This document shows, one piece after another, positions 1 to 64,000 of a DNA stretch of 64,000 nucleotides (its first letter is position 1; every line of letters begins with the position of its first letter). The DNA lies in assembly GCA_921293015.1 (NCBI GenBank), contig OV121085.1, positions 13,479,731 to 13,543,730 on the forward strand, in the 5' to 3' direction. The notes under the pieces are model-generated. The model was not told the origin of the DNA. It worked only from the letters and a program-made list of their open reading frames with translations, and did no database searches. This DNA comes from Phorcus lineatus (taxonomy: Eukaryota; Mollusca; Gastropoda; Trochida; Trochidae). The position numbers were made by a program, and so were the translations under genes.

Positions 1-1336
1 TTTTGAAAGCTAACCACCTCCGGTTATGTTTTGACAAGCATAGTTACATGTTTATAACCAAACAGCCATATGGTGACACCATTGGACATTTCGAATTTAT
101 ATTAACATATTTTTGTGTGTGTTGACAGTCGACTTAAGCACATTGGTTCATATGTAAAACAATTTGTAATGTGAGCGATATAAGAGTATGAAAAGATTAA
201 TTATTTGGAGTCTGAATAATTGATTTGAAAACTTACAGGTTAGGTAGGTTATGTATTATGTTATTCTGTCTGTGTTGGAAAAGGATTTTTTCAGTTTTGG
301 AGATTGTTTCTGTTCTTGAGACTCACGTTTTTGCTGTTTCATAAGAGTCATCACAATGCATTTCAATTTTCATATTCTATTTCTATCTTCTTATTCATGT
401 TTTATCTAATCCAGTGATAGCTTCCCATTCTTATTGCTCATTGGCTGAAGTGCAAAGATCATCTCACATGTTACACCTCCTGGGCTTTCCCTTTTGGATT
501 CTCTTCAAAGGCTTCACTATAAACCCTACCCTTCTCTGTTCCTGGGGTATGGGTGTCTTTTTGCATCAACATGCTCTCAAGGATCTAAATCCGGATTTAG
601 AAAACAATTAGTGGCCATACGATGCATGGCCATGATTCGGCCATCGTTGCAATTGTAACCAAATATTTATTTATTATGTTATATGCAAAATGTGAAAAAT
701 CATTTGACAATATCTTACAATGAAAGATAAAATTGTAAATCTACGACAAGTTACAAATATTGATTTGTTAGGAACCCAAAATCAGTCATCGTGTTTGTGC
801 AAGATTTCAAAACTTTCTTGTGGATTGCATTGGCTTCCAATGAAGTCATTGGGTATCACTTTTAAACTGTCGGTTCGCCAAACACATAAAAAAGAACACA
901 AAGTTGAAAAAGGTATTTATTATTAGATACAATCGAGAGATTACAAAAGCCTATATCAAATTTCTCAACCTCCAACAAGCACCGTGTTCTTTTTGAGAAT
1001 TATTATTCAGATACAATATATAATCTTGCCATAGTCCTTAGTTATCAATGTTCAAAAACATGCGCTTTGTCACACGTGCACAAGCCATTTCGATGACCTG
1101 TCGGCCATTAACTATATTTTTAATATGAAATTGATCTGAAACAGATTTGTGGTTATTTTTCGGAAAAGATAAAGATATTGACATACAAGTGAAGTTAATA
1201 AATGTGTTGATACCTGAAGACATCACCGTTGATGTTGTTATTGAGATTGGCCAGACAGATAACAGACATAAACAACCCTTCCCAATCATTTCTATGAGGT
1301 TTAGAGCCTCTTTAACACAGGTACCCTACTGTAATT
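1..1336. other. Intergenic, no gene recognised
   Basis: This stretch holds only short open frames with no recognisable domain, and none has convincing splice borders. The segment around 410-610 is somewhat less AT-rich than its surroundings and is open for 65 codons, but I cannot assign it. No SINE tail or terminal inverted repeat was seen. Confidence 0.4.
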
Positions 1337-2327
1337 ATGGAAAGTTCTAAAGCTGTGAAGCGTGCTGTAATCAAGTTACGAAAGAAGGAGTGAATGCGAC
1401 CGAAATACATAAACGTATGACCAATGTGTATTGGATGAAAGCGACACAATATTCTACTGTTGCAAATTGTACAGCTGTGTTTAAGCGGGGTCGCAACTCC
1501 TTGGAAGATGACCAGCGGTCAGGAAGGCTTTTTGAAGCCATTACAAATGATATGGTTGTACGGGTCTAGGGCTTAATCATATCCGATCGGAAAATGAATG
1601 TGGACGAGATATTTTCAGAGTGTGGCATTTATCATAGAAATGTTTGCACCATAATTCATGAGCACATGCACATTTCCAAGGTGTCTGCAAGATGGGTGCC
1701 ACGAAATCTAAATGCACAAAATCAACACCAGAGAGTTGATTAGAGCCGTGTCTTCTAAGACAATAACAATGTTGATCCCAATGACTTTCATGCCCGTCTG
1801 GTTGCAGGTGATGAAACGTTGATTTAACACTTGGATCCTGATACCGATGGAATGGAATCGTAAGCACTCTCATGCACCCAAGAAGTTGAGAACTCAGCCA
1901 TCTGCTGGCAAGATCATGGCGACCATATTTTGGAATTCAAGGGGCGTGCTACTTACAGAATACAGACACAGACAACCAGCTAAAACTACACTGACGTGAG
2001 CCTACTGGTGACCTGTTGAAGCAATTGAGGGCGGCGATCAAGAAGAAGCTGGGCATGTTAACTGCTGGAGTTACGCTTCTTCATGACAACGCTACAGTGC
2101 AGGTTGCACTTCAACAATGTGGTTTTGAACAGTTCATATGGGGCCCCCAACAACTTCTATCTCTTTCGCAATTTTAAATCACTCTTGACGATGATGATGA
2201 ACTCAAGGCAGCTACTGAGGCGTGGTTGAGGGGCCATTTAGAAGACTTCTAACGCAAGGGCATAACCAATCACAAAGTCAATAGGCGAAGCGCATCGAGG
2301 TCCAGGAAGATTATATTGAAAAATATA
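1337..2327 (+). pseudogene. Decayed mariner-type transposase (Tc1/mariner superfamily)
   Basis: Reading across frames gives a recognisable mariner transposase of normal length order but with several frameshifts and stops. It opens with MESSKAVKRAVIKLRKKE and then a stop or frameshift at about 1391. Next come the N-terminal helix-turn-helix part (GVNATEIHKRMTNVY; FKRGRNSLEDDQRSGR), the linker part (IIHEHMHISKVSARWVPR), the first catalytic-aspartate region (LVAGDETLI, then a stop, then HLDPDTDG), the second (LLHDNATVQVALQQCGFEQ), and the family's C-terminal end (HLEDF, stop, RKGITNHK; VQEDYIEKYN). These blocks are in the family's usual order. The copy cannot make transposase. I did not find convincing terminal inverted repeats. 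It lies just upstream of the first visible CTLD exon at 2790, so its insertion may have separated or removed that gene's 5' exons; this is inference. Confidence 0.88.
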
Positions 2328-2789
2328 ATCAATACCACAATCAATTGCTTTGTTTTATATCCAGTTCTTTGAACATATTGATTTTCCCTCGTAAGTTATA
2401 GTTCTCCCTCTTTACTATTGAAAATTGATGTTGAGATGTTGAAAGGTTGCTTAAGACAGTATTCTTTAACCTTTCAACTGAGCTATCGTATGAGTCTGTA
2501 CGTAATGCTAGTCCAGAGGGGAAGATTTTGCGTACCCTCATTTTGCGAATTTTCACCAGAAAATCATCATTTTTGTGACAGTAACACACTCTTTATTGCG
2601 GCCCAAAACCGATATTAGCATGAACAAAGGCAGTTATTGTTGGCTATATTTTGGTAAAAGTTTTGGAATTTATTTCAATGAGTTAGCGAGTTTTAAAGTT
2701 TCTCGAGATATGGAAATCCCCAAACATTTCGAAATTGTAAAATTCGACATTCGAAACAAATAAGGTAGATTGCCATATGTTACCAACAG

Positions 2790-3708
2790 GCTAGTTGTGG
2801 AAATCAAGGGGCAGCATTGGTATCAATTGAATCTGCAGAAGAGGATAAATTTATCAAACACATTGTCAACGGCTTAGCAGGTTTGTATGACATTTGAACA
2901 CTCAAACAACACCCCATTTAATCCTAGTTTGTTGTTGGTTAATCTTAATCTAGAATTTATTTAAAAGCTGTACTACCCGACAACTTGGCCTTCTCAACAG
3001 TAAAATTTCACCATTTTTCGAAATCTTACAATCTTTTGTGCCTCTTACAATTAGTCATATCCACTTGTGCCTTCGTCGAACTCACCTTGTAAACAACGTC
3101 TTACAGGAAGTTAAACTTAATAATAGGTAGTAGTACATCATTTAATATCAATAGTAAGTAGAGTACTATACCTGCCTGTAGCTATGTTTAGAATGGAGTC
3201 TACCACAGTGCTTTTAAGTGATGAAGTACATGATTTTATGGATATTCAACTTCTTCTTATATAGCTCCTTATACCGTTTTCAAGCATGTCGAAAATCTTT
3301 TAATAAAGAAGTTGAATATCCATAATGCTTGAAAACAGTATAAGGAGCTATATAGAAACGTCGCAAATCTGTTAATAAAGAAGTTGAATATAATTAAAAT
3401 CGTGTACTTCATTACAACTACAACTTCTACAATGCCACTAAAAGAGTGCCTTTAAGTTCCAGTATTTGCTTGAAGCTCATGGAGGCGATTGGAGGACATG
3501 GTTGGGGGGAACTGACATGGATGTAGAAGGAGTTTGGAAATGGTCTCCAAGTGGAAGACCGTTCAATTATACTGCATGGTTACCTGGCCAACCAGAGAAG
3601 CCGGATGGAGGGGACTGTCTTGTATTGTGGAAACATGACAAGAGCGGCTACACATGGGGAGATAATCACTGCCATGAGCATCACCATTATATGTGTGAGA
3701 AACAGTAA
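2790..3708 (+). CDS. C-type lectin-domain gene 1, two exons visible (5' part missing)
   Basis: Two exons join in phase. Exon 2790-2880 (91 bp, after ACCAACAG, before GTTTGT) encodes the CTLD middle, ASCGNQGAALVSIESAEE and on to NGLA. Exon 3476-3704 (acceptor GCTTGAAG) encodes the C-terminal half: HGGDWRTWLGGTD, the GQPEKPDGGDC loop, YTWGDNHC and HHYMCEKQ. The exon may end at a GTAAGT donor at 3705, as in the related gene at 15528, or the frame may run to the TAA at 3706-3708. The 91-bp exon and phases match the other two CTLD genes here. The triplet normally EPN or QPD is QPE, so classical Ca2+-dependent sugar binding is uncertain. The signal peptide and first CTLD exon (the GW...CY part) were not found upstream, where a mariner relic lies. 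It may be a broken gene or have distant 5' exons. Confidence 0.75.
3238..3396. repeat. Compound inverted and direct repeat
   Basis: A block with ATTCAACTTCTT followed by TATATAGCTCCTTATA is repeated in reverse complement immediately downstream (AAGAAGTTGAAT; TATAAGGAGCTATATA). The AAGAAGTTGAAT segment then recurs once more. The layout is a'-b'-c-a-b-c-a. It lies in the intron between the two exons of CTLD gene 1. It is probably a rearranged foldback element; no coding content. Confidence 0.7.
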
Positions 3709-6700
3709 GTTAATCAATTTCCAAAAGATTATTGTTTGAGTTCATATTTATATATTTAAAAGCCCAAAGCTGTTTATCAGATAACGGTTGTATAAACTGT
3801 ATTTGCATGAGTTCCATCACTGATTTTATTTCATTCACCGCTTTGTTGCCTTACCCCTTACCATCCGCTTAAAGATTTCGGTCGTGTTCTTTATGAATAT
3901 TATTAATGTTTCAAGTTATCATAGAGGGTTCCTTCCAATCTTATAATGTTCTTAGCAAGGCAAATAAAAATGATAATCTAGTCTTTGAACAGGCTTTATG
4001 TTTGCCGTGAATTGACTTCCATCCAATGTTGTATGAACCATTGTTCTCATGGTAATAAATAATTCTACATCCGGACGAACATGCTACTTTGAATTAACTA
4101 GTTTTCGTTTGACATGATTGAAAATAAACAGTACTTATCTTTAATAAACGTTTTTTAAATGACATTGACATGTTCTAATGGCACCGTTTCAAATATAAAA
4201 TACAATAATACAATGCAATTAATACAACATTAACAGATGACAGCATTCTTTATCTCCAGTCAGATGTAAGAAATGAAACGGAAAAGCAATGCGTTAGCCG
4301 ATATAATTAAATTTCAACACGATTGTCCATATTGCTGATCACTTTGTTTTCAGGAAAAGAACTGTCGAAAAAATTATTTGATATACAAAAAATCAGTACT
4401 TTAAAGTTGCACAGAGAATGTTTCATAATTTTTTAAGTGGCTTGAATAAGAACGGAAATACCATATTGCCTACACTGCGTTCTAATCACCTGGCTGTAGT
4501 TACATGTAGTGACATTGAGAATTTAATTTTCAAAAACAAAAAGTACTTCTCTATCAAATGACACCATTCCTGAAGTTTGAAATATTTGACCCCATCAACA
4601 TACTTTTCCCCGCTTTAAAGTCAATTGAAAACCTTCAAACTTCCCTCCAAAACATAAAGTCCTCGAATCAGTAGGAAGAGAAGAAAAGACGAAGGCAGCA
4701 GGAAGAAGAAACCAATTTGAAGGACAACTCGGACGAATTGTCCTGAACAACAGATTTATACCAGCCGTACCTGCTTAATTACGAGGATTAAACGTACCCC
4801 TAATATTGCCCTACCCGATTACCGGTCCTTTCAGCGTTCGTAACAATTTGTTGTAAGTCAAAAGTGCATTCTGTACATTATTTTCACGATTTCAGTCGAT
4901 TAAAACGAACACTGAAATGTTACAAAAATTCTACACAACAGCAGCGTTTTAGTATCAACGTCCCTCCTTCAACCCTAAACTCTATAACCATCTATGCAAC
5001 CAACTAATGAAATGATTCCCATCCAGCAATAAGATAACATGATAAGAAGCAGGTGCGATATTTTCTTCAAAATCTGCAAAGATTGAAATCACATAATGCT
5101 GTTAGTTTACAACCGACTAAGTATAATCCATCTACCTCAAAGTGTTGCTCGGTGAATTTGAATAAATCACTGCCAGTTCGCAAATCCAAGATCAAAGTAT
5201 TCCGTAGTGAATCAACTCCAAACTCAGAAAAGCAAGCACTCTAACGGAGCGCACTTTCGATGATGAAACGCTCCCACCTTAAAGGAATGCCAATATAATT
5301 TGAATAAACTGGAACCTTTCATCGTGGACGTGTCAAACAGACCTTTCACCTTCATAAATTCAAAAAGTCAGTGGCTCACTAAAATATAAAATCCTGCCAA
5401 TGTTTTTTGATCGTAACGATTGGCTGGAGTGCAAAGGATACCTTTTTGTGCAGTTTTCAGTTAAAAATGTAACAAGGTACAAGTTATAGGTTTATCTGAT
5501 TTTATTGAGAGTGCACGAGTTTCAACTTGGTGGCAGGAATGCAAATGATACTATAATAAGGTATTATAGACGTCATATCGATTCTAAAACACTTGTGATA
5601 AAAGGACATCATTATTTAAGGCGATAGTTTTTTTTCATACAATAGGATGTGTAACCTTTTTATTGTCTTGAAAGATACCATACTAACTTGTTTATTTTAG
5701 TTTAAGGCTCGTTGCCTAGATCATATGGCGACTTTGTTGCGTAGGTGTCACTGATGGTTAAATATATATATCTGGGGTGATTTTCATAGGTTTCAATGGT
5801 TGTTTGTAGACACAAGTAAACGCAAAGAAAGGTCTTTTTTTGAATAATGTATTGTTTGTCAAGTTCTTGATTGTTGCAAGCCTATGGACACGTTGATACA
5901 CTGAAATAAAAACAGCACATATAAGAATTTAATCAGCCAATCAGCTTCAACCAAAAGGATATTGTATTAATTGCTGTAATTTAGACTCAATAGCAAATTA
6001 ACGACAAATTAGAGGCATATTTCTAAACAAGAGCATTATGGAGTAACAGCACGTCTTTTTATATGAATATGGTGATCTCACGAAAACGAATGTTTTAAAT
6101 TGCATGACACAGTATTTAAATAAAAAGAAACAGATAAGCAAACGCACCCTGATAGGTTGGGCTATGCGAATCAATTTCACTATCTCAAATGACTAAAAGG
6201 TGTTACAAAAAATGGCCGCTGGTAGCTTTTGTTTCATACTTTATTATTGCTTTTCCAACTACGGTTGATCGGTTTGAGTAATGAAATGTTTTGACCCTCT
6301 AATGAAAACTCATTTTGAATAAACTAATGTTGATTAGGGAAGTCTTTAGGACATTTATCTTTTAAAAAATCGTGATATTGTATCTTTAATATGTCCCCGT
6401 GGCCAAAGAGTGCCCCTATATACAGGCAATACCTGTTAGCAAGATACATTATTCCTTGTGTGTAACATCCTGCGACATATTCGTTTGTGAATCAACAGAG
6501 TTCATTTCACACCCTGATGTATTTTATGCAAAATGGCTCCTATTGCTAAACAGGTAACCAGCCACTGAATTGACTCACATCTAACAATACCTACAATACC
6601 CGGATGATAAGTCCATTTACTCAGCGATATTTGCTTCTATGACCTTGCATAATGACATTTCATTGGCTGAAAAACTTTACATGCTAAACATAGACATTGC

Positions 6701-7106
6701 TTTCCTGCTTGGCGCTCGGAAATATAAGGATAGAACATAGCTTCAAATGATACAGGATTGTGGCTGATGGGTGTCAAGACCTTATGAAGCATATACAGAG
6801 TGACTATGTAATGGGGACAAGAAAAGACTATTATTACTTACGTGGGCAATCCCATCGGGGTTAATATTTTAAAAAATATAAAAATCACGTTTTGATTTCA
6901 ACGTCACGTCAAAAAAAGTTCGTTGACGTCACAGTTCGGTTCCGATAGCGCCGACGGCGGTCAATGCCCCAATACATGGACGATGACATTGATCATTTTC
7001 TTTGATTTCGCGACTTAAACAGAATTAACGTGTCCATGACATACTCTTTAACGACACTCATGCCCTTCAATAGTATGTGATAATCACTTGATATGACATC
7101 CTCTTT
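3709..7106. other. Intergenic, no gene recognised
   Basis: AT-rich sequence with no domain-bearing exon that I can identify. An open run at about 4672-4780 (ending NNRFIPAVPA, stop) and a 63-codon frame at 5053-5244 have no recognisable family. The segment at about 4560-4620 resembles sequence at about 26230-26300 (both contain TTGACCC...CAACATACT), suggesting a low-copy dispersed repeat. A TGACGTCA motif occurs near 6925. Confidence 0.4.
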
Positions 7107-10100
7107 TTAACACACTTGCCTCATCTCACAGAGAGCTCCCAGGTCTTTTCTAGCACAGAAGTGGTCACCCCAATGGTACTTCTCGACGGTCCAGCTGGAC
7201 AGACAGTCCTCCCCTCCCTGACGCCCTGTGGGTTCTCCTGGTGACCAATCGGTGTACCCCATGACCTGCTCGGACTTGTCCCACACGAACGTTCCCTCCA
7301 TCAGGATATCATTTGCTCCCAGCCACACTCCGGTGTCAACTTGATTTCAACAGTGTAATGGGTAAAGTTAGGTGAAAGACTGTATGATTTAGAAATGTAT
7401 AATCATCTGGAGAAAGTATATCAGCAAACCAAACCCTCAAAAATCCCATATTTTATTAAAAAAAGTTTCAATATGCATAATTGTTTCTACATGTATATCA
7501 ATCGAAATTAGTGGTTTATCTATATCAGATATTTGATTAGAACAATGGCGCATGCGTATTTACCCAATAGTGACGTCACAGACAAATTTGTACTACGCAA
7601 AAACGCTTAACTGTATGTTTAGGTAATTAATCATTTTGACATATCTGTTATTAGTATAATTATTCTTGTTTCCCGAACTTTTATCAGTTGAATCAAAATA
7701 TCATAAATCCTTGGAATTCTTTTTCAGAAGTGTTCGAAACATGGTAAGGAGTGTTCGAAACATGCTAAAACTATCTGAACCAAGTTTTTAGCATAACATC
7801 GAGTTCTCAATATTTGCTTAGATATTCACTTTAAATAAACCAATATTCGATTTGTTTAGACATTTGGTTGTTTACGTTTGTTTTGGGTACAGTGTAAGAT
7901 ATTTTGGCGCTTCTACATCTACTGACCTGAGAGTCAACATCAAATGTGAAAAAATATTTCGCCCTTTTCTTTCTGGAATCGTGAATTGTACTTTACAGCA
8001 AAGGTCCGATTAGAAAAATGAACGCTCAGGATGCCCTATAAGAATACACTTAACACACAGACTAAATGCTTGTTATTTCAATGAGTGGATGAGTAACTGC
8101 GCTTGGTAGCTGCATGCCATCCAGCTCCTCAAATTTCTCAATTAACTTTGTTCAGCCACCTCTTCAATTGCCAAATATTTGCATGTGTGTTTATGAAGAC
8201 CTTTTCTACAGAATTGCAAAGTTTCAGTGTGAAATATTGAAGAATGTGGACATTATTTGTGATTTTCTGTACAACAATTACAGAAAATATATGTGTCTTG
8301 AATTCAACCAAGCTCACCACCCAAGCCCATACAGCCTACTACCCGGACCTGCACCACATGAGGACAATGGGGCCCAATCAGTCACCTATTGTCTATAGTC
8401 GAGAGACTCTGCTGTCTATTCAAGAGACAATCAAGAAGCTCCCAAGCAATCACGATGTAAGACTCACAAACAATGGAAAGTTCACCAAGACAACAAGGCG
8501 TATGAGAGGTTGTAGAGCAGGCAGGAAAGTGAAAAGGCATTCAAGGAATAATTTCGACGATTCTTCATACATTCAACAAAAGCTGCTTCTTTGTATTATC
8601 AACGCCAGATCTGTACGAAATAAAACTCTAGAACTGCACGAGTATATAATGGATCACCATATTGACATCTGTGTGATCACAGAGACATGGTTGAAAGACA
8701 GTGATTGTGTTGCTGTAAATGAGCTTGTACCTGTGAACTACTCCCTTCTCACCTGTAATCGTGAGGGGAGACAAGGAGGGGGAATAGCTGTTATCTACAA
8801 GACGTCTATATCAGCCGTACAACTGAAAGAGAATCAGCTTTCTTATAAAAGTCTGGAATATCTTGACGTACGACTGAATTTCAACTCTGTCACCTTCAGG
8901 TTAACAGCAGTCTACAGACCTCCAGCCTCTACAAAGAACAACTCTTCAACGGATGATGTTTTCAAGGACCTAGCTGACCTCCTAGAAACATCGGTCTCTT
9001 CAAATGAACCTCTTATCATGACTGGGGATTTCAACATTGCTTTGGACAAGTCAGACCACCCGATCACTCAGCGTTTTAATGAGTTGTTGTTTACCATGGG
9101 TCTCAAACAACATGTGAAAGATTCTACACACAGACTCGGCCACACTTTGGACTTAGTTATGACTAAGGAAATGGACAAAATTGTCTCCTCAACTCTTGTC
9201 TTGGATCATGGGCTGTCAGATCATAAAACAGTATTTTGCAATCTCAAACTTGACAAACCTGGTCCACTACGCAAAACTGTCTCCTACAGAAAGACCAGAA
9301 GTATTAACACCGACCTATTCATGGACGACGTGAACAAAGCTTTTCTTCAACACAGCCACACAACAATGGCCTCCAGTTTGAAAGAATCGAGCAATGTCAC
9401 GGAGCGAGTCAATACTTACAACAAAGTACTGCACCAAGTGATGGACAAGCATGCTCCTCTGAAGACAAGGCGTGTAATCGTCAGACCTAGCTCAAGCTGG
9501 ATGACAGAGGAAATCAACTATGCTAAGCATGAACGCAGACAAGCTGAAAAGAACTGGAGACGGAACAAAATCGAAATCAACAGACAGATTTATTGTGCCA
9601 GCAGGAATAGAGTAAACGTGCTGATTAGACAAGCTAAACAAGATCATGTAAAGGACTCACTTTCCAACTGCAAGAAGGACTCTAAACAACTTTTTGCAAT
9701 CACAAAACAGCTGACCGAACCGAGGCAGGAGTACAATTCAAGATCAAAGGAGGAATCCTTAAAACAGGCTATTAAGTTTGGTGAATATTTTATCAGCAAA
9801 GTCACAAATCTGAGAGATGCCATCTCTACCCAGCTCGCTGATACAGTTGATCCCATGTACAAAGATACAGCCTTCACTGGACGGCCTCTGTCTCACTTCT
9901 ACCCAACCACGATGCAGGAAGTAACCAAGATAATTCAAAACTCCCCCGTCAAGTCATGTCACCTGGATCCGGTACCAACTTGGCTACTTAGAAACTGTCT
10001 ACCCGTGTTCGTGGAGGAATCCTATTTGATAATCAGCGCTTCAGTGGACGAAGCAACGGTACCTGACTCCTTCAAAGAAGCAATAATCAGTCCCATACTC

Positions 10101-12438
10101 AAGAAACCCTCCCTGGACGCATCTGTGTTGAAAAATTTCAGGCCCATATCAAACCTGCCGTTTCTTTCTAAAGTACTGGAGAGAGTAATCCTGGAGAGAC
10201 TGAATCAACACCTAAGGAAGCATGACCTGAACGACATGTTCCAGTCTGCCTACAGATCCCGACACTCCACAGAGACTGCTCTCCTCAGAGTGCAGAACGA
10301 CTTCCTCAGATACATCGATGGACAGAACATAGTTCTCCTTGCTCTACTAGACCTGTCGTCAGCTTTCGACACTGTGGACCACTCCATTCTGATGTCACGA
10401 CTAGAGCACACACTTGGGATAACTGGACTGGCGCTGTCATGGTTCAAGTCTTATCTCACAGGACGCCGAATGAGTGTTCAGGTGGATGGTGTCACATCAA
10501 AGGCATATGACTTGACGCACGGTGTGCCACAAGGATCAGTACTGGGGCCAGTGTTGTTTTCCACCTACATTCTACCAATTGGCGGCATCATGCGCGACAA
10601 TGGTCTAAACTACCACTTATACGCTGACGACAATCAGCTCTACATCTGTGCTAAGCCATCAACGTACCAATCATGTCAAACCAAGTTGGAATCATGTGTA
10701 CAGGACCTTAGTGAATGGATGTGTGCAAATTTTCTAAAACTCAATGAAGACAAGACAGAGTTTATGATACTGGGAACAAAGCATCAGCTGCAGAAAATAT
10801 GCCCTCGGCCTCTTTCTGTCGGTACCGCAGAGATACCATCAACGGATCAAGTAAAGAATCTTGGAGTCGCCATCAACAACACACTGTCTGCTACTCGTCA
10901 TGCCCTGAAGTCTGCCCGCACTGCCACAATGCATCTCAGAAGCATCGGCAAAGTGAGGAAATATTTGGACACAGAAACCACCAAGCTGCTTGTGCACTCC
11001 TATGTCACATCATCTCTGGACTACTGCAACTCCCTGTTGATCAACTCCAGCGCATCTTCACACCTTCAACGAGTCCAAAACATGGCTGCCCGAGTCGTCA
11101 CGAGGACCAAGAAGTTCGACCACATCACTCCCGTGTTGAAGAAGTTGCACTGGCTTCCGGTCAAAGAGAGGATACAGTACAAAGTACTTACTCTCACCTA
11201 CGCTGCTCTCAATGATGAGAACTCACCACGCTACCTCAAAGATCTGATCCATGTCTACGAACCCACTCGTGCTCTGAGATCTGCCCAAGAGCAAAGACTG
11301 GTCTTACCTACCACAAAATCAAAATTGGCAGAAAGGTCGTTCTCAGTTGCTGCTCCAAAACTATGGAACTCTTTGCCCCTTGAACTTAAGTCCGCCACAC
11401 CAATCCAGACATTCAGAGAAAATCTGAAAACCTATCTCTTCAGAAAAGCCTTTTTAAACTGACTCTTGTCAACTGACACTATAGCGCCGCTGAGCAGCTC
11501 CAGCTGGAAGATAGGCGCTCTACAAATTCATTATTATTTCACACAAATATTACCTTCATCAGTATACCATTTTTCCGATTCTCAAACCTGTGACAACTGG
11601 ATTAATTGTGTTGTATTTAACTGTCTATTATTCTACATTACTCTGCTTTAGAAAAGTATACAATTTGTTTTTAGCAACATCCCTGTGTCAACTTGAACAC
11701 TCATGCATAGGACTGCATACAGTTGTATGGGTATATGTTTCTAGCCTTTGCGATATCTCATTAACTAATAGGAACAACACTGTTTCAATTGCTACATATC
11801 AAACATGTACACGAATTGGAGTTTGAAGAAACAAGATACCGGTGTGCCAACAAAAACGGATGTAGAACCGATGGTAATGCGTAATGCTTTGTTGTTATTG
11901 GTTAATGACGTTTAATCAATTATGAGCAATAACTATCAAATCGCAGGTTTGCTAAAAAATAAAAACATTATTAATCTAAGATTGCCATTATTTTTGTGTC
12001 GAGCACTTTTACCTTGTCGTTCATTCAAGAATGCCTTCATGAATACATTTTCTTGTGAGGACGTCACTTCCATCAGATATGCATTGCTTTTCTGACAATA
12101 TTCCTGAAAATGTTACCATAACAAGTCAAATCAAATATATATAATTCATCGTACATTTGTGTTAAATCAAGACTAGTCAATTTGTACATTTTTTAGTAAA
12201 AATAATAATATTTGTTTATACAAAATAACACTGCTTACTTCATGAGAATGTTTAAAGAATAACATCCTTTACTTGGCATGTTATTGCATAAACATGTGAC
12301 ACACAAATGGACAGGAACATAGAAACATGGATACGAGAATAGATGTACTCACTACAGCTTCTGTAAACGTCATCTTAACATTCTTGTGTTTATAACAGGA
12401 GTTCTCAAATTGAGTCCATCCATTTGGACATCCAATAT
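7107..12438 (-). CDS. C-type lectin-domain gene 2 with a LINE in its intron
   Basis: Three minus-strand exons join in phase. 12438-12353 begins after TTTTCAG and encodes IGCPNGWTQFENSCYKH to FTEAV. 12103-12013 (91 bp) encodes EYCQKSNAYLMEVTSSQE to LNERQ. 7339 down to about 7119 encodes DTGVWLGANDILMEG, the GEPTGRQGGEDC loop, YHWGDHFC and GALCEM. Phases are 1-0, 0-1 and then 1, identical to the CTLD gene at 15528. The last exon either reads through to TAA at 7107-7109 or ends at a GC-type donor (AG|GCAAGT). The expected EPN/QPD triplet reads EPT, so calcium-dependent sugar binding may be altered. I did not find the signal-peptide exon, expected above 12438. The 4.7-kb intron between the last two exons contains a LINE in opposite orientation. 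The likely product is a secreted single-CTLD lectin. Confidence 0.82.
8244..11462 (+). CDS. LINE endonuclease-reverse transcriptase, uninterrupted
   Basis: The 1072-codon frame encodes an apurinic-type endonuclease followed by reverse transcriptase. Endonuclease motifs: INARSVRNK (about residue 118), ICVITETWL (about 142), YRPP, TGDFNI (about 258), HTLDLV and LSDHKTV (about 323). Reverse transcriptase motifs: FRPISNLPFLSKVLERVI (about 631), QSAYRSRHSTETALL, LLDLSSAFDTVDH (about 702), GVPQGSVLGPVLF (about 758), the catalytic YADD (about 791), LKLNEDKTEFMILG and VKNLGV. The C-terminal part contains HWLPVKERIQYKV, common to CR1/Jockey-type elements. There is no stop or frameshift, so the copy could be young and possibly competent. 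The first Met at 8244 may lie in host flank; a later Met near 8358 is an alternative. No separate ORF1 was recognised. Confidence 0.93.
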   Translation: MWTLFVIFCTTITENICVLNSTKLTTQAHTAYYPDLHHMRTMGPNQSPIVYSRETLLSIQETIKKLPSNHDVRLTNNGKFTKTTRRMRGCRAGRKVKRHSRNNFDDSSYIQQKLLLCIINARSVRNKTLELHEYIMDHHIDICVITETWLKDSDCVAVNELVPVNYSLLTCNREGRQGGGIAVIYKTSISAVQLKENQLSYKSLEYLDVRLNFNSVTFRLTAVYRPPASTKNNSSTDDVFKDLADLLETSVSSNEPLIMTGDFNIALDKSDHPITQRFNELLFTMGLKQHVKDSTHRLGHTLDLVMTKEMDKIVSSTLVLDHGLSDHKTVFCNLKLDKPGPLRKTVSYRKTRSINTDLFMDDVNKAFLQHSHTTMASSLKESSNVTERVNTYNKVLHQVMDKHAPLKTRRVIVRPSSSWMTEEINYAKHERRQAEKNWRRNKIEINRQIYCASRNRVNVLIRQAKQDHVKDSLSNCKKDSKQLFAITKQLTEPRQEYNSRSKEESLKQAIKFGEYFISKVTNLRDAISTQLADTVDPMYKDTAFTGRPLSHFYPTTMQEVTKIIQNSPVKSCHLDPVPTWLLRNCLPVFVEESYLIISASVDEATVPDSFKEAIISPILKKPSLDASVLKNFRPISNLPFLSKVLERVILERLNQHLRKHDLNDMFQSAYRSRHSTETALLRVQNDFLRYIDGQNIVLLALLDLSSAFDTVDHSILMSRLEHTLGITGLALSWFKSYLTGRRMSVQVDGVTSKAYDLTHGVPQGSVLGPVLFSTYILPIGGIMRDNGLNYHLYADDNQLYICAKPSTYQSCQTKLESCVQDLSEWMCANFLKLNEDKTEFMILGTKHQLQKICPRPLSVGTAEIPSTDQVKNLGVAINNTLSATRHALKSARTATMHLRSIGKVRKYLDTETTKLLVHSYVTSSLDYCNSLLINSSASSHLQRVQNMAARVVTRTKKFDHITPVLKKLHWLPVKERIQYKVLTLTYAALNDENSPRYLKDLIHVYEPTRALRSAQEQRLVLPTTKSKLAERSFSVAAPKLWNSLPLELKSATPIQTFRENLKTYLFRKAFLN
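8244..11545 (+). mobile_element. CR1/L2-type non-LTR retrotransposon (LINE)
   Basis: The element carries one long open frame (see the CDS entry) and a short 3' untranslated part with TAGCGCCGCTGAG and GATAGGCGCTCTAC, ending in a degenerate ATT-rich tail near 11520-11545. That kind of short 3' end is typical of CR1/L2-like elements of marine invertebrates; the clade call is from memory of the style, not a phylogeny. The true 5' end is uncertain and lies within or before 8244-8350. No clear target duplication was seen. It sits antisense in an intron of the minus-strand CTLD gene 2. Confidence 0.85.
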
Positions 12439-15400
12439 CTGAAAACAGAATTGTGACCGAATGGTACTTCATTACATATAACTTTAAGGTTATTTGTAGC
12501 AAAAGTTTTTTGAGACAAGATGACATTTAAATGCTTTGGTCATGAATCATCTGTCAATATTTCTGTCCATATTTATTTATCTATAATCGTAATGAGACTT
12601 CATAATAAACACCTGTATCATGACATCAAAATGACAAAATAGTTTGTTAGACCTCTTAATAACGTTTTGCATGTATGTACACATGCTAAACTATATACAC
12701 TAACAAACGATATTCAGTAAAGAAATACAATACTTTCCTTCTACATGAGATATATAACCGAAAACGGGAGCAAATGAGAATAGAGAATCTAATCAAGTAA
12801 TAAGACCCGGCATATAATATCCGGAAAATTGGCAATATGTGAACTTGAATAACAAATAGCAAGATCATGTTAACTTTTTTTTATCCTCGGTCGGTTATCC
12901 TCCGATATTCTTCACAATCACCATTTGGAAAATTTAACAGGAAATGTTGTACTAAATCGACGCATTAGTTTCGTAGGCGTACACAGACCAAGGGAGTGTA
13001 ATTTCAGTACAGCTTTTCCTGGTATAAAGTTTTCCATGCGAACAATGATCTTGGACGACCAATTAGTTTTTCATTATGAGAAATATAAACTTAAAGGCAT
13101 AATGCCTCGTGTTATTGGAAGAAATGCTGAAATTCTGTCAGGAGGGTCTGTAACTTGAAATCATTTATATATAAGGGAGATAACTCGAGACTCTCTAGAT
13201 AACGAGATCGCTGTATTAAATAGTTGATTTATCAATGTAACTGAGATTTGTCTATATTCTTTCTTTCAAGGCTGTGATTTTGTTTCTTATATACATTATA
13301 TATTAAACTGTTACTTCTCTATTTCATTGTATATACATGTATGGTTCACTTTGATAAATATTAATTGTTACATTAAATATGATGAGTGATAAGTTTAAAA
13401 CCCGAACTTTAACTTTAGGAAATGTCCTCTTTAAAGGTTTTGGAATGCCAATCAAGCTTTTGGTGATAGGGGTGATTCAAACATTTTTCGTTTTTGCACT
13501 AGTAACCTCAGAATCAAGCAAATGACTTAAATCTGACAAATTACTTGAAAAACATGTTTTAAAAATGTCTTTTAAAATGATGTATTTTTACACTTTAAAC
13601 GAACAGTAGGAGTCACTCGTGTAACCATGGAGATTCACAATGAAAAGAGTGTGATCAAGCACGTCTTTCTTTTTATTTGAAATATGGATGGTGATTATAG
13701 AAAAGTGCGCAATTTGCGCATAGCTTTAAGAAACACATGACTTTTCAAACGAGGATATAAATTGCTACTTCATGACACGGATGTCGATGTCATGATGACA
13801 TGATAATACCAGGAGATAGATAGTGTACACATTAGAATGCACGTATCTCTATAATGAACGGAAATTCGGCCCAATAAAAATACAATGTTTTCTTGGGTGG
13901 TGAAAAATGCGAAAAACTTTCCTGTTATATTTTTCGTGGGAATTGCGTTTAGTTATAGATATTAGTTGATAGGATAGATTCATTGTATATCTATTTAGAT
14001 CTAATTTTATAAGAGGGTCACTACTTAACAATACTGATTTCAAGGAAAATGGAGTCAGGAACTTAGGAGGTCATTAATAGAATACATGATTAGTTTGAGT
14101 TTATCCTTGTGCAGCACAGAAGTGGTTGATATCTATAACAATCTCTAAAGCGATGAAAAAGATTATACAAAGGTAACACATTCAGTTTTTCCGAAACGGC
14201 TCCATTTGCTCTACATATATACGTGAATGAAAACATACAACTATAAATGTCATGACTAGCCGTACCTCATCCTGACCATTTTATAAGAAGAAGAGGGTGG
14301 CTTGTTCTCTACAAATAGTTTTGAAATAAAGATTGTTAACCTAACTGTGATCCACAGTGAGAGATCAAGCGGTATCTCCTACGAGATATCTTTTGACAGT
14401 ATATTTTGAACAATGTCCGGCAAAGGCCAGTAAATGACGTCAAAATTGTTTGACCTCATGAAGCAATGACATCAAAATGATATGACGTCATAAACAAATT
14501 GCTATGTTAACATAGTTTTAGGAGTCAGTAGTGAAGAGTAACGGGAAGTCCATTTTTCATGGAAACGTATTGTGAATTTATTTTGGATAATAAACCGAAT
14601 TTCACTCTCCAATGTTGATAAAATAAGCCTCGGATAATTGTAACTTTAATCTCGTGTTGATATATTTGAGATCTTCACACTTGAGTGAGATTCTCTAATT
14701 GTTCTCAACTCTTCTTACTCTACCTGCCAATTTCTTTATTTTCATGTCCTAAAACAATATAACTCGATCCTAAGATTAAATATCATCGTAATTGTAATGT
14801 CTTCTCATTCCTTAATAAATACATCATTCTTGTTACGCTGGTTAACAAGGTACAAAGGAAAAGACAATCATGTCAAGATTCTGACAAGGACAATAGAGCA
14901 ATCTCATTAGAATCAGTACAAACCTCACACTCGTACGCAGCAAGTCACGTGATTTAAATGTTTTCATGACATTGACAGATTCCTCGGTATTCAGGCAGTT
15001 AACTCTATTACTAGTTTGATTTAAAAGTGTAGAAATATATAATGAGAGGTCGACAGCTAAATTCGAAATCTTCGGATAGAAGTGAGAATAGATAGTTGTC
15101 GAACCCACAATACGTCTAGTCGGAAGAAAACAATTACCAAATGTTCAGACGGGTCGTCATCGTAATTTCCTCATAAATTATAACCAACTTATACTCGTGT
15201 GTCTTAAAGGAGCAATAGCTTGTTTTGAAAACATCGTCTTTCAATTGATAACGTTTATGTTCGTTCATCGCGTTCAATAAATTCGCCAAAACGTGCTCCT
15301 GTCCTCTTAATTCGAGCAAGACCTATGAATAAACGTGTCTCTTTCTGTAGATATTTGGTCTGGTGTTTATTCAACCTCGTGGTAACGAATTATGATCTGA

Positions 15401-15527
15401 TTTTAATGAGACTGGTGTTTAATGTAGAGATAACCCATCTTAACAAGGTCTCTAGAGGTGACCCTGTCTTCTTATCTGGTTGTGTGACTCACCATATTGT
15501 CGTCGGTTAAATCACAATACGCCAAAT
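12439..15527. other. Region between head-to-head CTLD genes
   Basis: This separates the minus-strand CTLD gene 2 from the plus-strand CTLD gene 3. The missing signal exon of gene 2 should lie here. A hydrophobic minus-strand frame beginning MILLFVIQVHILPIF near 12868 was considered, but its downstream splice site does not fit the required phase. Two TGACGTCA motifs occur within about 14430-14490. No other coding exon was recognised. Confidence 0.4.
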
Positions 15528-17347
15528 ATGAAACGTTTTCTACTCATTTTCTGCTTTATATATTCCTTTAACGAAGCAGGTAAGATGATAGACTTACATG
15601 TTAGTATTCAAATAATTTAAAAAAAATAATAATTGCATAATAATGCATTTCAAATGAGTGAGAAGATATGAAATAATACAACCATAGTAATATGAGTCCA
15701 AGAAGGATTAGAGTACATGTGCAACAAATGTTTCAGATATCATAATCGTGAAAAACTTATATATGTTCTGTTGATTAAGGTATAATAATCTATTGTTCAG
15801 CTATACCAATATTAGATTTTAAGTAAAAGTAAATTAGGTCACAATGTAGAAGTCATCTGTTTAAATTGCTCTTTGTACAGGGAAATAAACCGACTGGTTT
15901 CATATATGCTTCACTTCATTTGCGTACAATGTAACCCCTGCTGAGGTTACGCTTATCTTATTCAAAGTTGACAAGGTAGTGCGCACTTGTGGGTAACATA
16001 ATCTATATATAACTTGCAAGGTTTTTGTAAGTTGAAGGGCAATCTTGTTCTCAGTGAAACGTTAAACCTCATCCTTGTTTGACAGCATTGAGGATTTTCT
16101 GAGAAGAATTTATAAATAAGTGGTTCTATAAGATCATTTGCTGTCATGCGTCATGCATGAAAAATATCTTCATGACAAATGAAAAGATAAAAGGCCAGGT
16201 TGTGTAGAATGACATTTGAAAGGAAACATCTTAAAAAATACAAAGACGGGGAAAAATATGATAAAAGGTTAATAGTGAATATATTTTTGTTCGACGTTGT
16301 TTACGATATATCATTAAACGTACATGTTTTATAGAAGACATAAATAATAGGACACTACTTTTAAATGTGAAAGTATAGTTCAGATTTTATAATCATTATA
16401 CATATGTAAGAGAATGTTTTCAAAAGAAGTAGGGTTATTAGTGTAGAGAGGTTATTAAAAAACCTGCCGTGTCTGTTCATTAATTCAACAATAAAACAAA
16501 ACAATTAAACTTTTTCAAGAAAGTGGTTGTTCCTGTCCTGACGGTTGGGTAGTGTACAAGAACAGCTGCTACAATTTCATACATGATGGGCTGTACTACA
16601 TGTACTCCTATGCTAAGGTGAGTTACCTTTTTACCAAAACGTATTCATAACTTGTCGTCATTTTCATAAACATACCTTAATTCGGTTTACACCTTGATGT
16701 AGAATGGAGATATCAAGGTTCTTAATTATAATTTACATTAGGAATATTTTATGAGGATGTCATTATGAAACTATGAGTAAAAGTCATTCGTTTCTTAATT
16801 TCCTGTTCATTCTCATATCATTAATGTAAATAATGTTGGCAATAAATGCGTATAAAACATATTGTGGCCAGTACTTATTTCAATTTGACAAAGTTTCATC
16901 ATAAATTACAACTGATATCATAATATCTTAAAATATAGAAAAACATTTGGAATTTGAAGCATATCTTCGACAGATACATTTCCACGACTTTTCCGAGATA
17001 ATATAGTTACCGGTTTTTACTTGTGAGATATAGTGGTTGTGATTTAAAAAAAATGATTTCTTTCCATTTTTACTCCAGGCAAAATGTGGCTCCTTCAACT
17101 CTTATTTACTAGAAATAAACAACCAAGACGAGTCTGACTTCATTGACGGTTTTATCGATAACTTTTCTTGTAAGTATTCTTTCCTATGATCGTTACTTAT
17201 AGATAATTCATTTATGTGTAAATACAGGTATGCTTTATACTTTAAACCGACAAAGTAGTTTCGAGATGTAGTGTACACACTCTATAGTGTAGAGAAAGAG
17301 AAGTCTACGCAATGATTGATTCTTCTCTGAACATTTGAAAGAAACTA

Positions 17348-17419
<72 letters not shown>

Positions 17420-18814
17420 ATCTTACTGTTAAAAGAAACTACACTATCTATATATAGTAGTTTCTTTCAAATGTTCAGAGAAGAATCAATCATTGTGTAG
17501 ACTTCTCTTTATATATATTATAAGCGACACAATAACTTGACCTTTTTCATGTTTAGCATATGACATCTACACTGGTCACATTATAAGAGATCTCCAGGAT
17601 AGAAAAGGTATATACTGTACAAATCAGCGTCACTCGATTGGCCTTGAGTTTTAGAGTTTAAAAATGCCTTATTTGATTGCACGTGTTTGATATAAACTTC
17701 ATTCTTGGTAATCAAGTGAATATAATCAAAGATTTTTCTATCATATAGCTGGTTACGTGGCTTGGCTTGGCGTGTCTGATGCTAAGCAGGAGGGTAAATG
17801 GGTGTACGAACACGGAGGTCAGTCGCTGACCTACAGCAACTGGGCACCTGGTCAGCCAGGGTCAGAAAGCGGAAATGAGGACTGTGGCCTTCTCCAAAAC
17901 TATGGGAGTGGCTTCCGGTGGTATGATGCGCAGTGTCATAACCACGCATTCGTCATCTGCGAGATGTCGTAAGTCTGCTTCCTTGATAAGACAGTTACAT
18001 CTTATCTTGCTTGAACAACTGTTTAATATTACTTCCTTGATGTAACCTTCATCTTACTGTTAAAATCGAATCTAATACCAAATTCGCAAAAGAATGCATA
18101 GTCTGTAAGAAGTCTGTAACCACGATGCACATTTCATCATGCTCTATGAATATTGTATTTGCGATTGAAATGCCATCTACATGACTTTATTTTATCTCTC
18201 TCACTGTAAATATGGTACACTGTATTGTTTTCAATGCTTTGTAATGTCTTTGTATGTGACTAATTAATGTTTTATATTTCATTAAGAAATGTATTTAATT
18301 ATTTATAGATTCATTATCCTATATATCATTTATTTTTGTAGGCATCATCAATAAACAATCTCATTATGGCTTTGTAAATTATATACATATCGGAGTCCAG
18401 GGCTTAGATTTTCGAAGCTATTTTAGTGCTAAGATAGTCGTAAGCCAATGTTGATGTAAGGTACTATCTTAGTGCTAAGAGAGCTTTGAAAATCTAGGCC
18501 CTGCTTCGTAAGACAACCATATATGATAACCGACTATATAAAGAAATATTGTCATTTCACACGCAATATACACTTACTACTACACTACTACTTCTACTCA
18601 TACAGAATATTTTATGACTTGAACGCTGTATATGTCATCGAACGTCGAATGTGCATGTATACTGTCTATAGATATATATGCAGTTAGTAATGATCTTTGA
18701 AACCCTTTCATACAAAACATCTACTGAAAATGAAAACTTTGCCCCAAAAGGGCTATTTCTAAAATACGTTTCTTCTTTTTTTTCAGAGCCACGAAGAACG
18801 GTTTGGTAGGATAA
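15528..18814 (+). CDS. C-type lectin-domain gene 3, complete, secreted
   Basis: Six exons join in frame to about 179 residues. 15528-15579: signal peptide MKRFLLIFCFIYSFNEA. 16520-16617: ESGCSCPDGWVVYKNSCYNF and on to YAK. 17079-17169 (91 bp): AKCGSFNSYLLEINNQDESD to DNF. 17557-17607: an optional 51-bp exon, YDIYTGHIIRDLQDRK. 17749-17968: GYVAWLGVSD, the GQPGSESGNEDC loop, FRWYDAQC and FVICEM. 18787-18814: ATKNGLVG and stop. All borders are GT/AG and all phases agree; the 51-bp exon keeps the frame whether included or skipped. An AATAAA follows at 18858. The CTLD has the WLG core and the extra N-terminal cysteine pair of long-form domains, but the EPN/QPD position is QPG. The product is probably a small secreted lectin-like protein; the ligand is unknown. 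Confidence 0.87.
17296..17508. repeat. Palindromic element around a (TA)n tract
   Basis: Left arm about 17296-17350 (AGAGAAGTCTACGCAATG ... AAGAAACTACAC) is repeated in reverse complement at about 17450-17508. They flank a long (TA)n run at about 17350-17416. The arms differ at only a few positions. It lies in an intron of CTLD gene 3, upstream of the optional 51-bp exon. It is probably a foldback or MITE-like insertion; a TA target site cannot be separated from the TA tract. Confidence 0.8.
18399..18502. mobile_element. 104-bp hairpin MITE
   Basis: The ends AGGGCTTAGATTTTCGAAGC and GCTTTGAAAATCTAGGCCCT are near-perfect inverted repeats. The inner parts (TTTTAGTGCTAAGATAGT and ACTATCTTAGTGCTAAGA) pair as well, so almost the whole element folds into one hairpin. 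It lies in the last intron of CTLD gene 3. Confidence 0.8.
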
Positions 18815-18857
18815 TAAATTTCAGCCACTTGCATTTTATCGACGAGGTCAACACTTG

Positions 18858-18863
18858 AATAAA
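18858..18863 (+). terminator. Polyadenylation signal of CTLD gene 3
   Basis: AATAAA lies 44 bp after the stop codon of the CTLD gene ending at 18814, in a position suitable for a short 3' untranslated region. Confidence 0.6.
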
Positions 18864-20877
18864 GCTTAAAACGAAACATTTTCTTTCCTATGTACAAAGT
18901 AACTAGCTTCCCCTTTCGGGTGAATGGTTCAGAATCCTTTTACTATTATATATACAGTATGATTATTAGCATTATTATTATCATTATCATTATTAATATT
19001 ATTATCATTATTATTATTCAAATATTTTACTTAAAATATTACGTACTTCAAATATTGACAATGTCTGACAAATTCTGTTAGCTTACTGCATTTTACAATC
19101 GTGAAGGACATTTAATAAGAACCCTCAAATTCATAAATAGTTAAAAGCCCTGGTTCTAAACAGTAGCATTATGACGCCTATCTTGCAGTCCCGATATCTA
19201 CACTGCGTGTCGTCTGAAGAACAAATTATATCCGTATTTGTCAAAAGGAGTCATGAATTTGGTTTACATCCAACCATTATGAAACACTGAAATATAAATT
19301 TTAAAACAGTTTAGAGACTTTCTGACAGTCTATTTGAAGTGTTTACTTTGTCAATCTGCTGAACGAGGAAGTAAACTATTATGTGGATTAGGCATGGGCC
19401 TGATGTTTCTAATGGTTATTACTGAGTACACGTAAATCATGAATGTTGGTTACAGCGAATAATGCAAAAGAAACATTGGTTTGTAATGTGATTTTTTAAC
19501 AAGACACTAGCTTCAGTGATTATTTGTTAACACTTCTGTCGAATTTGCATTTAAAACTAACGAATGTTGATCCAAATCCAGCACAATGACATGTTCTTCT
19601 TTTTATTCATCGATTTGACTAGACAAGGAAGTGAATTATCATATGCATGTGTAATCACTTTGGTAGAAAACTTTCCTCATTCAAATTTCTATGCCCGTAT
19701 TATACTACCACCTTGTCATTATACCAAATGACAGTGCATTTCAATGTATGCCGAGTAACAACCAAAAGGGAAAAATGTTAAAATCAGAATCCATTTAACC
19801 TTCCTCACGCCTGATCAAACCTAAGCAATATGATAAAAATATCCTAAGAACAACCTAACCCCTACTACCATTTACAAAAATGACAACTAATCTCTCCTAT
19901 TCAACTACAAGTTACGGTTGTACTGTTTGCTATGGGAATAAGCGTTGCGGTACAGCTCACGAGGAGTTGAATAGCGCAAGAAATATTAAGTCAACGGTGA
20001 AATAAGCTGCACAAAGCTGTCCGTGCAAGGAGGAAGTAGTTTACACAAGTGGGCCTCTCCTACAATGCAACCTGATCGTGAATCATGCTTCGCATGTAAT
20101 TCAGTGGTCACGATTTGTGTATCAGATACCTTAAGGAGGGTGTTGTTTATTGTTACTTGAGACTGTGCAAATAGAAGTTATCTTAGGTAAGACAAGAGGT
20201 TAAATTCAGATACACGAAGTAATTCCCTAAACGGATAAAACTCTAAAAATAGAACTTTATCTCAGTGACGTATGAACTGTAATTACTGTAAGTTGAAATA
20301 TGTTTACGTTTATATAATCTACATCTACATAACAATCTATATACTAGTAGTAACACCAACCCACAGAAACCAAACATTCAAATTTTTTTCTATTCGATTT
20401 CTTCTCTACAGCTTTGTACACGATAAGATTACCTCGACTCAAAATCTTCATACGTATACGTTTTGGCGAAGTAAGGATAAACAATTTCATGCCAAAGCAG
20501 ATTACAATCCCATGATTCATACCAGTCAAAACTGGGATGGACATAGCTTTTCAGGAACGAAAATGACGATATTGAACTAACAGTCGCTTCTTGATGGGCG
20601 AGTTGGCGAAAATTGCCGAATCAAGCCTTGGACTCGACTCGTAAAGTTCAAATATGTGCAATATTGCATGATCCCAAATATTGTTCCAAATGTTTACCAC
20701 CTAAATGGTATGGATTTCTATTTCGTATATATCATAGTTGTATTTGTACATATTAAAAACAAATTCAAATTGATGTACATAAGGAAAGACATATATAAAT
20801 CAAATAGGGTCTATAGATAGATTCCAAGGTCCTCAATAATTGAAAACTGTACTTAGGACAATTAGACATAAACTTAC
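18864..20877. other. Mostly intergenic; possible last exon of the LU-domain gene
   Basis: No clear gene apart from a minus-strand candidate exon at 19213-19131. It follows an excellent acceptor (TTGTTCTTCAG), is in the phase required by the upstream donor at 20877, and reads DTQCRYRDCKIGVIMLLF to a stop. It could be the 3'-terminal coding exon of the minus-strand LU gene, but nothing conserved supports it (confidence about 0.25). The remaining sequence is AT-rich. Confidence 0.35.
18953..19020. repeat. Imperfect (ATT)n microsatellite
   Basis: A run of ATT, ATC and ATA triplets (TTATTATTATCATTATC and similar) interrupted by single substitutions. Confidence 0.85.
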
Positions 20878-23800
20878 GGCTATTGGCATGCCCGTGACTT
20901 CTGACCGTCGTGATGAATGGACTCCGTGTTGTTGATGCATGATGTCCTGATGTATGTCCTCCGTGTGAATGAGTTGAGGTAACAACGTTTACCTGCCCAT
21001 GTGAATGATGGACAGTACTTGGTTTAGAGGTTGTCGTCTTAACAGTCTTGACCGTTGTGGAGACAACTGTTTGTTGAGTTGAAGTTGTCGCCGGTGCTGG
21101 AAGGAAACAATGTTTTGAGCGGGTACCTTAAAAACTTATTTTAGGCATAATTAACAGAGGATTGGAAATAATTAAATTGTATCATAACAGTATATTTACA
21201 TTGTTAGCTGCGAAACATAATATGTACAAAGAGAGCTAGACATCGGACTAAGGCTACACCTCCCCGTCTCATTGAAAGCTAATTAAGATTGCCAAAAATG
21301 TTCATATTTGGCACTGTTTTAATTAACTGAAAACTGAAAACCCTTATCTACAAAACAATTGATACCCTTGTTCCAGTCATTCGCAATCTCTTGATCATTT
21401 TGAAATTAAAAAAAAAAATGTTCATTACTTCAAGATGGTTTCCAATTCTGAATAAATTCTAAAATGATAAGCAGGAATAAAACGTATCCCATACCATGAC
21501 ATAAGCCACAAGTGAGTGGACACAAGTCCTTCGCTACATCTTGGTCTATACAAGGATCATTGGTTGAGTGGCAAGGGAAGAGAGACTGGTCTTCACACTC
21601 TGTAGGAGGAGAGAACGTCAACGTCGACGACGTGCCGGTCACAACGTTTGGAACCGGCAAAATGGCAGATGGGGACTTCCTTTCAAAGGCGTAATCTAAA
21701 CAGTCGTGGTCTCGGCAGCAGACATTGCATGTTCCAGTCGCGCCAATGCAGTAGGGGATGTTAAGATGATTGGCGTTATTGTGGTTGTGTAGACACTGTT
21801 TATATTACCAAACATTTGTATTGTTATTTTTAAAAAAATGTTTGAAATGAGTTCACTCTTGTTTAGGAAAATAGACGTTCAACAAGATAATAATTTATCA
21901 GGATTTTAGATGAAATATATTGTTGTATTTGATTAAATAGAAAAATCGATAGAATAATATTATTTTAGGTGGGTTTCGATTAATAGGGCTAAAAATAAAA
22001 TTGAATGCTACTTAGTAAAATGTTTTTGCGACTTAACTCTTAAGTAACGGAATTCCGTGCCAAGACGGGACAAAATCATTTAGGAGAGGGAAATGTTTTA
22101 CTGTTTTATAAATAAAAACATGAATAACTATGTTACATATTATGAGTATGCAAAACTTTCATAGAATTAGAGATATTATTTAACAAACACAATGCAAATG
22201 CGTAAAAGAAGATTAGCATATCGCATATATATTAGATCAATATGCGCCTGAATGAACTTCGTACACTAAAGTGACATTAAATATGTTTCATAAAATATGA
22301 TTTAAAGCAAATATCTTAAATAACTCAGCGCTCCTATCACCTTCATAGTGACACTATTTTGTCATGCAAGTAATTCCATTGGCTTGTTTGATACAGCGAT
22401 ACGATGCATTTGGATATCGATGTCAAGCATATATTCTGTGTCACTTTAATACTGTGTGGACTTTGAACCAATCAAAATTTGCAATTATATTTTTTTTGAA
22501 AAACTATTTTGAACCTATTTTTCATGACGTGATGGTAGGTTGTGTGTCATTGAACAAGAAGAAGAAATAACAGCTTAGACAACCTGTGTAGCGTTCTTGG
22601 AACAGCGTGATGTGTATAAACCGTTTTGTTTGATCACTTCACAAGTCTGAAACAAATATACTTATTGACAGTTTGAAATATTTAGTGTTTTCAATATAGT
22701 TGTTAATGTTTTCAAAATAGATGAGAAAATACGATCCGTACAATGGATTTAATGAATTTCTTTTCCATGTGATTACAACTATGACTACTGAACAATAGTA
22801 ACGGTCAGATGAGCAATAAGTAATTAAAAAAACCGTTTTGTAATAAACTAAAATTATTGTTCGATAAGAACTATCGCTCAAATCAAAATCGAAATTATAT
22901 TCCCATGATAGTGTGCTATGCATGCAAAAGCAAACAGTGGCAAGATTTGATCTCTGTTGATAAGTTTATTGAGATAATTTTGGTCGCTCTTGCAAACCTA
23001 TGATGCTAATTCACGTAATTCAAGCGTTAAAGTAAAATATAACAGATATCGCAATAATGTCAGTGGTATAAAGCTTTATTGTTTGGGAAATCAATAAGCA
23101 ACCCACCTGTTGGTGTGGTGTACAAGGGACGAAATTGTCTAAGCATCTCTGTGGGTCAGCCTCGTTCTGACATACAGGGCAATGGAGGGCGTTGGCAATC
23201 TTGTCAATACCTGTCAGGTAACATGAAGGAGACTGCAGCAGCCAGCAGAGATTGTATTATTGAACAATACATACATGTACAAGCTTATAGGTACTTTGAT
23301 TTAGGGTTTCAGGCCGCTTTCAAGAGTATTCACTTAGGGCTGCTAGTATTATTGGAGGGAGAAAACCCGCAACATTATTTTGGCTATGCATTGCGGTGAA
23401 ACGTGCGAGCATTGGCTTACACTAGCAATGCATGGTTTGTACTGCACTGAAATAAGTGTAACATTTACCAAACTGTAACTGAATGCCCCTAGCGGATTTT
23501 CCCGGACCAAAAACACACAAAACACTGATCTACAAGAATAAAGATGAAATTGAAACTCCGTAAATTATTTGAACTTAAATGTAGATATATACGTCAGGTG
23601 TTATTTTCAAAAATTCTCTAAAATCAAGGAACAGTATTAACATCATGTAAAAGACACACACGTATTGGCAAAACAATTTGATTTCAAAAGTGTAACGTCA
23701 CCTTCTTGTATATGCCTCAATCCCGTCGTACACTCGTGACCAGTACAGCAAATAGTACACTTGTCACGTGGTCCAAAACCCGTATTTCCGCTGCAGTCAG

Positions 23801-24901
23801 TCGTATTGGCAGGAGCGTGTTGGCAATGCTTTGAATACAATACTTTGTGGACAAAAGCATCATCCCCTTTAACTCAGAAATACCTCTAATAATCCTTGCC
23901 TAGGCATTAAAGTGATTATTAAACGATTTTCAGTGTTATAGATTATATGTACTCTATAAAATACTTTTCCATTATGTACTTCAAACCCTATCAGGGAGTA
24001 AAATATATTAAAATGTACTATAAATTCATGTAATTATTTAAATCGTTCATTTCAACGATACTGTTTCTTTGAGAAATATTTTCATATATACCTTTGTAGT
24101 GCTGCACTCCATCGACAAGTGCCATCGTTGCATTTTTACAAGGCATACCTCGATATAGAAAAAACGTTATGAGAAATTCTTCGTAACGTCGTAAACGTTC
24201 CAAGGCATAATTTCACAAAATAATTAAATTCAATCTAATGCTGCGGTTACTCATTCTTATTTTAGCATTAGTTGTAACTGTAGAAGTTGATTTTTTCGAA
24301 ATTTTTATCTACATTACCTTTAAGAAAACGCTTTCAAGAAAAAGTTTCAAATGGGTTCCAATTATCGGACTACCGATACCGTTTACACCAATAAGCGCAG
24401 AGATTCATGGAGAGGATATTTTGATCTAAAGCCCGAAATGAACAATTCGTTTCATTCTCTTATGTTTCTTATATCTTGTGCAACAAGTGGCAACAACCGC
24501 ATAAAAAAATCCGTCATCACAAAAAATGACGATGTGAAAACATGAATACAATAATTTCCTTATTGATTAACAACTTGTTCAGAAAAAACTCAGCTTAAGT
24601 AGCTATATATGATATGTATCTAAACCAATATGAAATCGTGATAAAGATTTATTTTTTAAATGAGGAATATATATTTCAATAATCTTAACCTACAAAATTG
24701 AAGAAGGTAGTCATGACAATGAAATAAAACATTTTTACTTACATCTTCTTGAGGACCGCATGTGTCAGTTTGATATATGCATTCATTCACGTTTTTCGCG
24801 TGGTTGCATTTTGGACAGAACAGTGCACTCCCTGAGAAGACAAACCATTTGAAAACACTGAGAAAGAAAACAACCTTGCACATTATAACTAACATTGTCA
24901 T
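20878..24901 (-). CDS. Secreted protein with two Ly6/uPAR (LU) domains and a ShKT domain
   Basis: Seven minus-strand exons join in phase: 24901-24743, 24148-24092, 23828-23702, 23210-23107, 22646-22584, 21795-21495 and 21096-20878. The first encodes a signal peptide (MTMLVIMCKVVFFLSVF) and the start of LU domain 1 (LFCPKCNH, TCGPQED). Exons 2 and 3 give VCLVKMQRWHLSMEC and, at the end, KCTICCTGHEC. Exons 4-6 give LU domain 2 (LHCPVCQNEADPQRC; TCEVIKQNGLYTSRC; TCNVCCRDHDC). Each domain has 12 cysteines and is cut by introns at equivalent places, showing an internal duplication. Exon 6 continues into a six-cysteine ShKT domain (ECEDQSLFPC ... DLCPLTCGLC). Exon 7 is Thr/His-rich (TTVKTVKTTTSKPST; HSHGGHTSGHH). 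The last donor CC|GTAAGT implies at least one more exon. About 343 residues are visible. LU proteins usually bind proteins at the cell surface or in secretions; the partner is unknown. Confidence 0.85.
23300..23510 (-). mobile_element. Degraded tRNA-derived SINE
   Basis: It matches the body of the intact SINE at 27014-27350 in the same orientation (shared GCCGCTTTCAAGA, GGCTATGCATTGCGGTGAAA and TACTGC segments) but with many differences and no tRNA-like head. It lies in an intron of the LU gene, between exons 3 and 4. Confidence 0.75.
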
Positions 24902-25408
24902 TGGTAACGACAAAATGCATGGTGTGTGATAAGTTACTTCTCTCAACCATGCAAGTGACGAAGTGACTGTCAGTGACATACATACGTTCTTACTACGCAT
25001 GGAATAATTTACGCCAGCCCGAATGACAGGCTACTTTAGTACTTGCAAAATTTCCCCAACAGTAACTTTTCTGCGCTTGCCGTCCAGGCTGCTGCGTTGG
25101 ACCTCGATAGTCTAATGAAAAGTGTAATGAGAATTGCAAACAAAGAGGGCGCTGCATTCTAAACCCTTTTAGCAGAAGGATTAAACTAGCAAGTGATGAC
25201 GACTGGCGCAAATTAAGGCCAAACGGTGAAAGTTGATAAATAGTGTACTCAGGTTCAAGACTTATTCAACAGAAAAAAATATTATTTGCAACTGACCATC
25301 AAAGCTAATGGAAAACTTTGGACTGAAGAAAGAAGAAAGAATTGATTGCAGGTCAACAACGAAAAAATATTTACTCATTGTTGATATATTGCTCAGTTGG
25401 ATGATGAC

Positions 25409-25862
25409 CATTCTCTCCCGCCAGAGGTAACTCCGTCATTATATACAACCTCTGTCTTAAAACGAAGGTTTCTTGGGCACGAGGGGTAGAAGTTTGATTG
25501 GATGCAATCAAAGTTAGTTGTGAAATCAGCGACGCCGTTTCAAACGTTATCATTCAAATCGCCTAATGTATTTCCTTAAGCTTTACAAAAGCTAAACTTT
25601 GTTCGAAAATGCACCTTTCACTTTGAGTCACCATTACAGAACGCATTCGCCTCATTTTGCGACTACATCATTGCATAGGCCTGTGTGACAACAAATATGT
25701 TATTCATGCATTCGGTGTTTTCATTGGCTGAAATATTGCCAGGTAGTTAAAGTTGCAATATAGCGCCGGTGGGGGAAACTACCGGAACACCGAGAAACCT
25801 TCGTATTGAGACAGAGGTTGTACAAGAATTAATTACGGAGCTAACTCTGTTGGGAGAGAATG
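25409..25862. mobile_element. 454-bp element with imperfect terminal inverted repeats
   Basis: Left arm 25409-25472 (CATTCTCTCC ... CAACCTCTGTCTTAAAACG ... GGTTTCT) pairs with right arm about 25793-25862 read in reverse (CATTCTCTCC ... CAACCTCTGTCTCAATACG ... GGTTTCT). The arms are about 65-70 bp with small gaps. There is no coding capacity and no clear target duplication. It is probably a non-autonomous DNA transposon. Confidence 0.75.
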
Positions 25863-27013
25863 CTATGTGTGCTGGGTAAAGTTAAAATCATGTCGAAAAA
25901 TAACATTTTCATCACTTAGATGCCAAAATTATGAAGAATTATTAAGAAGTTTTAAATAACAATCGACAAACGGCAATATAAATGTTACGGGATTGACATT
26001 CAACATCTCATTCGCTTGTATACTACTTATTGGATATGCTTAACACTACCATATTGTTTTTGTGGTTGTGTCTGCTGAAGATACGTTTTCGAAATTACGT
26101 TTGAGTCATTGACGCGCCACTATCCTATTTTCGATAACGAATCATATTCTTGAGTAGTTTATTCTAAATATACTGAACTAATAAGCATTAAAATGGTAAT
26201 TATCAGATACAATCAATAGTTCTCGACATAATAACACCATTTTTGAAGTTTAAAATTATTGACCCAAACAACATACTCTGTGTCCCTTTAAACATAAGAA
26301 GCATTGTGTCCTGCCGGGAAGGCAGTATTTTGCATTGGACATTTTCTTCGAAGATTCGGCGTGTAGACGTAATTTGTTTTAGGGGATGAGGTACCCAAAC
26401 TGAGAGACAGATATGTACAGACTGAAATTAAACATTCCTGGTGTTATTTTACATACTATCACATTTGAGTCAAACAAGCTAAACACATCATGTTATTATT
26501 GACATTTAGAACAAAATATCGGGTCAAGATTAGATAAAGACATTATTGACTTAAACTAATTGATGAAGGTAAGGCTAAACATACCGTATGATAGACAGAG
26601 GGCAAAAAGAAGAAGCTGTTTCGTAATCAACATGGCCGAAGAAACTGACCTTGTTTTCGTGCGATATAAGATAAAGATATCTGGGAATAAGACGAATGTC
26701 GATTGTTAAAAAGAGATTCTAAGGATAGATTACACATATTCATGCCTTAGAATATTAAATATGATATACAAATGACCTTGTGTAACCGCTTTCCTAGAAA
26801 ACTGGAAACTTCCATATTCAAAATCTTAGGTAAAAACGTATTGCAGCAAAAAATCCCGATTTTGATCAACTCGTTAGGACAAGGCTAATGCATTGCAAAT
26901 ACGTACTTATCCAGTATGCCAATATACCAGTAAATTTTATGAAATTTTAATTAATTCCTTCATCAGGTGGGGTGTAGGGCATATGAAATGGCGTTCATAT
27001 ATACCATAACAAG

Positions 27014-27350
27014 AGGTGAGGTGAGGTGAGTTGGTGTTTAACGCCGCTTTCAAGATTATTTCACTTATATCGCGGCTGTTAGTAATATTGCAGGGAGTAA
27101 GCCCGCAACACTATTGTGGCTATGCATTGCGGTGAAACCTGCGAGCATCGGCTGGAACTAGCGAACCATGGGTGGTACTGCGCTGAATTTCAGTGTAGCA
27201 TTGCACCCAAACCTGACTGCTTGTAGAACAGTTCTCTACTGCAGACAAAGTAGCCGAGCCCCTGGCGGGATTCGAACTACGGACCTCCTGATCCGAAGCC
27301 GAACGCGCTAACCACTGCGCTATCCCCCCCCCCCCCCCCCCCCCCCCACC
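27014..27350 (-). mobile_element. tRNA-derived SINE with 11-bp target duplication
   Basis: Read on the minus strand, the element starts with a G run (24 bases at 27347-27324). It then has a tRNA-like head with an A box (TAGCGCAGTGGTTAGCGCG) and a B box (AGTTCGAATCC), a body, and a tail of CACCTCACCTC type. It is flanked by ACCATAACAAG at 27003-27013 and 27351-27361, a perfect 11-bp target duplication. The spurious frame beginning IAQWLARSASDQEVRSSNP is a translation of the head and not a gene. The copy is young enough to keep its target duplication. Confidence 0.92.
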
Positions 27351-27657
27351 ACCATAACAAGAAAACATTAAACAATAGTGAGGAAACCTACATGTAAATA
27401 GAGAGATTAATGAAATGAGAATGTAATACAATGGGGATTGACATTAATTACATGAGGTAAATACACACTTGAGTCGGAAAATAAACATAGACCTATAGGT
27501 TTTATTGAAATATTTGTACATTGTGATTTGTAATACAGCGAAGGTTGAATGTACAATTAAATTAGCAATTAGGATCACAATTAGATGGATAGGAAACATG
27601 TTGTGTTTTTGGTTTGCAATTTTATCCAAATATTGTGTGAGAAAGTGCATTTTATTC

Positions 27658-28782
27658 TATAGGACAAGTAACAACAACTGTGGGAAGGAAGTGAATTGGA
27701 TACACTAAAATAACAATTCATGTTAACTGACACGTGTTATCGTATTTGAGTTAAACTTCAGCTTAACAAAATGTGTGATAGAAAAGGAAAAAAATTATAG
27801 TTGACGAAAACCGGATCTCGTTAAATAAAACAATGATGTGACTCCAACATAAGGATAGGATAACAGTGGGCGAAAATAAGATGACAATAAGATAAAGAAT
27901 CGAGAGGGGTATCTGGGAATAAAACGAACGTTGACTATCATAGATGGGGCCTATGTAGAGATCAGAACTTTCATACCTCATGGAATTTTCATAAGAGAAT
28001 TTGATATGACCACATTTCTTGAGTCGAAAACATCAATATTCAACCAAAGAAAATTGAAAATAAAGATATTTATAGGTATATGATACAAATAATACATTCT
28101 CCCTTACATGTATAGCAATACACTACAGAACTGTTGCAACTCCAGTTCATCAAATTCTTATCAGCGAGGTTTCAATGACATATCAGAAGAACATATAAAA
28201 ATATATATAATATTTATACATACACACCAGTAATTTCTGGGGTTTTGATAGCATAGCATTATTTAAGTTGTCTGATATCTCATGCATCAGATATGCAAAG
28301 CCATCGATTATATAAATGAACACTATTGAAAAAGGCTATTTAAAAAAACCACAAAAACCTTTTATTCAATAGAAATTAATTTTTTTCCCTTAAATGATCT
28401 TAATTCGGCATAAAAAACAATAGTCAAATCACTGCTATACAATAATTTGTACTATCCCAGATCCCAACTTCAGTAATTTCCTATACAAGGGTTTATAAAA
28501 ACATATTTTAAACATTATAGTAAGGCTATGATACCATCAAATAAATCAAATGACATAAATACCTAGCACAGATAACTGACCAAATGCAGTATTTCATGCC
28601 AAATGATATACCAACAATTACAACAGTATTGCATGGCTGTATATATTACAGTGGTATACTGTTGATACTTATTGGAAGTGGTTTAAATTCATCTGAGGAA
28701 GCAGTGACATCACTGTGACCTAGTTAGATTTAACTTCTCGGTTGTATGCGCACCAATACTGTAACACTCCTGGCTAAATACC
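27658..28782. repeat. Receptor upstream flank, copy 1 of a duplicated block
   Basis: The sequence from AGGACAAGTAACAACAACT onward matches, with gaps, the block at about 37290-38718 upstream of receptor B (AGGACAAGTGACAACAACT). Shared landmarks include TATCTGGGAATAAAACGAA, TTGAGTCGAAAACAT and CAATAATTTGTACTATC. Only the most proximal part is recognisable upstream of receptor C. Confidence 0.75.
28695..28733 (+). promoter_or_regulatory. Conserved proximal promoter block, receptor A
   Basis: A block containing CACTGTGACCTAGTTAGA and TTTAAC lies about 50-90 bp before the ATG. It is conserved at 38622-38660 (copy B) and 50567-50605 (copy C, GTGACCTAGGAAGATTTAAC). A TATA-rich stretch (GTATATATTACAG) lies about 50 bp further upstream in A. 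This suggests a shared promoter element; the factor is unknown. Confidence 0.55.
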
Positions 28783-31700
28783 ATGGAAACTGTACTTCTC
28801 AGAACCTTCGTTTATCTTCTACTGGTACATGTAATTAGATCACATAATGTTGAAGGTGAGTAAACATTCCCAAGATAAGTAAATTATTTTAGACCTTAGT
28901 GCTGTTATTTTGTGTATGAAATTCAATGAATGGTTGAATTTTGATGATTTTCTTACATTCCTTCGAATATTACATTCCATATACATAGGTATAAAGTATT
29001 ACATGTTTCAAACTTGTATTGTTCATATATGTTATTGAGATTTTAGATTTTATCATAAGTATATAAAGTGAGAAAATATGACACCTTTCTTAATTTTTAT
29101 CTACAGTGAGCAAGGCGTGTTATGGATCCTCAGGTCTTGGGTTATCTGAATGTGTCAGTGTTGATGTTGAAAGTCTCACCTATGATAAACGAGCGGTATA
29201 CAGTATAACATTTTTCAAACTTGTCTTGTGTAATGTACGTTATTGAGACTTAAGATTCTATGATATAAAAAAAGTGAGAGAATATGACATCTATATTAAT
29301 TTTTATCTTTTGAACAGTGAGCAAGGCGTGTTATGGAACCCAGGGACCTCAAAATGAGTGTACTCGGCACGAATTGGATTGCAAGAACGGCAAATTAGCA
29401 ATACAGGATGCATTTTACTCATATAATTCTAGTTGTCTGTCGACTGGTTTAGGTGACTGTGGCAGTGTTGTTGTTAAAAATCTCACCTATGATAAACGAG
29501 CGGAGTTCAACGAGACTTTAACAGAGGAACTCTACAGAAGATGTTCTTTAAATGGAAGTTGTAAATTTGATGCGGGGAGAAAAGGAGCAGAATTCAACTT
29601 TTCAGTCTTAAAATATATTTGCATAAACGGTAAGGGCACGAATTATCACATCTTATAATTCAAACGGATCCAGACATCTTAATGTAGTAGTAGAGTATAT
29701 GTGCATAAAAGGTAAGCACATTATCACATTATCATAATATCTTAACGAGTTCAGAACGACATTATATACAATCATTACAATAGTGTTTGATGTTAAATTG
29801 TTCTAAAAGAGTGAATGTTACCACTTAAAAGTTTTGGTTGTTTTCTGCTATTAGATTTAGATGAAACTAAACTTTCATTGAGTTAAAAAGTATTTTAACA
29901 CTTTAATTAATATTGATCTGATATAATACATTTTGGTTAAATTGTTACAATGAATTCATGATACTTGATTCGGTGTGCAGATTTCAGATTATATGATACT
30001 TTTGTTGTAGTTCGTTTCAATCGATGACACATGGTAACATGTTGAATGTTTAAGTAACATATCAACATCACTTGAATGAAGAAACTACCAAAGATCCCTA
30101 AAGCGTTTTAAGCCATATTCAATAACATGTATGCATATTAAATAGGTGACAACTGATAAGACTTCTTTCAGAACCAAAGGTACTTTGTAATGATGAAACC
30201 TTTCACGCAAAGAACACATCACTGTTATGGATGGACACCAGCATCTCGAATGTAGACCAAACGTGCTCCTGTAACATATCCACCACTGAACATGAAGCTG
30301 TTGTGATTGCTTACGATATGAGACCACAAACTGCCTGTCGTAAGCTTTCGATCACTACTAATGGAGACACGAAGCCAAACTGTCAAAGATTAATATCTTA
30401 TCAGTTGTTGACAAATAGCACGATACCAATCGTTCTTAAACCAATCAATGGATTCAAGAAACTGTGGATTTCAATTATGGGTAAGTTATGTTGAGCGCCA
30501 CTGTTAATTATATGATAATAATACGACAGGATTTATACCATCATTAGGTGGTTAAGCCAAATAGAACTGCAGGTATTTTGCCATTGTAAGAAACAAGATT
30601 TAATCGGACAGTGATTTATTTCTAATCCTATATACACTCAAGCAATTTGTAAAAATCACAAGTCTATTCAAGAATGTTTCAAACTCAGTTACTATTTTGA
30701 CAGTTTTCATTTTTGTACCAAGTGATTTAGTTGGTTAGTTATAAAATCATTGTCTAAATCATATGTATTATTCGAGATAATTGGAATTTACAAGACTAAC
30801 GTAATGATTATTAGCAGCTGCGTTCAATATAAACAAAAGTCTATGAAAGGTAACAGCCCGATGTGATTCTTTCATTTCAGGCGCAATTAATGGATCTTGC
30901 ACCAAACAAAAGATTTCTCAGGACGGTGAGGGAATAATTTCCATCATACATCATATGGACGTAGATCTATTAACAAACTTGTGATTATAAACATATAAAC
31001 AAGACCATTGTAAAATGATTTTGTTGCATTCTCGATTCTGATTGGTTGATTTGAAAATTTTAAATGTTGAATGACAATGAATACCCGCAAATGAGCAAAT
31101 CTATTATTCAATAAGGACACATACAGATGTATGTGAATTGTACTAAAAAGCTCTGAGCAAATTTGCTTATTACCTGAACAATGCATAGCTTATGCCACAA
31201 ACCAAAGAAAGACTATGCCACAAACCAAACTAAGACTATTATGTATTTATTAACACCGGTTGCTAAATATAAGTTTCGTCTGATGGTTATTAAGCCATGA
31301 AATAGTAATTCAGCTTATCTTACTTTATCAACAGGTCAGTCATCGATAACGATACTGCCGACACCATTTGCCAATATTTCGGCTCCCAAAGAACAGGAAA
31401 ATAGTAAGATGTTGATATATACAGTTTCAATAATCAAATATAAAACTAATTAGATATGTTATCATTGTCTCGCACATGAATCTGAACATCGATAAAGCTT
31501 AAATTGGTAAAAATAAAGTATATCTGAGTGTGGCGATGACCATTGTCTTTTAACAGCCCTTTCATAGAAAATTCAAATTGTGTTCCTACACTTACCAATG
31601 TTAAAACTCATGTGGATAATATGTTCTTTTTTTTGGTTATAAAGTATAAATCGCGAAGCCACCAAAAGAATAGTATACTCTGGTGGATTTAAACGTGTCA

Positions 31701-32897
31701 TGTTACATCAATGTTATTAACTCATTGGTTGCTTTATTCATACACAGCTAGAGCCATTGCTGGGGCCGTGACTGTTGTTATTCTTGTCTGTATTATCGTG
31801 GCTGGTGTTCTCGTATGGTTTACGTTCATTAGGTAAGAATTTTATCATCCCCTTATTAAAATCTTTCCAATCCATTTTAAAGGGATTTGTCTTCTTATAG
31901 TATTTTGACATTTTAAGAGATTGACTCTATTCAATGTAGTTACAAATGTAAAACAAAAGAGGAGATGGCATCGGGATAATGTCCTTCTATCACTAGTTCC
32001 TGTATAAACAAATGAAATTGACTGGAAATTCAGCATTTAAGTGATTAGTCAAGTAAAAAGAGAAACCAGTTTCAAAACGTATAATGTAAAGTATAATGTG
32101 AATTCAGAAACAAGACGCAAGGTCAGAAATCGGAAACAGGAATTGACAAGTATGTCGTAGCAGGTTCAGCTTCTACTGCTGTCCAGCGTCGAGGTAACTA
32201 CGACTACGCAACAATAAACGACGGAGTCGATCCCATCGGACGCGCTCAAAATAACGTTCTCATCGGAAAAGCTCTAATGGAAGACGACTACAACCATATC
32301 AACCACCACCCTCCAAAAGGTGACACATCCTCTGGGTACGACACCACTGCTTCTGCCGCCGCGGCAGTGAAGAAGTTGATGGATGCATCATCTAATAGCA
32401 CCGAGAACGATGACTACAGCCATATCGACCATAACCCTCAACAAGGTGACACATCCTCTGGGTACGATACCACTGCTTCTGCCGCTGCGGCAGTGAAGAA
32501 GTTGAAAAATGCATCATCTTATAGCACTGACAACGATGACTACAGCAATATCGACCATAACCCTCAACAAGGTGACACATCCTCTGGGTACGACACCACT
32601 GCTTCTGCCGCTGCGGCAGTGAAGAAGTTGAAAAATGCATCATCTAACAGCACCGACAACGATGACTACAACCATCTCAGAGATGGGAAACCAAGTGGCG
32701 TCTCCAGTGACTATGATACCACAGTGTCTGCTTCAAAGGCTGTGGCACAGTTCGGGGAGATGAAGGACAGTGAAGATGACTGTGATCACTTTAAAAGATC
32801 TGAAGACAGAGTCATCGATTCGCCATATGATACTGCAAATCATCACAGTAGTGTATCAGCTGATACGACACCTAACCCTTATGACCTTGCAAAATAG
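28783..32897 (+). CDS. Receptor A: SUEL-lectin-like, DMRP domain, transmembrane, Tyr-rich tail
   Basis: Seven exons give 560 residues: 28783-28855, 29318-29629, 30172-30480, 30881-30925, 31335-31403, 31748-31832 and 32108-32897. The signal peptide is METVLLRTFVYLLLVHVI. Exon 2 is an 8-cysteine domain resembling SUEL/rhamnose-binding lectins (VSKACYGTQG; LDCKNGKLAIQDAFYSYNSS; FSVLKYICING). Exon 3 has five cysteines and the phrase AYDMRPQTAC, ending LKPINGFKKLWISIMG; it may be a CUB-like beta-sandwich, unproven. Two short stalk exons precede the membrane segment AIAGAVTVVILVCIIVAGVL. The 263-residue tail starts with basic residues and holds NYDYATI, DDYNHI, DDYSHI, DDYSNI, DDYNHL, four YDTT, PYDTA and PYDLA. 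Three tandem 42-residue units are present. A position that is Tyr in copies B and C is Cys here (DDCDHF). All extracellular exons are phase 1-1. It is probably a surface recognition receptor signalling through tyrosines; function is inferred. Confidence 0.87.
29107..29195 (+). pseudogene. Relic of a duplicated, internally deleted lectin exon
   Basis: After a good acceptor (TATCTACAG) the sequence reads SKACYGSSGLGLSEC, then jumps to VDVESLTYDKRA, so the middle of the SUEL-like exon is missing. The following 120 bp repeat the 3' end of intron 1. This shows a roughly 211-bp offset tandem duplication. If spliced in it would break the phase, so it is probably dead. A second small relic of the exon end (TATGTGCATAAAAGGTAAG) lies at about 29695-29715. 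Confidence 0.8.
32283..32660 (+). repeat. Three tandem 126-bp coding repeats in the receptor A tail
   Basis: Units at 32283-32408, 32409-32534 and 32535-32660 each encode 42 residues beginning DDY(N/S)(H/N)I, with SSGYDTTASAAAAVKKL in the middle and an Asn/Ser/Thr-rich end. Units 2 and 3 are almost identical, so the last duplication is recent. Copies B and C have one unit. Each unit adds one Tyr-x-x-Ile and one YDTT site. Confidence 0.95.
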
Positions 32898-34043
32898 AAC
32901 AAACTGTGACAAGAGAATATGCTAAAAATGATTGAAGTCGCTTTAATGTAACAAATTTTATCTGGAAGGTTCATTGCTTTAGATATTTGTCTCAGTCCCT
33001 GAATATTCAAATGAACTTGAACTAAAAGCTAAAGGTAAAGTATGAAAGGTGATTAAACTGAAATTGCAACTTATAATATTAAATTTTTATGAAAGATTGA
33101 TATACTTGTAGCAACTTTTAAACAAGACGCACTTAGTAAATAGATGCTCCTTCAAAGGTTTCACCACGATGCATGCACAAATCAAGTAACGAAGAAATGA
33201 AAGTTATATCACTTTGGCTTAGGTTTTGGGTAATGTTTTTTCAGCAAGTTCGAAAAAAACAGGCAAGCAGAAGTAAATGATGATGAAAATAGTTTGGTTT
33301 TTGTCTAACGACGTCATGGTTTAGAAATGGTCCGATGGTCAATATAGAATATTAATAATGATTCAAGGTCCAGTATTCAAAGTAAAAATGACTCCATATT
33401 TGGCAATATCTTCCACAATATATACTCAACGTTGAAACGTTATCCCACTCCGAAACGGTACTTATATTTTAGAATTTCGCTAACCATTGGATAATTCATT
33501 GGTATTTATGGAAAAAATGAGAACAGAATTGACAGTTATCATTTAGAGCTAAATGGCTTAGTACTGCCATAATATAAAGATTAAAGTAGCGAATGTGATC
33601 GAAAACGACGACGGTCAAGCGCCAATAAGTCAAACATTATCCTGGAACTTATCTTTAAGAAAAGTATATGAAACACAAATTGAAGAATACTTACAATGGA
33701 AATAACATGCGGTGCTCCTGCAATTTATATTTTTCCAGTGGATTTAACTGAATGTGTTCAGTTCCCGAAACGTAAAAACGATAAATAACGGATAATAATG
33801 TGTAAGTGTAATGTGTCAATATTATGTTTCAAATTACAAACAAATCCCACAACAGATTCCACTTTCCGTCAATTTAATGCGCTGGACAAGATCAAAGGCA
33901 CCGAATGACACCTTGAAATGAAACATCAGTATGATATGACATATAACTCAATGGTCTTTCATCACCTTGATAGAAAAGAAATAGATGTACCCGGCCTAGT
34001 CTCAACCATCATGTTTCTTACAGCCTTTTCTATTTTGTATATA

Positions 34044-34048
<5 letters not shown>

Positions 34049-34095
<47 letters not shown>
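34049..34095. repeat. (TA)n microsatellite
   Basis: An uninterrupted TA run of about 23 units. A second, shorter TA run lies at about 34277-34308. Confidence 0.95.
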
Positions 34096-34098
<3 letters not shown>

Positions 34099-34279
34099 CA
34101 CAAAAAAACTTCTTCATAGTTCAATATATAGTTATATATATTTAAAAAAGGAGAGTATGTTTCTCACGTGAAGGAAAGTTATATATATGATAGAGTAAAC
34201 ATCAGATGGTTCTGACTGGATCAATCTTCTTTAATCAATACGATGAATTCATTTCGACCAGTGTATCGGTATTTTCAAG

Positions 34280-34312
<33 letters not shown>

Positions 34313-35052
34313 TGTATATAATTGTATATATTCAAAGAAATAATATCTGGTTTCCATTCATGCATAATTTTTCATCATTTAAATGTTTGTTTGCTGACAA
34401 TTGTGTACCGATGATTTGTTCATGCCCTATATTGCCTTTTATCATGTTGTATTTAAGGTTCAATACATATGCTATTCATATTTACATTTTCTTATTGACG
34501 TGTTTGCCCTATTCGCAATGAACTTATGTAGGTTGGCATCCTTCCAATATTTAAGGAGATAGGGTCATTCTATTGTAGCGAAGAAACACAACTTGCCATG
34601 TTCTTTCGGGCTAAGCTAAGAACTTACGGGGTGGCTTTCATCGATGACCGCACTCTAAGAGGGCTGAGCCTATATAAATGAAACCTAGGTTTTAGTGAAT
34701 GAGATAGACTCCAGCATTATAAACAGTACTGTGTAGTTATTCTTTGTTCATTCATATCTATTCCCTGTACCCGATCAGAAGTCCCCTGTTATGTCACGCC
34801 AATGTTGATATCTCCTGATTAATAACTTAGAACAACAATTAGCCTTGTCAGGTTATTTCAAGGTCTGAGTAGCACATCGCTAAAGTGTTTGTCTTTTGCT
34901 TATTCACGGGTAGTTGACTGTAATTAGCTGTTGACTCTTTTTGATCTGTTTACTGCTCTAGTCACCGTTCATTTTTATCGTCTTGTTTTAGTCTGCAAAT
35001 AAACCAATTTATGCACTCAATACTTCTCTCTTACTTTTGTTGGCTTTTTAAT

Positions 35053-35165
35053 GGGGGCAGGATAAGGCAGTGGTTAGCGCGTTCGGCCTCGAATCAAGGG
35101 GTTCCGCTGTAAGTAAAATAATCATGAAAGCGGCGTTTAACCCGAAATCTCCTCACCTCACCTTG
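35053..35165 (+). mobile_element. Internally deleted tRNA-derived SINE
   Basis: The tRNA-like head (GGCAGTGGTTAGCGCGTTCG) is followed almost directly by the SINE tail (AAAGCGGCGTTTAACCC, then CTCCTCACCTCACCTT), so the body is deleted. It is in the opposite orientation to the intact copy at 27014. Confidence 0.8.
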
Positions 35166-38100
35166 CTTTATAATATTATTGTGTTATCTTTATGCCCTAT
35201 TAACGGGCCTAGTCTAATTTAGATTTCGTTACAGCGGGAAATTTATTATTGACTTCAAGGCACCTTGCGTCGGCCTGGTGCTTATTTTATATGGAGGAAA
35301 AACTCATAGTTAATCTATCTTTCTAGCCTCTCTAATGAAGTTTCCATGTGCAGATTTGTCTAATGTGTCATTGAAAAATTGTCGAAACACTGCGATGAAG
35401 GATTACAGAATACATTTCCTATGTATGATATAGTGACCATAGAAATATTGCACTAACTAAAATGTCTAAGGTACGTACTAACAATAAAACTATACATACA
35501 AAGGTTTTAACCCAAAAAGGAACACTGAAAAAAAGTCGTGTCCCTATTGAATCTAGTAGACAAATCCCAATGCCAAAAACCAAATTTAGAATATCTATTG
35601 CTTAGAATAAAGAGCTTTCTTAACCAAAGGCAAACAAATATGCAAGATATTAAAGTTTTCATAATGGTTGTGGGATTAACAGTTTTCAAAACATTAGTGA
35701 TCTTAGCAGCTGCAAGAAGGTCTTTCTATTCATTCGTTTAGTGAGTCTTGCATACAGGGTTCAATCGTTTTTCATTTCGTATGAAATAACATGAACCCTA
35801 AAGTGTTGATATGTGGTCTGTTTTACAATTTCTTTCATATAAAATTGTCCTGCTTTATATAGGATACATAAACACGTTACATTATGCATTGTTGGGACCA
35901 CATTTGACTGCGCGAATGACGAACAGGACATAATGGGTATTCATCACGCATGAATACAGTGAACAAGTTTACCTGCAAATTGCCTCCATGAAGGTTTTTT
36001 CCAAAGGAACCGCAAATATTATCGATAATGACTTGGATAAGAAAATAATAAGCTCGCAATTTACAGTGACCAAGATTCCCTGTTATTCGCCTCCACAAAC
36101 GTATTTTCCAAAAAGAACCATATTTACTCTTTATGACGAAATGGGTAAGAAAAAGAATAAATTCAGAAATTATCACAAAAATCTAATTGGGACACATAAT
36201 CCTAAATTCCTCTCATCTTGTTGATAATTCTTATAGTCTATATTGAGAGCAGCAGAGGAACAAGTTAGAATAACAGTAAGACATACGGACATATACTACT
36301 ACCCTCTGTATTTCAATAAGCGGAATACTAAACAGTGATCTGTATGTATTCCCTTTTACAGGCAAGAAACTGAAAATGCCTTTTGCAACATGAAGCTTGA
36401 GGTTTTCTGCGTTGAAATAGTGACCCTAGTAAGAAACTTATTCAACAGATAAAGACCAAATACAACGTTATAATAGTAAACTTTTCAACATCGAAATAAG
36501 TCCTTCGTCCCTGACTCATAAGGGACCTTCTTTCGTTCCTGAACCAGCTGGTTGGAAGTCAGAACATATTCGCCAGACACTTACAGCAAATGAATATTGA
36601 ATCTATAATTTCCTGGTACAGGACTGTACCTCATCTTCAGATTCCATGATTGGGATGTTGTATCCATGAATTCAAACAAACTGTAGTTACATATCACTAA
36701 GGTCTTATTGTTTGTAGCAATCATTCACAAAAGTGTCCTGTTGGTTGTTAAAGTAAGACTCTTTTGTCAAAAAGATTCCTGATATCTGACAACCAGAGAA
36801 TTTTGGAAACCTCGTTGAAACAAGGCTTGATACAACGTTGAAAGAACTAAGACATCAACGCTTTACTAAATGTCTACTTGTAAAACGCATGTAGCAAGTG
36901 TAGACGTGCTCGTGTCACAACAGGGCTTAGCGTAGAATTTTATGATTTGAGCTACATGATTTTGGAAAAAATTTAGTTAATGTCAAACTCGGAATAACCA
37001 TGGACAATCATTAAATTCCATATGTTTTGTTAAGTTTTTAAAAAGTTATTTTGTGTGATTGCAATTTATATATTTATCTCACGTTGAAAACACTGAAAGA
37101 AAAAAGAAAGAAAAACTGCACTAAGCTCACGGTGAGTTACCACGTATTTATCATGTTTATACAATGTCTTTGATTACTTTAAAGTCAAACACATGTTAAA
37201 CATACGTTGCCCTGTGCCCTCCCGGATAGCAAACATTTGGTGTTTTTAGTTTGACATTTCATCCGACGATTTGGTGAGTAAGCACATCTATAGGACAAGT
37301 GACAACAACTAAGGGGTGGAAGTGAGTTGGCTACACTAGCTACTAACTAGCACGTGTTTCTATATTTGTGTTAAACTTCAACTAAACACAATGTGTGATA
37401 CAAAAAAGAAAATTGAAATTGATGAAAATCGGATCTCGGTTAAATTAAACATTGATATGACTCAAACATTAGAGTTTATTTAAAGCTAAACATACGGTAG
37501 GATAAGTAATTGGCGAAAATGATAATAAAGTACGTAATAGTAATTAGATAAGGAACCGAGAGGGGTATCTGGGAATAAAACGAATGGTGACTATAAAAGA
37601 TTGGGCCTATGTATAGATCAGAACTTTTATACGTCATTGAATTTTCGAAAGAGAATTTGATGTGACCACTTTTCTTGAGTCGAAAACATTAATATTCAAC
37701 CAGTGAAAATAATCACATTTATAGTACAACTGATAATACAGTCTATACATCCATACTGTATATTGACATTTTGTCAAAATGTTCGCAATTCCAATTAGTC
37801 ATGATCAAATTCTGATTCTGAGTAAATCAGGCAAACTACAGATTGACTAAACATTTCAGTCCATCTACAGTTTGACTGATTTTAGACATTGATATACATA
37901 GTTAAAAGCGTTGATAAAATAACAACAGCACACAGCAGAGCTTGTGTAAGGATTACAGGTAGAGCGTCATCTTTGCTCTTTGTACATGTCCAGCATTGTG
38001 ACGTCATAATGACATGACGTCATAGACAATGTAGTCATTCTCCCTGAAGAGTAAATCGAAACATGTAGGAGAAAATGTTGTGTGCTGTTATATGTTATAT

Positions 38101-38621
38101 ATACACACACACACACACCCACACCCACCTACACCAGTAACTTCCAATTCTAGGGGTTTAATAGCATCGCATCATTTAAGGTGTCTAATGTATCATGCAT
38201 CTGATATAAAGAGCCATCTATTATACAAATGGACACTACTTACAACAGCTATTGAAAAAACCACAAAAACTTAATTAGTCATTGAAATAATATTTTTCTT
38301 TTGTTGATCTTAATTTGGCATAAAAGAACAATAGTCAAATCATTGCTTTACAATAATTTGTACTATCGAGGATCCCAACTACAGTAATTTTCTTATATAA
38401 GGGATTATGAAAACCTATTTTAAACATTATAGCTAGATATGATACCATCAAATAAATCAAAAAGACATAAATAAATCGCACAGTTAATTGACCACATGCA
38501 GTAGTTCATGCCTAATGTTATACCAACAATTAGAACAGTCTATGCAAGGCAGTACATGTATATATACAGTATATTGCAGTAGTAAACTGTTGATAGTTAA
38601 AGCCAGTCATTGCACGAGTAG

Positions 38622-38660
38622 GAGGAAGCAGTGATATCAGTGTGACCTAGTTAGATTTAA
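38622..38660 (+). promoter_or_regulatory. Conserved proximal promoter block, receptor B
   Basis: GTGTGACCTAGTTAGATTTA and the preceding AGGAAGCAGTGA are nearly the same as upstream of receptor A, at a similar distance from the ATG (38719). Confidence 0.55.
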
Positions 38661-38718
38661 GTGCTCGGTTGTATGTGCACCAACACTGTCATGAGAATGT
38701 TTCTCCTGGATAAATACA

Positions 38719-41700
38719 ATGGACACTGTACTTTTCAAAACTTTCGTTTATCTTCTACTGGTACGTGTATGTAGATCACAAACTGTTAAAGGTGAGTAAA
38801 CATTTCCAAGATAAGTTTTTTTCACTCCTTACTGCTGAATTTTGTGTTGTAGTTTGATGATTTTCACTTATTCATTCAAATATTACATTCCATATACGTA
38901 TAGAGTATAACATATTTCAAACTTGTCTTGTTTAATGTACGTTATTGAGACTTAAGATTCTATCATATAAAAAAAGTGAGAGAATATGACATCTATATTC
39001 TTTTTTGTCTTTTGAACAGTGAGCAAGGCGTGTTATGGAACCCAGGGACTTCAAAACATGTGTACTCGTCACGAATTATATTGCAAGATCGGCAAATTAG
39101 CAATACAGGATGCATTTTACTCATATAATTCTAGTTGTCTGCCGACTGGTTTAGGTGACTGTGGCAGTGTTGTTGTTGGAAATCTCACCTATGAGAAACG
39201 AGCGGAGTTCAACAAGACTTTAACAGAGGCACTCTACAAAAACTGTTCTTTGAAAGGAAATTGTACCATCAATGCTGGGAGAAAAGGAGAAGATTTCAAC
39301 TTTTCAGTCTTAAAATACATTTGCATAAACGGTATGCGCATAGGTTATCATATTTTCTATTTTCTAATTCAAACGGAACAAGACAAGATATTGTTACAAA
39401 AACTAGTTTACTTGGTAATAGCTTACATTGTATACTTCCTTTGTTCCCAGCAATACAGAAGCGATTTTGTTATAAATATCTTTATTTGCATAATCATTTC
39501 TTTATCGGAGTTCCTAAATGGTAAAGGCGCAGGTGTCATATTTTGAAAAAATAATACTTTCAGGAAAAATATGACCTAAAAATCTAATTCACTTATAGTT
39601 ACATTTTGCCTCAATTATTTATTATTGCAAATACGTTTACATAATTTTATTACAGGCTTTAAGTACAGGTTGATCTGTACACTGGCGCAAAGCGATAAGT
39701 ATTATTGTTACATCGTAATAAGAGTAAACTATCATTTTATGACATGCCTTATGGTATGTCACCTTTATTCGAGGTAAATAAATGTATACTATCACGTTTG
39801 TTTTTTGTAGTGTGGGTATTTTATGTGGACGATTAATATAGGCCGCCTTGTATAATCAACTAAGTTGTGCTCCTGCTTTGATTTTGTTTCTTTCAATACT
39901 GTCATTGAATAAAAATAAATAGACGTTTTATGCATCTCCAAAGTGAATAAAAATTAATCTGAAAGGATTTATTTTGATGAAAAAGGCGCTTTAATGCACT
40001 TATGCAAATAACTTAACAAAATTTGTCAAAAATAGCTTAAGTTGCCAATGTCAGTATAATCATAAATGCGGAAAACCTTTGATATTGTGAACCCGAGGAA
40101 TAGTTACTAGCTCATCTCGAATGACGTCTTACTGAGTAACGTCAAACATCATGAACAAGAACAGTACTTTCTGCATAAGTTTTCGAAGAGATTTAACCAA
40201 ACCCTACACCAATATTATACGTTTCATGGGCTTCATCTCTAATATTTTATTGAATATTTAATTTGATTTATTGTCTGACGTAGGCGCATTAATGTACGCT
40301 GGTCATAGGAATGGAATAGGAGCTGAAGGGTAGTTGTGCATCTGATGAAGATAGTTACTTTTATAATGACTTAAATAAGTGTTATTTTGCATCAACTAAG
40401 CATACAAGCACGACTCATGTAACAGAATTTTAAAAATAAAAATTGCCTCTATTTGATTTCCACAATGTAAGCATTCTGATTAAGAGCACAAAGTGCTAAA
40501 TCAAATCATGGCCTTTTTGAAACATTACCTTATATAATCTCTAACATAAACACTTTATCTTTTTAGAAATTTAAAATGATTTAAGCTGACGATCGGACAG
40601 GGCAAACAGATTTGATTTGATAATATCTAGCTGTAGCAAGTGATCCCTGCATATTGTATTGTTGATATGCTTTTGAAGTTCCTTCAAAATGTGCCTTGGA
40701 TTCATATATTTATTTACAACAAATGCATCACCTAAATCATATCATCATACCAGTGCATTTTTTTGATCGCGATGTGTTGAAAAGGTAGCCACTGTCTAAT
40801 CATAATATCATTATAGAATAAGTTGTAAAGGCTTTGATTAATGAGGTCTTATGGAGCCGTATGTCATAATATGGAGCTACTTATGTTCTCAAATCTATAC
40901 ATGCCTTTTGTCATATTACAATGAACGTTTATGTTTTCTTAGTTTCATTTTATTATGTTTACCTATGGTATTGAAAGTCGATCAGACTGTTCATATATAG
41001 TGCTTTGTGTAAAACTGAGTTTCCGGGAGGGTAAAACTAGTCTTTACAACTTGAAACAAGTCAAAATGTGTGTTTTTGATACCAGCTTTATTTTATAAAT
41101 GAGTGAGTGAGTTATTTTTAAGCGCCGCTTGGGTAATATTTTAGCCATTAGCAGCGTATTTTGTAAATGAGATGTAACCTCAACAACATCACCAAACTTT
41201 GTGTGTGAAATACCTATTAAAAACGTCTTTTGTTTGTAATCTTATTTACCTTTCTTCATTATATTTACAGTCCTGAAGGCATGTTCCAAATTACTATACC
41301 TACGAGTTTATTCATTACGTTGACTTGGCAACGCAAGTGCAAATGCATTTGTCTTGTAAACACTAGTGCATGCATCTCAGCTCTCATTACAGATTGTGAC
41401 GTAACTTTAGATATAAAACAATCAATGATTATCAGTTCCGTATGGTGACAATAAACAGGTTATAGTCGAGATGTGTGATCGAAAACCGGACAGTGGCACG
41501 CACCAATGTCTCAAACGTAATTCAGAAAACTTGATAACTGTAGATTCAGCGACATATATTGGTTGGCAGTATTTGATAGGTTATTTTACTAATATTCATG
41601 TACATGGAACGCAGAATTTCTACTTATTAAGATTTGTAAGGCCGTTTATCATTTACAGTCGAAAAGAGGAAAATCATTACGTTGACATTTAAGAGACAAA

Positions 41701-44700
41701 GATGTAACTTTAGGAAGGCGATTCGAACTAAACACAGGTCATATGGCATTTTGGCTCTTAAAATTTATGCAACATACTCTGTGTCCCTTTAATAATATTG
41801 ATTGTTTACCATTTGAAACTAATATAAGTTACCATGTGTCCGCGAGTTTGATATGGAGATCTCCATATCATACTCGCAGACACATGGTAACGTACTTATC
41901 TTGACGAGGACCCTTATTTTATGCTTTAAATTTGGCTTGAAAAATTGGATGTGTCAAAATGGCGGCGGATTTTATCAATGTTATTCTTTTATTTATGAAA
42001 TTACAAATGTGATTTGTATATCATGGTTTAGAGCAAAAGAAATACCTTTAAACGAACTTGAATACATATAACGAGTTTTGCGGTGCTTCTAAAGTTTTGA
42101 TTGATTGGTCACGTGACCTCGTGTATATGTTCCACCTTGTTAACGTACGATTTGAAGCGGCGCTAAAATCGCCGTAGATTTCTAATAGTCATGGCGGATC
42201 GTCGTAAAAGGAGCGATTGAGTTTTAAAATGTCGGACGCACAGAACATGCAGGCATCAGGATGGTATGAAAGTTTGATATGAATGAAGAGTCGGCGATGA
42301 CCTCGACTAAAATGTGTATAGATTTGTTTTTTAGTTCACCATTTTAATCTCCAGCTTGCTGATGAAAAACCTCGCTGCAATTGCAAGTCTTGTGACTTGT
42401 CAAGGTTTTTTTGCACGAACATTTCATTTTTACAAGAACTTACTTGTTCCGATCCAGAAATTATTTTAATTAGTTGGAAAATACACTGAGCTCGTAAAGT
42501 AAGGGTGCAACAAACCAGCGCAACGTATCCTCTGTTTACCTTGCAGTTGGACAAAGGAGATAACTCTTGGCAGTACATCGTCTCTTGTTACTACGGTTGC
42601 GCGTGACCAAGTTTAACATAGAAAATATATACCTACAGCACATGAGTAGCCACAGTAGCCGACATTGTTGTGCAAGTCGAGATAAAAATCATTATCCAAA
42701 CTGTCTGCAATATTAAACCAATTATATTATTATGAACAAAATATATTGTTAAGAACATTATTTTCGATTATATAAATGATTATAGAAAACAACTAATTAC
42801 TCTGAGCAATAACACATGGCTCGAGTGTGGAAGTTGATTTAAGTGTCACTGATTATGTTGTCGGGGTCTAACCTTGTAAATGCTGTTATCTTATCAAATA
42901 AAACTGAATTGTATCTTAAGTACAATGTTGTGATATAATTTGCCTTGAACTCTTTACATATTTTTGACATGTTAAAATATTTTCAAGGGATAAAATGAAA
43001 ATAAAAACTACCATTCTTATGTTAATTGACAATAACACGGTTTGATTAAATGATCTGATTAAATGATCGAACAAAAACAACGACATGCACCACTGAGTGA
43101 ACCGTAATTTTGGAAGTGATAAATAGTAGAACTAGTCAAAATGTAATTTGGCTTTGGATATTATTTAATAAAGATTTGATCGATTATGATTGAAAAAAAT
43201 GTCGCTTTTTGCAATTTTGGATGATCAAGAGATATGATATTTAGGCGAAGTCATACAATTATTCAGTGTGAAATATACTCTATTACTTTGATTAATATAA
43301 TTTATCGCCATATGTTGAAATGTTTCAGAAAGCAGGAATATTTGTGATGGAAATGCATTTGGCGATCACAACAAATACTTGTTGTGGAATAAGACCAGCC
43401 ACATGAATGAGGGTTATACATGTTCCTGTAGTATATCCTCAAAAAACACCGTGCCAACAGCTGTGTATGCATTAGACATGAGACCGAGATCAGCATGTAC
43501 CAAACTTGCATTCGCTAAAGATGGTCAAACTTACAAAAACTGCACTCAAAATATCCAATACCAGATGTTGGCCAACACTACAGGGACAGTTATTCTCAAA
43601 CCAGTCGATGCATTCGACATATTATGGATCAATATTCGAGGTAAGTCAGCATTTAAATTTCGATTTAGAATAAATAAAGCTGATGTCGTTGCTGACTGTG
43701 TTGACATAAATTTTATTTTCTAAAATGTAGTAGTTTATAATGACTGTAAGTACCTTAAACATTATATACTGTGGAAAACCCTTAAACAATGCAGAGTTCT
43801 CACTCTTAGCCTAACCACTTTACTGGCATTCCCTCTCTACAAATAGATCAGTTTCGTTCTTTATCATACCAATTGAATATCAAAAACTAATTCCCGCTTT
43901 CCCATTTTCATAAACACTTAAAGACATACAGATCGATAAGTAAACACTTATGACTTAAAGAGTAAAAATCTAATGTATCATTACTTTGTTCGTCTATTCC
44001 AGGTCATTTTGAAGTAAATTGTAGCACAACAATTACTCCAACAACTACAACTTTATCTACAACTGCAACTTCAACCTCAACTGCAACTTCAACCTCAACT
44101 GCAACTTCAAGTACAACTTCAACTACGGCACAGAATAGTTCGTAAAAGAGGAAAAAATATCAGGATCTATTTGATTACGGATTTTATAAAAATAACCTAA
44201 TGGAATAACTCAATAATATGCAAAGACGAATTGTTATTCATCATCTAATCATATTATGGAAGGCTATCATTTCACAAGTAACTTTTTAGCTTTTAAAAAA
44301 GGGTGTTTTTCCTCAGATTGCATTAATATAACTATTGACATACCAACTTTAAGTACCATTTTGAACAGAAGTAAGGTTCCAATCCATGTAAGACAGTTCA
44401 GTCCTCAGCACCTCCTTCTAATTATGCTTCAGAAAACCAGTATAATGTATGTTATGACATGAATTATTTCCGCTTTTCGCCAATTCAAAAATCATGCCAT
44501 GCTATTAGGAAATCAGCGTATTTATATCATCGAACCTCCTACCATAATACTATATCTATGACAGTTGGTTATTCATGCGTATGTCAATATGAAATTTATT
44601 CAGCCAATAAATCGAGTTATGAATGGCCCTTAAATTGTTTTTTAAAATACTCAATAGTCCTGTCTTACAGGTAATTCTATTATTGCCTAAAACATAAAAA

Positions 44701-45910
44701 AATTATTGGCTGGTCATTTATACGATGCAAGGCATTTGACTTGATAAATATCAGGGTAATGTAGGAGTTCCTCGGATGCATATACTCTGTAGCTGTCCGT
44801 TGTGTCACCTTGAAGGGATAGTATGGGAAAAATAGATGTCAAACCCTAATTCTTATTCAGTTGGTGCTATTGCTGGGGGTGCTGTTGGCGTTCTCGTTGT
44901 CTGCGCTGTTGTGGCTGCTGTTTTTCTATGGTTCAAGTTCGTGAGGTGAGGAAACTTTAAAGAAATGTGTTTAATACAAAAAAACTAAGATTAGATAAAT
45001 ATGTGACACTTCAGATTCAATTCCATTTATAGGGTGTCTTTAGAGCACACTATCATAGAAGTTTTGTTCGTAGAACATTAGAATCAGAAAACATATATAT
45101 TTATTTTAGACAAATTAGTTATTCATTATCTTACGTGTACGGAAAATAAACTTGATTGTTGTTCATTTGTTTATTAATGGTTGTGACCATCATCAAACAA
45201 ATGTCAATTTGTATTTTCTGCAACTTGTTTGATAAAGCTCATAGATGCAGATTTAAATTACTCTCTTCTGATAAATCTGATGGCATTTATAAATGTTTTG
45301 AAATATCAAATTTATTTTCAGAAACAAGAAGAAAGACAACAAACCAAAAAAAGGAAGTAGCAACCATGTTTTTGCTGGCTCAATGTCCCGTACTGCTATC
45401 AAGAAGGGGGATAGAAGAAATGTGAAGGCGGTCAGCAACTATGACTACGCTACAATACACGACGGTGCCAATCCTGTTGGACGCACCAAAAATCACTACG
45501 TCCTTGCTGGTAAACCCAGAACCGAGAATGAAAATGTCGTTATGGAAGACGACTACAACCGCATCAACTACAACCCTCCACAAAGTACCTCGTCCTCTGG
45601 CTACGACACCACTGCTTCTGCTGCTGCGGAAGTGAAGAAGTTGAAGAATGCATCAACTAATTGCACTGACGACGATGACTACAACCATCTCGGAGATGGG
45701 AAACCAAGTGTTGTCTCCAGTGACTATGATACCACAGTGTCTGCTTCCAAGGCTGTGGCACAGCTCGGGGAGATGAAGGAAAGTGAAGATGACTATGATC
45801 ACTTTAAAATATCTGAAGACAGAGTCATTGATTCGCCATATGATACTGCAAATCATCAAAGTATTGTGTCGGCTGATACGACACCTAACCCTTATGACCT
45901 TGCAAAATAG
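38719..45910 (+). CDS. Receptor B: paralogue with a Thr/Ser-rich stalk
   Basis: Six exons give 501 residues: 38719-38791, 39020-39331, 43329-43640, 44003-44137, 44861-44945 and 45322-45910. The signal peptide is MDTVLFKTFVYLLLVRVC. The SUEL-like exon keeps eight cysteines (KLAIQDAFYSYNSSC; LKYICING). The next exon keeps five cysteines and ALDMRPRSAC. The two short stalk exons of A and C are replaced by one 135-bp exon rich in Thr and Ser (ITPTTTTLST; ATSTSTATSTST), which looks like a mucin-type stalk and ends at a weak donor (AATA|GTTCGT). The membrane segment is AIAGGAVGVLVVCAVVAAVFL. The tail has NYDYATI, DDYNRI, DDYNHL, two YDTT, DDYDHF, PYDTA and PYDLA. Intron 2 is 4.0 kb against about 0.5 kb in A and C, so it has gained some 3.5 kb. 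All phases agree. Confidence 0.86.
41098..41160. repeat. SINE-tail-like fragment
   Basis: GAGTGAGTGAG followed by TTTTTAAGCGCCGCTTGGGT and an ATATTTTAGC-type stretch resembles the reverse of the SINE tail seen elsewhere in the window. Similar fragments lie at about 57883-57935, 63570-63598 and 63694-63740. No full element is present at any of these sites. Confidence 0.55.
41828..41891. repeat. 64-bp near-perfect palindrome
   Basis: The arms are 32 bp each, from GTTACCATGTGTC to GACACATGGTAAC, centred on GGAGATCTCC with no loop; only two base pairs mismatch. It lies in the expanded intron 2 of receptor B. Confidence 0.9.
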
Positions 45911-48116
45911 ACCAAACCTTTAAAGTGGAATATGATAAAGGTGATTGAAGTCGCTGTGATATACAAATCTTGTCTAGAAGGTTTATTACTTTGGATATTT
46001 TGTCTCAGTCCCTGAATATTTGAATGAACTTGAATTAACTAGATGTTGTTAATATTGAAGGTAACGTATTACAGTGATACAACTGAAATTGCAAAATATG
46101 ATATACACTTTCCATGAAAGATTAATACATGTGTCACAACTTGTCACAAGATGCACTTAGTAAATGGATGCTCCGTAAAAGGTGTCACCAAAAGGCATGC
46201 ACAAATCAAGTAACAAAGAAATGAAAGTCGTATTCCATTGCCAATGGTTTAGGGAGACGTGTTTCAGAAAATGCCAATAAAACCAGACGAGCAAACGAAG
46301 AGGATGTTACTTAAGATAGTTCTTCAGAAGAAGATCGACCATAATGCAACATCCTCCTTCCACCTATTGAAGACTGTCCTTTGGCAATAAATTATGTTCA
46401 ACGATATTGACAACATATATACAATTACTCAACGTTGAAAAGCATACACTATATACACGGTACTTATTTTCAAAAATTTGCTTTCCATTGGATAATTAAT
46501 TATTTTTTCAATAAATAGGCATGCATAAATCGATTTACAAAGAAATAAAAGCTGTATCCATTTGCCAATGGTTTAGGCAACGTTTTTCAGCATATGCCAA
46601 TAAAACCAGACGATAAGAGGAAAATATTGACAACATATATATCATTACATTCAACATATATGAAAACTAGTCCCAGTCCTATATGCACACTCAATGCACA
46701 CAATTAAACGGTACTTATTTTCAGAAGTTTGATTTCCATTTGTTGATTTATTAGTATTTCAAGAAAAATGAGAACAGAACTGACGATTATGATGTTGAGC
46801 TAATTGGATTATTTTTGTGATAATAAGAAGTTTAAGTAGCACTTTTGGTCGAAAATGGCCAATGAAATGTGTCAAAAAAACAAAGGTAATTTTTTACCTA
46901 CAGAAAAAACATAAGAAACGCACAAATTCGAAAATATTTGGCATAAAAATTACATGCAGTGCTCCTGTAAATGTTTCCCTTTTTCAGGCAATTTTACTGA
47001 AGTGTTCAATATGTAAATTGCTGAAGCTGATTTTATATGTCAGTGTTATATGTCAATATTATGTATTAAATATGAAATAAATACCAAAACTGATTCCACT
47101 ATCCTTAATGCAAAGGCCAAGATCAAAGGCACCGTATGACGCCACAAACAGCTAATCAATGACGTATAATATGGTGTTACACGTCACCAAGACTATAATT
47201 TACATATTCATACCGCAACATACATGTATAACGAAATGGTCTGTTATCACCTCGCTAGAAAAGATATAGGTCGTGCTCGAGTAGACTCAACCATCACGTT
47301 TCTTAAATATTTTACTATCATTAACCTCAAAGCACTTGCCTTCGGCATGGTGCTTCAATTATGATAGATAAAGGCAAAACCAATAGTGATTATATCTTTG
47401 TAGGCTCTTAAAAGAATTTTCAAATTGTTAATTTAGCTAATATGTCATATGTCATTTATATGTAAAAAGAAAATAATCTCGAGACACTGCGATGAAGGTT
47501 TATGGAATTCTAAACAATTAGGACAAGATGACAACTATAGACATTTTGCACTAACTAAAATGTCAAACTTAGTTTCACTAAAAGATAACATACACATGTC
47601 AAAATAAAAAGGGGACACTTACTAACATGCAGTCAAGTTTGATGAGTTCACTAAAAGTTTAAACTTCTAACTATAAGTAGTGTTCCCATTCAAGCCAGTA
47701 TTCAAATCCAAATGACAAATCACTAATTCAGAGAATCTACGACATAGAATAAGAAGCTTTCTTAACAAAACACGCACAAAATATGCAAGGTATTAAAGCT
47801 TTCATAATGATTCGGAATTTCGAGAAATAAGTGATTTGAGCTACTGCCAGAATAACTTTCTATTTATTCGTTCATTGTGCCTAGGTTACACGTGGTATGT
47901 GTCACTATTTCTTTCATATAAAATTGTTTTGCTTTGCATAGTATCAATAAACACGTTACGTTACGAAATGCTGCGACTGCACTTGACCATGCGATTGAAG
48001 AACAGGACAATTAATCGAATGAATACAGTGAGTTTGCCTGCAAATCACCTCCACAAATGTATTTTTTAAAAAGAACCATAAATATTTTCAATTATGACAC
48101 GGGTAAAAATAAAAGC

Positions 48117-48560
48117 AATGCACTCCCTGAGAAAACCAACTATATACACTGATTATCTCAGAGAAAGAAAACATCTTTGCACAAATCATTAGCATTGTCA
48201 GCGAGTAAGACAAAATCATGTGTTATCTCGTACATTCTCTCATGTTTATCTTCCCATGCATGGCATGAATTGCGCCAGCTCAAATTATTTATTTCTCCAA
48301 CTCTCTTATGCTTGCCGTCCCGGCTGCTCCGACGTATCTCGATAGTGAAATGAGAAATCTAATAAGAATTGCAACTTTTAGCAAAAGAGGGGCATGCACT
48401 CAAAACAATAATTTTAGCAGGTTAGCTAACAAATGATCGGGACTGGCGCAACTTACAGTCATGCGATGGAAGTTGATATCCGTTGTTCAAAGTTCAAGCA
48501 CTAGTCAACAGGAAATATATTTATTCGCAACTGACAATCCAAGGTGATGAAAAACATTGG
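48117..48560 (-). pseudogene. Partial copy of the LU gene 5' end
   Basis: It matches about 24826-25325: the signal-peptide part of LU exon 1 plus about 400 bp of 5' flank (shared CACTCCCTGAGAA, GAGAAAGAAAACA, CTTGCCGTCC, GACTGGCGCAA). The copy stops within exon 1, just before the LU cysteines, so it encodes nothing. It marks a duplication breakpoint at about 48117, where receptor B's 3' flank ends. Confidence 0.82.
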
Positions 48561-49473
48561 AACATATTTCTTCAAAGTTCATATATTGCTCGACTTGATG
48601 ATGATAAGGCAAAATTTCAAGTTGAAAAAAGTACAGTTAGGTATTACGGGACAGCTACCGATGAAATAATATGCTTCAGCGTAAATCATGATTAGTTTTC
48701 ATGTAGATTAAATCTAGGGGACAGCAGCATTTTTTCTGTCAATTTTTATTTCATTTTTTTTCAATCGTTTGAGAACTGCTTCTTTTGATTTAGATGTATT
48801 GCCTTGCAATTAGTATTACTTATCATCTTGTATAACCCATATGAGAAGATGGACACAGATTATCATTTTTCCTGTAAGTCACACGGGAGTTACACATTTT
48901 CTTCGCATTTGATTGGATGTTGTGATCCAATGAAAAACAACGTGTTGACGGGACTATTTCATTCATCTCTCAAACGTTTCCCAACTGGTAATTTGTTTAC
49001 CCTAATTCTGAATTTTAACAATGTATATTCATTCAACGTAGTAGCCATTCGTCATTTCTCAGATGTGCACAAACGTGAAATAAGCCTGCCACATTGCAGA
49101 AAAGTATAGAAATTAGCCATTATTGAATTACGTCTTCATTGCGTTAAGCTAACAGCGCCAGGTTTCGTTCTGTAATTAGGTCATAGACACGAGCGGCTAT
49201 GACGTCATAGTACCATCAGTTACGTCTCAAGAAGTTCAGCCGTCTTGTAATATCACTATAGGGCGTCTCTGACCTCTTCAAACTAACTCAAAACTACTAA
49301 ATGTAATTATTTTGAATGACGGTTATGAAATAAGGAATCAACTTTCAACAATAACAACATTTACATTTTGTTTTGAAACCTTTTCACAAATGACAGTCTT
49401 TTCGTGCGTAGGTAAGTGTCAAGTAAAGTCACATTCATGCTCTGACATCATGTGATGTATCCTGTGTGTCTAG

Positions 49474-49746
49474 GGATCAACTCTGGTGTGAGCTTGCCAG
49501 CGTTGGGCCACTAGAGCTGAGCGCTGAATTACACAACAGATCTGGCCTTGACCTGGTGTGCAGTCTGCTGTCCTGTCGTCGCCCAGTGCCACTCTCTGAC
49601 GAAGATACTGAGAAGTACACAATGACTGTCATTGATGGACTCTACACTACTTGTAATGCTTAAGCAATTCTCGAGTTTATTTTCCTGATTTAATTGTACT
49701 CTTAACTTTTCTCGCATTTCCTTGTACTCTCCTTTGGAGGAATAAA
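49474..49746 (+). other. Possible orphan terminal exon (family not recognised)
   Basis: After an acceptor-like CTGTGTGTCTAG a frame runs DQLWCELASVGPLELSAE to DGLYTTCNA and a stop at about 49663. An AATAAA follows at 49741. The sequence is more GC-rich than its surroundings and looks like coding DNA with a short 3' untranslated region, but I do not recognise the family and see no upstream exons. It could be the end of a gene, a duplicated fragment or chance. Confidence 0.35.
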
Positions 49747-49803
49747 AGTGTATATATAACATATACGAGTTTTAATCTTTATAGGTAATATAAACAATAA
49801 CCA

Positions 49804-49930
49804 ACTCGTGACGGGAATGACAGATTATCTTTCCCTCGTTATATAAATTGTGTAATTCTCTCGCCAAGGCTCGAGAATTACGAAATTAATATAACTCGGG
49901 AAACATAATCTGTCAATCCCCGTCACTCGT
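49804..49930. mobile_element. 127-bp hairpin MITE
   Basis: The left half (CTCGTGACGGGAATGACAGA, then TTATCTTTCCC, then TGTAATTCTC) is matched by the reverse complement of the right half (GAGTGACGGGGATTGACAGA, TTATGTTTCCC, CGTAATTCTC). The spacer is only a few bases. No coding content. Confidence 0.82.
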
Positions 49931-50566
49931 AAGCTATAGTCTATTTCCGTCACTATGTTTGTCTAAAAAGTACTACTGCTCCTGTAACGTACCGCGTCAA
50001 GCTGAAGCTACTCGTTGGATTCGCTTAGTAATGAGTAAATTGCGTAAATCTACATTATTTTATCATGATAAATTACCAAATATCCATCATGCTTATATTC
50101 GATTCACACAAAATTACCTCATAATCATCACCTTATATTCCATTCAACTGAATTACCACATGATCATAACGCTCTTATTCGATTCATACAAAATTACCAC
50201 ATAATCATCACAGCATTATATCATGACCTATGCATGTCAGTATGATATAAACCATTTAAAAAACACAGAAACTGATAATGAAACGTAAAAACAACTTTTC
50301 CTTTCATCATATTGGGAATTGCTATAAAACGCCTCTGATAAACCACTGCTATAAAAGCGTTGATCAAACGATATTCCCAACATTACAGTGTGGATATAAA
50401 ACGAGCATTTGAAACAAAAATACATAAATAACTCCTTTTTTGTTTTAAGTTTTACATACCACAGCATATACCAGTATTCAGAGCAATATATGAAAGAACG
50501 TATTTATTACAGTGCAAGGCTGTTGATGATAAAGGAACAGTCATAATACGAGTTGTAATTTATACG

Positions 50567-50605
50567 ATCAAGCCGTGATGTCACCGTGACCTAGGAAGAT
50601 TTAAC
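50567..50605 (+). promoter_or_regulatory. Conserved proximal promoter block, receptor C
   Basis: GTGATGTCACCGTGACCTAG followed by GAAGATTTAAC matches the block before receptors A and B, but sits about 30 bp further from the start-equivalent position. Confidence 0.5.
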
Positions 50606-50688
50606 TTCCCGGTTACACAGACCCGTTTGCAGTTTACAGTTGAATGTACACGAAACTGTAATGTGTATTTTTCTCCTGGATTACTACA

Positions 50689-53600
50689 GTGGGGACTGTA
50701 CCTCTAAAAACATTCCTTTATATTCTATTGGTACATGAAATCAGATCACATGCCGTCAAAGGTGAGTAAAATGTTCCAATAATATTTTTTCAGTACTTCC
50801 TGCTGTTATTTTGTGTGTGACAATCAATGAATGGTTGTAGTGTAATGATTTTCTTGCATTCAATCAAATCTTACATTACATAAACGCAGAAGTTATACAT
50901 ATTTCAAACTTAGCCTGTTCATATGTATATAAATAAGATTTCAGATTCTAATATATCCAAGAGTAAGAAAATATGACACCTTTATTCACTTTTGTCTATT
51001 GAACAGTGAGCAAGGCGTGTTATGGATCCCGAGGCCTTGAGTGTACTCAGCACACATTGGATTGTAAGGGCGGCAAAATAGCAATACGGGATGCGTTCCA
51101 CTCTCATAATTCTAGTTGTCTGCCGGGTGGTTTAAGTGACTGTGGTAGTGTTAATGTTGGAAATCTCACCTATGATGAACGAGCTGAGTTCACCGAGACT
51201 TTAACAGAGGAACTCTACAGAAACTGTTCTTTAAATGAAATTTGTAAATTTGATGCTGGGAGAAATGGAACAGAGTTCAACTTTTCAGTCTTGAAATATA
51301 TTTGCATAAACGGTAAGTACCTAGGTTATTACATTTTCTAATTCAAACGGAACAAGACAAGATAACTAAAGTTGATTGAAATCAATAGTCCCGTAAGCGT
51401 GAATATTGCTACTAAATGATATCGGTTCCTTGCTTATTAAACAATTCTTTGTGGTTTAAGTGTTCATCGCTCATATTTCATACTTCCTTGCTTCCCATGA
51501 ATAGGGAAACGATCTCATTTTAAAAAACCTTTTTTTAGGCATTTACTTTAAGGAGAGATAGGACTTAAAAACCTACGTTACTAACGGTTTTTGGCGACAG
51601 AAGCTTGTCGTAGGAGATACACTCAGAAAAATGTGTTTCAGAAATACTCTTTACAGCTTATTGTTGTCCATCGACATAAGAATCTGTATAATAATATATA
51701 CGAATAAGGACGAGATAACGTTTTGGCCTTTTTTTAGTTTTTACTTGTTTTATATGCTTCCATTTGTTGAAAATAATGCCTCATACAGAAACATGTGTTT
51801 TTCAGAATGGTAGTAACGAAACTGTTAACGGGAATAACATAACTTTGTTGTGGAATAAAACCAACAGCCAACACACATGCTCCTGTAAGATGTCAACTAA
51901 TCATCATACAGCAACTGTGTCGCTTCTCGACATGAGGCCAAAATATAGATGTTATCAACTCAATATCACCGTAGATGGAGTAACAAGCCCAATGAATTGT
52001 TCAAGGAATATAATATACCCAATGCACATTAGGTCTACGATGGCTATCATTCTTCATCCAATGAATGCATTCGACATTATGTGGATACAAATTCTTGGCG
52101 AGTTATTGATGATAAAAGGCTGCTTTATTTTGTTCTAGTGATTTATATCGTAGCATTCAATGTATGTATGAAGATGACCGAATTAGTTAAAAATACATGT
52201 TAAAACTTATCAAAAAGGAGCAACGGAAATAAAACGAGACATATCATGAGTCATAATCAGTCAGGACCTTTTACTTCTTTTCACTACAATATTTGCTAAC
52301 AAAGCTCATCGAACCTTTAAACGAATATTTCCTTATAATGAAATTGTGAATTGAAAAGTGATATATTTCATAATGTTGGTTATTTCATATGTTTGTCTAA
52401 TTAACAGGATAAATTTACTCCGAATAAATGTCATATTAGATAAACAAATTAATAAGATATAAAAAAACTTTAAATGTTTATTTAAACAAGCACTTATGTT
52501 TGATTTGATTGTTTTTTTGTAACAAAAAATCAAGCGTTAACATATTAGTATTAATGTATTCTCACAGGTGCAGTTAATGGGTCTTGCTCTAAGAAAGGTA
52601 AGGTCATATTGATTATGATGAATTGCCTTTTTTTATGCAACTGCCAATATAATTTAATAAGTGCGTAAAACATGCGTTTCAAGTTTGCTTCTGCAATGCC
52701 TCAATTGTGCAAATAAAATGTAGTGTAATACAATTGGAACCAAAAAAACCTAAAAAGTGAAATCGTTTATAATCCGGGCAAGTTGTTGCCTTATCCTGAA
52801 CACATACATGTAGCGACATGTGAGTATCAGTTATTAGTGACATCGGTTTTCGCTGGTAATTTTGTTGTTGTATAATATATGTAGTAATTATATGTAGACG
52901 AAAGTCAGCTTTACTTTATATACACACAGGTCAGTCCTCGATTACGATACTGTCTGCACCACGTGATAATGATGACGCTCACGAAGGACCAGGAAACGGT
53001 TGGCTTCCCTCTTTCACTTGTTCGATCAATTTGATAACCATCAACATATATCTAAAGGCACTGGCGCACACCAATATTTCATAATTTACAACTTATGCAC
53101 AAATAAAGCAGGTATTCAGGTCAAGTCAATTCTACATGACCTGAAGTGCAATATGCAATATTTTAATGACTACGCATAATCTATAGAATGGGATATATCT
53201 AAATTTTTGCTAACAGTCGAAAAAGCCAAAAATGGTAGCCGCTATGGTTTATCCAAAGACAATGCTAAGCTATGTTTTGGAAATCGGTAAAGTTTGAGGG
53301 TTGACTTATGGAGAATACGTCGTCCTTAATTATCAGTTCAGAGATCAAGGTAAATTCAAAAGCTGCATACATTACCAGTTCAGTCGTTTTCAACAGTCCA
53401 TATTTAAACCTTTTTGTGCACAGATGACTGTAGAAAGGTTTTACATTTCTAAACAGACTGCGGCCGTCCTAATTTTTCATTATTGATTGCAGATCAATTG
53501 TAAAGAAAAATACTTATTTTGTTGCATCGATAGAAAGCTAACGTGAGTGCCTATGTCCCTATAGACCTTAAAACTGCCCATTTCAGAGCAAAGATGCGTG

Positions 53601-55716
53601 CAATAGTGCCTTTAAACTGACTTTATATATGCCACGATTATATACGAGATTGAAATTTTTTGTATCAATTGGGCTGAGTAGTCTATCAAATTTCGTAATG
53701 CAATATATTGCGATATATTAGATAAATATATTATCAGTTGTTAAAGAGCCAAACACATATTCTTTCACACCAAAAGAAATTTGAACTAAAATTAGTTGGT
53801 TCGATTGCCCTATGAAACATAATATTGACTTCTGTTGCATAATCTGTGCTGCAAAATATTGATTTTGTGATAATACTGCACTGCCCTATATATTTATGTT
53901 TATGTTCATGCAATTAAAACATGATGATAATGACGCCATAATGTGTTTTCAGTGAAATATTTTCAAGAATTCACTGCTCTTTGAATGTCCTACTCATGAG
54001 GGAGTCAGAGTTTGAAATTTTCTTTTTTATAATTCAAAATCTTGATTCATTTGATTCAAGAAAGATTAATCTAAAATGTCTCAAAGTGAAATGTAACTAT
54101 CGAAAGTCGTTTTGTCAGTATAAATCCGGTGTTCGTCAGCTGACAGACAAGGCATGGGTCACACTAGGAGAATATGGAAAGAATTTTTAGCACGTGCAAT
54201 TGGTTGTCAATCACATGTCGGTGCTTAGAAAGTCAGTGCACGAGCTTGGATGAATGAATTTCAGAAGTTTCTTAAGGCTGTGTCTCATGTTTAATGAGTG
54301 AGCACCGAAGGTTAATAAATTTTAGCATACATGAGAAAAAAACTTGTTGCATTTCAAAGAAATGTATGAGAGAAACATATCAAAAGTAATAGTGATTATA
54401 TTAATGTCTTGTTTCGTGAAGTTTTGCATTAATTGAGAATGTATATGAAGTAGTGGCTTCGTTCGAAAAAATGGCCCCTTCGGGGTTGTTGATTTTTGTT
54501 CACGAGTCCACTCCTCAGCATTCATTTTCCATGAATTAAATCCAGAAGAAAATAATATAAAATGAAGTAGGTGAAGTATGAAAAAAATGTATTATCCGTC
54601 AAAGGGCTCTGAGTGACAAAACAAAACAATGAATTTGATTATTTAAATGTTATATTCAACTGAGAATATCATATTGATGATAATGCTTAAAATTTATAAG
54701 GCTCGTAGCGACGTGAAGATGATTTGCAGATAATCATATCATTTAATATCCCTGTTACTAAATATTGGCTGCTTGATTCACGCACAGTGGGAGCCATTGC
54801 TGGGGGAGTGACCACTGTTATCATCATCTTTATTGTCGTTGCCGGTGTTATCTTTTGGCTAAAGTTCATAAGGTAAAGGTATTTCTTCCTCCCTGAACAC
54901 ACGTATCTTTCAGTGTTTGACCTTTGATTTGGACAATAATTTCATGTCATCATATGAACTAAATATAACAAGAAATACAAGAAGGAGCATCGAGTTGTAA
55001 CTAATAACACTTGTTTAACAGTACTTAGACTACAAAGATAACATGATTTAAAACAATTATCAAAATGTTTCCGGAATCAGAAACTGGGAATTATATTCAA
55101 AAGCTTGATATACTATATTCTTTTCAGAAACAAGAATGAAGACAAGAAACCAGAAAACGGAATTGACAATTGTGCTTTAACTGGTTCAGCTTCAATCACT
55201 GATGTCCAACATGTAAGTAGCAGAAAGACGACCAGCAACTATGACTACACAACAATAAATGACGGATTGAATCCTGTAGGACGCTCCCAAAATCACTACG
55301 TCCCTGCTAGTAAACCCAGCACCGACGATGGAACAACTGTCTTTATGGAAGAAGACTACAACCACATCAACCACAACCCTCCACAAGGTGCCTCGTCCCC
55401 TGGGTACGACACAACTGCTTCTGCCGCTGCGGCAGTGAAGAAGTTGAAAAATGCATCAGCTAATTATAGCATTGACGACGATGATTACAACCATCTCGGA
55501 GATGGGAAACCAAGTGTTGTCTCCAGTGACTATGATACCACAGTGTCTGCTTCCAAGGCTGTGGCACAGCTCGGGGAGATGAAGGACAGTGAAGATGACT
55601 ATGATCACTTTAAAAGATCTGAAGACAGAGTCATTGATTCGCCATATGATACTGCAAATCATCACAGTAGTGTTTCTGCTGATACGACACATAGTCCTTA
55701 TGACCTTGCAAAATAG
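50689..55716 (+). CDS. Receptor C: paralogue with lost start codon (possible pseudogene)
   Basis: Seven exon equivalents would give 486 residues: 50689-50761, 51007-51312, 51789-52097, 52568-52597, 52930-52998, 54788-54872 and 55128-55716. In the signal exon the ATG of A and B is GTG, with a stop upstream in frame and no replacement Met. The exon 3 donor is G|GCGAGT instead of G|GTAAGT, which could work only as a rare GC-AG intron; otherwise the frame ends at 52138. Everything else is open and in phase: the 8-cysteine SUEL-like exon (LDCKGGKIAIRDAF; LKYICING), the 5-cysteine exon (LLDMRPKYRC), stalk exons GAVNGSCSKK and GQSSITILSAP, membrane segment AIAGGVTTVIIIFIVVAGVI, and a tail with NYDYTTI, DDYNHL, YDTT, DDYDHF, PYDTA and PYDLA. 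An alternative first exon or recent inactivation are both possible. Confidence 0.8.
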
Positions 55717-58700
55717 ATCCAACCGTTACAAGCGGAATATGATTAAATTAATTGAAGTCGCTGTGATATTACAAATTTTGTCTAGAAGGTTTATTGCTTT
55801 GGATATTTTGTCTCAGCCCCAAAATATCTAAATGAAATCACTAGATGTTGTAAATATTGAAAGTAAAGTATTACAGTGATTCAACTGAAATTGCAACATA
55901 TGATATACAATTTTAATGAAAAATTCGTAAACATGTCTCAACCTTTAGACAAGACGCACTTAGTAAATAGATTCCCCTTTAAAGGTGTCGCCACAATGCA
56001 TGCACAAATCAAATAACGAAGAAATGAAAGTTGTATCACTTTTTCTAAGGTTTTTGCTAATGTTTTTAAGCAGGCGAACATGATGTCGATGAAAAAAATT
56101 TGCATCCGGTCTAACAACTAATAATTGGTTCTTCGTTTAGTAATTGTTTGATGGGCATTATTGAACATTAATAATAATTCTAGGGCCAATATTCAAAGGA
56201 AATAAAGACTGGTCCACCTTCAGATAGACCATTGTGTAAATCCCCCTCCCCCATTGGCAGTATGTCCCACAATATATATAATTACTTATCGTGGAAACGT
56301 TGTTTCACTACATTGGATAATTCAACGGCATTCCAGGAAAAATTAGAACAGAATTGAAAATTATCCTGCAGAGCTAACTGGCCTCAGAAAGGCGATAGTA
56401 TGAAGGGTAAAGTAGCGATTGTGATCGAAAACGGCCAGGGACAAGCGCCAATAGGGCAAACGTGATCCTGAAACTTATCAATAAGAAAAGCATGTGAACG
56501 CAAGTGTTCAGTTCCAGAAACGAAAAATAACGGATAATTATGTGTCAGCGTAATATGACAATATTATGTATCAAATTCAAAATAAATACAAAAACGGATT
56601 CCACCAAGATCAAAGGCTCCAAATGACGCGATGAAAATAGGGTCCATGATGCGGCATCAGTTTAACATGGTGTTAAACATCACCAAGACTATCATTAAAG
56701 TTTACCGGCGATAGGTCTGTAAGGTGACACGTGGCAACGGCGAGGAAACTGGCCGACTTGTACTCTTGAAGACTGTACAGTTTAACCTTACCATCCCCAT
56801 ATGTTAATAGCTCCGCTTAGTATTCCTATCTTTTTGTCTCTCAAGTAATGATCTCCTGCATTATCTAAAATAACGTGTAGTTATTCTTTGTTCATTCCGA
56901 TCTATTCCCTGTCCCTCCATCCGCCCTGAAGTCCCTTATTAAGTCACGTCAGTCGTCAGATTGATGAACTCTCGGTTTGACGGCAATTTAACTTGTCATG
57001 TTATTTCAAGGTCAGAGTAGCATTACGCTGTAGTGTTTGTCTATTATTATTCACGGGTAGTTGACCCTAATCAGCTGTTGACTCTTTTTGATCTATTTAC
57101 TGCTCTAGTCACCATATCCTTTTATCATTTTGTTTTAATCTGCAAATAAACCTATTATTCACTCACTACTTCTCTCTTGCTTTGTTGGCTTTATATCATG
57201 TTGTATTATCTGTCTGTCGAATAAACGGGTCTGCTCTAGTTTAGATTTCGTTTCACCATGACATTTATTATCTTAAGAATAATCAACAAGATGCGAGGAA
57301 TTACAGTTTATCTGTCCTGAAAGGTTTATTTTCATAAATTCCGAGCTTCATTCAATTCCCGATTCATCACAACAATTCACGAGGAACAGATAAAACCTTA
57401 TTCCGAGCTTCGAGTTGGTTATTCTTTTTCTTACCCAAGCCGAATCTAAGAATATTTACGGTACGTTTGGAAAATACCTTCGCGAAGGCGAGTTGTGAGT
57501 TTTAAGTGAAATCGATGATTGTATTCATGCGCGTCAAACAACAATTATGTCATGGCTGAGTCTCCGCAATTCATAACATGTTTATTGATCATATATTAAG
57601 CAAGACAATTCTTAATGAACGAACTAGTAAAATAAACCACATATAACACATCCATACGAATTGAAAAAACCCATGTTTGTTTTGAAGTCTCTTTGACACG
57701 TGTATGCTAGACTAACTGAACGAATGGATAGAATTCTCAGCGAATCAGATCTCGAGTTATTTTTAGAAAAACTGTTATTCCCATGACCATTATGAAAACT
57801 TTAATGACCAGCATATTTGTGCCTGCTTGGGTAAGAATAATCTGAAAGCACTCGGCGCCGGCCTGGAAAAAAAAAGGTATGAGTGAGTGAGTTAGTGTTT
57901 AACGTGTTTTGAACAATATTTCAGTTATGAATTTATCAAAAAAATCCACTGAGGACACATAAAGCGTAATTCCTCGCAATTTGTTGAATATGTTATAGTA
58001 TAGAACATTTTATTTTTAGTGCCCCAGAGGAAAAAGATAGAATAACAGCTAGAAAGATGGACATAAAATACCTTCCTCTGTATTTTCATAAGCGAGATAC
58101 TAAACAGACATTTATCCTCCTGTTACGCTTAAGACACTGAACACTTTTTTCAACATGAAATATGAGACTTGTGTTGAAAAATGATCACAGTATGAAACTT
58201 ATTAAACAGGTAAAACCAAAATACAACGTTCGAATAACGACAACTTTTTCAACATCGAAATTGTTCCTTGGTCATTGATTCGAGGTCAGAACATATTTAC
58301 AATTTCTAGTGCCACTTCATATGTAATTGATATAAGCAACCTCAAAGACGCTTTCAGCAGTTCAACAATCAATTTATAATTGCACAGTACAGGACTGCAC
58401 CTCATCATGAGACTCCATGATGGGGATGTTGTATCCATGTGGATCCATGCATTCAAACAAACTGTAGATACATACCACTTAGGCCTCATTGTTCGTAGCA
58501 ACCATTCACAAAAGTGTCATGTTGGTTATTTATTATTTTGACAAAGGAGTCTTGATTTCTGATATCCATTTGGTTTTCTTTACCTCGTTGAAACAAGGCT
58601 TAATACAGCAAAGACATCAACGCTAAACCAAAAGTCTGATTGTCTAACGTATGAGGCAAGGACGTGAAAAATTGCTCGAATTTAAACAGGGATAAGTGTA

Positions 58701-60022
58701 GGATTTTATGATTTGAGCCTCCGTTTTTGGGAGAAAATGCAATTAGTGTCTAATAGTTTCTAAGTTTTCTCCATCTTCACACTATAAGACAATTGGCTTA
58801 ACCACACATGAAAAACAGTTTACATGAGTCGAAACACATGTATATATAGTAAGCGACACCTTGATAGACTTGGACTTGGAAGTTCATTCCCTGAAATGTA
58901 TATATTTTGTGACATGAAACGCTTTTCTTTAATCTTGAGTGTTGATGTTGTGTATCATTAAATCTAGACTTCTTCAATAAAGACGTGACAGTATTGAAGG
59001 TTTCCTTAATTTTACTCTTGGAGCAGATCTCATTTGATTTTATATATGATCTGTTAAATCAATATAATTTAATTACAGTTATAAAATCCTCGAAATAGCT
59101 TTTAAAAAATCGAAAGGGTCAGATTTAAAGGGCACACTTATACAAAGTGGCAAGCTTTAACTAGATAACTTCACTTACAGTATGACATCAATTTCAACTC
59201 ATTTCTGATATCGGTATCAAATTCGACTGATATCATTTTTTCTCCGAACCTTTTATGAACTCTTAATTTGAACATGATTTCTTGTAATGTCAAATGTAAC
59301 TGTCTGTATTTGATAATGCGAGTCGTTTATTAGCCGAGTTAAGAGCCAGAAGCTTCATGACGGAAAGCATGCATATTATATTGTAATCCGAACAAATCGA
59401 CTGCCGAAATATATAGTGACTTTCTAGACACATACAAAATGTATTTTTTTTAAAAGGGATATCGAATTGCCTATGAGGATTATAGGATACAGTTTTTTAA
59501 ATCAAGTTGAAACAGAAACCATCAATCTGTTAAATGAACATGTCAAGTGTGTTAAAAATATAATGAGATAGATGTATTCATGTCAGAACTAATTTCAGGT
59601 TTCTACACTGACAATTGAGCGGGGAATTGCCACGATAAACTTTTGGAAATATAGAGGACGGCACAATAAGGGAGTGATCACCCACTATTATCACATTTGG
59701 AATCGAGAAGTAACGCTTACAAAAGTGTTTGGAGTTAATATAACTTCATAAAAATCATTCTCGGGAAAAACACAACACTCGTATAGGTGATGTGTCAATC
59801 TGAAGACTTATCAACCGAGGATTCAATCACAATTTTATGAAGTATCAAGGATAATTCAACAGTATGACAATTGGAAGAGAGAAGTAATGATAACTCATCA
59901 ACACCATCTTAAAACACCCTTACAAAACGGTTTCGGAGTAAATTCAACTTCCATAAACAGACATCTTTTGAAAAGTGACTTTTTTCCTTATATGAAGAAC
60001 TAAACCTGTCAATTTTACTTAT

Positions 60023-60192
60023 ATCTCCTTGAGGACCGCATATGTCAGTTTGATAAATGCATTCATTTACGTTTTTTGCCTAGCTACAATTTTTACAAAG
60101 CAGTGCACTCCCTGAGAACACAAACTATATAGACTGATCATCTCAGAGAAAGAAAACATCCTCGCACAAACCATAATCAGTAATATTGTCAG
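60023..60192 (-). pseudogene. Dead copy of LU gene exon 1
   Basis: Minus-strand reading matches LU exon 1 through the cysteine region (ALLCKNCS, stop, AKNVNECIYQTDICGPQGD). It has a TAG inside the LU domain, the donor changed from GTAAGT to ATAAGT, the start ATG replaced by CTG, and a frame shift in the signal-peptide part. No other LU exons were seen nearby. Confidence 0.85.
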
Positions 60193-61280
60193 TCGGTAAG
60201 CCAAATGATGTCTGATAAGTTACATTCTCTCACCTATGCAAGTTAAACTTTATCAACCACATTCTGTAATTGAGTCATTCATTAGTCAAATTAGGGCGGA
60301 CCTTTTGCGGTATATTGTCCGGATTCGATAAAAAATTGCATTCATAGTGTCATTACACTTAACCGATAAGCATTCACAGGAGAAAATAGAGTAGTTTAAT
60401 GAGGTTTCATGAGAAGGAAATGCCGAATTTCAGATGCAGTATACGAGAGGAAACTGGCAGTTTCGTATAATTTCATGCACAGTATACGCCTAGTTTCCAA
60501 ACGAAGGATACTCTTGGAAATTATATTAAACTATATGAAACTAGAGGAAATTATTGAAAATTCTTACAAACATTCTTTACTTCAACAAAACAATATGCAA
60601 AAGGTATTATTGATTTACAACTTGAAAGATAGGTAGTTTGACGTTAATATCATGAGTTTGAATGGCATTGTCAAACATTTTCATCACAATTACTAGTGGT
60701 AGTATGACAAAAGAACAAAATTCAAAGGTTAAATGTAGAACAACGGAAGTCTTAACTTATTCAAACTTGTGGCAGGAAAGAACGAACTTTTTGGAAAATT
60801 TTAGATAACGTAGTGAATCTGACTCCACACTGACTCATAAAGCATTGCAGATTAAACGAAATATGATTATTGACTTGACAATTTTCTCGATAACCTAAAA
60901 TGTTAATTACAAAGGAAAATGTGTATATAAAATAAATTTCAAGTTGGCAGAGTTATATATTATTTTGGATTTATTATACAATTAGATCTTCAAAAAACGT
61001 CTTATCAAATGTTTTTATCAACTGTAGTTAAATCACTGACATGAGCGTCAAAATTAGTATTTAGACATCTATTTGACCTGACTTGCAAAACCTGTTACAT
61101 CAGTCAGACCAATAGTTTACGTACTATAGTATACATATTGGATACAAAACCATGTGTTGATTCCGCTTAACATAACAATATGATGATTGAAACGTTGCAA
61201 CTTCTTTATGTATGATCATTGAATATTCAACTATTACAGTCACAACATGTTTACAAAAAGGAATATGTAGAAGGTAAACA

Positions 61281-61306
61281 AATAATAATAATAATAATAA
61301 TAATAA
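61281..61306. repeat. (TAA)n microsatellite
   Basis: A nearly perfect run of eight to nine AAT/TAA triplets. Confidence 0.9.
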
Positions 61307-61910
61307 ATTGAAACTAATATACACTAATAACACGTAAAATAATATTCTTTCTTAATACTAATCAAATATGACTTATCCTTATCTGAATTTTCCTTTGTGA
61401 ATAATCTTTCAAAGTAGCCTTTCTTACACACATTATATCTGACAATATACAAACTACATGCAAATTTATTACAGACATTCGTTGAATATCACTTTAATTC
61501 AATACCAGTTTTTATATTTTGCACCTAGTGATTCTCTTACTTTTTTACCAGCAATTACAGTGGGAGCAATGATGTGTATTTGTGGTCGTTATGTATATCA
61601 GGGTGTGTATTATGATGAAGTGACACGACTACCCTGCTATCTATATGCAAGGGTCTTCTTTTGATGCAGATACGCATTCTGAAGGACATGGCACAATATT
61701 ATCTTGTTGCTAGAACTCTAAGGAGGCATATTGATATATTCAGTCTGGCTCCTTTAATTATGTAAAAAGACATCAAATTGGCAGCAATCCTAAGCCTGTA
61801 CTGTCTCGTGTATCATGCCATCGTCAATATTGTGACGTATTTATTATAATGAACATGAAAGTTTGAACCTGAATCTCTATTTACAGATAAAGTGCAATTA
61901 ACTATTATCT

Positions 61911-63021
61911 CAATCTCATTGAAATCAGCCTGAAACTAATCGCTCGTACCTCGCTGCGTTTCTTGATCTGACCACGGCTCCATAAAAGCGGTGTCAGACG
62001 GCCTTGACCGTGACCTTTCACCTCCAATTATTCTAACCGATCACGGGTCCGCGTACATATCGGTTTCGTTTGATCATGAAAGATTGCGGAAAGTTGAAAA
62101 TAAGGGACGACCTGAAAAATGTTTTGCAAAAGTTTTGAAAAGATGGCATAAAAAATGAACATCATTGTTGTTGCAACTGAGATCTATCATTTTGAGTTGT
62201 ATGATGAGCTTTTTACTGAAAACATAATTGTTACTCATGAGATACACACCAGTGGCGGATCCAGGAAATTAGAATGAAAGCGAAGGAGCGAGAGGGGGCA
62301 CCCTGGTTGTCGATAACCCCCGGGGGTAGAGGGTCGGGGTCGGGTGAATGGTCAGCCATTGCACACTTCAGAGTTCTAAATAAATAACAGTATGTCACTT
62401 ATCAAATACAATTGCAAAGGTTTCTGTTTCTGCATTTTCTGATTTATTTACCTGCCCCCATTCACAAAAATACTTAATTTGAAATTTAAAAATTTATATG
62501 AATTCCTCGAAACCCTTTGACAAAATTGTTGTCAACCTAATTTTGATATAAACTTAGACCTATTCAATAATGTGTCGTAGTTTGTTTTTGGTAAATTTCT
62601 TCACTATAACTTTTAATTTTTTTTAAAACGTCTTTTTGACGAAGAGTATGGCAAATCAAACGCAAATATTGTCACGATAATACATCTTAATCACTATTCT
62701 CCTTGGGTCGCAGACATGGCTAAATTTCCGACCAGCGTATTCATCATGATAGTCAACACACCCACGATCACTTTGCATTCATCACAGCTCGGCTTTTCTC
62801 GGGTCCATTCAGAAAAAGCTCGAATCCCGAGATACAAAGGTTAGATGTGATGTTTTGAATGTGAATTCAACAGTTGCCGAAGTCTTTCCAGCCTCTATTC
62901 TTATTGGCTGGCACAGTCTGGCGGTCAAGGCCGTCTGACGCGGCTCTTACGGAGCCGTGGTAGGATCAAGAAACGCAGGGAGGTACAAGCGATTAGTTTC
63001 GGGTTGATTTCAATGAGATTG
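61911..63021. mobile_element. Non-autonomous DNA transposon, long TIRs, 9-bp target duplication
   Basis: The ends CAATCTCATTGAAATCA and its reverse complement open inverted repeats of roughly 95-110 bp. Shared inner segments include GAAACTAATCGC, GCGTTTCTTGATC, CCACGGCTCC and GTCAGACGGCCTTGACCG. The element is flanked by CTATTATCT at 61902-61910 and again at 63022-63030. Its 1111-bp length contains no transposase. Long TIRs with a 9-bp duplication fit the Mutator-like (MULE) superfamily; that assignment is inference. A GC-rich piece beginning CAGTGGCGGATCCAGG at about 62252 may be a second, nested repeat. Confidence 0.88.
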
Positions 63022-63030
63022 CTATTATCT

Positions 63031-64000
63031 ATTCGCCATTAGATATCGGTATATCACCGATTGTATAAATGGTATAATAGCTCTGAAATTATTCTTAAGA
63101 CGTCTAGTTTCAGTTTACATTTTGGTATGGGCGTTGTTTGGGACGTAATTATTTCCAAAGACATGTTTACATAATACTTATTCTAAACTGTGTTGAACTG
63201 TATACAAAAACTTTACTTAAGATACATTCTAGATTATTTCCGTATTTGGTGTTGGCGTAATTATTAGTTTTTATACATTTGATATAAGTAGTTCCCATTA
63301 AAGGATGGGCAAATGTGTAATGGATACCGTTTACAATTTATATTCTGATTATAATAAACGACTTGTAACATTGTTCAAATAACACTGAGTATTCACAGAA
63401 TGTTTTGTTTCGTAAATTATCTACTCAGAAAAAATGTTGCCTACTGATGCTGCCAGTATGCAAGGGGCAGTTGTATGAGTAATTCACGGTCAATTAATTT
63501 ACAAATATGAAAAGGAAGGCGAATGGAGGTCAAGCATTTGAATGACATTTAGCACGTATTGTTCAAAGCACGTTAAACCCCAACTCACTCACTCACAACA
63601 AGCCGAGGAAAAACTACCAAGTGCCAATATGTGTAACTGTATCTGAATACTACTTCCTCAGATTCATTACTACAGTCGTTTGGTGGATGAAAAGAGTGAG
63701 TGGGTTGGGTATAACGTGTTTTGAACAATATTTCAATTAATAAAAGACGTTGATGACAAGCATCCATCCAAAAGAGAGTGGACAGATCAGGGATAACGGA
63801 AAGGATAAGGGAAAGAGTGAAATAGAGGCATAGTGAGAGAGAAACAGTTGGTTTTCCACGCCAGGCCTTAACCAAGAGAATGTTAGCTTCGGCTAGCTAG
63901 ACAGACAGACAGAAATAGTTTATTTAAGTGTCACAAGTTAATCAAGCACATTGATAAAACATTATATAATATAAGGTAAGCCTGTTAACAACCAGTCAAA
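63031..64000. other. Intergenic with SINE-tail fragments
   Basis: Two short SINE-tail-like fragments (about 63570-63598 and 63694-63740) and an (AGAC)n tract at about 63897-63913 are present. No coding exon was recognised. Confidence 0.45.

Follow-up and report, generated by a model that had tools for sequence, protein, structure and literature searches.

To our knowledge, the recognition of microbes and non-self by surface receptors is poorly mapped in gastropods. Among the closest described systems, SUEL lectins carry the sugar-site motifs YGR and DPC (PMC10817417). The Biomphalaria polymorphic transmembrane clusters PTC1 (GRC) and PTC2 encode single-pass surface proteins, and the membrane segment is the only known domain of PTC2 proteins (PMC7494358). 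We analysed a stretch of 64,000 nucleotides from Phorcus lineatus (the window), which, like the Biomphalaria loci, holds a cluster of predicted single-pass membrane genes: three neighbouring head-to-tail genes on the + strand at 28783-55716, so that three copies lie within 27 kb. On balance, we read these genes as tandem type I single-pass surface receptors of one gastropod lineage that would bind ligands, be phosphorylated in their tails and recruit SH2 proteins. Gene structure, homology, the fold modelled for domain one of an abalone relative, the conserved tail tyrosines and the module-wise variation of abalone isoforms carry this reading. The exons of the three copies are as follows.

28783..28855, + strand, copy 1 exon 1, signal peptide by eye (METVLLRTFVYLLLVHVIRSHNVE), GT donor
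29106..29196, + strand, truncated duplicate of the SUEL-like exon with its acceptor retained, just upstream of the real exon of copy 1
29318..29629, + strand, copy 1 exon 2, SUEL-like domain with eight cysteines, phase 1-1
30172..30480, + strand, copy 1 exon 3, second domain ('DMRP'), phase 1-1
30881..30925, + strand, copy 1 stalk exon with a sixth cysteine (GAINGSCTKQKISQD; GAINGSC), phase 1-1, similar to the stalk of copy 3 and to FNVKC of abalones
31748..31832, + strand, copy 1 membrane exon
32108..32897, + strand, copy 1 tail exon with stop, 14 tyrosines
38719..38791, + strand, copy 2 exon 1, signal peptide
39020..39331, + strand, copy 2 exon 2, SUEL-like domain
43329..43640, + strand, copy 2 exon 3, second domain
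44003..44137, + strand, copy 2 threonine-rich stalk exon (GHFEVNCSTTITPTTTT...), acceptor at 44003
44861..44945, + strand, copy 2 membrane exon
45322..45910, + strand, copy 2 tail exon with stop, 11 tyrosines
50689..50761, + strand, copy 3 equivalent of exon 1, with GTG replacing ATG
51007..51312, + strand, copy 3 exon 2, SUEL-like domain
51789..52097, + strand, copy 3 exon 3, second domain, whose splicing would require GC as the donor at 52098
52568..52597, + strand, copy 3 stalk exon with a sixth cysteine (GAVNGSCSKK)
54788..54872, + strand, copy 3 membrane exon
55128..55716, + strand, copy 3 tail exon with stop, 11 tyrosines

The exon lengths given in an earlier note on this DNA were reproduced exactly (copies 1, 2 and 3: SUEL-like 312, 312 and 306; second-domain 309, 312 and 309; membrane 85, 85 and 85), and the signal and tail exons measured 73, 73 and 73 and 790, 589 and 589, respectively. 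The common exon plan proposed there was also borne out, as the five joined exons formed one open frame per copy. The frames ran to the stop in all three copies, started with ATG in copies 1 and 2 and with GTG in copy 3, and were still open when the stalk exons were added. The SUEL-like and second-domain exons were in phase 1 at both borders, and the signal peptide and membrane segment were assigned by eye. The donor of the copy 2 stalk was uncertain, with 44110 or 44137 as the last base and poor scores for both. No in-frame ATG was found in copy 3 from the GTG at 50689 back to the upstream stop; this copy may be decayed or served by another first exon. DNA comparison of copies 1 and 2 gave 78% identity at 28235-29134 and 89% at 29196-29676, introns included. 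The final ~360 bases of the tail exons were 90-91% identical (E of 5e-140 or better), with weaker similarity in the earlier tail. The similarity of the copies is far above chance and is due to duplication. The predicted proteins support a coherent family with the order signal, SUEL-like domain, second domain, stalk, membrane segment and tail.

Elsewhere in the window, exons for C-type lectin domains (PF00059, above cut-off) were found at 3442-3705 (+), 7110-7346 (-) and 17712-17969 (+), and the stretch at 12284-12526 (-) resembled a further one without reaching significance. A long open reading frame at 8241-11459 (+) encoded the endonuclease and reverse transcriptase domains of a LINE-type element, and the HTH domain of the Mos1 transposase was matched weakly at 1351-1566 (+) (E of 0.0094, below cut-off), perhaps by a mariner relic. 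Several open stretches rich in cysteine at 21433-25030 (-), one of them weakly ShK-like (E of 0.058), seem to form a small family of cysteine-rich secreted proteins.

A protein search with copy 2 recovered 23 proteins, all from Haliotis, and a profile search recovered 38, of which 36 were from Haliotis (E of 4.5e-41 or better). P0039 (Baffinella, E of 0.18) and P0040 (SVEP1-like, E of 0.24) were regarded as noise and left out of the counts. In total, there were 37 distinct abalone relatives, from H. rufescens (9 locus names), H. rubra (6), H. asinina and H. cracherodii, all annotated as 'uncharacterized'; remote relatives may be missed because the protein searches need shared five-residue words. 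The earlier note had suggested a search of other mollusc genomes for the exon plan; the protein searches yielded abalone proteins with the same domain order. The note's statement that it knew of no described family with this combination agreed with the open-licence literature, whose listings and abstracts yielded no published description of the receptor family, but full-length relatives do exist in abalones, although uncharacterized. Six abalone locus names were likewise without mention in the open-licence papers. Each SUEL-like exon was matched by 35 of the 37 abalone proteins at E of 1e-3 or better (best ~1e-21 to 5e-21), and each tail exon by 29 of the 37 at the same threshold. The abalone proteins (H. 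rufescens LOC124139987, H. rubra LOC124265724 and others) shared with the window proteins the domain order, the eight SUEL-like cysteines, the D-x-R second domain, a similar start of the membrane segment and the tyrosine array. They were ~30% identical to the window proteins over the full length, and some differed by a doubled SUEL-like domain, by the lack of a second domain or by a short tail absent from the window.

The SUEL-like character of domain one, claimed in the earlier note, stood as regards the cysteines and the fold but did not reach the Pfam cut-off. Each SUEL-like exon of the window encoded eight cysteines, and eight cysteine columns were invariant across 22 sequences. SUEL_Lectin (PF02140) matched none of the three window exons at E up to 1. 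It matched 7 of 22 family members (best E of 0.042), more than any other Pfam family did, and the score of P0017 was 12.6 bits against a cut-off of 31.4. Single-sequence Pfam scans of nine window exons and of the joined copies 1 and 2 gave nothing above cut-off, and neither did PDB sequence searches. When the modelled domain one of an abalone relative was compared with known folds, the top nine rows were all SUEL or latrophilin lectins, which supports a predicted SUEL fold (alpha/beta) for this domain. Its best profile match, the C-terminal domain of a rice beta-galactosidase (E of 0.47), agrees with a SUEL-type fold and is no evidence on its own. The YGR and DPC motifs were absent from all three SUEL-like exons of the window.

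The second domain had been described as a five-cysteine domain, and five cysteines were indeed kept in each second-domain exon, but a sixth lay in the next stalk exon. The second domain extends past its exon: abalone relatives continue as ...WLLINASDPFNVKCE..., and the candidate stalk exons of the window have a cysteine at the equivalent place; for the copy 2 stalk, the tblastn match was weak (E of 0.16). Pfam CUB, which the earlier note had named as a profile to search with, matched none of the 14 second-domain sequences at an E of 10 or lower. Thirteen of these 14 matched no Pfam family, and the remaining one had a chance match to a DUF. The fold rows were a mixture of collagen-binding, GOLD, toxin and CUB sandwiches, and we read the domain as a probable, strongly diverged beta-sandwich and name no relative for it. 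In the members scanned, both extracellular domains lie below the cut-off of every Pfam model. The second-domain exons matched none of the 37 abalone proteins at E of 1 or better, and the probable link between the window and abalone second domains is one of profile comparison only (hhalign probability 85%, E of 6e-6, 49 columns, profiles of only 3 and 8 sequences). A search with the second domain of abalone P0009 gave seven matches including the query, all from abalones, among 254 candidates.

The tails were said to be full of Tyr-x-x-hydrophobic sites. Such sites were present at 5 of 14, 4 of 11 and 4 of 11 tyrosines in copies 1, 2 and 3, but the enrichment was weak, because shuffled tails reached the same number in 80, 339 and 269 of 5000 cases, respectively. 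Tyrosine was the most conserved tail residue type among types with 14 or more cells. Compared with seven of the eight abalone rows of alignment A1, which are paralogues and isoforms and therefore not independent, tyrosines were conserved at 56/77 in copy 2, 56/77 in copy 3 and 49/98 in copy 1, and other tail residues at 358/1288, 344/1288 (27-28%) and 330/1736 (19%), respectively. Columns consisting entirely of tyrosine in the seven abalone rows numbered eight for copies 2 and 3 and seven for copy 1. The tail unit reads D-D-Y-N-H-I/L, ~10-20 residues and Y-D-T-T-A/V-S, with two tyrosines per unit, and a single pattern counted 4, 2 and 2 units in copies 1, 2 and 3 and 6 in P0002. In copy 1, an in-frame tandem repeat of 126 bases (3.1 copies, 32286-32675) multiplies the two-tyrosine unit. 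An acidic residue preceded 5-6 tyrosines in each window tail.

The phosphotyrosine-signalling architecture proposed in the earlier note is consistent with the strong conservation of the tail tyrosines, but the classical motifs ITAM (Yxx[LI]-x6-12-Yxx[LI]) and ITIM ([ILVS]xYxx[ILV]) were absent from all three window tails, as were ITSM, NPxY and YxxM patterns. Some abalone tails had an ITIM-type site (SDYDHI or SNYDYV). ITAM spacing (x6-8) occurred in 3 of 37 abalone proteins, all within the eight short-tailed models: the short tails of P0027, P0028 and P0033 read YSGL-x8-YAII (YxxL-x8-YxxI), a match found in 13-18 of 5000 shuffles of these tails, and P0030, P0031 and P0037 had imperfect forms. 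P0028 also carried a T-x-Y-x-x-I site. When the window was searched for the abalone short tail (tblastn and pattern, seven of the eight short-tailed models), only the known membrane and tail exons, low-complexity stretches and chance stretches were found. P0036, with a membrane segment and tail and no SUEL-like domain, gave one marginal match to Pfam SCIMP, which we take to be a phosphotyrosine membrane adaptor (27.2 bits, cut-off 27, E of 6e-6).

Phase 1-1 is common to the SUEL-like, second-domain and stalk exons, so that domains of this family can be skipped, doubled or exchanged. Gene models of H. rubra LOC124265724 varied by such modules. P0003 and P0012 were identical at residues 1-131 (signal and first SUEL-like domain) and then had one 22-residue block in common only, and P0003 was identical to P0027 and P0028 at residues 1-375, followed by a long or a short tail. 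P0003 also had the membrane segment and tail in common with P0007 and P0008, with different SUEL-like domains and second domains that matched in pieces only. LOC124273454 was split in the same way (P0014 and P0015 vs P0032, residues 1-129). In H. asinina, the stretch containing the second domain was the sole difference between P0006 and P0018. The isoform breaks at residues 122-131 fell at the end of the SUEL-like domain, an exon border in the window; these isoforms are automatic gene models, and a model fusing neighbouring genes would mimic exchange.

The window copies themselves showed a mosaic pattern. Synonymous divergence (dS, NG86) was 0.13-0.28 in the SUEL-like exon, 0.20-0.43 in the tail, 0.91-2.17 in the second domain and 0.56-1.58 in the membrane exon, with values above 1 saturated and rough. 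The introns flanking the second domain mostly gave no alignment between copies. At fourfold sites, similarity was higher in the SUEL-like and tail exons than in the second domain for most copy pairs (p = 0.0003, 0.11 and 0.012 for the SUEL-like exon and 0.023, 0.007 and 0.0015 for the tail, each over three pairs that are not independent); in the membrane exon, 7/8, 7/10 and 4/10 sites were identical, too few to judge. The gene ends seem to descend from a more recent common ancestor than the middle does, either through conversion that homogenised the ends or through exchange of a middle cassette. In all exon pairs computed, dN/dS was below 1, the one exception being the 24-codon signal exon in the comparison of copies 1 and 2. 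YN00 values of 0.95-0.98 for the SUEL-like exon (pairs 1-2 and 1-3) and for the tail (pair 2-3) reflect weak constraint, with no sign of positive selection. Plain positive selection was rejected as the cause of second-domain divergence; since dN/dS of this domain does not exceed 1 and its synonymous sites are likewise old, we prefer an exchange of the middle or a homogenisation of the ends. Mosaic histories of this kind are seen in recognition receptor clusters.

A bolder and rather doubtful proposal is that these are a molluscan counterpart of paired receptors, built by cassette exchange, in which the phase 1-1 SUEL-like and second-domain exons would be joined across neighbouring copies to either a tail of repeated tyrosine-docking units or a short ITAM-spaced tail. 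A single ectodomain could then feed two outputs, and the same tail could serve several ectodomains. The abalone gene models show both, namely alternative tails per ectodomain and one tail with several ectodomains, and the mosaic history inferred for the window is as expected of such exchange.

Judged from the predicted proteins, the likely role of the family is recognition coupled to signalling. The ectodomain, a SUEL-fold domain without the usual sugar-binding motifs plus a diverged beta-sandwich, would bind a protein or glycan ligand; once clustered, the receptors would have their tails phosphorylated by a cytoplasmic tyrosine kinase; and SH2 adaptors would be recruited by the resulting series of phosphotyrosines, with the number of units setting the strength. 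Ligand binding, phosphorylation and SH2 recruitment are what we infer, and the most likely purpose would be recognition of microbes or non-self. Tyr-x-x-hydrophobic is also the AP-2 sorting pattern, which YNHI, YNHL, YDHF and YATI fit, and the genes could encode endocytic or scavenger receptors that take up ligands without signalling. We consider this unlikely: the equally conserved YDTT/YDTA tyrosines have no hydrophobic residue at +3, acidic residues precede many of the tyrosines, and the tails repeat their units although a single sorting signal would suffice.

The same tail signalling might instead serve the animal's own cells in adhesion or in self- or gamete recognition, in keeping with the missing sugar motifs and with the resemblance of the domain-one model to latrophilin lectin domains, which are protein binders (latrophilin-teneurin complexes were among the fold rows). 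Tandem, lineage-restricted, cassette-exchanging families are more typical of non-self recognition, and solely on this tandem, lineage-restricted, mosaic pattern is immune recognition favoured and an adhesive function judged improbable. Finally, the missing ATG and the GC donor of copy 3, together with the truncated SUEL-like exon at 29106-29196, might indicate a partly decayed array in which there are pseudogenes among the copies and the exon plan survives as a relic. This is very improbable given that none of the three frames is interrupted before its end, with eight cysteines retained per SUEL-like exon and five per second-domain exon. For the preferred reading as signalling recognition receptors, the readable cassette plan of the ectodomain, the repeated tyrosine tail and the alternative ITAM-spaced tail of abalones provide a testable entry point.

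Compared with known systems, the window proteins share eight cysteines and the predicted fold with SUEL/rhamnose-binding lectins and the latrophilin lectin domain. In contrast to these soluble lectins and seven-helix receptors, they would be single-pass proteins with a tyrosine tail, and their SUEL-like domains, which lack both YGR and DPC, lie below the Pfam cut-off. The words tyrosine and lectin are absent from the main text of the Biomphalaria PTC paper (PMC7494358), and no Biomphalaria protein was among the matches of our family searches, which were limited to shared five-residue words. The PTC clusters are marked by extreme allelic divergence and an effect on resistance; the window represents one haplotype. 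We regard PTC/GRC as the nearest parallel in function and do not claim membership. p130Cas is a cytosolic protein with many repeated Y-D-x-x sites of the YxxP type in a row; the window tails resemble such docking regions in their repeated Y-D-x-x sites, but here the sites are YDTT/YNHI in a putative membrane receptor.
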